Source: Isoetes taiwanensis
Taxonomy: Eukaryota > Streptophyta > Lycopodiopsida > Isoetales > Isoetaceae
DNA length: 64,000 nucleotides
Reading direction: 5' to 3'
Assembly (NCBI GenBank): GCA_021234155.1
Contig: JAJEKV010000001.1
Span: 186,001-250,000, forward strand
In this document: positions 1 to 64,000 of the stretch, in pieces
Numbering within the stretch: position 1 is the first letter of the stretch
Layout: every line of letters begins with the position of its first letter
Position numbers and translations under genes: made by a program
The notes under the pieces: model-generated
Told to the model about the DNA's origin: nothing
What the model saw: the letters and a program-made list of their open reading frames with translations, nothing else
Databases searched by the model: none

Positions 1-346
1 TGATGCCAGTGTCAAGAGATGCGAAGAAGGGGATTGAGAGGCAAAAATTTGGTTAAGTCCCCAAAAACGTAAGGGAGAAGCAATGGACGGTGAGGATGAG
101 ACGTGAAAGAAAGATCGGATGTGACAGATGGCAAAGGACACCCATTAATGTTCGACGGGCGGGAAAGAAGGAATGGCATTCAATGCCGGCAACTCGGGTG
201 GGATATCATTAAAAGGAATGTGTCGGAAGGTACCATTGCTAGATATGCGCGGGAGAATGATTCTCCTTTTAGAAACAAAATTTTGCATTGCAACCACGCT
301 GGCGATTTGTGTGATTGGTCCACGCCGACAAGGAGGTCCTCGGCCA

Positions 347-660
347 TATATAAGACGAACCGAGAGAAACGAAGGCATCCGATGGCGCCGGATGGCTCTT
401 CTGGTTTGAACGAAGATTGCACCATCCGACCTAACCGCCGAGTGGATCACTTGTAAGATGAACTGTGCGGATCTCTAAGCGCTGCCACAACCGTGGCATT
501 CGGTGATGGATCGGCTGGTGTGTGCCGGGATGGTCGAACATCCCGACCTTGCAAGACCAACGGATGGAGGTGGTTCTCGCCTCGCTGATCCGGAAAGCGT
601 AACCTCTACCATCTCCTCAAGATCACCTCTGCCTCCTAACCCGAGTAGAGGGTTTTTCCT
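347..660 (+). pseudogene. Antisense accessory ORF of element 1 (broken), with TATA box
   Basis: This lies opposite to gag-pol, just downstream of integrase in element terms. A TATATAAG box (347-354) sits about 30 bases before ATG 382. The start of the reading frame (Met-Ala...Leu-Asn-Glu-Asp-Cys-Thr) and a later EWITCKM segment match the intact 88-residue antisense ORF at 41151-41417 in element 3; here the frame is broken by indels. The function is unknown. Extra ORFs, some antisense, are known after pol in plant Ty3/gypsy elements of the Tat group. The conserved TATA box and frame in two copies argue against a chance ORF. Confidence 0.5.
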
Positions 661-899
661 CTTAGGACTTAGTAGATAGGGCTCTGAGCCCGTTTTTGTA
701 TATAGGCAGTGCCTATAGCGAAATAGCCGGCCGCGCTCCACATTTTGTAAAAATTCTCCACTATAATATAATCTACCGCTTCTAGTCACTTTTCTCGGGT
801 GTTTGATTCGAACTGCCTCTCGTGTTGGGATGTTCACTTTGCGGTGCTGAAAATGCTTTGAGACGAAAACCATTAACTAATGTAGGTAATGGAGTGCCA

Positions 900-2120
900 T
901 CTAATTCAGCGAGTTGGAAAACACTTGGTCTAACCACTTGAACAATTTGATAAGGGCCAAGCCAACGAAACTTGAGTTTACCCTAAAATTTTTGTACACG
1001 GAATCATAAAGAAGAACCAAATCTCCTTGTTTGAATGTTTTTTTTCTTCAAACGCTTGTCATGTAAAGATTTTTGCAATCTGTTGTCCATGAAGAACACG
1101 AATATAAGCATCCTGCGAAGTTCATCCAACGTTCTAATTGATAGACCCGCTTCTTTGAGAGCAAAATTGTGGATTATGAGCGAAGCTTGATTGAAACCGA
1201 GTGTTGGAAGAATGAATTCAAAGGGCATGAGAGCTTCCTGACCATAAACCAATTTAAAAGGAGTGTGACCCGTAGCAATCTTGAAACAAGTATTGTAGGC
1301 CCAAAGAACCAGAGGAAGTTTTGTCCGCCAATCTGCGGCGGGAAGCGCCACAAATTTTCTTGAGAATGGTGACCAGAGTTTTGTTGGTGCTTTCGCCAAC
1401 CCATTGCCTTGAGGATAGTAAGGTGTGCTCTTGTGATGATGTATCAAGAGATAATCCGTCGCTCTTTGATAGTATGATTGATGAAATGAACACCACGATC
1501 ACCACCAGCTCCGTGGGGCAGCCAATCGCGTGATGATTTGTTGATAGAGGACTCCGGCCTGTGGCTTGCAGCAGTTGTTGTCCGGAAGTGCACAAGCTTC
1601 CATTTGGTGGCGAGTCGCGAGAACCAGGATGTATCGCACGAAAAGTGTGCCGCGGGAGGGTCTATAGGTCCCACAAAGTCCATTCCCCATTTCTTTGAAG
1701 GAAGTGGCGCGGCGGCGATCGGGCGCCAAGGGAAGAGCGTCGCCACGGGCGCGGGGCGCCCCACCCACTGGCAAGCGCCACACGCGGCGGGCGCATGCGT
1801 GAGCATCTTTGAAGAGCGTGGGCCAATAATACCGGGCAAGAAGAATTTTGCGTGCGTCGTGGTGTCACCATGAAAAATGACCACCACCGGCCCTTTGATG
1901 AGCTTCTCGAACAATGTCCGGAACTTCATGAGGGAGAACACAAAGTCGAAGGATGATGGTGTCCTTACCTTTTTTGTAGAGATGTCCGGCAACCATGGTG
2001 TAGTCACGGACCTCTCTGAGAAATTGATGGCGACGGGATTGTCGCTTTCGGCGTGAGGAGAGAGCCGCCTCATCTTCCCGGTGGAAGAGCACCGTGAGGA
2101 GGTACCGCTGAAAAATCATG
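900..2120 (-). pseudogene. Integrase region of element 1 (broken)
   Basis: The zinc-binding part is recognisable near 2075-1870 (VREAHQRAGGGHF, later CGACQWVGRPAP). The catalytic core follows, with WGMDFVGPI near 1680 and GVHFINHTIK near 1480, the regions of the first and second catalytic Asp. The third acidic site falls in the conserved PYYPQGNG stretch near 1415. There the copy reads NGLAKAP where element 3 reads NGLPESTNK, so the catalytic Glu is lost through a small indel. The C-terminal GPY-type module is eroded towards 900-1000. At least three frame changes mean no functional enzyme is encoded as read. Confidence 0.85.
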
Positions 2121-2149
2121 GAACCAATGTGGTGTTGCCGTGACTAAAA

Positions 2150-3400
2150 AAGTTGAGCATCAGGGAAGGCGCCCGAGACTCTGCTGCGTGATCATCCGTG
2201 TGGATGCGTGAAAGATAATCCGAACAACATGAGATTTGCCCATTTTATGAACGATTTCAAAAGGAGCAAATTCTTGAGAAGAAGGACCCAACGAGCAATG
2301 CGACCCGTGGGCGGATTTGTTGATCAAATAGAAGTGCTTGGTGGTCCACAAAGAACTTGATTTGACTGCCCAAAAGGTAATGATCGGAAGCGTTGGACAC
2401 GTAAAAATGAGACCCAAAGCTTCACGCCCGCGGGCAGAATAGTTGCGCCGCTAATTGAGTTTTCGGCCGGCATAGCGATTTGGTTTTTATCAAGCAGCGA
2501 TCATATTCTTGAGAAAGAACAAAATCAATAGCAAACGCCGAACATCGACATGAACGTGAAAGGCTTGTCCCATTGAGGAGGAACAAGTACCGTGCCTCGA
2601 GTAAGCGGCTTCACCGTTGGGCAGCTTCCCTGAATTCCAAGCCCGTGGATTCGTCACCCGCGGAGTTTATGAATGGGATCTGCAATGGCTGCCGTACCCG
2701 TATGAAGGTGGAGTAATAATTGACCTTCCTAGGAAAGAGCGCGTTCTTTGATATTTGCTGGTGCTTGAGCTTTTAGCACACAACCGATTTTGGCGGATCG
2801 GGTGATTCCTCGCCATTTACGAAACATGGCCTAACAGAACACCAGAAGTGACGCAAAAGGTGCATTTCTCAGGATTGAGACTAATGCCGGACTCATCACA
2901 TTTCTGAAAGACGAGTTCCAATTTATCCAAATGGTCAGCCATGGAACTGTAGGCAGAGAAGTCATCTTGAAAAATTTGCAAGAAGGGATTTTCCTTCATG
3001 AAATCATGAAAAACGGAGAGCATGATGCGTTGAAATGTTGAAGGAGAGTTGGATAATCCAAAAGGAACCACCTTGTAGGCAAAAGTGCCCCACGGGGTGG
3101 TGAAAGTGGTCTTGAGTTGATCAGATTCTTTGATGGAGATCTGATTGTAGCCAGAGAAACCATCCATAAAGGAGTACATCTCATGTCCAGCCACTTCTTC
3201 CAGAACTTGGTCTGTGAAGGGAAGTGGAAAATGATCACGCTCCGTGGCCTGATTGAGTTTCCGATAGTCTACACAGACGCGGATCTTACCATTGTGCTTA
3301 AGGGCAATGACGATAGGGCTCACCCATTCAGAATGTTTGACCTCATAGATCAAACCTGCAGCAAGGAGTTTGTCAATTTCCTACTTTGACGCCATCAATG
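2150..3400 (-). pseudogene. Reverse transcriptase and RNase H region of element 1
   Basis: The RT is the best-preserved part: an open frame at 3353-2817 (178 residues) covers finger and palm blocks, including SPIVIALKHNGKIRVCVDYR, the first catalytic Asp in MDGFSGYNQI, PFGLSNSPSTFQ and the active-site strand FQDDFSAYS (usually Y-x-DD). The frame ends at GVLLGHVS. RNase H follows in shifted frames at about 2570-2150, with a recognisable HYLLGSQIKFFVDHQALLYL-like stretch. In a live element these domains would be released from a Gag-Pol polyprotein and make cDNA in cytoplasmic particles. Confidence 0.88.
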
Positions 3401-4169
3401 TAATTAGGGTTGAGCTCAGATCGTCGTTGCTACACCGGGTCGCGGCATCAGATTTGGTAGGAATGGTGAGTTCCCCAAGCTTTTGCTGATTCCCCGGCAT
3501 CTTTGTAACTCCGTGAAAAATGTGTTTGAATTTTTTGAGCAATGCGGACGGCCCTCGCTACGATAAGGAGCCGGAAGGTTTGCAGCAATACAGACAGGTT
3601 GATTGTTGCCAACATCCACAATTTCGACTTCGTGAGTCCAATATGGGGTATGACTTCAAAGATCCCGACAATGTGTGCGTGGAGGTTGTTGAGCATAACC
3701 GATGCGGCACACTTTGCGTGGTAAAAAGAGAGGTTGCTCAGTGTCATCTAGCGGTGGTTGCTTCATGACGCGTACATCATCGAGGAGTTCTTGGAGTGTC
3801 CAGATCACGAAAAGTGATCAACGCTTGGATTCGATTGCAAGGAGCCAGGTAGGGGTCAAGCAAGGCAGCCACGACTGGTCCTGATCAAGAGTCATTTCTC
3901 CCCAAGGATCAAAGATATTCGGGGTAGGATGACCCGCACGCTAGGGGTAGCCCTGAACTTGATAAATATTCGAAGGCGTCTTGAGAATCGATTAATTCGA
4001 GAGAGGGTTCCGCATTGTCAACGGAAATGATCCGCCTGTTTGCAAGTCCATTGTGGCATTGAGATGACCATCTGTGGATGACTAACCGGTCCGTGGGCCC
4101 AAGAATGGATACTCTTTGCCTCAAGGAGAAAGGGTCTTCCCACCAAAGATTTCATAGTCACCGGATCTT

Positions 4170-4640
4170 CACCAGCCTTTCCAAACTCCAAATTCCATGG
4201 GAAAGCGGAGATCACCAATGTTGATGTGTAGAATAGGTGTGACGCCTTTGAGGTCTCGTGATATGGCCATTAGCCAATTTGATGTCATATGGGGCCGCAA
4301 AGAGTTGTGTGATGCCCATTTGTTTCTGAGTTTGTCCGATGAGATTGACCGCACTACCTCCATCGATTTGAACATGGTTGACTTGCCGATTTCCCACCGC
4401 TGTATGGACCATGGGTGTAGAGGTAGCTACGACCCCAACTAAAACAGCTTGGGAGTGGTAACTGGTCCTTGAGAGCGGGACGAAGTTTTTAAAATGGTTG
4501 CCAAGCTTAAAGGAATTTTGATCTTGGCAAGCTCCTCTTGGAGTTCGAGAGGTACATGAGAAAAAGGATCTGGCCGGGTTCCACTGCGGGAGTGCGTGGC
4601 GGGAAGCAAAGAACTTCTTTGAGTAAGTCAACCTCTACCG
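4170..4640 (-). pseudogene. Retropepsin-like protease region of element 1
   Basis: An open frame at 4631-4212 contains VNHVQIDGGSAVNLIGQT. The D-G-G-S segment is the variant of the D-S/T-G active-site loop seen in plant Ty3/gypsy proteases, followed by a hydrophobic strand and YDIKLANGHI. The enzyme would be an aspartic protease acting as a homodimer to process Gag-Pol. It lies between the zinc knuckles of gag (upstream on the minus strand) and RT. About 800 bases towards RT (3400-4170) hold protease-RT linker sequence with many frame changes. Confidence 0.75.
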
Positions 4641-4999
4641 CAATATTGGGATATGTCCGAGAGCGTGGAGGTTGAGATGTTGAAGGTGGATCGTGGTCTT
4701 TGTTGAGCTCGAGTGGTGGCATGAACATTTGCCAATGTGCGGCCTTCACCGCTTGCATGAGATTCAAAATGCTTTGGCTTAACTTTGGGCATGACATTTG
4801 GCATGAGCTTTTCTAAGTCGTGCAAAGTGAACCTTTTTTCGTCCTCATGAGGAAGGGTGTCAACCGCAAGGGCAGGTTATGCGGTCCTTCCGGTCAATAG
4901 TCAAGGACGCGATGCCTTGGTCCGGCGTGAAACTAGACCAACCCAATTTGACTACTGCATTTTGAGGATTAAGTGCCCAAAAAATTTCCTCTTGGGCTT

Positions 5000-6660
5000 G
5001 TTGGTCCAAATTCGAGGTTGATTTGCCGGAGCTGGTTGATAGCGTGGATGGCTGAGGCGCCTTGGGGGCTTCTTGAGAACTGTCGCGCCTTGTTTGCCAT
5101 TAGCAAGCCGAGTTGGTAAGCCGTGAGGCGGACCGATGTGGTCTGATTTGTGCCGTGAAGCCGACTGAACTTGTGGAAGTTGAGGGCACGCCGTGGTGGT
5201 ATGACCCCATTCTTGATGCTGATAGCAGAATCGAGCTTTAGAAGGATCAAAAGAGGACGCTTGGTTGGATCCCCGTGGTTGGTCCCGCGTCGATAGAGTT
5301 GCGTGGGCCGCACCTCAAGAGGTGGCTGGCCGATAGTGCGCTTTGGGACCGAGGTGTGGTTTGTACTTGATAAACCATTTTGTTGCGAACGGTGTGGGAT
5401 GAGTGCGAGTGCACTCTTCCGTGGCATGATTGCACATGTTGCATCGCTTGCAATGAGGCGGGCCATTGGTGGAGTTGCACTCATTGGCCAAATGGCCTTG
5501 ATATTTGCAAATATGGCACCAGATTTGATCAACCTGTGGATTAGCGTGTTGAGGTTTGAATGTACCGCTTGGGGAACCATGACGGGTGGAATGAACGGAG
5601 CTCTTGAAGAGCCACGCCTGGGAGGAAACATTGACGGAGTGATTGACAGAATGATAGCCCGCCTCCAAAGTTTTTGGACGCAGTATTCATCATGAGTCGA
5701 ATAGCGAGGAAGTCCTTGGAGAAACCAGACCAAAATCCGCTCGTAGGGTACTCCTTGAGCTTATCGAGCGTAATGTGAAGTCGATCCAAAAAAATCCCGC
5801 GGACTCCGGGGGCTCTTGTTGAAGTTCATTGAGTTGCTTGAGATGAAGTTGATCATCATCCGTGGTCCCAGAATGAGACGTAAAAGCAAAGGCGCATTTC
5901 GACCAGTCTTGTTTCCAATGGCTTTTGTTGGACATGAGCCATTGATGAGGAGAGCTACCACGCAAAGGTGGTGGAAAAAGATGTGAAATTTCAGTTGAGG
6001 TTGCGCGTGCCCATTTAGGACAGCTAGAGCCTCAAATTCTTCCATGTGGGCCTGAGCACTTTGGTCTAACGGTTTGCCTTTTCGTGGTTGCCAAAGGTGG
6101 GATAAGTCGGGCCAGAGTCCGGAAAGGTAGATGTGAAAGTGTTTGGGCTGACAGAAATCGTGATAGTGAGGATATTGAGGTTGAGGTGGATTTGGCATTG
6201 TGGCCCGACGGACCCCCCCGGATGAAGGGGTGGATCAGCGGTTGAGAAACCGAAGTAGCCGGAGCATTGGTTTTGAGATCCGTAAGGTTGTAAACAGAAG
6301 AGCAGTGGGAAACGAGGGGAAAGGATATTCCGGCAGGCGCAAGGAGACATGTGGATAAGCGTGCCCACCGGGAGATGATGGTTGGCGGGGGAAGTGGCGA
6401 TGGCCTGAAGAATGATGGATGTAGGCATGTTCGTGGGTATGAAAGTACGGTTGAGAAGGTTGAGCCGATAAGGCTCCCCGATAATGATGAGGGGACCGAG
6501 GTTGTGAGCAATGTTTGCACGCTTTGGGGGGAACTGACGCGATCGACACGAGGGGTGGGTGGCGCGGGATCGAGAGCCCTAGACCAAGATGGCCTCCTCT
6601 ATGTCATAAGCGATCCATACATGTCGCGCATCAGCTTCCCCGACTGATGGCGCCCAAGCC
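5000..6660 (-). pseudogene. gag region of element 1 (capsid and zinc knuckles)
   Basis: A proline-, serine- and histidine-rich N-terminal part lies at 6650-6235. A capsid-like part (6200-5690) contains WLMSNKSHWKQDW, DDDQLHLKQLNELQ and FTLDKLKEYP-type blocks of the retrotransposon gag family. A nucleocapsid follows at 5560-5160 with CHICKYQGHLANEC and CKRCNMCNHATEEC, both C-x2-C-x4-H-x4-C knuckles. A third knuckle-like motif, CYQHQEWGHTTTAC, has His in place of the second Cys. Frames are split among several ORFs. Gag would form the cytoplasmic particle that packages element RNA. Confidence 0.85.
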
Positions 6661-6760
6661 AGATGCCGTCTGAGAAAGGAGTTCTTCCGGGCGAAATTGC
6701 GACGCATATGGCGGCATGAAGAAAGTAGGGAGAAAATCATCCCCGGCAGCCGCGTTTAAA

Positions 6761-7330
6761 GGTTTGGGGTCCGGTTCGAACTCCTGGAAGACAGCCCTCG
6801 GAGGACCCGTGGATCTAACAGAGAGTCCGGGGACTATGTCACGGGATTTGCCAAAGAGAAGAAAAAGAAGAGAACAGAACAAATGAAAGAAAGATGATAA
6901 GCTTCCTTGATATCAATGATGAAAATACATGAGCTCTCGCAATAGAGAGAAAACTGAAAGGAGACAAGACTCAAAACTCATCTAAAACTTATGAGCTAAC
7001 TCTACTCATATATATAGTACAATGGCCTTGGGCCCAATATAGACACTCGATCGATCTCTGGCGTCTCACTCGAAGGAGGCCTGATTTGGTGAATGTTGGC
7101 GTGCCTCTTGAAGTGCCTAGAATCACGCTGACGCCGACGCTGGCTGTGACGGGCATTCACTTGTCCGGAGCGGGCGCCTCTTGTTGACCGCCAAAGGCTT
7201 TGATCAAGGGCCTCGCTTAGTCTTCTGGGTGGAGGCTTGGATGTCCGACCCGGGGTTGACCGAGGATCTTTGAGCTTGACCTGGTCCGACGATGCATGAA
7301 TAGTCCCGTACTGGGAGGCACAGACTAACA
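6761..7330 (-). repeat. 5' LTR of element 1
   Basis: About 570 bases. In element orientation it begins TGTTAGTC at 7330 and ends CCCCAAAC near 6761, where the terminal CA is degraded. It matches the LTRs of element 2 (25614-26168 and 33661-34216) throughout. On the minus strand a TATATATA core (7009-7017 on the plus strand) is the likely TATA box. Transcription would start some 25-35 bases downstream, placing U3 between 7330 and about 7020. The partner 3' LTR is outside the window, so insertion age and target duplication cannot be judged. Confidence 0.9.
7009..7017 (-). promoter_or_regulatory. LTR TATA box, element 1
   Basis: The plus-strand TATATATAG reads CTATATATA in element orientation. 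The same core is kept in all LTRs here (for example 33921-33929 and 53436-53444), in the expected place for a Ty3/gypsy promoter. Confidence 0.6.
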
Positions 7331-7730
7331 CTTCATGCAGAGTAATTTATACGCCTCGAAAGCACGAAGCGGTATAAATTTATACCGCTACGTAACACTC
7401 AAGGTATAAATTTATACGCCCGAGCACGAAGCGGTATGATAGTTACTGAACGGTATAAATTTATACCGCCGTGCTCGAGGCGATAAATTTATACCACGAA
7501 AGTGTTCTACAACCAGATAAATTTATACCGCCAGCCGAGGCGATAAATTTATACCGCGAAAGTGTTCTCAAGTAATGGTATAAATTTATATTTCACCCGA
7601 GGCGTATAAATTTATACCGCGAAAGTGTTCCGCAATGGTATAAATTTATACCGCTCGTAAGTCGAGGCGCAAAATTTATACCGCCTGCAACAATTTAGGT
7701 ATAAATTTATACGTAAGACAACATTTATGG

Positions 7731-8104
7731 TTTCTATTCTCGTAAAGTGTCGAGAGTCTAAAAAATGTCCTGAACCTTAGTAGTTGAGTAATAATGTTGT
7801 GTTTTAAGGTCAAGTGACACAAATAAAGGGTTAAAATAGCGTGCATTTTAGGTCCTTTAAGCCAGTTTTCTTACAGTTAAAGTGGCCAAAATAGTGGCAA
7901 AAAGCTGTATTTTTGGTGTAAAATGGGTTTTTTTGCCTTTTCAAAGACAAAGATCAAGTTCACACAGAGGCCAATCATCAAAGGCAAATCCAAAGAGAGC
8001 CACAAACATATGAACTCCACCGACGCGGGTAATGCATTACACGTGGGAGCCGTAGAGAGCGCAAACCCACAGAGGCATACCTTTATTTGTGTAATCAAAT
8101 GTGG
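7731..8104. other. Unassigned segment between palindrome clusters
   Basis: A 110-residue plus-strand ORF (7923-8261) overlaps the left arm of the inverted repeat and resembles nothing I know. The rest is AT-rich, without a recognised gene or RNA. Confidence 0.4.
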
Positions 8105-8690
8105 GGGGGAAAGTTTACCACGATGGATGCAGACGGCACTTAAGGTATTTAAGCTCGCCGACGGAACCTATTTTCTCTATACTCTGCTTTCGCCGAAGCG
8201 CGCGCTTATTATAACCAGCTTATTTTGCTTCTTGAGAAAATGTATAAGCGAATCCATCTGATCATGGCCACGTAAGTCTCTAATCCGCTTATTCTAGTTT
8301 CTCGTCTCTTTTTAACTGTTGAGTCTAAGCTCATACGTATAAATTTATACCGCGAGTGTTACGCAACAAGATAAATTTATACCGCTTGTTGAGAGGCATA
8401 AATTTATACTGCCTGCAACAATTTCGGTATAAATTTATACAGAAGGAGCTTAGACTCAACAGATTAAAAGAGACGAGAAACTAGAATAGTACCGGATAGA
8501 GACTTATGTGGCCATGACCGTGATGGGATTCGCTTTAGCCGCTCGAAGCAAAATGGGGTTATATAAGCCATGAAGAGCTGACCGAAAGCAGCGATATAGA
8601 AAATAGGTCGACCGGCGCGAAGCTTAAGTACCTCTGTTATGCCGCCCAGATAGCGCCCATAACGCCTCCCATACAAGTGTTCAGAGTTTT
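8105..8690. repeat. Long inverted repeat with roughly 240-base arms
   Basis: The left arm, about 8105-8345, is the imperfect reverse complement of about 8425-8690. Matching blocks include CTATTCTAGTTTCTCGTCTC with GTTGAGTCTAAGCTC at the inner end, TGGCCACGTAAGTCTCT (partner TGGCCACATAAGTCTCT) in the middle, and AACCTATTTTCTCTATA with CTGCTTTCG (partner CGACCTATTTTCTATAT) further out. The spacer of about 80 bases carries more TATAAATTTATA palindromes. It could be a foldback or MITE core, or a hairpin-RNA source; it does not encode a protein across the arms. Confidence 0.8.
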
Positions 8691-8879
8691 CGTATAAATT
8701 TATACCGCTTCGTCTATGTTGCCCTCCTCAGATAATTTATACCATCTCCCATAAATTTATACAAATTTCCTCAAAGTTTCCCTTTTCTCTCAGATAAATT
8801 TATACCATCTCTGTATAAATTTAAACCGTCTGCTCTTCTGTCGCATAAATTTATACAGTGTGACGCTAACTTTCTGAAT

Positions 8880-9182
8880 ATGGCTCGAGAGAAAAGAGCT
8901 GCAGAGCCTCCCTCTCCTGCTCGCAGGCTTCCTCCTCCAATGACTTTCACACCTCCTCAACTGACACCAGGAAGTAGCCACGAAAATTCTTCCTCTGATA
9001 TTCAAACCCCCAGCTCTATTGAGTTTACTCCACCACGACCACCTCGGCTTCCACCACCAGGTTCAATTTATTCCACCACACCCCCGCCTCCCGGCGTCGT
9101 TTGCCCCCACCAATGCGTTTTACTCCACCACAGGCTACAGAGCTCAGACTACCTCCTCCAGTTCATTTTAGTACGTCTCCCA
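8880..9182 (+). CDS. Hypothetical proline-rich ORF
   Basis: This is a 101-residue ORF starting at ATG 8880, some 30 bases after the last TATAAATTTATA unit. The protein is low in complexity: basic start (MAREKRA), then repeated Pro-Pro and Thr-Pro-Pro segments. No signal peptide, membrane segment or catalytic motif is visible. Its position behind an array of TATA-like palindromes could mean it is the coding part of that repeat family, or it may be chance. Proline-rich composition alone does not establish function. Confidence 0.25.
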
Positions 9183-12120
9183 TAGTCCACCGTAGGCTGC
9201 CTCCCCGGAGGCGAATCGGGGAAATCTTTTCCATGGTCTTTTTCATGCTGGTCTTTATGGTCTTTTTGTGACTTCTATACCTATCTTTCTATATCAATGC
9301 TCTTAACCTGAATTCTATACCTATTTTGTCAAAACACCATAGAAGCCTTTACATGGAATAATTAGAACATCATATGCATGGATGAATTATTAATCAAATC
9401 GAATTATACAAGAGTGGGATTTAATTACTAGTCAAACTTATGAGAATTGACTCAATCTAACATTGCCTCATTGAAGGTCCAACTCAATACTGCACTAGTA
9501 AACGTGTGTGCCCTTCTTTGGGATGATGTCCTGGCATGTGTTTTTCCTCGGCCTTTAACATCCACAGGTGCAATTTCAACAAGAAGTAATGTACTTTATT
9601 TGCTTTTGTAATTATTTTTGTTATTGAAGTTGTCTAATTACAATATCATCAACTAACATTTACTTACATCATCAACTAACATATAACATTTTTATTTGAG
9701 CATATATTTTAAATTCAAAGGTTTGCAAAGCATGCCCAATGCCATAATAGAGATATATTCTATAGATGCATACCCTCTTCCAGAGAGAAAAATGCCAATG
9801 AATCTATTTTAACTCATGGCATTCTTGCTACAAATTGCAAGCAATATTCCTTAATATATAGACAACAACCTTGAAAGCAATTTTGTTTAATATATAGACA
9901 ACACTTAAGCATGCATCAGTCATGCGACTTAGAATACGATAGACGCAATTTGGGTGCTATTTATGATGTTCTTTCAAAGGACAATGTTGGAAATGTAAAA
10001 CATCCAATGCAAAGCCCAAAAAATCATGAATCATAATCAAAGCAATGCAACGAATGTTTTTCCAAAAAAATTGTCTCTAGGACTTGCCAAAGCAATGCCT
10101 TTGCTAAAGTAGTTATCCCATGTCTTTGGCGTTTTTGTTAGTTTTCCACTATCTTATATTCACTACTATACCCCACTATCTTATATTCATTACTATACCG
10201 CACCAGATAATGCAACAACTTGAAGTGTCATACTTGCCTATTCAAACTGCTGGGAAGCTCTTGAAGTTTTGCAAAAACAGACCACAAAGCTTTATTGGTT
10301 TAAAAAAGCTACTCGCATATTTATCATCATAATACACATGGAAGTTCCATATTGATGCATGAACATCAAAAACAAAAAAGTTATGTGATTAACGTTTTAA
10401 TAGAAATACAAAGCATATACTACATATACTACATGGACAATCGCCATCCTCCAAAACACGTATTTTACTTGGCTTCAGGATAAATCATAGACTGACAAAA
10501 TAGCTATTTTGGAACATCCTCATCCAAAAAATGCAACAAAACACTGTTTCTCTCTGGTTAAGGAGCAATCCCATCATTTAAGAGAGAGGCTAGCTCTGGA
10601 GTTCATTAGAACACCTGTGAAAGGATAGTTCTAAATCATGCATTCTCTCTTCTAAAATTACCCCTATCTTGCTCTCCAGCTCCTACAGTGACAAATTTTC
10701 TATCTCAAACATTCGAAAATAATCGTCAAGAAGCTTACATAGATTTCTGTATGAATGTGCATTGAACTGAAAATTCATGTAATTAATCCATTAATGCTCA
10801 ATGAATGCTCATTGAAGCTACTATCCATTATCAGGCAATAAATATTCAATATTGTAGGAATAAGTTGATTAAATAATCTCGAAGTCATGCCAACATCTCA
10901 TGTCTATGTATATATGCAGTTTAAAAAGATCTTACATTTTGCATGGCACAATTCTCCATCTTTCAACATAGCGACGGTTAGATAACCTCATTCTTTGGGG
11001 ATTTGCAAAGCAATACCTGCAATAAATGCATCCGATTACTATTGAATCAAAACATAAAAGACATACTTTTGTAGTTTAAATAATGTGAGAACATGAGACG
11101 TTACCTATAATGCAACTGGTCTCACTTAACAGACCTGGAAAATATGATCGCATAAGGGTTTCCAACTATGCTTACTATCTGCAAGAAAAGCATGGAGCAT
11201 GTGAATAATAACTTACAACTATGTATTACTGAAAAAGGAGGTTAGATCATTCTTACCCCAACTGGTAGTTTCTGAAAGTTTCCAACTGCTCCACTGGATT
11301 CATAAATGAGGAGAACAGCTCCAATGTTTTACTGTATTGGGAAAATATGCACATTCACCTCAATGGAACTATATTTTACTTAACATAGACTGAGCACATT
11401 AAAGAAGACAATCATATCATTGCTATATGATATGCATTGCCTATTATCCCCATAAATGGATTCTGAACAGCAATACAACACAACATTTCTGTGGCACTAA
11501 TGGCTCCTATGTAAATTTAAAAGGGAAATAGGAAATACATGTATTTAAAAAATAGCATGAGCATGCCTACATTGAGTACCCAAGCTCACAGTCTGGCGAT
11601 TAAGGAACCTCTTTCTGTGACCATGTGGACACTATATAAAGAGACCATTACAATTCAAATTTATGCGTCTGTTATTTTTGCAAGAAAAGTAGAGTAGAAA
11701 GAACTGATGTGCAAAATGTAGCCCCTGAGATAAAATTTAACTGGATGCACCTGTTTGTAAGACAACAAATATCAACACTATGAATTAACTGGAAAAGAAA
11801 ATTAGCTGGAATTAACTGGAATAGTAAGAAAAGAGGTTTAGTTTCAAACTTGCCAAATCTCCCTATTCCTAGTAACATTTGATACAAATTTGCAATGCTG
11901 GACCTCGTGCAGATGCAATAGAATAATTCAATGCAGATGCAATACAAACATACTGGGTACTCTGATGTAAGAATCCTCCATAGTCAGGATAATATTTCAA
12001 GTGATTGGAGTGCCAAACATCTGAATGTGAAGCAAACGACGCTTATGGATTGACAAACGGTTTCTTATGGAATGAACTATTGCTGTAAAAGAAAACAATT
12101 TTTTCAGATGGAATCTAACC
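9183..12120. other. AT-rich interval, no gene seen
   Basis: About 2.9 kb without a convincing ORF on either strand. Short ORFs at 10120-10332 (plus) and 11672-11947 (minus) are repetitive or unrecognised. No conserved RNA gene or TE end was spotted. Confidence 0.6.
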
Positions 12121-12124
12121 TCCT

Positions 12125-12734
12125 AAACGGCGCCGTTTGCAAATGGATCTGGACACCAACCTTATGTTACTATCTGTTCTATTATGATGATACAAGTCCC
12201 AGCTCTGCTAGAGTAGTAGTGCTTAATACCGATAGCTCACCAGTACAGCTCTGCGAGAGTAGTGTTGCTATGCCTTTGAATTCTTCTGCAACCTTACTTC
12301 TTGCGCTAATAATCAGTATGTATTATCAATCTTTATACTAATGAAAAAGAAATCGGTTGAAAGGAATCGGTTGAATGCTCCCAAGGAAAAATGTTCTCAC
12401 CTGAAACGGCGCCGTTTGCCTCAACGTTTGCAAGCCCATTCAACCCACTCACTGCAATGGTAACCTGGATGTCGCCAATGATAACCTGGATGTACATTTA
12501 AATCGAAAAAAACTTGAAATGGAGAATGCTCTGACCTCAAACGGCGCCGTTTCACTCAGATATTTCGTTCAGAATAAAAGCTCAGGAGTCTGTGTTCAGG
12601 TCACAAATTTAGGATATTTCGTTTTCCTGTCATAAACTCAGATAAATGCTGCCGATTCATGAGATAAAACTCAGATTCAAGATAAACTCAGATAGGACCT
12701 GTCTTCATGAGAAAACCTGGAAACGGCGCCGTTT
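12125..12734. repeat. Four exact copies of the palindrome AAACGGCGCCGTTT
   Basis: The 14-base perfect palindrome occurs at 12125-12138, 12404-12417, 12539-12552 and 12721-12734. Three of the four copies are followed by GC. The surroundings are AT-rich, so these GC-cored sites stand out. Between them are repeated CTCAGATA words. It may be a dimeric protein-binding site or the core of an old tandem repeat. Confidence 0.85.
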
Positions 12735-13278
12735 GCCTCTGGCTCTGAAAAAAAACTCAATGTTCAACCAAAGAAAATCAATCTGATCGATTTAGACCAT
12801 CTGCAATTTTCAAAACTATTTGTGACCTTGGCCGATGTATTTGCTGTTCTGGAACCTTTTTGAAACAAAAAGTTATATAAATGGATCGAATTTTTCTTTG
12901 AAAGAAAAAGTAAGGTTTATAAATTTTGGACTAACAAAGCAATCGGGTTTAGGGTCTACTAAATTACAACATGGTGCCATAATCAAATGGAAATAATTAA
13001 ATTAGTGTCATAATTGAATTGCAATATGCAACGTTATTACGAAAATGGTGTCACAATTAAAAGTACACAAATTAACGTCCAAGTTAGTTACAACCATGAA
13101 TATGAAAGCTATCCGTTAGATAACTTGTCTATAAATGTGGAAACTTAATAACATGAAGCTAGAAGTTAATCTTGAATATGTTTAGTAAATAATTTGAAGT
13201 TACCCTCAAACGTCCCATAGAGCTTCAAACTTCGTTAGAGATTTTGCGAAGAAGCTCCTTTTCAAGGCTTCTAGTCGT
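12735..13278. other. AT-rich interval, nothing recognised
   Basis: No ORF, RNA gene or repeat family could be supported here. Confidence 0.5.
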
Positions 13279-14430
13279 GTGCTAGAACTATGCTTGCCAT
13301 TCATGAATGGAATATGCATTGTTGATAACAGTATCCTATCTACAGTGTTCAACTATGATATTAATACTTTATGTGTGGTTCAAGTCAAGAATATCAATGA
13401 TCCTTCTTCTTTAAGGAATGTTATTGAGGAAGACTACAAATATAAGAAAGAGAGGAAATTCGTAATCTATGAAGAGTTTGGTGATAATCATGGTCTATGG
13501 TGGCAAAGAGCAATCAAAACCAGTTGTCATAGCTGTTGATTCTCCATCTTCCTCTTTGTTTGATTCTATAAGACCTTGTGGTTGAACTTTCCAAAAAATC
13601 CTTCATTGTACTGGCAAAAGCAAATTGAAGACCTTGTGATTCTATAAGACCTTGTGATTGAACTTTCCAAAAAATCCTTCATTGTACTGGCATCCCCTTT
13701 TCTCACAGGAGTGTTGCGGGCTTGGGATCATGTGTGTGTGCTCTTCCAGCTAGATTATGCCTCAGTTTATCACCACTCTTCTCCTTTCTTGTGGGTTCCT
13801 CTACCCCCTGCGCACTTGCCCTTGGCTGCCACTGTGCATGCTCGGACGCAGGCCCGTTGGAGGCGAGCTGCTGCGCTCACCTTGGAGGATTGGTATTGGG
13901 GTGGTCAGCTAGCTTCGTGGGAGCTCTTTCGAGCTCGCTTTCGCCTGAGGGGCAGTGACCGGGCTATCTGGGAGCACACTGGGAATGAAGCTATCAGTGT
14001 TGTAGACACCAGGGATGCTACCAAGGATGATACATTCGAATTTGCATACAACAACAAAGAGGCTGAGTGCTCTGAAGGGACCATAATGGAGAAACCAAAG
14101 GGATCTACTCGAATCTCTAAGGTTTGATAGGATTAATTTGGGAATTAAATTAATAAGAAAATGGATGATGATTTAGAAGCTGATTCTGCCACCGACAGCG
14201 ACACCCAGGCTCTGTAAATCCAGCCTCTGATAGCTGAAGTTGGTGTTGCCTACAGATCCCAGATTGACTATGCCAGTCGTCAGCCGTGTCCTTAAAAACA
14301 GCTTGTTTTCACCGTGGATTCCCTACCCTGGAGTTTTAAAGCAAGAACAAATACAGATCCGATCAACTGGGAATCCGAGAGCAAAAAAAAAGGCAAATTT
14401 TGGAGCTGGAAGCCTGTTTTAAGGAAAAAG
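13279..14430 (+). other. Unrecognised ORFs, possible gene remnants
   Basis: Plus-strand ORFs at 13279-13539 (86 residues) and 13654-14127 (157 residues) match no family I can name. The second has a Cys/Trp-rich stretch and an acidic region near its end. Base composition is less AT-biased at 13700-14000 than around it, which hints at old coding sequence. It may be upstream exon material of the SWIM-containing remnant at 14841-15139, but nothing links them directly. Confidence 0.2.
13563..13691. repeat. Tandem duplication of a 54-base segment
   Basis: The segment starting TTCTATAAGACCTTGTG and ending CATTGTACTGGCA occurs at about 13563-13617 and again at 13638-13691 with one visible substitution. 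The offset is 75 bases, so the duplication is recent or an assembly effect. Confidence 0.85.
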
Positions 14431-14840
14431 CTTGAAATACATTTCGGAGAATCCCATATGTAGTATGTAGCATAATAACAGGGGGTTTTCTTTGTATTTT
14501 TGTACGCTTTTCACTAAGGTTTTCCTATGATTTCGTGATGTATTCAAATGGATGTACTGATTGATTAGCAAGGGCCTAACAACTATAGGTGCACATGGTA
14601 ATGCAGATATGGTTTCCACACCCAATCGTCCCGTTTTGTGGCCTGTATATAAAGGTGTCAAACTTAAGCCTCGCGAGCTCGAGACTTTGGAAAGGGGTGG
14701 CTATAATCTGGAAGGATTGAGTAGAACCACATACACCCATCAAAATGAAGATGTTCAGTATGTTAACAGTCCTTAAAGTCAACACTTTGTCATGAGACAC
14801 GACGATAAGCATGTAAACAAAATGATTAAACTTAATAGAG

Positions 14841-15139
14841 TTGCAAAACCAGAGCAAAGACATGGATGTCTCAATTGTAAGTAATGTGATTGTTCATAAG
14901 AGGCATGTGGAGTTCACTTTGAACAGAAATGGCAATGTGTATATTGTTAGCATCAAGAAAGAGCCTTCATGCACCTGTCTCGATTATCAGAAGAGGGTTG
15001 CCAGGGAACCTTCATTCCATGCAAACATATGTTCTACATCTTCCAGTCAAAGATTCACAGAGATCCCTCCATTGACATGTCGCTTCTCCAGCTAGTGTTT
15101 AGTGACGATCTTTTAGATAGCTTATTGCATTTCTTTTAA
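14841..15139 (+). pseudogene. SWIM zinc-finger protein fragment, frameshifted
   Basis: The first frame reads ...VHKRHVEFTLNRNGNVYIV...SCTCLDYQKR. After a frame change near 15010-15025 another frame continues with IPCKHMFYIFQSKIHRDPSI to a stop at 15137-15139. Together this gives C-x-C ... C-K-H, the SWIM zinc-binding pattern C-x-C-x(n)-C-x-H. SWIM domains occur in MULE-type transposases, FAR1-like proteins and other plant proteins. Nothing else of such a gene is visible upstream, so the parent family stays open. The lesion makes it a fragment as read. Confidence 0.55.
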
Positions 15140-16259
15140 CTGCAGTAAATCTCATTTCGCATGTCTTTTAACTACATTACAACTCATTCCGCATCAGGGA
15201 ACTAATATTTGTTGGACTTTAATAAATATTACGTGATTGGTAGTTTTACATTGATTGATTTCTTTCATTGTAGTTAAATCTATATATATAGTTATGCCAA
15301 CCACCTTGCAGCTATGAATGTTCTATGCTTTAAATGCTATATGCTCTTACTTATACTCTTATCATAATATAGACAGGAGAAACTTATCAGTTTGGAGTCT
15401 AATTGAGGGAAAAAGACCATAAGACCATTATAAAAAGGACCACAAAAAAATTGCATTCAGGCGAATCACGCCAACTCCATCCATTTCGTTAATTGGTACT
15501 ACAACAAGTGGGAGCAGTCAGCGCCACACAACTCCTGTGTTCTACGACACTTCAGGAGCTAGTCAATTACGTCACCAACCTCGATTACTTTTTCCCAGAG
15601 AGAGGGAAAGCACCTCCCCCAGGACTTGCCCACACCAAACCTCTCAGCATCTACTAGTACACCATCAGGGAATAAATTACTAATCGCATATTTTTTATTA
15701 GCCAGAATGAAACTTGCTCGATATTAATCCCAAAACTTTCTGTGGTTTAGCTAAACACTATACATTTTTCCTCTCATACTTTCTAGCGTTTAGCTAAACT
15801 AACCCAAACATCATCCCAAAAATTTCTATGGTGTGGCAAACAGAAAATATTAAGCCAAATTACTATACTTGTTTTCAATATAATCCACTTATTTTAGTCA
15901 TTTTCTTTGTGAAAACATTTTAAAATAATGCTAACTAGCAAATTCTAGGACTCAAATTAATTCATAATGCTAGAAACTAAACTACTAATCATATATTTCA
16001 TATAAACTAGAATGATGTTTAGCTAAACTAGCCCGAAATTCATTTTAAAAGTTTCTATGGTTTAGCTAAACAATACAAAATTTCACTCTCTTACTTTCTA
16101 GCGCTTGGCTAAAGAGCTTCAGGGTTGGTGCAGTCCCGAAAAAAGTTAAGCTAAAGTTATAATTTTTTTTCCCAATTTTTTCCATTTACTTTAGCCAATT
16201 TTTTTTGAAAATGTGTTAAAAAATCGCCAAACAGCTAAGTTTAGCCCTTAAATTATTCC
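15140..16259. other. AT-rich non-coding interval
   Basis: No gene seen; it contains the GTTTAGCTAAAC repeats listed separately. Confidence 0.5.
15745..16071. repeat. Palindromic GTTTAGCTAAAC repeats in a duplicated segment
   Basis: Perfect 12-base palindromes lie at 15745-15756, 15788-15799, 16017-16028 and 16060-16071. The pairs are 43 bases apart in both places, within a longer direct repeat (roughly 15690-15800 and 15970-16110) that also shares TTTCTATGG and CTTTCTAGCG words. This is a degenerate direct repeat of unknown origin. Confidence 0.8.
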
Positions 16260-16348
16260 ATGTACACCATCTGTTTCTCCCGTGTCAGACGAAAAAAACA
16301 CCTCATGTTGATCTCTCAGGCGAGGACCTACCAAAGCCACAAGACTAT

Positions 16349-17531
16349 ATGTTCGAATTCAAAGCTCCTGCAAGTAAAAATCTTAAGCGAAACTTACACA
16401 AGAAAGCATGTACAACCCAAAGAAGAAAGAAACTTATGGACGAGGCTCACTTGAGGGCAACACATATAAAGCACTGTTGTTCTCGACGTTGTTTGCTTAA
16501 GATTGGACTAAAGGAATTGAGGTTGATTCGTGATAGTTACAGTTCAATGACTCTGTTAGACCAAAGGGGCTACTTAGCCTTCAATATTAGGCCAGATTAT
16601 GGTGAAAGGTTTACTTACACACCTGGTGGCCACACCGTCTGTCAAACAACCTTTAAATTGATTCATGCTTTAGGCGTGACATCTTATTTGCTGAAGAAGA
16701 AAAGGCTTAACAAGAATCCGTGCATTAATGACTCTGCAATTCAGGAGGTATATCCAGAATTCATGCCCTTCAATGTGTTTCCTGGATGGAAGGTTTCTTT
16801 AAGGAGTCATGCGAGAAACTCCCTAACAGCCCTATGTACCACTTGAGTGACAACTTCACGAAATGTGAAGTCTACAGTAATTAGAAGGATATGCGTGTTG
16901 AGGCTGGAGAACGCCATGTTCCGCTACTCTTACTTCAATCGTGCTCGGAAAAAGAGTTTTCTCGGCGTGTCCATTCCTAGAAAGCACCGATGTCCGTTTT
17001 GTGCTACATGCTCAATTAAAAGCTCGAGACAAAATGCAAGGACACTTCACACTAAAAGTAAGCTTCCAAAACGTGTTCTTGCCTAGTTCTACTTAAAAGT
17101 AGGTACTTTCCTAAACATATTTTCATTTCGGATGAATTGAAAGAGAAACCCAACAAGCCTGAGAGAACAACAATCTTTGGAAAGGAGAAAATTGACAAAA
17201 CATAGGAAGAAAAGCAATCGGAACAACCACTCAACTACATATCGGTTGTTATTGATGGAATGGACCGGAAGAAGACCACCCTACCACATTTTGTCAATGT
17301 GCCTAAGGATCTTCTTGAAGAAGATTTCATACACCCGCATGTTGTTGGTGCTATGGTATTTAATGGAAAACTATCTTGCAAGGCATTTTTGAACTATCCA
17401 AACATTCATGCTTGATCCAAATCTCACTATCACAATATTGAATAAGCTTAATGTAGAACATATACCACCGGTTCTATATCTTCATCTAGACAACACGACA
17501 AGAGAAAATAAGAATCAGGCATTGTTTGCTT
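16349..17531 (+). pseudogene. DUF7869-type gene, part 1 of 3
   Basis: Segments in several frames read, in order: KHCCSRRCLLKIGLKELRLI; MEGFFKESCEKLPNSPMYHL; an RV-IPRKHRCPFCATC-like Cys stretch (about 16960-17015); YISVVIDGMDRKKTTLPHF (17240-17300); HPHVVGAMVFNGKLSCKAFL; and VLYLHLDNTTRENKNQ up to the hAT insertion. From memory, this order of Cys-rich and I-DGMD-K-LPH blocks belongs to plant and animal proteins with a DUF7869 domain, of unknown function and often multicopy. The family name is recalled, not searched. Frame changes and the insertion make it non-functional. The reading resumes at 36325. Confidence 0.65.
17524..17531. repeat. hAT target site duplication, left copy
   Basis: GTTTGCTT here and at 36317-36324 directly flank the hAT ends. 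An 8-base duplication is characteristic of the hAT superfamily. Confidence 0.9.
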
Positions 17532-17639
17532 CAGGGATAGGTTCTGTACGTACGAAATTCAAATTCCTGACGTATAAAGTTAAAAAATACGTATTTTTAA
17601 TAAAATACGTATATAACGTATTTAAAGGTCGCCGGCCGG

Positions 17640-17900
17640 AAAAAAAAAATTCGCGTACGCGAAACCTTCATATTTACGTACGCGAAGATTTTTTCGCGTA
17701 CGGGAAACACGTAGTTTTGCCTTGCAAAATTCAAATCTGAGTTTTCAGACGTCTGGTGCGAAACTTGATTTCGCGTCTGCTGAAAAAATTTTTATGCGTC
17801 GCAATACGGATATTTTCGCGTGGCAAGCAAACCGACGCGGTGTTCAAGCGTTACCGCGGTTTAGCGAGTTTCGTCAGACGCTTTTCGCGTCTGTGAAGTT
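17640..17900. repeat. hAT left subterminal repeat region
   Basis: It contains TCGCGTCTGC (17771-17780), TCGCGTCTG (17885-17893) and several CGCGTACGCGAA-like palindromes near 17650-17700. The words TCGCGTCTGC and GTCTGCTGAAAAAA recur near the right end (35985-36155). Subterminal repeats are typical transposase-binding sites in hAT elements. Confidence 0.7.
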
Positions 17901-18909
17901 TTTATAAATATGCGGCGCGGGGATTCAGTTTTTGGGCCGCAAAGAAGGTATCTTCTGTGCCCAACCTTCCAATTTGCCCCTCAAAAACATTTTTTTTTAT
18001 TTTTCTTAGTTTTTAGGTTTTTTTTTTTTTGTTGTTTTTATAGGTAGGCCAGGTTAGGTCCTTGATTAGGCCCTCGCTTTGTTGCCCCCATAAGGGGGGG
18101 CATAACGATGGTGAACGCCTTGTTCTGTGGGCTGATCTTGGCCTATTTTAGGGAAAAAAAAAAAAATAATTTAAGACAAATGATAATTTAAGACCAAAAT
18201 AAAAAATAAAAAATAAAAGAAACAAAAAATAAATAAATTTTGTTGCCTTCCCTTAAACGACAACTCTAGTACCAATTAGGTTTAGTGCTTTTTTAGGGTT
18301 TCGTGTTGCCAAGAGCGTAGGCATGCCCCTTGCCTGGTATTGCCGCATTTATTTGCGCCATGCCGAGGGTGGGTGGCACTGCTGAAGTTTAAGGCAACTA
18401 GGGTCTCCCCTTATTAAGAAGTATAACCCTCGCCTGACGCCGTTGTTGGCCTTGGTCACGCGGTGTCGAAAGGTGTGCGTTGTACTCTTATTAAGGGTTA
18501 CGAGAATGTTTTATTAATTCACACCCTAGTTCCTGATGGTGTTGTTGATGAAAGTCCGACACTAATATAGGAACTGGCGTATGTTTTAATAAGCATTCGA
18601 TTGGTCTCGTCTTTTGAAAAAGCGCGACCTGGGACAAGTGCAATGCATTTTAAACTTGCTAGCCTCGCATTTTGGCAGTAGCTGGGCTATAGATCATAAA
18701 TCGTGTTTTGGTCCTTTCATTTGTTACCCTATCCTTGGCCTTGCACATACATACTTATGAACCAATTAAAATTTACTAGTAATAGGATAAAATGTTAGGG
18801 TCTTAGCGTAGGAAGCGTAAAATTAGCGTTTTGTTTTGGTTAAAGTGAGTTGATTTACCCTCATATGCTAAGCACTAAGTTGAAAGTTTTATCTTTGCTT
18901 GACTTATAG
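17901..18909. other. Non-coding leader of the kinase gene inside the hAT
   Basis: No ORF of note; it contains poly-T and poly-A tracts. A TTATAG|G sequence just before 18910 could be a 3' splice site, so the first part of the kinase transcript may be an untranslated exon plus intron. Confidence 0.35.
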
Positions 18910-20671
18910 GTGTTGCTTTTGTCATTTGCGTATTGTCGTGGAGTCCCATTTTGCTATCTAGCTAGACAATCCCTTAAAACAAGCAGTATGACTTCAGAAG
19001 AGAGAGCGGAAGTTAACTCACAACCAAATGTGGCATTAGTGTCTCAGATAGAGCCGCAATCAGTAGAGGCATTGGCGTCTCAAACAGAGGCTACAGAGCT
19101 GCAACCTGAGTCATCTTCTGCAGCACTGCCGCGTAGAAAAAGAAGTAGACCACAACAAGCATGGTCTACTTTGAGACCAGATTTCATGAACTGGTTGTGT
19201 AATCGGCTGTGCAATGCCTCAGCTCAGGATTTGGAATTGATTACCAACAGCGAGGAAGGATGGCTAGACTACCATGCAGGGCTGGTAAAAGATGTCGAGA
19301 GGGCTTTTAAGCTTCGAATGATGGAGCTAGAGCCTGAAAAGAGTGAGCAAGAGAGGTATACATGGATAGTGGGTAATATTAGCCGCACTACCGGCAATAT
19401 GATCACAGAAGTTGCAAATTTGAGTAGTCATCGCTTGAGGCTAGAGCTGAAAGAAAAAGCCAGCACATGGAATGCGGCGTTAAGAAAGGGTGCAAACCAT
19501 AAAAGCCAAACGTCCTGGTGAGACAGATAGGGAGTGGGAAGCTCGTAGAAGAGTAGATGCCAAGACTACTTGGTTTGCCAAAGTAGATTCATCACAAATA
19601 ATAAACAGACAACGAATTGGTTCTGGTTCATATGGCGCAGTGTATAAGTGCAATATTTTAAGGTCTAGTTTTATTAAGGATGAACCTTATTGTGAAAAAC
19701 TTCAACATAATAATTTTCAGCCAAGTACAGAACCCAATAAGTTAGTGGAAGCTATGTTGAAGAACATGAGGGAGTCTGGAATGCAAGTTAGGCATGGGTG
19801 TATAATACGCTGCATTGGTAGCACAACCGGCCTAGAAAGACAAGGCTTAATTTTCCCTTTTTGGAATGGAGGTTCGTTGGCAACCTTCTTTATAAGTCAT
19901 GGGTCCAATGCCTTTGCAGAGCTTGCATTTAAGAAGTTAGGAGCTGTCCCCAGGGTTGAGATGGACTTGAGGCTGTTTGAGAAGCGCATAAAGAAAGAAT
20001 TGTTTGTTGCCTCTAGGGTTGGGGACTTAGCAATATCATTCTGTAGCGGGCTACGAAAACTCCATCAAGAAAGATATTTGCATATGGACTTGCATCCGGG
20101 CAATATATTGCTCCATTTTGATTATGGAAAGGAGAAGGGATGTATTGATCCTCAGGCTATATACATTGGCATTTGTGATTGGGGTGAATCCAGGTTGATC
20201 GGCGAGACAGTGGAGGTAAAACGATGGCATTACAAGGGTTTGGATGGCGAAGGTAAGAAAAGAATTGAGATGGAAAGGGCCACGCATCCATATATGCATG
20301 ATGATCTTTTTTTTGGTAGTGGCTCGAAGACAGTGCTTGCAAGGGTTGACTTTGATTTACACGGGGCAGCGTACATTGTCTACTACTTAGCTGACTTTGC
20401 TAGTAAGCACTCCTACATGGAGTCAAAAGGAAACTTGGAGCAGCAAGGCAAGCATCGGAGAATGTGCGACTATTTGAAACATTGCGTTGAGTCGCCAATG
20501 AGAGACAAAACACAAAAATTTGATATGGCCCAGCTACTTGACACCATGCGGAGCAGTTTTCATTGCTCTCCAATTCCGTGCACGAGGCCACAATTGGAAT
20601 CAGATTGGATTCTTCAACTTGGCCAGGGTGGCGACGATGCATTAGACCAAGCTGGTCCTAGTCACGCCTAG
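18910..20671 (+). CDS. Protein kinase-like gene carried by the hAT (one frameshift)
   Basis: Two ORFs overlap by 32 bases in different frames: 18910-19521 (203 residues; the likely start is the internal Met at 18988) and 19490-20671 (393 residues). They probably form one gene with an indel near 19490. The first part is basic and helical. The second has a kinase fold: glycine loop GSGSYGAVYK, a possible beta-3 Lys in SFIKDE, catalytic loop HMDLHPGNILL (Met for the usual Arg) and DWGES where DFG is expected. No clear APE motif is visible. The Asp and Asn needed for catalysis are present, so activity is possible but unproven. Substrate unknown. The second ORF is 393 codons without a lesion, unlike its decayed surroundings. 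Confidence 0.7.
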
Positions 20672-20939
20672 CGTGCATATTCTATTATTCACACGACCAT
20701 AAATTTACATTCAAACATCCTTGTATTACATAATATTCCAAATAAATTCATTAAACACTTGTTTGATGCTATTTGAGAAATTATTGTCCATGTGTGTAGC
20801 TTAGCTCTTCTTTTCGTGTGTTTTTTGTGTTATTTATTCTGTGTTTTTTTATATGTCGCAGCTAACGAAAATTATAAAGACAAGAAGTCAAAGCATACCT
20901 ATACAAGTCAGCGCACCTATAGAAGTCAGCACTATAATT
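20672..20939. other. Spacer between the kinase and RING-like genes
   Basis: No ORF; AT-rich, with scattered T-rich tracts that could serve the 3' end of the kinase transcript. Confidence 0.4.
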
Positions 20940-22245
20940 ATGTCTCACGAACAGGATGACGAATCTCCTCCACACAACGTGGATACATCAGAGTAGCCGG
21001 GCCTGGGTCAGCATGATTTTTCGGTACCCTCGAATTTGAGGACCCCCTCTCCTTGGCAGCAAGGCGTGGAGAACAAGCTTGAAATGTCAGCTGCTCGGCA
21101 AATGGAGAGAGCAACAGCACATGCAAGCGAATGAGTATCGCGACGGGCCGAGTTAAGAAGGTCATTCGCGATGGATGAAGTTTCAAAGAGGGATAATTGC
21201 ACCATCACGAGGTGCATAATGTAGCCGGGCGAGGCAGGGGCCAGCTATTGTCCGCATGGAGCGCGGACTCACGACGGCGTAATCACAAATTTGGACAAGA
21301 ATGAGTTTGAAAGAGAGTGGCCTAGTAGGCGGGGTAAGTATAAGGCTCACGAGTGCAAGATTGATGTGGTTCGAGCAAAAGCAGTCGAACGTCATGTCCA
21401 AGTGAAGGGACATTTACCCCACAACGGTGAGTTTAGTAAGAATTTTGTGCAGCAAGTATACTACGAGCTTGTGAAGGAAGTGCCCGTAAATTATGGGAGT
21501 AGAAAATGGAGGCAAGCCAACTTTTGGAGGTGGCAAGGGTAGCCGCGGTTGGAGCCGTGAATGACCTTGTGGATATTCGAGCCCAATTGGAGAATGAGAG
21601 AAGTCGTAACCCTAACACTTTCCGAAGAGAATATTCGCTTGAAGGACCGTGCCGATGGGTATGACAAGATGGCCGCTGAATTAAACGACACTAAACGGCA
21701 ACTAGCGGCATTGAACAGAGAGGCAACGGTCCTCAGGGAAAACAACGATCACTTGCGCAATTTGACCAGATCGTTAGACTCTGACCCTTTTAGGGTGACT
21801 TCGGAGCAGTCGATATCATATCTCCCTCGCGAGTATTTGTATGAGAGCCAGTGGGAAGAGCTAAAGGTTGCTGATTTCAGACATTGCCAATTGTGTGGTG
21901 CTGACACAGGTGGGCTGGTACACTCTAGGGTGTGGGCATCGTATGCACATGCGATGTGTTCTTGATTGGATGTTGCAAAGCCGCTTCTGTCCAATGCAAG
22001 GTGGATGGATTTTTCCTGAGTTATAATATGCCATATTAAATATGCAAGGTCGCATGCCAGCTCTGCCACAACTTGTCGCTCGCAGGAGGGATGGGCAGAT
22101 GCACACATGTGAGAGTTATCGTGAGATGGAATTGTGGAGGGGAGTGGAGGAGCCGCGTGAAGGAGAGGCAGTGCCAGACATTAACCAATTCCTACCACCA
22201 CCTCCAGGGCCGCAGGGTGATTGGGTTGACCCAAATGACCAATGA
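20940..22245 (+). pseudogene. Coiled-coil and RING-H2-like gene carried by the hAT (frameshifted)
   Basis: Segments in different frames read MSHEQDDESPPH at 20940; a basic block (21291-21542); a heptad-rich helix (21561-21800: KMAAELNDTKRQLAALNREA); then CQLCGADTG followed, after a frame change near 21915, by GCGHRMHMRCVLDW and FCPMQ. The spacing C-x2-C ... C-x-H-x2-H-x2-C ... C-P is that of a RING-H2 finger, lacking its last Cys as read. A short GT-AG interval (about 21998-22046, ATGCAAG|GT at both edges) may be an intron, after which the frame continues with a proline-rich tail to a stop at 22245. RING proteins are usually ubiquitin ligases; that role here is inference. Confidence 0.5.
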
Positions 22246-22285
22246 AAATGAGATATTAAATTTTGAGACAGATTAAATTTTGACG

Positions 22286-22405
22286 TGTATCATTTTGTGA
22301 ATGGATAATAACATTCAGAACCAAAATATTTGGGCCAACAATGCCTGTATCATTTTGTGAATGGATAATAAGGTTCAAAACCAAAATATTTGGGCCAACA
22401 ATGCC
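22286..22405. repeat. Tandem duplication, 60-base unit
   Basis: TGTATCATTTTGTGAATGG begins at 22286 and again at 22346. The two 60-base copies end in GGGCCAACAATGCC and differ at a few positions. It lies between the RING-like gene and the foldback array. Confidence 0.9.
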
Positions 22406-22481
22406 TTTGACATTTGGACCTCTTGTGTTTGACGAGTAAAGGCATCGAGACTTCCCAATCTCTTTTATCCTAGCTTAGTCT

Positions 22482-22587
22482 CTTTTGTTTGTCCTGTTTG
22501 ATGTATCTAATTTGCCCCCTAGGATGAGGTTGCTCACTCATTTTAGATGGCGAATTAGATACATCAAGCAGGAAACTCAAAAAGGGA
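22482..22587. repeat. Foldback A1, pre-miRNA-like
   Basis: The left arm around 22493-22516 (GTTTGATGTATCTAATTTGC) pairs with 22549-22572. The two differences in 24 bases are both G:U-compatible, and pairing continues inward through the GGATGAG/CTCATTTT ends to a loop of about 8 bases. Outer pairing extends into the TCTTTTG/CAAAAAGG flanks. Confidence 0.8.
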
Positions 22588-22611
22588 GTACGCCAAGAGC
22601 GCGACCCTCTT

Positions 22612-22894
22612 GAATGGTTGTCAGCTCACCAGCCTTATGTTCTCCGCGGCAAACAATATAGACTTCTCGAAATTCTTGTTATCGCCTTTAAAAAGAGCGA
22701 GCTTTGCTCTGACTCTCTTTTGGGTGTCTCTGTGTCAATGTATCTTAGATACTTTGCTAGGTTATATTACACAAAGACGCCCCAAATGGGGGTCGGAGCA
22801 AAAATCGTTCGTTCTAGAGGAGGTTACAAGGCTTTTGAGTACTCTATTTTTATTGTGGCTGCGGATGATATCAGGCTAGTGGTTGCTTGCGATT
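22612..22894. repeat. Foldback B1, long hairpin
   Basis: Arms of roughly 120 bases. Outer blocks TCACCAGCCTTATG / AGGCTAGTGG and CCGCGGC / GCTGCGG, then GAGCGAGCTTTGCTC / GGAGCAAAAATCGTTC, and inner GTGTCTCTGTGT / ACACAAAGACGC. The loop is about 35 bases. The plus strand is open across the whole hairpin (22618-22923), probably by chance. Pairing is imperfect, with bulges, as in an evolved miRNA precursor or an old inverted duplication. Confidence 0.75.
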
Positions 22895-22932
22895 CCGTGG
22901 GGTCATTAGATGTTAGTGATTGATGAGTTCAG

Positions 22933-23048
22933 GCATCGAGACTTCCCAATCTTTCTTTCCCCTCCTTTTTGGGCAATGTAGCTTAGTTTACATGCTAAGT
23001 TCCATTGTCCAAAGAGGGGTGAAAGCAAGGCTTGGGAAGTCTCGATGC
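22933..23048. repeat. Foldback C1, pre-miRNA-like
   Basis: GCATCGAGACTTCCCAA at 22933 is the perfect reverse complement of TTGGGAAGTCTCGATGC ending at 23048. Pairing continues with few bulges through TTTCCCCTC/GAGGGGTGAAA to a loop near 22990. Total 116 bases. Confidence 0.85.
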
Positions 23049-23111
23049 TTGCACTCAGGAGGTCGATTTGGGAATTCGCGATGCCATGACTCTTGATATT
23101 CATGAGTTCAA

Positions 23112-23230
23112 GCATCGAGACTTCCCCATTTTTCTTTCCCCCACCTCTTTGGGCAATGTAGCTTAGTTTAAATGCTAAGTTCCATTATCCAGAGAGGCGG
23201 GTGAAAGTAAAGATTGGGACGTCTCGATGC
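23112..23230. repeat. Foldback C2, second copy of C1
   Basis: GCATCGAGACTTCCCCA (23112) pairs with the 3' arm ending GTCTCGATGC (23230). It shares the loop sequence AATGTAGCTTAGTTTA with C1 but differs at several arm positions, where complementarity is largely kept. Total 119 bases. Confidence 0.8.
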
Positions 23231-23270
23231 TTGCACTCAGGATGGTTACTGTCATCTCTTTCATCCTGGC

Positions 23271-23390
23271 TTAGTCTCTTTTGCTTGTCCTGTTTATTGT
23301 ATCTAAAGTGCCCCCTGGGATGAGATCACTCGCTCATTTTAGGGGGCACTTTAGATATATATAAACAGGAACATCGAAAAGAGAGTAAAA
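23271..23390. repeat. Foldback A2, second copy of A1
   Basis: The left arm 23289-23324 (core TCTAAAGTGCCCCCTGGGAT) pairs with 23333-23369 (core TTTTAGGGGGCACTTTAGAT). The outer TAGTCTCTTTTG block pairs with GAAAAGAGAGTAAA. The arm sequence has changed from A1 (AAAGTG for AATTTG), with the matching change on the other arm, so the hairpin is conserved rather than the sequence. Confidence 0.85.
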
Positions 23391-23410
23391 AGCCTGGAGC
23401 GTGACCCTCT

Positions 23411-23920
23411 TGAATGAATGGTTGTCAACTCACCAGGCTTGATATTGTTCGCGGCAAACAATATAGACTTCTCGAAATTCTTGTTACCTCCTTTAGAAAG
23501 AGCGAGCTTTGCTCTGACTCTCTTTTGTAGTCTCTCTATGTCAATGTAGCTTAGTTACTTTGCTAGGTTATATTACACAAAGAGACTCAAAATGGGAGCC
23601 AGAGCAAAAATCGTTCGTTTTAGAGGTGCAAGTTCTCTTATGCAAGTTGCTATGACGTCAGAAGCGGTAGCGTACCCTAATTTCAAGCCAAAGTGGTGCC
23701 TGGGCATTGTCCATCTATATAGCGGTTGTTAGGCACCAAATCATGGAACATCCTAACTCTTGCTATTGATGGAGAACCTTGAGCATCACTATGACTTGAA
23801 ATTAGAGGACGCGTCCCCTTCGACGTCGTGGTGGATTGTATAAGGACAGGTAACAAGGTTTTTGAGTACTCTATTATTGTGGCCGCGGATAATACAAGCC
23901 TGGTGGTTGCTTGCTATTCT
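23411..23920. repeat. Foldback B2, second copy of B1, interrupted by D
   Basis: The left arm and loop (23411-23625) and the distal right arm (about 23848-23920) repeat B1 almost word for word. They are split at the AGAGG/AGGTAACAAGG point of the right arm by about 220 bases holding foldback D. Confidence 0.75.
23637..23844. repeat. Foldback D, inserted in B2
   Basis: CTTATGCAAG...GACGTC on the left pairs with GACGTC...GTATAAG on the right. The block CTAATTTCAAGCCAAAGTGG pairs with CATCACTATGACTTGAAATT. A smaller nested hairpin GGTGCCT/AGGCACC lies inside. It is absent from B1, so it arrived after the B duplication. Confidence 0.75.
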
Positions 23921-23940
23921 GTGGGTTTATTAGAGATTCT

Positions 23941-24156
23941 ATGGATAGGTAAGGCATAACTCCGGCACGCCAAATCGGCATTTGAATGCCATCAGGACCT
24001 ATAATTTGTACCTCCATTCCTTTGGGTGGCACCTGCCATGTAAACCTATTTGGTATTCAGAGCATGTGCAACCCAAAGGAATAGAGTACAGATTATAGGT
24101 CCTGATGGCATTCAAATCCCAATTTGGCGTACCGGAGTTATGCCTTACCTATCCAT
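23941..24156. repeat. Foldback E, near-perfect long hairpin
   Basis: Arms of about 86 bases begin and end with ATGGATAGGTAAGGCATAAC and its reverse complement. Only a handful of mismatches separate the arms along blocks such as GAATGCCATCAGGACCTATA and ATTCCTTTGGGT. The loop is about 44 bases. The high identity of the arms means a recent inverted duplication or selection for pairing. Confidence 0.9.
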
Positions 24157-24387
24157 TGGGTGGGATGATGTGGAACATGTATCTTGTGACCCCTCTTCAA
24201 TATCAGACTCATCTCATCATACATAGAAAGAACCATCATACATGAAAGAACCATCAAAACATATAGAAGACAAAAACTTATAACAAAAAACTTTACTTTT
24301 TATTAATAGTGTCAGGGACGGTTACAATAGTTTAAAGATCCTCATGAATGGTTACAATAGACTGAAGATACTCATCACATCATCTTT
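24157..24387. other. Spacer between hairpin array and transposase 3' end
   Basis: No ORF. It contains a short repeat (AGAAAGAACCATCATACAT / TGAAAGAACCATCAAAACAT) and probably the 3' end of the convergent transposase transcript. Confidence 0.4.
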
Positions 24388-25608
24388 CTATGCAGCACCT
24401 TCCTCATCAGTTTCATCATTCGGAGTTCCATCCTCTTCTGCCTGGTGACCTAGGTTCAACCTCCGATGACCCTTTCCTTTGGTGCAACGTCTTTGAGACA
24501 TGTTTCTTCTAGCACGTTCTTTGTTTGTCAAGGTAAAGCACGAAGGAGAGTCTGATGGATCACGTAGGCCAGTCAAATTCTCAACTAGATTGCTCGGACC
24601 TGGCCTATCTGTGTCGGACGCCTCGGTATCTTCGCTGTCGGCTGACTCGTCTGAGAATATGGCTTGGCCTATATCATCTTCGTCGTCAACGAAATGGGTG
24701 CGTTGAATGTCCTCATCAACATGGTTTGCAGCATTTATTGCAAGCATCTTGTCCTCACCGCCTCTTCGCCCCTCTTCCACTTCGAATCGCATCCATGAAA
24801 GGAAACCCAGAGCTTATCGATTGAGATGTACCACCGCTGCGATTCAATAGCCGCCAATTGGAGAAGTTGTATACAAGTTTGTCTGCCTTCTTATGTAGCA
24901 AGCGATTGCGGGTGACACTGTGTATATACTTATAGGCACTCCAATTCCTCTCACTTGCACTATTGGAGGATACCAAGGAGAGGATAGTCATTGCAAGGGC
25001 CTATAACGTATCAGTAACCTGTCCATGGGCTTGCCACCATGCATAAGATTCTATATTTGGTTCCTTTTTATGACTCTCCATTGCATCGTGAAGCTCCTCA
25101 TCCGCCCACCGGCCCACTCGTGTTCTCAGATTGCTTAACTCCAAATGAAGGTCTTATAGTCCGAGCTGTTCGGATAATACATTTTTGCAACCTTCTTCAA
25201 CTTAACCCATCACTTCTTTATCCAGATGCTGGTCCATATCGTGGGTTGTGTGGGTCTAAGGCATGTGCGCACCATGAAGATCATTGTAGGACTTCTTCCA
25301 TCGCTCATTGAAGCATCTCGAGCAAAGTCTTTGCACGCTTAGCATTGTCAAATGGTGCATTGGGGCCATCACGTTCTAGAAAGGATTGAATAGAGTGCCA
25401 ACACCTCCAGACTTCGAAGAATCAAGGGTTTTGATGGCATGACAAACAGGTTGCATGCACCTCACAACATTTTTTTTCACCTTTCCAAAATGTCTCCCGC
25501 CCAAGCATTTCTCGGCTGGGCAAATGCTTGTTGTCGGTGTTTGGCGGAATTTTTCCCTTTCTGCCTCTTTTCCCATTCAAAAAACTCCGTATGATTGAAG
25601 GTTGAGAT
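24388..25608 (-). pseudogene. hAT transposase, C-terminal part
   Basis: The minus strand encodes a hAT dimerisation region: ILSLVSSNSASERNWSAYKY followed by IHSVTRNRLLHKKADKLVYN and FSNWRLL (24991-24830). This is the conserved C-terminal block that lets hAT transposases dimerise. Upstream, 25600-25000 has further transposase sequence with stops in several frames, including YAWWQAHGQ before the dimerisation block. A frame change near 24775 leads into an acidic tail (DEDDIGQAIFSDESADSEDT) ending at 24388. Element 2 splits the gene; the N-terminal half resumes beyond 34217. Confidence 0.8.
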
Positions 25609-25613
25609 AATCC
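25609..25613. repeat. Element 2 target site duplication, left
   Basis: AATCC here is repeated exactly at 34217-34221, next to the outer ends of the two LTRs. Five bases is the usual duplication for Ty3/gypsy elements. Confidence 0.95.
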
Positions 25614-26168
25614 TGTTTGGGGTCTGGGTTCGGGAACTCCTAGAAGACAGCCCTCTGTGAGGACCCGTGGATCTAACAGGAGAATCCGGGGGACTATGTC
25701 ACGCGGGATTTGCAAGAAGAGAACAAGAAGAAGAAAACAGAACAAAGAGAACAATGAGAGGAAAATGATAAGCTTCCTTGATATCAATGATGAACATACA
25801 TGAGCTCTCGCGAATCGAGAGAAGACCAAAAGAGACAAGACTCAAAACTCATCTAGCCTTCATGCGCTAGCTCTACTCATATATATAGTACAATGGCCTT
25901 TGGCCCAATATAGACACTCTGACTGATCTCGGTGCTGACTCCTGAAAGGAGGCCTGATTTGCGTGAATGCTAGCGGTGCCTCTTGAGGTGCTCGATCACG
26001 TTGACCGGGCGGTGATGGCCCGGCCACTTGTCCGGCGCCCCCTTTGGGCTGCCGCTTGGTCTTCTCATGGGGCCTTTGATGATCAACCCGGGTTGATTTG
26101 GGGATCCTTGTTCTTGACCTGGTCCGTCAGAGGCATGAATAGTCCTGTACCAGAGGCATGGACTAACA
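25614..26168 (-). repeat. 3' LTR of element 2
   Basis: 555 bases, TGTTTGGGGTC...GACTAACA on the plus strand. The adjoining CTCCCCCACCAAACGAC (26169 onward) reads on the minus strand as a G-rich polypurine tract, TTTGGTGGGGGAG, ending at the LTR, as expected for the second-strand primer. It pairs with 33661-34216; the two differ by scattered substitutions and small indels. Confidence 0.95.
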
Positions 26169-26499
26169 CTCCCCCACCAAACGACACTCGTGGTGAAGAA
26201 AAGGAGGAAGTGTTTCGAGGGCTGAAAGCCATCCGGTTCAAAGTGATCCTCACACGGAGTGAGGTCGGGCACCATTATGGTAATCGCCAATGAGATCCCG
26301 GCGTATTTGGAGAGCAGAGGAGTATTTAGCCCAAGCGGCGTGATCGGGCGCCAATGAGAAAATGAGAGCGCACCATGTCTTCAAGGGCGCATGGACGCCT
26401 AAGAAACAAACCGGCATTCCATGAGTAGGCAAAAACGAGACCGAAGGCACCGGTTAATCGCATTAGGATTGCAAAGTGAAAGATGGGATGTTTGCCGAT

Positions 26500-28318
26500 T
26501 CAAGGAGCCGAGCAGGATGCATTTGAGAGCAGCACGTAAAACCAGCTTGAAGGTGGATCAAGGATCCGGTGAGGTGGCGGCGATTCTCGCAAGAAGGTGT
26601 CAAGACCATGAAGAGCATCGCCAGGCGTTGCCAACCACGCCATTGGCGGCGTAGATCCAATTGATGGTATTATCAAGGGTGGCACCATCCTCCCAATTGA
26701 GCGGCGAACAAAAATCGGGATCCCACCGAGATCCGTCGAGGTGGAGTCCGGCCAAAGATGGCCATCCATGACCTTGGTCCAAAAGGGAGATGCCAATCAG
26801 ATGTCGGGGAACCCGGGGGCGTGGAGGGACACCCAGGGAAGCATAGGGAGAGGGAACCATGCCCGTGGGCATGGGTTGCTTGGCCCGAGCCCCGCTCCCG
26901 AATTCATCGACAAGGGCCGGATCAAGAGCCTTGCACCAATGATCCCGCATGAGGCAGAGAGTTGAGAGTTGATGAGGGCTATCCCGGCCGTGGGGACCGC
27001 CTTGCTATCCGAAAAGCACGTAATTGATTGTAACCTTCGAGGTGCCGCATATAAACTTGTGCATAGGGAAGATCCCCGAATGTCCCGTGATACTTCCTTA
27101 TCCGCTGCAAAAAAGACTTCCGCTTGCCGAGAGGTAAATGATGTGCAAGCTCGCATGTACTCTTGATGAAGAGCGTGTGTCCGAGCATGATCAGCCGAAT
27201 AGGGGTTGTTATCCCCAAGCAACCATTGAAGGGTGGGGTCACCCCGAAAGTTCTGTTGTGGCCCATCCCAAATGATAGAAATCATGAAAAATGTAAGCCA
27301 TGGGCTGAACAACTCAAGGTGATGAAATCCGGATCTTCAGAAAGGAATGAGATCAAAGACCAAAAGGGCACAAAGATAAACCTTTGTCTTCAATAGAGTT
27401 CGCCAAATCCAAGAAAATCTGGGTCGCGGCGCTAGGAACATCCACGGACCATCAGCCCCATGCCACTTCGGAAGAAAGAGGTGGCGGCAGCAACCACATA
27501 ATCCGAGATAACAGAAGGAACTGAAAAATCAACAAAGTGCAGGTTGCTAACGATGGTAACATAGCCAAGCCAAGTTTGGTCCGAGCCTCATCAGGCCGGA
27601 CTAAATAGCGTGTTGTAGCCGTTGTTCGAGGTCACGGATCCCGTGGTCCTTTTCTAACGGCGTATGGATCGGGTCACGGACCCGCTTCTCGAAAGTGTTG
27701 ACCTATGAGGTGGATTGCCCAGAGCATTGAGTCGGGCACGGCAATCTCGGCCATCAAGAATTTTTTCTGTTTCTGAACCTCTCGTAGTTGATCTTGGAGA
27801 GATGTGAGCTGAGAGGTTAAAGAGGCAATTTGAGCCGCCACGCCGCAAGGGTTTTGAACTTGAGTGTCAGAATTGTCACAAAGCTCCGAGTACAAGGCAT
27901 CGAGCTTAGCAATATCTTTGTCCTTCTCACCCGTGAGGGTATCTTTGGACTTGTTTTGCTCCAATAAGTCCTGAATTGTGGTTTGGAGCTGAGCCCTTGA
28001 TCTGCAAGTAGGTTTGTCTGATCCTGTGCACTTTTGAGATCTATACGGGCCTGTAAGAGAGCCCCGTGCTTTTCTTGAAGTTGGGCTTCCAAAGTTTGAA
28101 CTTGTGCAGTTGCAGCTTGAAGGTCACAAAGAACCACATCTGAGGCCTCCAGGTCGCTTTGAACCCCATTCGAAAAGAGCTTCTTGGGATTCTTGTAACT
28201 TGAGAACATCGCCGTGAGCATCCCCGCCGATATCGATACAAAAAGCCGACGAGGGTGCTGTGGTGGTGGAGCATGCGGTTGCCTTGTTTGCGATGTTTGT
28301 GAGACATGGTGTGAACTG
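26500..28318 (-). pseudogene. Post-pol accessory ORF of element 2 (5' truncated)
   Basis: A coiled-coil stretch (28221-27670: TAQVQTLEAQLQEKHGALLQ) is followed by a C-terminal part (about 27480-26500) with LNWEDGATLDNTINWIYAAN. Both match the accessory ORF of element 3 (40604-38017). The N-terminal part is removed by the deletion that also cut integrase. Minor ORFs carry the remaining fragments in several frames. The function is unknown; its retention in two copies suggests it is a regular part of the family. Confidence 0.65.
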
Positions 28319-30330
28319 GAATGCCTTGAGGATAGTAAGGTGTGCTCTTGTGATGATATATCGAGATAATCCGTCGCTTCTTAATGGTATGATTGATAAA
28401 ATGGACACCACGATCACCGACCAGCCCGTGGAGTAGCCAAATCGCTGTGATAATTTGTTGATAAAGGACCCCGGGCGTGGTTTGCCGCAAAGCTGTTGTC
28501 CGGAAGTAAGCTTCCGCCCATTTGGTAGCATAGTCAAGAGAACTGGGAATGTAGCGGCACGGGTGTGCTGCCGCAGAGGATTGATGGGTCCCACAAAATC
28601 CATCCCCCATTTGCTGAAGGAAGTGGCGCGGGCGACCGGCGCCAAGGGAAGAGCGCCACGGGCGTGGGCCGCCCCACACGCCGCAAGCATCACACGCGCG
28701 GGCGTGGAGCGCCTTTTGAAGAGCGTGGACCAAAAATAACCAGCAAGAAGGATTTTGGCGTGCCGTGGTGTCACCCCCCGAAAAATGACCACCACCTAGC
28801 CCTTGATGAGCTTCTGACAATATCCGGGACTTCATGAGGTAGAACACAAATGCGGAAAGGATTGTATCCTTACCCTTTTTGTAAAGATGTCCCGCAACCA
28901 TGGTGTAGTCACGGACCTCGTGGAGAAAACCGGTGTCGACGGATTGTCGCTTGGCGAGAGAGCGTGTCATCCTCCGCTGGAAGTGCGCCTGTGAGGAGAT
29001 ACTGCTGAAAGTCGTGGTACCAATGTGGTGTTGCCGTGACCAAAAAAAGTTGAGCGTCGGGAAAGGCGTCTGAGACTCCAAAGGAGGGATCATCCGTGGA
29101 TGCGTGAAAGATAATCTGGGACAACATGAGATTTGCCTCGCCTTGTGAACAATTTCAAAAGGTGCAAATTCTGCGTATGAGGACCCAACGAGCAATGCGC
29201 CCATGGGCGGATTTGTTGATCAAATAAAGAAGTGCTTGGTGGTCAACAAAGAATTTGATCTGACTGCCCAAAAGATAGTGACGGAAGCGTTGGACACAGA
29301 AAATTAGACCCAAAGCTTCACGCTCTGTGGCAGAGTAGTTGCGCTCAGCAGAATTGAGTTTTCTGGGCGGCGTGTCGGGTTTGGTTTGTCGATTAATGCG
29401 CATCATATTCTTGAGAAAGAACGGCCCAATAGCAAACGCCGGTGACATCGACATGAACATGAAAGGGCTTGTCCCATTGAGGAGGAACAAGAACCGGGCC
29501 CGAGTGAGCAAAAGCTTCAACTGTTGAAAGCGACTTCCGCCTGGAATTCCAAGCCCGTGGATTCATTACCGTGAGTTTATGAATGGGATCCGCAATGGTC
29601 GCTAGTCCAGAATGAAGGTGGAGTAATAATTGACCTTACCCAGAAAGAGCGTGTCTCCTTGATATTGGCCGGTGCTTGAGCCTTGAGCACACAATCGATT
29701 TTGGCGTGATCCGTGGTGATACCGCTTTCGGACAACGTGTCCTAACAACACACCCGGGTGACACAAAGGTGCATTTCTCCGGATTGAGACTAATGCCTAC
29801 TCATCACATTTCTCGAAAAGACGAAGTTCCAATTTATCCAAATGGTCACCAATGGAACTCAGAGGCGAGAAGTCATCTTGAAAAAATTTGGTAAGAAGGG
29901 ATTTTCCTTCATAAAATCATGAAAAACTGAGAGCATGATGCTGGAAACGTGGATGGAGAGTTTGATAAGCCAAAAGGAACCACCTTGTAGGCAAAAGTGC
30001 CCCATAGGGTGGTGAAAGTAGTCTTGAGTTGATCGATTCTTTGATGGAGATCCGATTGTAGCCGTAAAACCATCCATGAAGGAGTACATCTCATGTCCAA
30101 AGAACCTCTTCCAAACTTGGTCCGTGAAGGAAGTGGAAAATGATCACGCCCGCGGCTCCGATTGAGTTTTCGGTAGTCCACGCAAAACGCCGGATCTTAC
30201 CATTGTGTTTGAGGGCAATGACGATGGGGCTCACCCATTCGTAATGTTTGACCTCATAGATCAAACCTCGCAGCAAGGAGTTTGTCAATTTCGCCTTGAC
30301 GCCGATCACGGTAATTATGGTTGAGCCGCA
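28319..30330 (-). pseudogene. pol region of element 2: RT, RNase H, partial integrase
   Basis: RT fragments at 30310-29760 include KHNGKIR, FMDGF near the first catalytic Asp, and LWGTFAYKVVPFGLSNSPST. RNase H is well preserved at 29520-29155 (EREALGLIFCVQRFRHYLLG and FFVDHQALLYLINKSAHGRI). The integrase zinc domain and core lie at 29000-28330 (GDGFCGTHQ, DRGVHFINHTIK, HHKSTPYYPQG) and stop abruptly at the deletion junction. Frames change repeatedly. Confidence 0.85.
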
Positions 30331-31790
30331 TCGTCGCTGCTAAAACCGACCGCATCCGATTTGGTAGGAATGGTGAGTTCCCCAAGGTTTTGTTGATTCC
30401 CCAAAGATCTCCTCAGCTCCGTGCCAAAATGTGTTTGAACTTTTTGAAGAGTGTGACGGCCCCTGCACGATAGGGGGTCAAGATTTGCGCCAGAAGGCGA
30501 CATGCCGATTGTTGCCTACGTGACACTATCTCGACTTTCAGAGTCCAATGTGGAGTATCACTTCGCGGTCCCGACAATGTGCGCGTGGAGGTTGGAGCAT
30601 AACAGATGCGTGGCACTCTGCGTGGTGAAAAGAGAGGTTGCCGAGTTTCATCAAGCGCAGGTTGCTTCATGACAAAGATGTACATCGGGGGTAAGCCGCA
30701 GGAGATTCTACATCCGAAAAGTGATCAACCCGCTGGATTCGATTGCAAAGAGCCGTAGGGGTCGAGCAAAGCCGCCCACACTCGGTCCTGATCAAGAGTC
30801 ATTTCTCCCCAAGGATCAGATATTCGGGTAGGATGACAGAGGTAGACCTGGCGGTGGAGCCCGAACTTGATAGATATTCCGGGCTTCCTCGTAATCGTGT
30901 CGGAGAGAGCGCTTCAAAGATTGTCGAATCAAAATGATCTTACCAGCTTCCAAGTCCATAGTGGCATTAAGGTGATCATCCGTGATGACTAACCGATCCG
31001 CGGGCCCAAGAATGGATACTCTTGGCCCCGGAGAAAAAAGGTCCGTCGACCAACATTTCATAATCACCGGATCTTCCCCTTAGCTTTCCAAACTCCAAAT
31101 TCCAAAGGGAATCGGAGGTCACCAATGTTGATGTGAAGAAGAGGCGTGACGCCTTGAGGTCTCGTGATATGGCCATTAGCCAATTTGATGTCATATGGGG
31201 CACGATAGAGTTCTTTGATGCCCATTTATTTGCGGAGTTTATCCGCTATGAGATTAACCGCGCTACCTCCGCCAATTTGAACATGGTTGACTTGTTTGAT
31301 TGCCCACCGTGGCATGGACCGTGGGTGTAGAGGTAGCAAAAGCCCCAACCAAGACAATGGGAGTGGTAACCGGTCCTTGAGAGCGTGATAGAGTTTCAAA
31401 TTGTTGCCAAACTTAAAGGAATTTTGATTTTGGCCAGCTCCTCTTGGAGTTCCAAAGGCACATGAGAAAAAGGATCTGGCCGGATCCACGGGTGCCGGAG
31501 GCGTGGTAATGAAGCGAAGAACGCCTTTTGAGTAGGTCAACCTCGCAAAATATTGGGATATGTCCGAGAGCGTGGAGGTTGAGATGTGGAAGGTGTATCT
31601 TGTCTTTGTTGAGCTCGTGGTGGCATGAACGTTCGCCAACGCGCCCTTATGCAAATTTTGCATGAGATTCAAAAAATGCTTTGGCGAACTTTAGGCATGA
31701 CATTTGGCATGAGTTTCTCCAAGTCGCAAAAGTGAACCTTTTGTCTTCCTCATGAGGAATGGTGTCAACCGCAGCGCGGTTCGCGCCATT
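30331..31790 (-). pseudogene. Protease and linker region of element 2
   Basis: The minus-strand frame at 31672-31226 holds VNHVQIGGGSAVNLIADKLR. The active-site Asp position of D-G-G-S in element 1 reads Gly here, so the protease would be inactive as read. The linker to RT (31200-30330) has stretches such as SRDLKASRLFFTSTLVTSDS in broken frames. Confidence 0.7.
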
Positions 31791-31799
31791 AGGAATAAT

Positions 31800-33640
31800 G
31801 ATTAAGGGACGCGATGCCCCGGTCCGGGCGGAAACCAAACCAACCCAATTTGATGGCCGGACCGAGGATTAAGAGCCCTAAAAATTTCTTCCCCGCGGCT
31901 TGTTGATCCATCCGAGATTGATTGGCGTGAGCTGGTTGATAACGCGATTGCCGAGGCGCCAGGGTGGCTTCTTAAGAACAGACGCGCCTTGTTTGCCATT
32001 AGCAATCCGTGAGTTGGTAAGCCGTGAGGCTGACCGATGTGGTCCGATTGGTGCCGTGAAGCCGCACCAACTTGCGGAAGTTGAGGACACGCCGCGGGTG
32101 GTATGACCCCATTCTTGGACGCGATAACATCGAGCTTTAGAAGGATCAAAAGGAGGACGGGTTGGGTCCTCGCTGTTGCCCTCGCTGCTGATAGAGTTGA
32201 TTGGGTTGCGCCTCGCAGCGGGTTGCCGCCGATAGTGCGATTGTTGCCGCGCGTGTTGTTTGCACTTGATAAACCAAATTTGTTGCGAAAGGTGTTGGAT
32301 GAGTGCGAAAGTGCACTCTTCCGGGGCATGATTGCACATGTTGCATCTTTTACAATGAGGCGGGCCATTGGTCGAAGTTGCACTCATTTGCCAAGTGGCC
32401 TTGGTATTTGCGCATATGGCACCGATCCGATCACTACCGGATTGGCGCAGTTGAGGCCGGGATGCCAGCCTATGGAACCATGACGGGTGGAATGAAAGGG
32501 AGCTCTTGAAGAGCCACGCCACGGAGGAAACATTGATCGAAAGTGATTGACAAGGTCGATAGCCCCGCTCCAAAGTCTTCTGGACGCAGTATTCACCATG
32601 AGTCCGATAGCTGGAGGAAGTCCTTGGAGAAACCGCACCAAGATCCGCTCGTTGGGTACTCCTTGAGTTTGCCGAGCGCACGTGAAGGCGACCGCAAAAT
32701 CCCGCATCTGGGGCTCTTGTTGAAGGTTATTGAGTTGCTTGAGATGAAGTTGATCATCATCCGTGGTCCCATAGTGAGAAAGAAAAGCAGCCTCTCATTT
32801 CTGACCAATCTTGTTTCCAAAGGGCTTTTGTTGGACATGAGCCATTGATGAGGAGAGCCACGCAGAAGGTGGTGGAAAAAGATGTGGAATTTCAGTTGAG
32901 GTTGCGCATGACCATTCGTGACAGCCGAGCCTCAAATTCTTCCATGTGGGCCTCGAGCACTTTGGTCTAAAGATTTGCGTTTAGTGTTGCCAAAGGTGGG
33001 ATAAGTCGGTTTAAGGGTCCGGAAGGTAGAGGTGAAAGTGCTTGGCAGACAGAACAAAGTAGTGATTATAATGAGGTGGAGTTGAAGGTGGTATAGTGCC
33101 CCGGCGGACCCCTCGGCGAAGGGGTGATCAAGTTGAGGTAATCAAGGTGCCTCGAGCATTGGTTTTGAGGTCGGTAAGGTTGTAAACAGGAAGAGTGGTG
33201 GGAAATGTAGGGAAAGGAAATTCCCCGGTAGGCTTAAAAGAGACATGTGGATATCCCCGCCACCCGGGAGATGATGGTTGTGAAGGAAGAGGCGTATGGC
33301 CCGAAGAGTGATGAATGTAGGCATGGTCGGGGGTATGAAAGCAGTAAGGTTGAGAAGGTTGAGCTTGATAGGGCTCCCCGAGCAGTGATGAGGTGATCGA
33401 GGTCGGGAGCAATGTTTGCACGCTTTGGGGCGGGAACTCTGACGAGACAGACACGAGGGGTGGGTGGCGCCGATCGAGCCCGGTGACCGTAATGTGGCCG
33501 CCTCAATGTCGTGTAGCATCCCATACATGTCGCTGCAACAACCCCTTCGGCGATGATGTCGCCCCAAGCGAGATGCCGCTCGAGAAAGGAGTTCTTCCGG
33601 GCGAAGTTTCCTGACGCATTACGCGACAAAGAAATGAGGA
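31800..33640 (-). pseudogene. gag region of element 2
   Basis: The Pro/Ser/His-rich N-terminal part is at 33630-33130. A capsid-like segment lies near 32880-32600. Zinc knuckles lie near 32440-32290 (NGPPHCKRCNMCNHAPEEC), with a third knuckle remnant (CYRVQEWGHTTRG) near 32150-32090. The order matches element 1, with many indels. Confidence 0.8.
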
Positions 33641-33660
33641 TCGAATCAGACCCGCGATGT

Positions 33661-34216
33661 TGTTTGGGGTCCGGTTCGAACTCCCCGAAGACACTCCTGG
33701 AGGACCCGTGGATCTAACAGAGAATTCGGGAAACTATGTCACGCTGGGATTTGCAAGAAGAGAACAAGAAGAAGAAAACAGAACAAAGAGAACAATGAGA
33801 GGAAAATGATAAGCTTCCTTGATATCAATGATGAACATACATGAGCTCTCGCAATCGAGAGAAGACTGAAAAGAGACAAGACTCAAAACTCATCTAGCCT
33901 TCATGTGCTAGCTCTACTCATATATATAGTACAATGGCCTTTGGCCCAATATAGACACTGACTGATCTCGGTGCCGACTCCCGGAAGGAGGCCCGATTTG
34001 CAGGAATGCCGGGCGGTGCCTCTTGAGGTGCTCAGGATCACATGGACGCTGGGGCGTGTGATGGCCCGCCACTTGTCCGAGCCTCCTTTTGGGCAGCTCG
34101 CTTGGTCTTCATGCGGGGCCTTTGATGACTGACCCGTGGTTGACTGTGGATCCTTGTTCTTGACCTGGTCCGTCGTATGCATGAATAGTCCTGTACCAGG
34201 AGGCACAGGACTAACA
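33661..34216 (-). repeat. 5' LTR of element 2
   Basis: 556 bases, starting TGTTAGTCC in element orientation at 34216. A likely TATA box lies at 33921-33929 (plus-strand TATATATAG). The primer-binding site should lie just inside, below 33661, but I could not match it to a particular tRNA. Confidence 0.95.
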
Positions 34217-34221
34217 AATCC
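34217..34221. repeat. Element 2 target site duplication, right
   Basis: AATCC, identical to 25609-25613. Confidence 0.95.
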
Positions 34222-35420
34222 AATCATTTATACTTTAAGCACTCTTCAAGACAATTGGAACCAAATCGGGTTTGCCTGTGGATTCATGAGTGCTAGGGTC
34301 TTCGACGCAATGACTTGTAAATGGCATAAATTGCCGGCTTCTTTGTGATGAATTTTACAAGCCGACGACTTTCGAATGGGATCTTTGAACCACGCGTGTC
34401 GTGGAGAACCAATCCTTGAGCAATACGCTCAGGCAATGGCATTGGCAGCTAGTAGCGTGCAACCCGAAATTCGAGACTCCAATAATTCACCCGCTAGCTT
34501 GCAATTAGACGTTATCCATTACAACCTGAAATATTCTCTTCGGTCCAAAACTTTCTATCACGGCTTTGTTTTCTTTGAAAAATCCAATCCCCACGGTCAC
34601 TTGGTCGGTTTTTGGTTTCTACTTGTTTTCAAAATACTTCACCCCCTGGATACACGGTCATGAAGTTTATAAGATGGTCCTTGTTTACATTGCTCCAACC
34701 ATCAGTCACTAGTGAAGCTGGCCTGGCTTCAGTCACACGACACAACTTCATCTCTACACTCTCGACCATTTTTCCGTGTATTTCATCAACCATTTTATTG
34801 TTGGCATGCTTGTATGAAGGCCACCTAAAAGCCGGCCCTGCTTTGGCAACTTCTTGGAAGGCTTCTTTCATTGCTTTGCGCTCCAAAATATGTGGAGACC
34901 ACCCGGCATATAAAAATGCATGCCTCTACAACCTTCAATTGCGTCTTCTTCAGTTGCTCTGATGTTAAGCAATGGTCAACCCTTTGTTGCTTCGTCTGTC
35001 TCTCCACTATTTCAATTGTCTCTATCATTCTCTGCTCTCCCGTGCTTATACCTATTGACCCTAGTCCACCCTCTGATTAGTATGCTGTCCCAACTCCAAC
35101 AGGGGGGGTGGTATAGTTATCTTCGTCTTCTCCTGCCCGGCACTGCTGTTGAGTATCCGTAACTCGTCTTTTTCTCGTATTATTCTTCGTTTTGCGTATC
35201 ACATCTAGTCAAGACAATCTTTCAATGGCATCCTTTCGCAAGTCAGCAGATGCAGTACAAGTCGCGACACCGACGTCTCGTTCACGTAAGATGTGAGCTC
35301 GAATTCTTGTTGCAGAACCATTTACCGATGAGTATCCACAAAACACACATTCCCACTCATGTACGCCAAACTCTTTCACAAAATCTCATTCCGGGCCTCT
35401 TCTCCGACCGCAACTCGAAC
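34222..35420 (-). pseudogene. hAT transposase, N-terminal part (BED finger and DUF659)
   Basis: From about 35400 downward the minus strand reads a BED-type zinc finger: WECVFCGY ... RIRAHILRERDVGVATC, giving C-x2-C ... H ... C after a conserved Trp. A middle region (35028-34830) has KKTQLKVVEACIF. DUF659 follows at 34886-34629 with TDGWSNVNKDHLINFMTVYP, the family's hallmark T/S-DGW ... INF segment. Frames shift between blocks. Element 2 interrupts downstream; the dimerisation block is at 24830-24991. BED plus DUF659 plus hAT dimerisation is the full layout of many plant hAT transposases, so this was once the autonomous gene. Confidence 0.78.
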
Positions 35421-35930
35421 TCTTAACGACCATGTGGATGGGTGCAGGTCCCGCGGGCCACAAGCACGCACGCCAGCAGCCCTCGCACCTCTAGAGGTGG
35501 ATGCATGGTCACTGCCCACGCACCCAGCAGGTAGATGCGCGACCAAGAGCCATTGCTCGGACCTCACGACAATGTCTCGGTAATCCAATCCTTGATTACA
35601 CGAACTAAAGGAAGACGTATATATGCAAAGGAGCAAGCTCACAATGCATATGTTACGTCGACGTTCCGTACGAGAATTAAGGGGGGTTGGATGGGACCCT
35701 ATAGGATATTCTATGGAAGCAGATGCGAACCCAAGGCTGGAAACCACTGGGACGGAGTAAACTCACATTCCAATATCCAACGTCGCTCGGTTTCGATTTA
35801 AAAAACGACACCTCAAAGGCAAATTGTTTCCCAAGGAGTATTTTGACTCAACCTCGGCAATCAACGCTTGAGGTGAATTCTAGGGCTAATCACGTTTTTC
35901 TTAATAGTGCCACAAAACAAAGCCAAAACA
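35421..35930. other. Right internal region of the hAT, no gene
   Basis: No supported gene; it presumably holds the transposase promoter, since the transposase reads leftward from about 35400. Confidence 0.4.
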
Positions 35931-35984
35931 GAGGCGCAAATATTTTTTTGCTTAGTAAATTGGGAAAAAAAAAATCGAAGATTT

Positions 35985-36316
35985 TTTGCGTCTGCCAAAA
36001 CTAAGAACTGCGTCTGTGAACACTAAGAACCGCGTCGACGCGAATTTAAATTTTCGCGACGCGAAAAACAACTAGAACGCCGTCTGCTGAAAAAAATCTT
36101 CGCGTCTGCACGCCAAAATTGCTTCACACGCGATTTCAAAGGTTCGCGTCTGCGAAAAGTTTCGCCGTCGCGGTTTAGTTGTTTTCGCTGTCACGCGAAA
36201 AATTTCGATGCCGGAATTGTTTTTGCCGATTTTTTACGTTTTATACGGCAAATTTGTGTCGTATCATACAATTCATACGTATTTTGCATAAAACGTGCAG
36301 TATTGAACCTATCCCG
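35985..36316. repeat. hAT right subterminal repeats and terminal repeat
   Basis: Copies of GCGTCTGC-type words occur at 35988 onward, 36081 (CGTCTGCTGAAAAAA), 36101-36110 (CGCGTCTGCA) and 36144-36153 (TCGCGTCTGC). The first three resemble words at 17771-17893 in the same orientation. The element ends GAACCTATCCCG at 36316, the partner of the left CAGGGATAGGTTC with one base missing. Confidence 0.7.
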
Positions 36317-36324
36317 GTTTGCTT
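36317..36324. repeat. hAT target site duplication, right copy
   Basis: GTTTGCTT, matching 17524-17531. Confidence 0.9.
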
Positions 36325-37028
36325 ACCAGTTATGCTAGTTGAGAAACAAATCTTCAAGAAGGTGAAGATTGGTTTCCTGCTTGTTGGTCATACACACGAT
36401 CAAATTGATCGATGTTCAAGAGGGTTCTCTAAACGCCTTGCTCGAAAAAAAAAAGCTCTCACCCTACCAAAGAATGATTGAGGTTATCCAAGATTCCTAC
36501 AATCCTCGGCCCGCACATCGAAAGTTATTAGAAGAAACTTATGATTTTAAGGAATGGTTTTTTCGGAGATCAACGGGTCATCATGCTATTGAGCCCTTGA
36601 GAAACATTACATTTCAAAGATCGATCAAAATTCCCACTTGTAGATGGCAAGGCCATCTTACAAGGAAAGAAATATGCCACATCCTTGCAGTGGCAGCCGT
36701 CAGTTGGTATTCAATTCATTCGCACCATCCCCAATACTAGTTCTATGCTCTCTGCAGAGCAAATGCCTCTAAAAAGCTTGAAAGAAATCACAAAGAGTAA
36801 AAAGGAGGGAAGAGCATTTGACTCAAACAAATCATTGGATTATATTGAGACAAGTATTCAGTCATGCTCTAACCACTTTGGGGAGGCAGATGCTTTATGG
36901 TGGCCTCCCGCTTTTTCTCGAACGGACATGTTGCAAGCTTCATTATAAGGTCGAAGACCAGTTACATTCAACTGGCCATCTAGGCAAACTCTCCCTGTGC
37001 AAGTTGAGAATCAAGAGGAACATGTAGA
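36317..37028 (+). pseudogene. DUF7869-type gene, part 2 of 3
   Basis: Just after the hAT target duplication the frame reads IFKKVKIGFLLVGHTHDQID, then FSKRLARKK. The GHTH-x2-ID block is the hallmark I associate with DUF7869 proteins. It then continues in shifted frames: YNPRPAHRKLLEETYDFKEW, ATSLQWQPSVGIQFIRT, KSLDYIETSIQSCSN. It is cut by the 3' LTR of element 3 at 37029. The junction with part 1 (LDNTTRENKNQ...) is consistent with one interrupted gene. Confidence 0.7.
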
Positions 37029-37637
37029 TGTTTGGGGTCTGGGTTCGGGAACTCCTGCAAGACAGCCCTCTGTGAGGACCCTTGGATCAAACAGGAGAAT
37101 GCGGTAGCTGTGTCACGCGGGATTTGCAAAAGAAACAAAGGAAAAGGAGAGGAGAGAGAACAAAAGAAAACAATAAGATCAAAATGATGAGAACAAAACT
37201 CTTTGATATCAATGATGATACATGAGCTCTAGCAATTGAGAGGAAGCAGAAGTGAGATAAGACCAAAAACTCATCTCTAGCCCGTGAAGGCTAGCTCTAC
37301 TCATATATATAGTACAATGGCCTTTGGCCCAATATAGACACTCTGTCAGATCTCGGTGTCGACTCCTGGAAGGAGGCCTGATTCGCAGGAATGCTGGCGG
37401 TGCCTCTTGAGGTGCCTAAAATCACGCTGACGCTGACGCTGGCGGTGACGGCCCATCACTTGTCTGCTCTTGACCTCTTCGTGCCCGTGGCCTTCTGCGT
37501 GGGGATCGCGGCAGGCCTTCTCACTGGCCTTCTCAGGGCCTTTGACGACCGACTTGTGCTTGATCTGGTGGGTCCTTGGCCTTGACCTGGTCCGTCGTGT
37601 GCATGAATAGTCCCGTACGGGATCGCATGGACTAACA
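37029..37637 (-). repeat. 3' LTR of element 3
   Basis: 609 bases, TGTTTGGGG...ACTAACA on the plus strand. It is followed at 37638 by CTCTCCCCACCAAACGAC, the complement of a polypurine tract, as in element 2. Confidence 0.93.
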
Positions 37638-38016
37638 CTCTCCCCACCAAACGACACCGGGTTGAAGAAAAGGGGAACTATTTCATGGCGGAAACCCAAG
37701 TGATTCAAATTCATCCTCCGCAGTATGAGGGCCCGGGGCCATTATGATAGTTGCCAATGAGATCTTGGCGTGCACAGGAGAGCTTTCGGGAGTGTGGAGA
37801 CCGATGGTCGGATGGCGTCAATGAGAAATCCCCCGGAAATGTACCATGTCTTCAAGGGCGCGTGTGTGCTTCAGCAGGGTACAAACCGGCATTCCATGAG
37901 AAGGCAACCGAGTCCGGGCGCACCGATGCCGCATTCGGGTTGAAATAAAAGATAGGGCGCTGTCGATTTAGAGAGCTGATTAGAAGACACTTCAAAGCAG
38001 CACAGAAGCCTGCCTG

Positions 38017-40604
38017 TCAATGAACTGAGGGATCCGGGGAGGTGGCAGCATTTGTCAAAAAGATATCAAGACCGTGGACTGCATGACTTGGCGTCTGACA
38101 TCCACGCTCATTGGGGATGTAGATCCAATTTTCTGTGTGATCCAAGGTGGCACCATTCTCCCAATTGGAGCGTCTGACAAAACGTGGATCCCAGCGGAGA
38201 TCCGTCGAGATCTGAGGAGGAGTCCACCCAGCATGGCCTTCCAAAACCTTGGTCCAAAAGGGAAGACGTTTGTCTGATGTAAGAAACCTTGGGTGTGCAG
38301 GTACACCTAAGGAAGCATATGGAGAGTGAGCCATGCCCGTGGGCGTGGGCTGCTGAGGCTGCTCCCTGAATTCACGAACAAGGTCTTGATCAAGAGCACG
38401 GCACCACTGGTCCCAATAGCAGAGAGCTGAGTATAGACAGGAGGATTAACCCAACCCGTGGGTATGGTCTTGCTTTCCAGAAGGGCACGCAGTTGATTGT
38501 AGCCTTCTATAAGTGCTGCATATAAATTTGTGCAAACTGAAGATCCTCAGGATGCGCTAAATTCTTCTGCACCTATTCCAGTGTTTCTGCTTGCCACAGA
38601 GGTAAGTGATGAGCAAGCTCAGGCATGTACTCTGTTCCAAGAGTGTGACACCGATCATGATCCTGCAAATACGGGTTGGTGTCCAATAACAACCAGTGAG
38701 CATGGGAATTGCCTTGAAAAATTTGATGTGCCTCATCTCTGAATTTGTCTTGTGAATCAGCCAGATAAAAATCATGAAAAATATAGGCCATCGGCTGAAC
38801 AACTCGGAAGATGACCAAATCAGGATCCTCACAGTTGATTTGATCAAAGACTAAGAGGGCACAGAGTAAACCTTTGTCTTCGATAGAAAGGTCCGGCCAA
38901 ATCCTTAGAAAATCCGCACTACGTAGTTGGTGTGCATTAACCTGGCCGTCTGCCGCATACCACTTCAGAAGAAAAAGGTGGCGTCGGGCAACCACATAAT
39001 CCAGATAACTGGAAGGAGTAGAAAAATCCACAGGAATGCAGCTACCAATATCAATATAGCCCTCTTGTTTATTTTGGGCTTCTTCGGCTGATTGAACAGC
39101 TTGCTGGAGTTGATGTTCTAGGTCACGGATCTGATTATCCTTTTCGAGCAGGAGACGTGATTGATCACGGAACCGTCTGTGAGGAAGCGTGCCATGTGAA
39201 GAGGATTGCCCAGGAGTATGCAGTTGTAGCGTGGCAATCTCTGTGTCATCAATTAATTTTGCTTCGTTAGCTTCGTAGTCGAAGTCCGAAGAGATGTGAC
39301 CTGATTTTGCAGCGTGGTCAGTTGACCTTGGAGAGAGGGGAGCTGCTCGTTTCGCTCCTTGAGCTCGTGAAGTTGAGCATTGTAATGCGAGAGAGCTCGA
39401 TTAATGCGAGTGTGAAGATCTGCCAAGGAGTTTATCCTTGTCTTTGACCTGTTCGAGCAACTATTGAATTGTGGATTGTAACTGAGCCTGTTGATCAGCA
39501 AGTAGGCTTGTCTGATCTTGTGCATTCTTGAGATCTTCAAGGGCCTGTAAAAGAGCCTCGTGCTTCTGTTGAAGTTTTTCTTCCAGGGATTGAACTTGCG
39601 TGGCGGTAGCTTGGAGATCCCTGTGAACTGCTTTCGTGGCCTCCATGTAGGTTTGAACACCATTCATGAAGACTCACAACAGCTTGGACATCTTGCTGGT
39701 ATTGATACAGGGCTTGGCGAGAAGGTGGAGGTGCGGGGCCCTGTTGGTGATGGGTCTGTGACGTCTGAGAAACATGATGAGAAGTGGAGGGCGTGGCTTC
39801 CGTGGATGAAGAGGAAACAGGAATAGGTTTGTCTTGATTTTGAGCATGACCAGGAGAAAGAGGAGGGCGTGAAGTCTCAGCATGTTGGTTTTTTGGAAGG
39901 GAATGGAAGGTTTGGTGAGTGGATGCCTGAGAAGTAGAGGGGGACCCTGGTCGGGTGACAGGTATATAATGACAGATGATGGCCTGGAGGTGAGCACCCA
40001 CAGCAGTGTCAAAGCCAGAAGAAGGTGCGGCACGGATGCAATCAATTTCATGGAGAAGTCGGAGGAACAAAATTTGTGGCCAATCAATACGGCCATAATG
40101 ACAATGTTATAAAACGGTTTATTGATATGAGTATGCTTGATGGAATATCCATAGAATTTTCGCCACAGAAACTTTACAAAAGTATCGTGGGTCTTTGCAA
40201 TGTTTGTGAGTCGATGCATGTTGGCTTGATAAGGAGCTACGCCATACTGAGTGACATCCTGGTCCTGTAAGGCAGCCCAAGATAAAGAAGGTCTGGTAAG
40301 AGGAATTTGGAATACCTGAGAAAGCAGAACCGGAGTAAGCAAAATGGTGGTCTGATCGACCGTGGTGGCGTATCCTTCCGGGCTGTTGATCATATGTGCG
40401 AAAAAACCGCCGCCAGTTCTCGGATTTGGTGCGTGGAGGTCCCTGTTGGGAGAATTCATAAAGCCCATGGCGTTCCGCCACTGCACGACTTGGACCTGCT
40501 AGGGCATCGCGGAAGGTGGGTGTTGAGAAAGTTACCGACTCAAAAAGAGTCGGATCCCATGGAGCAGAGGCTTGAAGTTGAGGGAATTTTGGTGGAGCAG
40601 CCAT
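38017..40604 (-). CDS. Large post-pol accessory ORF of element 3 (two or more frameshifts)
   Basis: It starts at ATG 40604 (MAAPPKFPQLQASAPWDPTL). A globular part runs to about 40070 (YATTVDQTTILLTPVLLSQV, KFLWRKFYGYSIKHTHIN). A Ser/Pro/Gln-rich linker (40000-39700), a coiled coil (39667-39461, VQSLEEKLQQKHEALLQALE) and a C-terminal globular part (39031-38573 and 38334-38017, HLFLLKWYAADGQ, NWENGATLDHTENWIYI) follow. It reads in the same sense as gag-pol, between integrase and the 3' LTR, where env-like or accessory ORFs sit in Athila/Tat-type plant elements. No signal peptide or fusion-type membrane segment is evident, so an envelope role is not supported. It is much cleaner than pol. Confidence 0.7.
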
Positions 40605-41108
40605 GGCGAAGAGCGTCTGAAAGTAACTGGAAGAGCGGATGTGAGAAGCCGGAGGGCTGGAGAGCGTAAGACGGGAAAACGAAGATAGACGCCGAAAAGG
40701 TTTTAGGGCGGACAAGGTGTGGCGAAGGGGCGTGAGTAGAATGAACAACAACCATTGATGGTGCCATGTGGCGATAGATGCGAAGAAGTCGATTGAGAGG
40801 CAAAAATTTGGCTAAGTCCCCAAGCAGTTAAGGGAGAAACGATGAACGGTGGAGATGAGACGTGAATGAACAAGCGGAGGTGACAGCTGGCGAAGGTACA
40901 AACATTAATGACCGACGGGCGTGAAAGGAAGGAATGTCATTTAATGTCAGCAACTTCGAAATGGGATATCATAAAAAGGAAGTGTCGGAAGGTACCATGG
41001 CTAGATATCTTTGGAGAAAAGATTCGATTTAGAAAAGAGCCTTGCATTGCAAACCACGTTGGCGATTGGCTGATTGGTCCATGTCGGCGGGGTGCCGGTC
41101 CGGTTGGC

Positions 41109-41417
41109 TATAAAACGCAAGGTCGGTGAAGCCGACACCCCGCCACGATCATGAGCATGGCAGCTCTGAACGAAAACTGCACTATGCCGACGAACTACCA
41201 GGAGTGGATTACCTGTAAGATGCATGATCTTGACCTCTGGAAATGCTGTAACCGTGGTATTCCTATGGACGGGTGGTGCAGTGGGATGGCTGAGCATCCC
41301 GACCCGCTGACGAATGCCATGGAGGTGGTGTTGCATCTGCGCTGGGATCCTGAGCAAAACCTCTACCACATCCTCTGCATAACCTTTGCTCCAAACCCGG
41401 AGTGGGGGTGGTTTTAA
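41109..41417 (+). CDS. Antisense accessory ORF of element 3 with TATA box
   Basis: A TATAAAA box at 41109-41115 lies 42 bases before ATG 41151 of an 88-residue ORF (second Met at 41157). The protein is rich in Trp and Cys: LNENCTMPTNYQEWITCKMH, LDLWKCCNRGIPMDGWCSG, ending NPEWGWF. It runs opposite to pol, between integrase and the long accessory ORF. Element 1 holds a related, broken copy with its own TATATAAG box. Downstream, ATTTTGTAAATAGGGCTCTG is repeated in tandem (about 41424-41467). The function is unknown; an antisense transcript could also act on the element's own RNA. Confidence 0.5.
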
Positions 41418-41537
41418 CTTAGGATTTTGTAAATAGGGCTCTGCCCATTTTGTAAATAGGGCTCTGCTCATAGCGGATGTATATGGGCAATGCCCACTTT
41501 TGTTTTTCGCCTCTACTATAAATATAAATATGCCGCT

Positions 41538-42780
41538 CTAGTCACTATCTGTGGAGTCAGAATTTTGTTGTGCATCATGTGTATGACTGTTTGTATCTTC
41601 TGTATGAAATTGTTTTAGGCGAAAGCCATTAACCAGTGTAGGTAATGGAGTGCCATCTAATTCTGCCAGCTTGAAAACGCTGGGTTGTACAACTTGAACG
41701 ATTTGATAAGGACCAAGCCATCTGAACTTTAACTTCCCTGGAAAATTTTTGTAACGAGAATCATAAAGCAAAACCAAATCACCTGCTCTAAAACTTTTGG
41801 TCTTCAGATGTTTGTCATGCAAAGATTTCCGCAACTGTTGGCCATGAAGAACCCGAATATAAGCATCTCTCCTAAGTTCATCCAATTGTTCAAGCTGGTA
41901 AACTCGTTCTTGAAGAGCGGCAGGTGGATTACAGGTGGTAGCAAGTTGGAAACGAAGTGTCGGAAGAACATATTCAAAGGGCATCAAGGCTTCTTGTCCA
42001 TAAACCAATTTAAAAGGAGTGTGACCAGCAGCAATCTTGAAACAGCAGTTGTAAGCCCAAAGAACGATGACGTAACTTTTCGGTGCCAATCCGTGCGAGA
42101 GGCATCACAGTTTTCTTGAGAATAGTGATGAGAGTCTTGTTGGTGCTTTCTGGCAAACCATTCCCTTGAGGATAGTAAGGTGTGCTTTTTAAGCGATGAT
42201 GGATCAGCAGATAATCCGTTAGCCCTTTGATGGTGTGATTGACAAAATGAACACCTCAATCACCGACCCGGTTCCGTGGGGGGATGTTTCCAAAAAAACT
42301 ATGATGTGCGATAGAGAACCTTAGGTCGTGCTTTGCGGCCGTGTTATCCGGAAGAGCACAAGCCTCAGCCCATTTGGTAGCGTGTCGGTGATGACCAGAA
42401 TGTAGCGGGCACGGGGTGTGCCAGCGGGAGGATCGATGGGCCCCACAAAGTCCATTCCCATTTGCCGAAGGGGAAGTGGCGTGGCGGCCGGCGTCCAGCG
42501 GGAGTGCGTCACGGGCGCCGGCGACCCACACCCGAGCAGACATCACACGCGGCGGCGTGAGCGTGGGCATCCTTGAAGAGCGTGGAGCGGAAATAGCTGC
42601 GAGAAGTATTTTTGCGTCTTGGGTGTCACCGCGTGAAAATGACCACCACCAAGCCCTTCATGGGCTTGTCGAACGATATCGCACTTCATGAGGAAGAACA
42701 CAACGTTGGAGGACCACATCTTTGTCGCGTTTGTCACAGGATGGCCCACAACCATGGTATAGTCCGCGAACCTCACGCGG
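41538..42780 (-). pseudogene. Integrase region of element 3
   Basis: The C-terminal half (42089-41538, 183 residues) is open and ends naturally. It carries HTPFKLVYGQEALMPFEY and the GPY/F-type module FRWLGPYQIVQVVQPSVF. The third acidic residue is kept in PYYPQGNGLPESTNKTL (about 42180-42130). Upstream of about 42250 the core and zinc domain (MDFVGPIDPPAG, ARKYFSQLF-like, HEGLGGGHFH) are frameshifted. No chromodomain follows the GPY module. The abrupt change from clean to broken near 42250 is notable. Confidence 0.85.
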
Positions 42781-42919
42781 AGAAACCGGCAACGCGTGAT
42801 TGAAGCTTTCGAGAGAGCGTGGGATCTTCGGAGGGAAGAGCACCAGAGAAGATACTCTTTGGAAGTTATGAAACCAATGGGCGCGGGTCGACCAAAAAAT
42901 GTACCGTCGTAGGAAAGGC

Positions 42920-44230
42920 ATCACGAAACACCCGCGGGAGGGATCATCCGTGTGGATGCGGGAGAGATAATCTGGTACAACATGAATTTGCCAGCCTTAT
43001 GAACGATTTCAAAAAGGAGCCAATTCTTTACAACAAAAGGACCCAACGAGCAATCCCGCCTGCAGGGGCTGGACTTGTTGATCAAATAAAGAAGTGCCTG
43101 ATGATCAACAAAGAATTTGATCCGACCGCCTAACAAATAATGATCGGAAGCATTGGACACAAAAAAATTAAGCCCAATGCCTCCCTCTCTGGCGTAGTAA
43201 GTTCGCTCAGCCGCCAGATTGAGTTTTCTCACTGGCGGCATAACGATTCGGGTTTATCTATGTGCGCGTCAAATGCTTGTGAGAGGACAGCACCAATAGC
43301 AAATGCGAGACATCGACATGAACATGAAAAAGGCTTGTCCCATAGAGGAGGAACAAGCATGGGGGCTGAAAGTAAGCAAAATCTTCAACTGTTGGAAAGC
43401 AATTCGTGCACGGGAATTCCAAGCCCAAGTGGATTCATCACCCGTGAGTTTATGAATGGGATCAAGAATGGCTGCAAGTCCGAGAATGAAGGTGGAATAA
43501 TAATTTACCTTGCCGGGGAAAGATCGTGTCTTCTTGATATTAGATGGTGCTTGAGCTTTAAGCACACAACTAATTTTAGCAGATCCGTGGTGATACCTCG
43601 CTTTCTTCACCACATGTCCCAAACGGAACACCGAGGTGACGCTGAAAGGTGCATTTCGTGATTGAGACTAATGCGGACTCATCACATTTCTGAAAGACGA
43701 GCTCTAATTTATCCGGTGGTCATCCATGGAATCAGAGGGCGAAAAGTCATCTTGAAAAATCTCGAGAAAGTGTTTCTCCTTCATATAATCATGAAAAACT
43801 GAGATCGTGATGCGTTGAAACGTTGATGGAGAGTTTGATAACCCAAAAGGAACCACCTTGTATGCAAAAGTGCCCCACGGGTGGTGAAGGTAGTCTTTAG
43901 TTGATCAGCTTCTTTGATTGAAATTTGATTGTAGCCCCTGAAAACCATCTATGAAGGAGTACATTTCATGACCAAAGAACCTCTTCCAACCCTCGTCTGC
44001 GTGAAGGGAAGTGGGAAGTGATCACGCTCCGTGGCTGATTGAGTTTTATGATAGTCCACGCAAATGCGGATCTTACCGTTGTGTTTGAGAGCAATGGCGA
44101 TGGGGCTCACCCATTCGTAATGTTTGACCTCATAGATCAAACCTGCAACTAGAAGTTTATCAATCTCAGCCTTGACTCGATCACGGTAATTTGGGTTGAG
44201 CCAAGATCGCCGTTGCTAGACAGAACGTGC
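42920..44230 (-). pseudogene. RT and RNase H region of element 3
   Basis: RNase H fragments at 43241-42921 include DHYLLGGRIKFFVDHQALLY. A 43631-43269 frame has KKTRSFPGKVNYYSTFILGL and DPIHKLTGDESTW, the RT-RNase H connection. RT blocks at 44140-43700 include YEVKHYEWVSPIAIALKHNG and the PFGL and DDFS regions in shifted frames. Too broken to give one ORF. Confidence 0.8.
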
Positions 44231-45101
44231 ATCTGATTTGGTAGGAATGGTGAGTTCCCCCAAGTTTTTGTTGATACCCTCAAGATCTTTATAGCTCCAT
44301 GCAAAAATGTGTTTGAATTTTTGAAAAGCATGATGGCGCTCGCTTCGCGATAGGTGGTCGAGATTGGCGTACCGGGCGGACCGGTTTGATTGTTGCCAAC
44401 GTCCATCGCTCCACGCCAGTGAGTCTGAATGTGTGGAATGACTTCCGTGTCTTGAACAACATGAGCGTGAGGTTGGAACATGATGGGATGAACGCACGAT
44501 TCAAGTGGTGAAAAAAAGTGGTTCTTCGAGCATCATCAAGCACGGGTTGCTTCATGGCGACATGTACATCCACTATGTCGGAGGAAGTTACGTATCTGAA
44601 AAAATGATCGATCGTTGGATCTGCGATTACAAGGAGCCGGTAGGGGTCGAAAGCAAAAAGCCACCTACCTGACACGGACGTCGAGAGTCATCTCGCCCAT
44701 GGATCGGCATATTCGTGGTAGGATGACGAGGCGCACTTCACTGGGGAGCCCGTACATGATAGATGTTTTGAGCTTCACGACCCGTATCCGAGAGAGGGTT
44801 TAAATGTTCGACCGAGATGATCTTGCCGGTTCCAAATCCATGGTGGCATTGAGATGACCATCTGAATGACGAGCCGGTCCGCGGGCCCAATAATGAATAC
44901 TTTTTGCCCCGACGGAGAAAAGATCGCCTACCAACATTTCATAATCACCGATCTTCACCGCTTTCCAAACACCAAATTCGAGAGGGAATCTGAGTTCTCC
45001 TATATTGATGTGAAGAAGGGGTGTGACGCCTTAAGGGTGCGTGATATGGCCATTGGCCAACTTGATATCATAAGGGGCACGGTAAAGTTGTTTGATGCCC
45101 A
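44231..45101 (-). pseudogene. Protease-RT linker of element 3, up to the CACTA insertion
   Basis: This corresponds to about 3400-4300 of element 1. The protease frame is split by the CACTA element and resumes at 50707. Confidence 0.7.
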
Positions 45102-45104
45102 ATT
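45102..45104. repeat. CACTA target site duplication, left
   Basis: ATT, repeated at 50704-50706. Three bases is the CACTA signature. Confidence 0.85.
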
Positions 45105-45189
45105 CACTACAAGAGAATAAGCAATCTAAGTCACTAGTTTCATCATTTATTTGTTTAAAATTGCACTTTTAAATTTTTTAGATTTTGAT

Positions 45190-45600
45190 ACAATAACTGA
45201 CGGTAGCTGTTGATGAAATCGCGTCATCTATATCGTCACTTGTAGCATCACCAATAACAACAGTTGTAGTATCATATTTTACAGCATTGTAGTGGCATAA
45301 TAATATCATTTGTAACATCATCTATAGCTGCAATTATAATTTCATGCATTTTGTCTTTATCGTGCTATAATAATGTCAGCTATAGTAGGATCATATGTAT
45401 TGCTATAATTAAATCATTCATAATGTCACCACGAGCGCTATAATAGTGTCAGTTATGGCCTCACTTGTATTGCTATAATTAAATGATTCATAATGTCAAT
45501 ATGTGCATCATCCTTTATATCATCCTTTTTAACATGGTTAGTATTAGATATAGCATCATTAACAATGCCACACATAGTGCCATGTGGAGGTTACGATTGT
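45190..45600. repeat. CACTA left subterminal repeats
   Basis: Recurring words include GTATTGCTATAATTAAAT followed by ATTCATAATGTCA (at about 45399 and 45468), CTATAATAGTGTCAGTTATG and ATATCATTTGTAACATCA variants. Such repeats near the ends are typical CACTA transposase-binding regions. Confidence 0.7.
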
Positions 45601-48600
45601 ATCATTATTAACATCAAGTATATTATCACGTATTATTACAAATTAGACCGTAATTATATCAAATATGATTCCACGTTTTCCACCACCTATAAGATCATCT
45701 ATAAGCCCGTGCGATTTAATTCAATAGTTCAATTACCTAATACATCAGATGCTCCTATCAATGGTTTAGTTGTACAAAATATATACAAAAATAATACAAA
45801 TTATGTACAAAGTTGGTACAAAGGCAACCCCCCAAAGGCAATATTATGAGCATTTGGTATACAAATATCGCATAAGGAAAAGGGCCATCAATAAATTCAA
45901 AGAATGCAATATACATTTTTCTAAGATAAAAAAAGGCAAAGAATGCAACATACATAAAAAGCATTTCCTAATTGCTTCATTGTTACTGCCCAGAATGTAA
46001 TGGCCATTAAATGTCTTCCTGTTGCATTAATGTTCATGTAATCAAAATACCAATTACAAATTTTTGCCATGCCAACGTGTGATGCAATTTTGAAGTTGAA
46101 ATATGTCTCTCCAAATATCCTGCCTAAATATCCTCGGCTTTGTCAAATACCCCCGCAAAAATCGAGGCAAATATAGTGATATTAGGGGGTATGCATAGCC
46201 ACCAACGTTTATCCCGATCTGCCATGTAGAAAATCCAAATGTAATCCTCGTTGCCCAATAAAACCATGAGTGCTGTTGAAGAGGTTTGAAAATGAGAACA
46301 ACAACAACTGGTCTCGTTAGAACTAGTTATTGATTTGCTTCAGCTCAAGTCCAGTCTCCTGCACTAGATGTACCTTTTCATCCTCATACAGGAGGAAACT
46401 AGCATAAGTTATATTTAGTGCTCGTCCATGTTAAAGTAAATGTTCAAAAGTTTGAGCACTGCCTTTTGATGCTTACTGTTGAATATGGCCATTTAGCATG
46501 AGCATGCCACCAGGCTGTCAAAACAGAGATTGTGTCTCCAAGTAGCTTGTTAGTGCGCCTTTACTGGAGGATCTCTTCTCTCACATCTACTATCCTTGTT
46601 CTGTATTCCTTCATTATTCCATGCAAAATTATATTACTATTAGTATTTTATGGTCACTTAAATTGAAACAAGCTTCTGAACTTCAAACCAGAATTACCTG
46701 CTTCAATTCGAGCTTGGCCTCTTCTCTAAGGTGTTGTTTCAGTTTCAGTCATTATTCTGCCAATAATCATTTTCTGTTTGATCTTCCTCATCATCTGACA
46801 TGGTTGAACTAGTGTTGCGTTCTCCTGGTGTTATCCCTGTACGCAGGCAGCTTAATTGTAAAGCTTGTTGGCTACCAATTGATGTTACCATAAGCAGTAT
46901 CCATGATTTATGATTAACTAGGATTTCTGTTTATTATTTTACAAATCCATTTTACCCAAAGTTCACATGAAGAAAAGAACGAGTCTAATCTTCAAAGCAA
47001 AAAAGTATGTCTATCATGTAAAATAATTACAGAAATAATCTTACCAGTCAAGCTTAGAAGATGATCTCACAAATAACTGCTTCCTTAGAGCCATACGGCG
47101 TGAGCAATCGGAAGCATACCGCAACGGAAAGAAAGGAAGGATTTCGGAATCTATATATGGATCACCGCTGACAAATAGCAAAGCAAATGGATTCGCACTG
47201 GGGGCGGGTACCAAAGGGAGTGCATCAACGGATGCAATCTAGACGCCCCCGCCTTTCCCCACCTTTGATAATCTCGATGTGCACGACCATAGCAAGAAGG
47301 AAAGAACCCTAAAGAGCAAGCTGCCATATTTTGCTTCTCAAGCAACAAGCCTGTAAGAAGCCAGACCATGTAATAGCAGTTTGGGGCAAGGGGCTGATTT
47401 ATGTTAGCCATAAAACTTGTGTAATCGAACATCAGGACTAGCATTAACCTTTCTTGGGATCGTGTAGGTAGAGTATATGCGATGAAAACCTTATATCTGG
47501 CTCTTTTTCCATTTCAGAACGGAAACCTATTCGTGTGCAAGAACTGGCTGCTTTAAATCTGCAACAAAATAATCGAAACCACTGGTCACAGTCTTACTCA
47601 TGGCCATATCTCTGAACACACAGAGAACTCTTACCCCCGTTGCATAAGCTCAAATCTTCATTTTAAAGATATGAAAATCGTTGACTGTTACCTTGAGCAG
47701 GATTCAAAGGCAAGGACATCATTCTGCAATGCCTCCTCCAGCAAAAATCATAGTTCATCTCCAGCTTCTGTCTTATATTCGAAAATGTTAAATCCAGGTT
47801 CATATCTGCATGTTTCGGCCCTACCCATATATCCGGTCATGCAAGGGAACATCCTGTTCATATGAATAACCCTTTTCGCAGCACAAAATCTGTCATACCC
47901 AGGTGCAAATCATACCCCTGGGGTAACTATAGATTGGCATTCAGTCTTTTCTTTGGCCAGGCATAATGCTCAAGAATTTCCGCTGCTAGTAGTAGCAAAT
48001 TTGGAATGTTTTTCATTTCCGGTTCTTCCATATCGGATGCGACCAAAGAGGCCGCTCGGGCGCCAATGCCAAAAGGTTTATGCCAAAATATCACAGCAAA
48101 ATTTGCCCAACATTTTTGCATAACCCGATATTTGCATTGCAAGCCGTCAACAATGATATTTCCTATTATTTTGCCACAAAATTATTGGTCTAGGCATTAT
48201 AGACATGCAAGAAATTCCCAGCGCCCTATGCACAATTGGGAGTTAAATCCAAATACAACCATTGGTGCAAAAACCATGTAGAGAGGAAATATCTTCAAAT
48301 ATCTTTAGGTCTTTACATTATCTAGGAATATGTTCAATGCATATGGTTGGGAATTGAACTCAAAGATATGTACCCTTGGATCCTCGTCTAAAACTATGCC
48401 CCATATACGCAGTCTTGTGTTACACCTATTTATAAGAGCTTCCATCCCTTAATACAACTTGGGATTAACCTAGGTATAGAATCAGTATTTGCCAACATGG
48501 AACTAATGCTTAAGAGGGCATAGGCAAACCAAAATATATATAGCCTATCCTAAATGTTTAATCGTTCCATCAATGGTTTAAATACCATATTGAAAAATGG

Positions 48601-49583
48601 TGAGCAGCCAATAAGCGGGTGCTCGCCAGCAATGGCCGAAAGCCATTGAGTTCAGGCAGCATGTTTGCCCGTTTGGATTCTAGAGAGTTGCCAGAGGGCT
48701 AAAGCATAAGAGAATGACCTGTTTGAGAGGAGAAGAAAACAAATCTAAAAGACAAATTACATAAAATTTTGGCGGCCTGAGCGCTCCAGGAAGAGGGAAG
48801 GATAATCCAATAAAGTCACCAATGAAGCCGTGAAAGCTACAAATTGGTTGAGAAGCTTGGACATACTAAAATCAGTGCTAATTGTGGTAAACATAGTCTG
48901 GGTAGAAAAAGTACCTGGTTTTTGTTTGTTTTGTCCTTTCTACTCTTTGCTGGCAAGGACTTGCTCATCGAAGATCAATGCTTTCGCCTCCTGTTCCATT
49001 CTTGGCTTTCCTAATTCGATTTGTGTGTACACAGTTTCATTTCCAAACATTAATTTGCAAAAGCTCGATCCAAACCTGGAAAAGCATAACCTAAATCTTT
49101 TATTTTCTCCTCCTCCTAGCTAGAATCCGCAGGATAAAAACCCCTTTCTTTTCTTGAGCTTTTCCTTTTTTGACCCTTATGTTTTAGCTATGCTCCTGTA
49201 GCATTTGTAGATTTTGATCATTGCCAAATGTGAGGTTGTAGTTGATTCCATGACTTTTATCCCTGAGTCACCATTAGAACATGATTAAAAAAAAAAAAAA
49301 AAAACCTTCCAGGTACAAATTGCTCTAATTTGAAACTTGCATCTGCAAATTACGCAAGCTTTAGATGAAACGCAGCAAAAAACTATCTGGTTTGGCGTGC
49401 TTGTTCTTAGAGCTTCACAATGCACAAATTGGAAAAAACCATCAGATTTGGAGCCATAAATTGAAAAGAACCATTGGATTAAAATTAGAGGATTCAAAGG
49501 GTACTTCAATCAGCAGTATGGGGGCATCGGGTTAGTTTAACGGGTAGGCGAGGGCAGCTAGAGAAGGGAAGAAGCAGTGCATA
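45601..49583. other. CACTA interior, no recognised gene
   Basis: About 4 kb with only short unrecognised ORFs. A poly-A run of 18 lies at 49287-49304. It may hold captured host sequence or introns; I see nothing specific. Confidence 0.5.
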
Positions 49584-49994
49584 ATGAGACAACATCCATC
49601 AAGCTTTTATGAGGTTAATTCTACTAAATTTTTAAGACAAATGGATGAGCCATTTCTTTATCCTAGACAACAGATTTTCTTCCATAAAAAGCAGAGTCAT
49701 ACTACTTGGTGCATCGTGGTTCATGCAACACCTGGATCTCGTCCCATGATCGATCCTTCTACTTTGCATGTGGACTTGGCATCTTCTGAGACTGATCCAA
49801 AACTTTTACTTAAGAGAATTGATGTTACGCAAGATGACATCATTCAGATGATAGATGATTTGAGTGAAGATTGCAGCAATTTGGTTGAAACTCTAGTTTG
49901 TCTACTAACAAAGTCAAAAAATAATAATATCTTATATTATGGTGTTGATGAAAATGAAGAGATTGGTAACGAGACCGCACCTTTACATATCTAA
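49584..49994 (+). pseudogene. DUF4216-like remnant of the CACTA transposase gene
   Basis: A 136-residue ORF containing FYEVNSTKFLRQMDEPFLYP and QQIFFHKKQSHTTWCIVVHA. This resembles the C-terminal DUF4216 region found downstream of the TNP2 catalytic domain in plant CACTA transposases (the DEPF and W-V-V blocks). An acidic tail follows. The catalytic part is absent, so this is a remnant. The match is from remembered family features. Confidence 0.55.
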
Positions 49995-50199
49995 CTTGGT
50001 GATGATGAACTAGAGGATATTGCACATGATATAAGATATGAAGTGGCACTTTGGAAGTTTGCCCTAATAGACTCTTTTTTATTCTTGTTCTATTAATATC
50101 ATTTTGTGTATTTTTTTTATGGGAGTTTGTAGAATTTTTTTCTTTCTTGTTCTAATAATATCATGTTGTGTACTTTGTCTATGGGGTTTGAAGAAGGTA

Positions 50200-50640
50200 A
50201 TGCCATTAAAAATGATATTACAATTGCCATAAACATTAACACTTGTATTATCATTATCAAAATTACAATAAGTATTGATAGTACGAGTGATGTAAGTCGT
50301 GATATTATCCATGATACTATTATCAACACGTATAGCGTCATATGCTAGCACTGATATAACATCGTCAATATGTGATACTATAGATGAAGCTATGGGTGAT
50401 AATGTGACTGGCATAAGCTATGACACTTACATTGTCATTAACACTATTGGAGTACTAAATGATGGTAAAGTTGATGCAATATGTGATATTATTCATGACG
50501 CTATTAGTAACACATATATTGTCATTAATTAGTACTGATATAACTGTTGACCAAATTTATGACGATGTGAATGATGCTATAAGTAATAAAATCTCGTCAT
50601 TGGTAGCGTCACTATACCTTGAATATCATTATTTATATCA
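50200..50640. repeat. CACTA right subterminal repeats
   Basis: Repeated short words such as GATGCTAT, GATATTATTCATGA, ATTGTCATTAA and CACTGATATAAC, matching in style the left-end repeats. Confidence 0.65.
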
Positions 50641-50703
50641 CTTAATACTTTTTGAAATTCCAGTGATATTAAAGTGATGAAAAATGGCTATCCTCTTGTA
50701 GTG

Positions 50704-50706
50704 ATT
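50704..50706. repeat. CACTA target site duplication, right
   Basis: ATT, matching 45102-45104. Confidence 0.85.
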
Positions 50707-51200
50707 GCTTTCTAAGCTTATCAGTAATGAGATTGACAGCACTTCCACCATCAATCTGGACATGATTGACTTGTTGATTGTCCACCGTGGCATGCACCAT
50801 GGGTGTAGAGGTAGCCACAGCCCAACCAGAACCGTGGGAAGTGGCAACTGGTCCTTGAGAGCAGGACACAATTTCAAAATTGTTGCTAAACTCAATGGAA
50901 TCTTGATTTTTGCAAGCTCTTCCTGGAGTTCCAAGGGAACATGAGAAAATGGATCACCGGGATCCAAGGGAGCGGTGAGACGGTGGTAATGAAGCAAAGA
51001 ACTTTTGAGAAGCTCCACCCTCGCCAGAATGTTAGGATATTGGCCGAGAGCGTGGAGTGTGAGATGATCTGAGGTGCATCTTGACGCCGAGCTCGCGGGT
51101 GGTGGCGGTACATTAGCCGTTGTTCGGCCCTTCAAAGAGCCACCGCATGAGGTTGAGGATACTTTGTCCGACTTTGGCATGACATGAGGCATGAGTTTAT
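50707..51200 (-). pseudogene. Protease region of element 3 (N-terminal side)
   Basis: The frame at 50869-50700 reads VNHVQIDGGSAVNLITDKLR, keeping the D-G-G-S active-site segment of element 1. It continues leftward beyond the CACTA element. The upstream part 51192-50900 reads open over gag-protease linker sequence. Confidence 0.75.
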
Positions 51201-51229
51201 CCAGATCTGGGGCAAAATGAACTGCTTTG

Positions 51230-53150
51230 GCCTCAAAGATGAGGGATCGCGGTCAACCGCAGTGCTGTGGTGCGATCATGAGGAAGGATGGTCAAGGGCG
51301 GACGCCCGTCCGGGCGCGGAAAACCAAACCAACCCAATTTGACGTTGAACTGGAGGATTGAGAGCCCGGTAAATTTCTTCCCGAGCTTGTTGATCCATTC
51401 GAGGAGTGGACAAAGGAGCTGGTTGATACCTTTGATTGTTGTGGCACACGGGTGGTTTTCTAAGAACAGACGAGGGCCTTGTTTGCCATTAGCAATCCAA
51501 AGTTGATAGGCCGTGAGGCGATCGACGCGGGTTTGATTCGTGGCACGGAAGTTGGACTTGAACTTGAGGAAGTTGAGGGCACGCCGCGGGTGGTATGACC
51601 CTATTCCAAACAATGATAGCACCGAGCTTTAGCAGGATCAAAAGGAGGACGGTTGCTTTAATGTCCCCGTACCGAGATTGTTGATACTCATGGAGGAGGT
51701 TGTGCTTGAAATTGCCGAGGTTGATATGACGACGCCCAAGGTCGGAGGCGTGGTCCGGACTTGATAACCATCTTTTGCCTAAGGGTGTAGGATGAGCACG
51801 AAGTGCATTCTTCCGTGGGCATGATTGCACATGTTGCGCCGCTTAAATGAGGAGGGCCATTGGTGGAGTTGCACCTCATTGGCCAAATGGCCTTGATATT
51901 TGCAGATGTGGCACCAAATTTGATCGCGCTGATTGAGTGTTGAGGCTGAACCGGGCAAATTGAGGTACCATGACAGAGGAATGAAGGGTAGCTCCGGAGG
52001 GTCACGGGGAGGAAACATTAACCTAATGATTGACAAGTTCATGGCCTGCTCCAAAGTCTTGGGGCGCAGGGTATTCACCATGAGACGAATAGCCTGAGGA
52101 AGTCCCCGGAGAAACTAGACGAGGATCCGGGCTTTGGCGGTACCTTTGAAGTTTGCCGAGGAGGATGTGAAGACGACCGCAAAATCCCGGCCGACTCCGG
52201 CTGGGGCTCTGAAGATCATTGAGTTGCTTGAGAAGAAGTTGATCATCATCTGTGGTGCCATAATGAGAAAGGAAAGCTTCATTTCGTCGGCTTTTTGTTT
52301 CCAATGGCTTTTGTTTGCCATGAGCCATTGATGAGGGATCCACGCAAAATGGGTGGAAAAGATATGGAACTTCAATTGAGGTTGAGCGTGACCATTTAGG
52401 ACAACCGAGCCTCAAATTCTTCCATATGAGCTTGAGCACTTTGGTCTAATGGTTTTCCTTTAGTGCCGCCAAAAGGTTGGATAGGTCAACTTGAGAGTCC
52501 TAAAAAGCAGATTGGGAATGGCCTTGTGCATAGAGAGGCGTGTATAAGGAGGAACATAATGGGGCGTAACTTCCATGGATTCCGGGGGGGTGGCAAAGGA
52601 GCGTAAAGACCCCAAGATGTGCAAATGGAGGTTCCTGTGGTGGAGGACCTTGGGGTCCATGGTCATGAGGTTTGAGATCAGTAAGAGTGTAAACTGGAAG
52701 TGTTTGTTGAAAAGAAGGGGAGGTCTGAACCTGGGGAGGGCCGAAAGAGACATGGGGATAACCCATTCCTCCGTGGGGAGATGATGGTTGTGAAGGCAGA
52801 GGAGTATGGCCGAGGAGATATGAATGTAGGCACTCTCCGGAGTGTGAAAATAAGCCGAGGTTGCTTGAAACAGTGTATGATGAGGTGGACCGAGGTTGGG
52901 AAACAATGTTTATACGCCGGAGGAGAGCCGGGGACGAGAGTGAACACGAGGAGTAGGTGGCTCGATTGAGCTCGTGGAGCGAATATGGCCTCCCCTCAAT
53001 ATCATAACTGTGGTCATACATATCTCGAGCAACTTCATGACGCTGATGGCGCCCAAGCTTAGACGCCGCCCGGATAAGAAGCTCATCCGGAGGAAAGCAC
53101 GAAAGGCATATGATTGAAGAAAGATGGAAAAGGAAATCAGACCCAAAGTA
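51230..53150 (-). pseudogene. gag region of element 3
   Basis: The N-terminal part is at 53198-52500 (DELLIRAASKLGRHQRHEVA, Pro/Ser/His-rich). Capsid-like blocks lie at 52375-52080 (HQWLMANKSHWKQK, DDDQ). Nucleocapsid knuckles lie near 51915-51780 (IWCHICKYQGHLANE, CNMCNHA) and a third at about 51620-51580 (CYHCLE-GHTTRG). The frames are broken as in the other copies. Confidence 0.8.
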
Positions 53151-53161
53151 GCCAAGGCAGG

Positions 53162-53759
53162 TGTTTGGGGTTTGGGTTCTGGAACTCCTGCAAGACAAAC
53201 CCTCAGTGGAGGACCCGTGATCAAACAGAGAATCCCAGAGTCTGTGTCACGCGGGATTTGCAAAAGAAACAAAGGAAAAGGAGAAGAGAGAGAACAAAAG
53301 AAAACAATAAGATCAAAATGATGAGAACAAAACTCTTTGATATCAATGATGACATGAGCTCTAGCAATCGAGAGGAAACAGAAGTGAGATAAGACCAAAA
53401 ACTCATCTCTAGCTCGTGAAGGCTAGCTCTACTCATATATATAGTACATGGCCTTTGGCCCAATATAGACACTCTGGTGTGATCACCAAATTGTCGACTC
53501 ACGAAGGAGGCCCCTGATTCCAGGAATCTTGGGGTGCCTCTTGAGGTGCTGAAACCACGCCCGGCCGCGGTGACGGCCCATCACTTGTCCGCTCTTGACC
53601 TCTTTCGTGCCCGTGGCCTTCGTGGGTGGGCTGCGGCTTGGCCTTCGCTGGGCCTTCGCCGGGCCTTTGACGACCCGACCAGGCTTTGACCGGGTCCTTG
53701 GCCTTGACACGGTCCGGTCGTGTTATGAATAGTCCTGCACGGGAGACGACAGACTAACA
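53162..53759 (-). repeat. 5' LTR of element 3
   Basis: 598 bases, starting TGTTAGTC at 53759 in element orientation. The likely TATA box is at 53436-53444. Compared with the 3' LTR, many differences fall at CTG/CAG sites (see findings). Confidence 0.93.
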
Positions 53760-54399
53760 ATGAGAGATAATGGCTAGCTCGGATGAAGATGACAGAGTCA
53801 TGCGTACACCGGCCCTGGATGCACGGCACAACAAGTTGCTCGAGTCTCGGTTCATCGAGAGATTCGTAAAGGAATGCTCATAGCTGTCCCACCGATAATG
53901 ATGAATCCTGAAGCCATTCGGCTAGCTAAAGTACCGGAGGTAACAAGAGAGAATGGAATTTCCACTCAATTAAAAAAGTGCAATCGATGAGAACAAATGC
54001 CGCCAATGCTTTTAGTGGGAGTTATACTTTGGAGATGGTAAAACAGAGTGGAAAAGAGAGCAAAGTCCAAAGCAAACACCGCTGTCATAGATCTAGCTCA
54101 AGTAAAGGTTCTTGCATATATGACTTTGTTCGATCGGCCGCTAATAAGTTACGTATGGTCACTCAAACTTTAATAAGGTCGGCATGTGGATTAGACAAAC
54201 AACCTAGAAAGGTGGCCAAAAGATGATGATGAAGACTCACTTGTAGACAGAGAGGAAGAAGATCGTTCGAGTACATCCAGTTTTGAGAGTGAAGCTGAGG
54301 ATGAAGGCTCAAGTGATCAGGGATTAAATGAGCTGAGGATGAGATGCATCATGATATTGCTGCAAAATGTAAGTTTGTCCGATGACTCGAACATGTAAA
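53760..54399 (+). pseudogene. DUF7869-type gene, part 3 of 3 (C-terminal tail)
   Basis: After element 3 the plus strand has MASSDEDDRVMRTPALDARH, then a basic stretch (53978-54226: KQSGKESKVQSKHRCHRSSS) and an acidic tail (EEEDRSSTSSFESEAEDEGS) ending with a stop at 54397-54399. Basic-then-acidic tails would suit a nuclear protein. Assignment to the DUF7869-type gene rests on position and strand; there is no matching target duplication to prove continuity. Confidence 0.4.
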
Positions 54400-57299
54400 A
54401 AATAGAAAGTGCAGGTGATGAGTGTTTGTCAAAATGTCCTATATTTTTGACAATTTTGTTCATAATTTTGTACAATTTTCACAACCTTGAATATATCATT
54501 TCTTTGTCAATCTACTACCCTTGCTATTTTTTTTATTGCCCCTTTTTTGCTACACTTTATATAACTATTTTTTGTTCTAAATTAGGAGGATGAAAATTAC
54601 TATTTAAAATTTTTGCATGGAAGTCATGTTCAATCAACCCCTCAAAAAGGGTACCTAAATTACCTAAATTGTCACACCTGTCACAAAAAACCTTAAAAAT
54701 GGACTTTTTAAAGGGAATTTTAGGGAATCTTTCAAAGATTCCTTTTGAAGTGCGTTTGGAGCAAATAAGTGCGTTTCATTTTAAACTTTGTTTATGGCGA
54801 TGGTTTTGTGGTTCCTTTGTTCTACCCTTGCGGTTCCTCTATTCTTGAGGAGCTGCATTCCCTACAAAAGCAAAGATCTGCACCAACAACTCCCAGGAGG
54901 ACAAGTACCCCGTGCTCTCCTTTCGGTAATTCTTCCCTGCATTCTCCTTTTGGTCAAGACCGAGAACGCCAACTCATGGACTTCATCAGCTATTGGAAGC
55001 TAGTTTTTTTTTACAGAGTTCCCTGTTTATAGTTTTAGAGAACCAGAACCAGCTTTTGCTCATAGATTCAACTAGTGCATTTTTATTCTCACATATTGAA
55101 AACTTATTTTGGTTTGTTTTTTCGGATTATCTGTTCAAACACAGTAGAAAATATGCCTGGACCTATAAGTAGAGAAAGCCTTAATATTGGGAAACATCTT
55201 AGCAAGCTTGGGTCCATTAAGCAGGCGCATTTGAAAAAAAGTGGGCCACTTTTGACCACTACTGACTGAGGAATAGCAACACAAGTAGGAAGAGATACAC
55301 AATTTCAAGGACCATTAACAATAGAATGGGCAAGATGCATACCCAATCCATTAGCAATAGCAATCATAAAATCAGACACTTGCAGTTCTAGTGGAAAATT
55401 CAAGCCAACAAGGCATGCGCAATGCACCAGACTTACTTGGCAAGAATCCACGACAATAAACCTGATATATGCCTTACAGGTCCAGGCATATTGTCTCTAC
55501 CTCCCCAACTGCTCCTATTCCATGTCACATAGTATCCACTTCACTTGAATGTCGTGTTGTATCATCTTCTTCCTCATCTGTCTCTACACTAGTTAATCCG
55601 CCAAGATACTGTAGCCCTCGGCCTTCTTTCTTTAGCTATTTCTCGCACTATCGCCTTCTTCTATTGCATTTCTGTCTCAGTCTATATCACTAGATCCTCT
55701 TAATGAGCATCAACACTCTTGTCTTCAGGATATTGCTCAAAAGCAAGAATTAGGTTTCCAAAATGTTGTTTGGGGGTGGTGTTACCTAAGATTTTGGATG
55801 GTTTTTGGATGTATTTGTATGGGAAATTGTTATATTGCTGACTCAGTAATTAGGTTTTGTTGTTCCAATGGTCGATTGGGGTTGATTGGGTTTGTTCTGG
55901 AAGCTGCAATTTTTAGAAGGCCAGTGGTGGCGATGGCCTCGCGTCCACGTGGAGCGGATGGAGCAGAGGCAAAGTTATTCTGGTAGGGTTCAGGGGCAAA
56001 CGACGTCTTCAAATCGATTCTTAGAGCCGCGAATCCGCAGCAAAGTAAATATGGAGTTAAACCGGGCAGATTCAAAAAGGCATGGGGCATGTATGCGTAA
56101 TCCGACAGGGCATGATGGAGAATCGAGCCGCCATGGCATCCGCGTTCTTGTTGTTGTGAAGGGGAGATTTTGGATTTTTCCTTCTGCCATAGCCAAAAGC
56201 ACCTTCGGTTTCCGCCATAGGCAAGAAATATGATTTCGTTTTGTATTTCTTTGTGTGGCAGTGAGAGTTCCTGGCATAATGACGTCTTCAATCCAATTTC
56301 CTTGCCCTGATTATTCCCTTTTTTTGAAGCCCTATTCTTTCTTGTGCTTGTATTTCGCTTGAACAGGTGTTGTCTGGTTTGGCACAAATGGTGTTTCATT
56401 CTGAGGTTTTTTGGAACTGCCTTTTGGGCAGGGGGTTCAAATCCCCATGCTTCCTCCTATGCTGCAGCAGCCCATGGTTCAAATCTCCATGCTAAATTTT
56501 AATGGAATAGTGAAGTTCCTCTTCTTGCTTGTTATTAAGCTGTGGTATCTCTGTTTCTGTGGTATTTCTGTGACGTTCCTATTAAGATGTTCTTTGTCTT
56601 TTCGTTCTTGTGGGCAGCATGACAGTTGATGCATGGAAGCCTATTCTTTAACAGCAATGGAAATATTGAGGATTGCGAGAGAGAGAGGAAAAAATGACGT
56701 GCGCCATTTTTCTTTTGATTTGTTTGTCCTTTTCCCGGATTTTTTCAGTTCAAACCTCTTTCTTGCCAATTCTCCCTTGAAATTCACCAATTTCTGCTTG
56801 ATCTGGCTTGAATTTGAGAGTGATCTGCTAGCTGCCCCTGTAGAGGGCCAGCTTTATCAAATTCTTCGTGCTTTGAGCTATTGATGGACACCAAAATCTT
56901 CACAATTATCAAACATGGCTCAAGATTTAATTGGTGGTTTTCTTTTCGTGCTCATCTTCGTAACTATGGAATTCTTTTGATAATTAACACCTTCTTCCCG
57001 CATTCTCTATTTCGCAAGAGTATACATTTGTCCCGAAATTTTTGAATTTGAAACAGAGATGCTTAATTCATGGCTGGAGGAATTCATAGGTGACAACAAG
57101 ACTTCAAAGAATGTGAATTTTCGTAGAGTTAATTGTGATTGGGCGATGAAAAGATCATCGAAGGTTTATTCGTAGAATTAGGAAACCGAATTAATTGGTC
57201 TTTGAATGGTTTTCTTCGCAAAGCTTTCACAAATTGGATTTGCATGGCTTATGGTTTGGCAATCCGACCTCTTTTTAGTTAATTTTGATTCTATCTAAT
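54400..57299. other. Interval without recognised gene
   Basis: A plus-strand ORF at 54769-55032 has SILEELHSLQKQRSAPTTPR and further Thr/Pro/Ser-rich sequence that looks like real or captured exon material, but I cannot name it. ORFs at 55798-56399 on both strands overlap each other and look like chance. The rest is AT-rich. The element end or gene boundary, if any, was not found. Confidence 0.35.
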
Positions 57300-57567
57300 C
57301 GGCGTGCTCTATCCCCTCGCTTTCTTCCTTTTTCCCCTTCCGGGCTCTCATCTCCGTCCGCGCCCTTTTGTTGTTTCAACTCGTGCTTTTACCAATGGCC
57401 TTAATTTCCTCCGTAAACCCCTAAAAATTTATCCTTTCTTCACTCTTTCGCTAAATTTCCTCCATGAACGATCTGCCGCTCTTCAAAGCTTGATTTCCTT
57501 TCAAGAGAAGCCGCAAGAAACGATCCCGCTTCGAAACTTTGCCAATTTGCCGACTTCTACTCCTCAA

Positions 57568-59789
57568 ATGGATCCAATCTCTCATGAAGTGCCCTTTTCG
57601 ATAATCTTTCTCACGATCCCGATCGCGGGGCACTATCCACCCCATTGATCCAAATACCGCATCCCGCGACCATATGGGGTAAATCAGAATTCGACAGAGT
57701 TATGCAACCGATGAACATCCGGATGATGTACTAAAGAGAACTAGACCTCCTTATCTTCAAAAAAGCAAAATGAGACTCTACGGTGGTATTTCTCTTAATC
57801 TTCCCCATTGTTCATTCTAGAGTTGATGCTTTATCCAATTCAAATTGGCCATAATCAAGGTCCAAAAATGTGGGATTAAGCTTGACAAACTCGGGCTTTT
57901 CTTCTTAACCTAAATAAAGGTATTATTATCCAAGCCGCATCGGCTTAATTTCCCTTACATTATGCTTGAGTGTGGGAACGCGAGAACAACTAAATTCTTT
58001 TCTCAACTATGGTCCCCCTCGACCTTTGAAACCACTCACCGTCCTTTTCTCAAATGGCATCCAAAACTTGATATTGAACAAATGAACAATCTCAGATTGC
58101 CTCAACCTCGCTTTTGGACTTAATCCTATATATTGGGATGAAGAATGTTTCAAACTCCTATTTAACACCATTGGCACCTATATCTCCATTGAATACTCTC
58201 CATCTAAACCTCCACGTGCCTTTGTGCAGCTTGACCTTTCCAAAGACATCCCTATCTCCATTCCTTTTATAGATGCCTTTGGAGTAGAGTCTTCCTTAGC
58301 TCTTAGATGGTCCGGATTGCACCCCAATGCCAAAAATGTTTACAAAGACATTTCGCACTCAATCAGAAGTCTTTCACAAACTTCACTTCAAACCAAGAGA
58401 GATAATGTGATTGAAGGGGAGAAAAATAGCGTGCTCTACTCAACTTTGCCCTGTGTGATATCTCTAAGGAACACTCTGATAGTGAGGGAGTGATCCAAAC
58501 AAATGTATCCAAGGAGCTGGACACATTTCACAAATTGCCCTCGAGAATGATAATTTCAAATGGACCAAAGTCAATGGCAGCTACAAAAGGATTCGGAAAT
58601 GTAGAAAAGAAGGAGCAGATTAAAGCCAAGGAAAAAAATTTGAGGACAACTCCTTTAGGTATAAGAAGAACACCGTATAACAATTGAGAGCCAAACTCTT
58701 GGTTAAAGGTACTGCTCCGTAAAAAGTTAATCATGCTTCCCATGACTTATGTTTGACTCCCACCAATATCATCAAGGATGCTAGAAGACAAGAAAAGGGC
58801 CATTGTTACAATCTTATGGACTTTCCAATCAAAAAATGTCAAGAAGATCGGATCATTAACTATAAAATCTCGTGATATAGCTAAATGTAAAATGAATTCT
58901 ACCGGAAAGAATTCACGCACTTTCTTCGCTACTTCAGCAAGCCTAACTCAACAAAAAACATTACTCCTATCAGCCTCATTGTCAATCGACTTGGTACTTT
59001 CCAAATCTGTTTGCCATACCAAGGAAATCAACTATGATGGAAACAATCTGCAACAAGGGAGTGGAATCAACATCAAGATAAGCCGCTTATAGGTCACAAA
59101 ACGCTTTTCAGGTATTATCTGACCCAGATATTAATTTAGATCCTGATTTATGTAAGAGCAAAGTATGTTATCCCTCTACTGCTCTTTCTGCACCACAATC
59201 AACCCAGGTTTTCTCACCCCCTAAACAGTCTTCCCCTATCTCTCCAGTTCTGCCTTCTCTGCCATCTCTTATTGATTTGGATTATCCCATTATAAATGTG
59301 CCTCCTCACCCTCCAAAATATCCAAAGTGGGTTGCAGATCAGCTAGCTTCACTGCAAATGGCTCCTGACTCAGAAGATAAGGATCAATCACAGGAAAATT
59401 TGGATTCCTGTGACTATGTCCCTGAGACTCCACAAGGTGCAGAAGAGGAGGAGCAACATGAAAAGTCCAGGCAAGTTAATCTTCCTGCTCCTCTAAATAA
59501 TCTTGAAATTAATTCTATGTTTCAGTTTTATCCTGGTGGTTATTCTGATAATAGTGATCATAGTGATAATAGTGAGGGTGAGGATAACCTAATTGATAAA
59601 GAGAATTGGGGGAAGGAAGAGTATCTTCTTGAAAATTCTGTCAAACCATCTGTCCCTGACAAAGATCATCCAGCTAGTAAATCTAGAAAGAAGGCTAGGG
59701 ACAACAAAGGAAAGTCTATGTCAGGGTTGAACAAAACTCCTGCTCAAAATACTAGGAGCAAAAAGAAATCAAAATCTTATAGATTTTGA
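57568..59789 (+). pseudogene. LINE ORF1 (nucleic-acid-binding protein), frameshifted
   Basis: ATG 57568 (MDPISHEVPFSIIFLT). Downstream frames hold LKWHPKLDIEQMNNLRLPQP, then YWDEECFKLLFNTIGTYISI and PPRAFVQLDLSKDIPISIPF, which match the DUF4283-like RNA-binding part of plant LINE ORF1. A CCHC-like motif (C-Q-K-C-L-Q-R-H) lies near 58330-58350. The last 170 codons (59277-59789) are open, with an acidic Asp/Ser-rich stretch and a basic Lys/Arg tail. At least two frame changes and a stop lie between. ORF1 would coat element RNA. Confidence 0.65.
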
Positions 59790-59824
59790 CTTTTCCCTCT
59801 TCCTTTCTTATTTTCCTTCTAGAT

Positions 59825-60807
59825 ATGAAGATTTTATCTTGGAATCTTAGAGGAATTAAAGGCCCTCTTAAGAGAAGAAGAGCCATTGCTCAAATCAGGC
59901 TATATAAAGCTGATATTATTCTTCTTCAGGAGATTAAGCTTCCCTCCTTTGAAGCTAGCAACTTGGGTGATTGGATATATCCAAATTCCTCCTCTATTTG
60001 GATTGATTCTGTGGGGGCGAGTGGTGGCCTTGCTATCATTTGGAGGGCTGATCTTAATCATGTCTCTTGCTACAATGGCCCTTCCAGATCATGGCAAGTT
60101 ACTTTTCTGTTTCCAATTCTGTCTTTGGTATTGTTAACATCTATGCTCCAACTAATCCAAATGATAGAGAACCTGTTTGGAAAGAGATCAACTCTTGGCT
60201 AGCCTCTCAAAATTTGGACAACTGGATTATTGCTGGGGACTTTAATAACACTCCTTCCTGGGACCTGAAGTTAGGGAACAAAATTAATATGACTAGATCT
60301 GAGAGACAAGCCTGGGATTCCCTTATTTCTGATAATGGCCTGATTTATATTCCCTCCTCGACTGCCAACTATACTTGGTCAAATAAGCAAAAAGATAGAG
60401 CTAGAGTCTATTGTACTTTGGACAGATTCTATGTCTCTAATCCCTCCACCTCCTTCTGGGATAACAGTTATGTCTCTAGTGATGAGGGTACTTCTATCTC
60501 TGATCATCAACCTCAGTTTCTTCATACTTCTCATGTCATTAGGATCCAAAGACAGGGAAGTACCCCTTTTAAGTTCAATACATCTCTCCTGAATAATGAG
60601 AATTTCTGCTCTCAGTTTCGTGCTTTTTACGAGGATCTCTCTGTTAGAAATATAAGTATGCATCAGGGCAATCAGTTCTATTCTAAAATCAAAGCTATCA
60701 AATCTTGGATTAAGAAATGGTCCAAAGATAGGCATCTTCAGGGTGAAATGGAAAAAAACCAGCTTCTTATGCTAATGAAAGAAATCAGATCTTTACTTCA
60801 AAGATGA
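59825..60807 (+). pseudogene. LINE ORF2: APE-type endonuclease
   Basis: ATG 59825 (MKILSWNLRGI) begins the EEP-fold endonuclease: N in SWNLRG, E in LLQEIKLPS, then after one frameshift near 60100 IVNIYAPTNPNDR, IIAGDFNNTP (catalytic D and N) and SISDHQPQF (catalytic SDH). It nicks target DNA to prime reverse transcription. A stop at 60805-60807 interrupts the link to RT. The active-site residues visible are all kept. Confidence 0.85.
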
Positions 60808-62187
60808 TCCAACTAATCTAAACCTCAAGTAGGAGAGGAAGTTCTTGAAAGAAAGATCAGAAATATTGAGGAGATAGAAGCTAAAGGGTCAGCCATCAGA
60901 TGTAAAATCAAATACTCCAACCAAATGGATTCTGGCAGCTCAAAGTTCTTTTTCAGGGTAGCTAAAAGTAGGGTGCTCAGAAATTCTATAACAGAAGTAG
61001 AGGATGATAGTGGGGAAAAATACTCTTCTCACTCTGAAATTTCTTCTTTCTTTAGAGACAAATATATGGATATTTTTATGAGCAAACCTATTCCTGATAT
61101 GGCCAAGGCAACTGACTTCAAAAATCTGGTCAATGATATCCTCCCTGAAGCTCCTGAAGTTATGAATGCTGCTATATGTGATCCTCCTTCCCAGAATGAG
61201 ATCCTAACTACCCTTTCCTCTCTCAGTAAAGGGAAATCCCCTGGTCCTGATGGGTTGCCACCTGAATTTTATGTTAAGTTCTGGGATATCCTCAAAGATG
61301 ACATTACTTCCATGGTTCATGACTTCTGGAATAATGATTGTCTTCAGACTTCTATTGCCAGTGGATTCATAGCTTTGATCCCAAAAGTTGATCATCCAAA
61401 TAAATTTCAAGATTGGAGACCTATCTCTCTCACTAATACTTCCTATAAGCTTTGTGCCAAGATTATTGCTCTCAGAATTAACAGCTACCTTCAAAGGAAC
61501 ATCAGTCCCAATCAGTCAGCTTTTCTGCCCAAGAGATACATTCTGGATAATTATGTGGCAGCCATGGAGGGATTACACTGGAACAAAACTTCAAACCAGA
61601 ACTGCATCTTACTTAAACTGGATTTCAAGAGAGCCTTTGACTCGGTCAGATGGGATTTTCTTGAATTTGCCATGGTCAAGCTTGGGTTTCATCCTAAGCT
61701 CATCAAGCTCATCCTTGGGCTTAATCTTAGATCCAAATCAGCTGTGCTTATTAATGGTGTGCCCTCTGGTTTTTTCTCTTTATCCTGTGGAGTTAGACAG
61801 GGATGTCCTCTTGCTCCTTACCTCTTCCTAGTTGCAGCTGAACTGCTTACCAGAGTCATTACTCACTATCAGGAAAATGGCTTCATTAAAGGACTCAAGC
61901 TCCCCAACTCGGATGAATATCTTACCATGCTTCAATATGCTGATGATACTTTTTCTTTCCTTGAAGCTGATTTGCCTAATATTGACTGCTTCCTTAAAGT
62001 CATTTATCAATTCTCAGCTGCCTCTGGTATTTATCTGAATGTCAATAAGAGCTTAATTATTGGTGATCTTCCTCATCAGCAGATCCTGGGTATTAATGTT
62101 CTTCCTGGGGGTCAAGCCACTAAGCTTTTAGGGATGCCTCTATCTATAAATCAGAGCTTGAAAGGGTGGGGATCCTATTCTTCGTGA
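60808..62187 (+). pseudogene. LINE ORF2: reverse transcriptase
   Basis: An open frame from 60925 to 62187 covers the RT: KGKSPGPDGLPPEFY, FIALIPKVDHPNKFQDWRPI, LLKLDFKRAFDSVRWDFL (first catalytic Asp), GVRQGCPLAPYLF and YADD at 61936-61947. The frame is lost at 62187 in the thumb region (PLSINQSLKGWG). Motifs are complete, so the RT core is intact in this copy although ORF2 as a whole is broken. Confidence 0.9.
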
Positions 62188-63616
62188 GAATTAAGAAAAA
62201 GTCAATAATTACGTAAATTATCTCTCTCTAGCAGTAGAACCATCATTGCTAACTTCGGTTCTTGCGAGCTCTCATGTCTACTTTTCCACCGCTTCTAATT
62301 GCCCCTAAGTGTATTTATCTTGAGCTCCAAAAATTATAAGAAACTTTATTTGGAATGGCAACACCGGGTCAATTGGAACTCTATCTCGCAAGACTAAAAT
62401 AACAGTGGTCTTGGTCAGAAGGACCTTTTTTCTTCAAGCTCAATCTCTTGCGGGTAAATTTGTTTGGAGAGCCATCTATGGGAGCCGATCCTCCTGCTCA
62501 TAAGTTCATCGATTAATTGGATCAATCTTAGTCACCCTTCCGGTCATCCATCCGCTTCATCATTTGTTACCAAACTCAGCCTTTACTCAATTGAAAACTG
62601 CTCCTAATATCTCTCCTTTGATGAAGAATCTGATTATGGCTTGGAATTCTATTTCTCCCCACTATCAGTTTATCTCATCCGATCATTTGCACTCTGATAT
62701 GCCTATTTTCTGGAATCCTATCTTTCTCAATCATAATTCCAATGTTCTGGCAATCAAACATCCTAGGATCTGCAAGAAATGGCATGATGCTGGTCTTTAT
62801 TACATTAGGGATCTTTTTAATGGATGTAGGCTGATTTCTTGGACTGCTCTCAAAAATATCATCAAAGGTACATCTTCTGACAGGAAAGTATATCTCCTTA
62901 TCAAGCCTTATTTGGCAAATCTCTCTCCTAACTCAGGGAAAGGCGACTGGTCCCTCAATGGTAAGTTTGACTATAAAGTGAGAGATATTTATAAGTGCCT
63001 TTCCCATGATCCTACTAATATTAAGGCTATGACCAAATGGGGTATCAATTTTACTCAGCTAAGAGAGCTCTTCAAGAATGTATGGGACTCTTACTGCCCT
63101 CCAAAAATTTCCTACTGTATATGGCTTATTGCTAATGGCAGTTTAAGTAACTTACAATCCATTTCCAAGAAATATCCTAATGTTATGCCAGACTGCCCTT
63201 TAGGTTGCAATGAGATTGAAGATATGTGTCACATTTTCAGTTGCACTAAGTTGAATAGTTTCTGGAATTGGATTGCTGGAAAATTTGGGTTTCACTATGA
63301 TGGAAATTTGCTTTCCTTGATTCAAAACGGTGACACTTTTAAAAACACTGTTATTTTCATTGCCCTTTGGAATATTTGGAAGGCTAGGAATCGTGTTTTA
63401 TATGGGAAGAATAGACCTTCAGTTTTCTGGATCAAAATGAACTTCCAATTTGATTTTGAAACTATTGCTACTGCTCATAAGAATAAGGTTGGAACTAACC
63501 ATGACAGGAAATGGGAGCTTCATGGAGCTTACAGGGGATTTTATAATTTATTTGCTTCCAATCTAAATATTGTAGATTCTAATGTTTTGTTTTCTGATGA
63601 AACTAGAATATCTTAA
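62188..63616 (+). pseudogene. LINE ORF2: C-terminal region with zf-RVT
   Basis: A frameshifted stretch (62188-62563) with IRNFIWNGNTG is followed by a 350-residue open frame (62564-63616) containing KISYCIWLIANGSLSNLQ and the zinc-binding CPLGCNEIEDMCHIFSC motif of the zf-RVT family. It ends with a stop at 63614-63616. No RNase H domain is seen after it. Confidence 0.8.
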
Positions 63617-64000
63617 CTTCCCTCAAGGTGGGGATGGAGCAAGAAAATTCGATGATAGCTTCCATTCAGCCAAAGACCCGGTGGATTCAAATATGAAGAA
63701 TGATATTGCAACATCTATGGAGTCGCTCCTTATGAAAAGGGGACGCATGAGATATCCAAGGAAAGTGAGGATCTTTGGGCATCTATCTTCTCAGAGGGAA
63801 GTGGTTCAGATCCATTGCCTTTGGGCCTTCTTGGCCAATCATCACTTTCTTCTCACTGAAAGGCAGTTGACAAGATACAGGTCCATGTACTACAATCACA
63901 AACTTATTGCTGATCTGTATGGCTCCTTGCTGATATTATTGGAGGACAAGGACAAATTCAGGCTCTTCTACTCAAATAATTGGGGCCCAAATCAATACCT
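63617..64000 (+). other. LINE 3' untranslated region or flank
   Basis: No ORF or poly-A is recognised; it continues beyond the window. Confidence 0.4.

Follow-up and report, generated by a model that had tools for sequence, protein, structure and literature searches.

Accessory genes in DNA transposons

Plant hAT transposons of the Ac/Ds type have an 8-bp target site duplication (TSD), CAGGG-type ends, subterminal repeats, and a hAT transposase, which is the only protein that they encode. The element described here resembles Ac/Ds in all of these traits, with its 8-bp duplication, CAGGG-type ends, subterminal repeats, and transposase, and differs in carrying a kinase and a RING gene besides the transposase. 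Accessory genes under selection are unusual for hAT-class transposons, and no hAT element with a kinase and a RING gene was found in a literature search with most subscription papers outside its scope. Few DNA transposons have conserved accessory genes, and several of the described cases bear on how an element copes with host silencing, according to the available portions of two reports (PMC12730594, PMC6446971). IS3EU of rust fungi, as presented there, is a DNA transposon with an alpha-kinase and a TET/JBP dioxygenase; like the present element, it has a kinase gene that runs against the transposase gene and one additional accessory gene, but it belongs to another superfamily, lives in fungi, and has a 6-bp duplication and TAYGG ends, and its alpha-kinase and dioxygenase contrast with the Pkinase-type domain and RING found here (PMC12730594). 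The hAT7 elements share the hAT superfamily and the possession of an accessory gene, a TET/JBP dioxygenase, and differ in their 7-bp duplication, the kind of accessory gene, and their fungal hosts; the available part of the report describes no kinase, RING, or hairpin array in them (PMC12730594). VANDAL and MuDR, which are also DNA transposons of plants, carry accessory genes as well (mudrB, vanB, and vanC), VANC being an anti-silencing protein, but they belong to the Mutator superfamily, and their accessory proteins are not described as kinase or RING in the text available (PMC6446971). In Pack-TYPE elements, too, DNA transposon ends enclose coding sequence other than that of a transposase, but these elements are nonautonomous in the accessible part of the source, whereas transposase, kinase, and RING travel together under selection in the present family (PMC8903248).

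Boundaries and insertion site of the element

The window, that is, the whole stretch of DNA analyzed, comprises 64,000 nt, and relatives were searched for in its source genome (1.66 Gb); copies fetched from this genome carry L-numbers. A hAT transposon occupies positions 17532 to 36316. It starts with CAGGGATAGGTTC, finishes with GAACCTATCCCG, and is flanked by two TSD copies, GTTTGCTT (17524 to 17531 and 36317 to 36324), that are identical at 8/8 positions. The left terminal region (17532 to 17940, plus strand) consists of the terminal inverted repeat (TIR) and TTCGCG-type subterminal repeats, and the right terminal region (35940 to 36316, plus strand) of subterminal repeats and the TIR. Counted on both strands, TTCGCG occurs seven times in the left and six times in the right terminal region, 3 times in 17941 to 25613, and 25 times in the whole window, which gives densities of 17 and 16 per kb at the two ends versus 0.39. 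A search of the window for the TIR (≤2 mismatches) returned five matches versus 1.31 expected, and the best two of these, one perfect and the other with 1 mismatch, are the ends of the element. Inverted ends, the complete TSD, and end-specific repeats thus bear out the original prediction that terminal repeats and an 8-base duplication delimit one element.

Family ends with their own TSDs recur elsewhere in the genome. The left end (query, 17532 to 18300) gave at least 66 matches, with the best 40 of 1808 candidates scored, and the copies ranking 1 to 19 and 21 after the window itself were fetched. The left TIR CAGGGATAGGTTC is present in 19 of these 20 copies, L022 having one change. The right end was reached in five, and in these the TSD is exact in L017, L020, L022, and L027 and matches at 7/8 positions in L023; four of the five have the right-end TIR GAACCTATCCCTG, with variants in L022 and the window. 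Both the 8-bp TSD and the short CAGGG-type TIR expected of hAT elements are therefore found. The element was inserted in a DUF7869 gene and interrupts it, the left part of the gene (profile positions 30 to 77) lying at 17393 to 17531 (plus strand; E = 7.8e-9, 35.8 bits; cut-off, 26) and the right part (profile positions 95 to 164) at 36366 to 36740 (plus strand; E = 1.7e-5, 24.9 bits, just under the cut-off of 26).

Transposase and state of the window copy

The transposase gene lies on the minus strand in two parts with broken frames, the C-terminal part with the dimerization region at 24388 to 25612 and the N-terminal part at 34222 to 35385. The domain composition previously proposed (BED, DUF659, and hAT dimerization) stands in part. 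Pfam Dimer_Tnp_hAT exceeds its cut-off of 21.4 bits in the window (21.6 bits, E = 2e-4) and in L030 (35.4 bits, E = 9.6e-9); DUF659, a region common in plant hAT elements, stays under its cut-off of 34.7 in both (19.0 bits, E = 1.2e-3, and 27.5 bits, E = 2.9e-6, respectively); and the Pfam search of the window and L030 transposases returned no BED match, the BED-like CxxC...H...C pattern in the N-terminal part being recognized by eye only.

The window transposase gene is interrupted because of the insertion of an LTR retrotransposon, of Ty3/gypsy type by eye (25614 to 34216, minus strand; TSD, AATCC), which is not part of the hAT. The divergence between its LTRs (K2P, 0.128) gives a rough date, as the LTR middles are near identical and the sides are not; the insertion is old. 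With its kinase, RING, and transposase genes all broken, the window copy is a dead relic. The surroundings of family members are rich in nested elements, such as this retrotransposon and a Helitron in L032.

Kinase and RING genes

The kinase gene of the window is split by a frameshifting deletion that parts its N-terminal part (18988 to 19521, plus strand) from the kinase domain (19484 to 20671, plus strand; 395 codons open); in L025 the two share one frame. The domain matches Pfam Pkinase over the cut-off (E = 1.1e-10) and PK_Tyr_Ser-Thr (E = 6.3e-10), which upholds the claim of a protein-kinase gene inside the element. Open frames of about 550 to 621 codons occur in diverged subfamilies (564 to 621 in L025, L029, L030, L031, and L032), and a substitution-only neutral simulation left 2 of 2000 frames open. 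The kinase Lys, the HxD Asp, the Asn, and the DxG Asp are conserved in 20/20 ORFs, which places the protein in the protein kinase superfamily, and each Gly of the glycine loop is kept in 18 to 19 of the 20. Among these ORFs, all open over >330 residues, dN/dS between the two deepest groups is 0.07 to 0.18 where dS is computable; among close copies it is mostly 0.2 to 0.7 and twice >1 (1.24 and 1.03), as would be expected if copies decay.

The coiled-coil/RING-H2-like gene (20940 to 22242, plus strand) has several frame breaks and stops in the window and is readable only across a frame break. It is open in L020, L021, L025, and L030, and the protein has 426 to 448 codons in L021, L030, and L031. 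The RING-like assignment holds on the open relatives, as L030 (23.7) and L021 (22.6) match zf-C3HC4 over its cut-off of 21.0. In all eight of the 11 ORFs that reach the finger, seven of the eight zinc ligands are present and the eighth Cys is missing, the last pair reading C-P-A-D, C-P-A-E, C-P-M-Q, C-P-T-M, C-P-T-A, or C-N-A-R; the full set of a RING-H2 E3 ligase (C-C, C-H, H-C, C-C) is thus incomplete. An Asp at the eighth ligand place is known from RBX1. Across the 11 ORFs, RING dN is 0.23 to 0.40 and dS is saturated or 2.81. Between deep subfamilies, kinase and RING together show dN of 0.20 to 0.40 with dS near or beyond saturation, and both proteins are under purifying selection.

Single-sequence and alignment searches of one protein collection found no kinase homologs outside the genome; this says little because the transposase drew no match in the same collection either, and the collection seems to hold no relatives of plant transposons. 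No relatives of the kinase or RING were found among viral contigs. In the PDB, the window kinase alone had no match, a four-sequence kinase alignment gave weak RAF/DYRK matches (E = 0.0013 to 0.0072), and the RING protein matched one E3 ligase (E = 0.0035). An AlphaFold model of the window kinase alone had a pLDDT of 39.5 and was set aside.

Distribution of the modules among genome copies

The family is a multicopy hAT of about 10 kb, full members of which hold three genes, with the kinase and RING genes running inward from the left end, the transposase running inward from the right, and the hairpin array lying where the genes converge. In MuDR, mudrA and mudrB are also convergent. The genome contains at least 105 scored places matching the kinase, at least 94 matching the RING gene, and at least 120 matching the transposase. 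Within 30 kb, at least 32 kinase-transposase pairs (0.46 expected), 29 RING-kinase pairs (0.36 expected), and 43 RING-transposase pairs (0.41 expected) occur, of which 29, 28, and 42, respectively, are in family order, and at least 14 loci have all three genes in order. This recurrence, together with the purifying selection on both proteins, supports the proposal that kinase, RING, and hairpins belong to the hAT and are not chance neighbors. A RING or kinase match was among those listed within 30 kb of 59 of the 120 transposase places listed, and transposase-only family members may exist; one transposase copy, C1034, has no kinase among the matches listed and a kinase piece of 103 residues at 68% (L047).

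Whether the cargo always accompanies the family ends receives a mixed answer. At a threshold of 25% within 10 kb of the left end, the kinase is present in 13, the RING gene in 12, the array in 11, the transposase N-terminal part in 7, and the right end in 5 of the 20 fetched copies, and some copies are without cargo. L009, L017, and L023 have the family left end and lack the kinase domain, but L009 keeps the RING gene and array, L017 the array and a RING tail, and L023 the kinase N terminus; because these other pieces are kept, the three look like deletion derivatives, and the cargo looks ancestral. L011, L014, L015, and L019 have no cargo within 10 kb of the left end, with a kinase match 11 to 19 kb on in the last three, and L025 contains a 740-bp derivative with both ends and no cargo. 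The description "cargo-loaded" therefore needs qualification, as the kinase and RING genes do belong to the element but look like stable family genes rather than a recent load.

Hairpin array and exchange between elements

A foldback array, as originally predicted, lies between the convergent genes (22425 to 24159). It comprises hairpins A1 (22483 to 22582; z = -12.9), B (22919 to 23060; z = -13.6), B' (23098 to 23242; z = -13.7), and A1' (23279 to 23379; z = -12.3), the primed ones being second copies; a weaker foldback (23655 to 23830); and a long foldback, I1 (23938 to 24159), with arms 94% complementary, all on the plus strand. Of five pieces folded singly, four thus reach z values of -12.3 to -13.7, and the I1 half-piece (first 150 bases folded with shuffles) reaches -4.3. 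Hairpin B occurs at 19 places in 12 of the 13 elements examined and the weaker foldback at 8 places in 8 of the 13. For 17500 to 36400, Rfam returned 14 matches with E values of 1 or less, and none of them, to a known miRNA family or otherwise, scored over the gathering threshold. Hairpin 21-mers had no match at 0 to 2 mismatches in six window stretches. The closest site, in the DUF7869 flank, had three mismatches and those in the other stretches had 4 or 5, compared with 5 or 6 in a single shuffle each, which is too little for calling a target.

In 200-base steps, the L030 and L020 arrays are 93 to 98% identical, versus 54% just to the left and 65% just to the right, and despite kinase genes about 68% alike; the array is near identical between diverged copies, being either exchanged or constrained. 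The L030 and L022 arrays align poorly (37 to 91% per step) because about half of the L022 array is missing. The L030 transposase has dS of 0.42 to 0.56 to four of five comparable copies and 0.94 to the fifth (tpN table, leaving out two fragments and the tpC group), versus kinase dS of ≥1.9 to window-type copies; therefore, element halves have been exchanged. These exchanged halves and the contrast between array and flanks are in keeping with an array that has no RNA role, being a palindromic repeat that gene conversion homogenizes among the elements, as is the lack of an Rfam family over the gathering score. Against this stand the strong folds formed by four of the five pieces and pairing that is mostly kept, with both-sides changes in 4/46 and 3/34 predicted pairs (the latter for A1 over 14 sequences; the B alignment covers 18 of 19 places, the other being truncated where its stretch ends), but conversion between hairpin arms also mimics compensatory change. 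The prospects of this explanation are about even.

Origin of the accessory genes

The kinase and RING genes travel with the element under purifying selection and probably encode accessory transposition proteins. Transduplication in the Pack-TYPE style, in which one element captured functionless host gene fragments, is known for plant DNA transposons from the available text of one source (PMC8903248), and the broken kinase and RING genes of the window would agree with it. It is hardly credible given the many copies in fixed order, the transposase in the same elements, the selection on both genes, and the open kinase frames of 550 to 621 codons in diverged subfamilies; a nonautonomous element with captured host fragments is not what was found. 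A composite, with kinase and RING as a separate mobile element nested in the hAT, would suit surroundings rich in nested elements, the L029 kinase, which has no other part of the element with it, and L031, which begins at the same inner point. This too is very improbable, as at least 14 loci have the three genes in the same order and orientation, L030 has the pair at full divergence with the same left TIR, and an unsystematic look revealed no inner boundary flanked by a duplication of its own.

Host adoption of the kinase in some lineages, with host selection explaining the low dN/dS, draws on L029, where an intact kinase lacks the left end, RING, array, and transposase and adjoins an unrelated ORF that is aspartic-protease-like by eye. 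It is nonetheless quite unlikely, because the low dN/dS extends over many dispersed copies, many of them near a transposase or RING gene, and the RING gene is likewise constrained. The idea that L029 and L031 arose as retrocopies found no support, as neither A nor T runs of ≥12 were present.

Possible functions and implications

If the kinase and RING genes are accessory transposition genes, they would have been kept because elements carrying both spread better. The most likely way would be protein modification, in which the kinase might phosphorylate, and the RING protein, acting as an E3 ligase, might ubiquitinate, either the transposase itself or host factors of silencing or repair. The hairpins would most likely be transcribed into small RNAs or serve as the joint where elements exchange halves. 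A further suggestion, that kinase, RING, and hairpin small RNAs form one counter-defense module against host silencing, in which silencing factors would be phosphorylated and ubiquitinated and their transcripts lowered, is rather doubtful; if true, a hAT would act toward plant silencing like a virus with suppressors. The mosaic L030 suggests a route for swapping accessory and transposase modules. For annotators, the warning is that dozens of kinase and RING gene copies here belong to transposons, and this plant hAT family, with its hairpin cluster and two conserved proteins that may modify other proteins, is a new, testable case.

Structure and decay of the window copy

The hAT copy at positions 17532 to 36316 of the window begins with CAGGGATAGGTTC at its left terminus, ends with GAACCTATCCCG at its right terminus, and is flanked on each side by GTTTGCTT, exactly the limits claimed in the original prediction. 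CCCTG forms the terminus in most family copies. A TTCGCG-type motif occurs 17.1 (left end) and 15.9 (right end) times per kb, compared with 0.39 in the whole window, and CpG reaches 108 and 101 per kb in the two ends, compared with 36; this joint richness ties both ends to one element. The host gene of the insertion is a DUF7869 gene, whose profile is matched by the left flank (profile positions 30 to 77) above the cut-off of 26 bits and by the right flank (profile positions 95 to 164) slightly below it, with 24.9 bits.

The transposase gene, on the minus strand, is split by a gypsy-type retrotransposon (type assigned by eye) at 25614 to 34216, which has TG...CA ends and an AATCC duplication and separates the N-terminal part, on its right, from the C-terminal part, on its left. 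Minus this insertion, the hAT element measures about 10.2 kb. The retrotransposon LTRs (25614 to 26168 and 33661 to 34216) diverge by a K2P distance of 0.128 over 546 aligned columns, and their near-identical middle and clearly less similar sides suggest partial conversion, which makes dating unsafe. The window hAT copy is dead, because its transposase reading contains many stops and frame changes, its RING gene contains several frame changes, and two gaps in its kinase gene, of 49 and 4 bases against three relatives, put the N-terminal part out of frame. The residue before the catalytic Lys is Glu in this kinase and Val in 18 of 20 kinase ORFs. Elsewhere in the window, related gypsy-type stretches (1 to 7332, 37026 to 45104, and 50709 to 53760) are 71 to 86% alike in blastn pieces, and their frames look broken; an L1-type LINE, recognized by eye at 58086 to 63616, keeps long open pieces of 456 and 370 codons.

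Cargo genes across the genome

Protein searches of the window's own genome (1.66 Gb, 1,110 contigs), which its element types suggest is that of a plant, gave 105 scored kinase places from 1,476 candidates, 120 transposase places from 1,678, and 94 RING places from 1,264. Among these scored places, 32 kinase-transposase pairs lie within 30 kb, 29 of them convergent in the family order; the corresponding numbers are 29 RING-kinase pairs (28 in order) and 43 RING-transposase pairs (42 in order), and 0.36 to 0.46 pairs would be expected if the genes were independent. All three genes occur in order at 14 loci. A RING or kinase gene is among the listed matches within 30 kb of 59 of the 120 transposase places; since only the best-scored candidates are listed, the other 61 do not show an absence of these genes. 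At one transposase place on contig C1034, where the kinase is not among the listed matches, a kinase piece at 68% identity was found, and a RING gene is listed.

The left 769 bp of the element has 66 matches in the genome (best 40 of 1,808 candidates scored). From 20 left-end copies (ranks 1 to 19 and 21 after the window itself), 10 kb was taken, and a module was counted as present when at least 25% of the window module lay inside. The kinase domain was present in 13/20, RING in 12/20, the hairpin array in 11/20, the N-terminal transposase in 7/20, and the right end in 5/20. Absences have several sources, namely, the 10-kb limit together with later insertions, and internal deletion. L014, L015, and L019 have a kinase match 11 to 19 kb further on in the same orientation; L009, L017, L023, and L027 (kinase kept) carry internal deletions; and L011, devoid of cargo modules within 10 kb, is assigned to neither source. 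All eight modules are at least partly present in L020 (9.75 kb; about half of the C-terminal transposase missing) and L022 (9.88 kb; about half of the array missing). A 740-bp derivative inside L025 has perfect ends and a ATGCATGG duplication, which indicates that short derivatives also moved. L014 and L019, about 28 kb apart on contig C1100, have the same 20 flanking bases at their left-end copies, which suggests local duplication after insertion.

Selection on the kinase and RING genes

Twenty kinase ORFs (the window ORF and 19 from 38 fetched loci, open over >330 query residues) were compared by the Nei-Gojobori method. For comparisons across the deepest split, which separates 13 ORFs from 7, dN ranges from 0.20 to 0.32, dS is 1.4 to 3.2 where computable, with many values beyond saturation, and dN/dS is 0.07 to 0.18 where dS is computable. 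Ratios between close copies are mostly 0.2 to 0.7, with two above 1 (1.24 and 1.03), as expected for copies decaying after insertion. When substitutions alone were simulated at 0.16 changes per site, roughly half of the raw window-L030 difference of 0.30, 2 of 2,000 frames stayed open. All 20 ORFs retain the catalytic Lys, HxD Asp, Asn, and DxG Asp.

Of 11 RING ORFs, those of L030 and L031 are separated from the remaining nine by a dN of 0.23 to 0.40, with dS saturated or 2.81. The finger is reached in eight of the 11, with seven ligands readable and the eighth Cys absent; RBX1 has Asp in place of the eighth Cys ligand.

Two loci show the kinase in other surroundings. L029 (C908:16246601-16256600) has an intact 596-codon kinase ORF adjoining an ORF that by eye resembles an aspartic protease; the left end, the RING gene, the array, and the transposase are all absent from the fetched 10 kb. 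Family homology in L029 begins immediately inside the terminal region, approximately where it also begins in L031, and the locus is possibly a solo or adopted kinase gene. In L032 (C941:1560400-1570399), a 1,417-codon open Helitron Rep/helicase frame (3646 to 7896; Pfam Helitron_like_N, 1.8e-34; PIF1, 6.4e-49) directly follows a family kinase.

The hairpin array and the L030 copy

The window array has the order A1-B-B'-A1', with further foldbacks. Of five pieces folded separately, four gave z values of -12.3 to -13.7, and the fifth, half of the long foldback, gave -4.3. Hairpin B occurs at 19 places in 12/13 elements and A1 at 14 places in 9/13. Across alignments of 18 B and 14 A1 places, pairing is mostly kept, and both sides changed in 4/46 (B) and 3/34 (A1) predicted pairs; many other pairs are invariant and hence uninformative on compensation.

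The L030 array has 284 matches in the genome (best 40 of 1,456 candidates scored). In 200-base steps with gaps, it is 93 to 98% identical to the L020 array, compared with 54% just to its left and 65% just to its right, and 77 to 94% identical to the window array. At the DNA level, the kinase genes of L030 and the window share about 68% identity. Against five comparable copies, the L030 transposase has a dS of 0.42 to 0.56 in four cases and 0.94 in the remaining one, well below that of the kinase. L030 is therefore a mosaic, as its array and transposase are much closer to other copies than its kinase is. Arrays are either swapped between subfamilies or under strong constraint. The subterminal motif of L030 (210 to 700) is, by eye, of its subfamily's TTCGCTTACGCGAA type, unlike the window type.

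Mobility and relation to known elements

A hAT transposase cuts at the element ends and leaves 8-bp duplications. Duplications of this type surround copies with cargo inside (the window copy, L020, L022, and L027). In the proposed mechanism, the left end would drive the kinase and RING genes, the transposase would be driven from the right end, and the two accessory proteins would act on proteins that limit transposition.

In fungal IS3EU elements with TET/JBP, an alpha-kinase gene is oriented opposite to the transposase and separated from it by the TET/JBP gene; TET/JBP is also carried by some hAT7 families of fungi (PMC12730594). Accessory genes are likewise described in VANDAL and MuDR elements, with VANC acting in anti-silencing (PMC6446971). 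No description of a hAT element with kinase and RING genes was found in searches of one open-licence literature collection, which is weak evidence of novelty. The original structural claim, a kinase, a RING-like gene, and hairpins inside one hAT element, stands. The transposon family is real and unusual, and it belongs with the DNA transposons that have conserved accessory genes.
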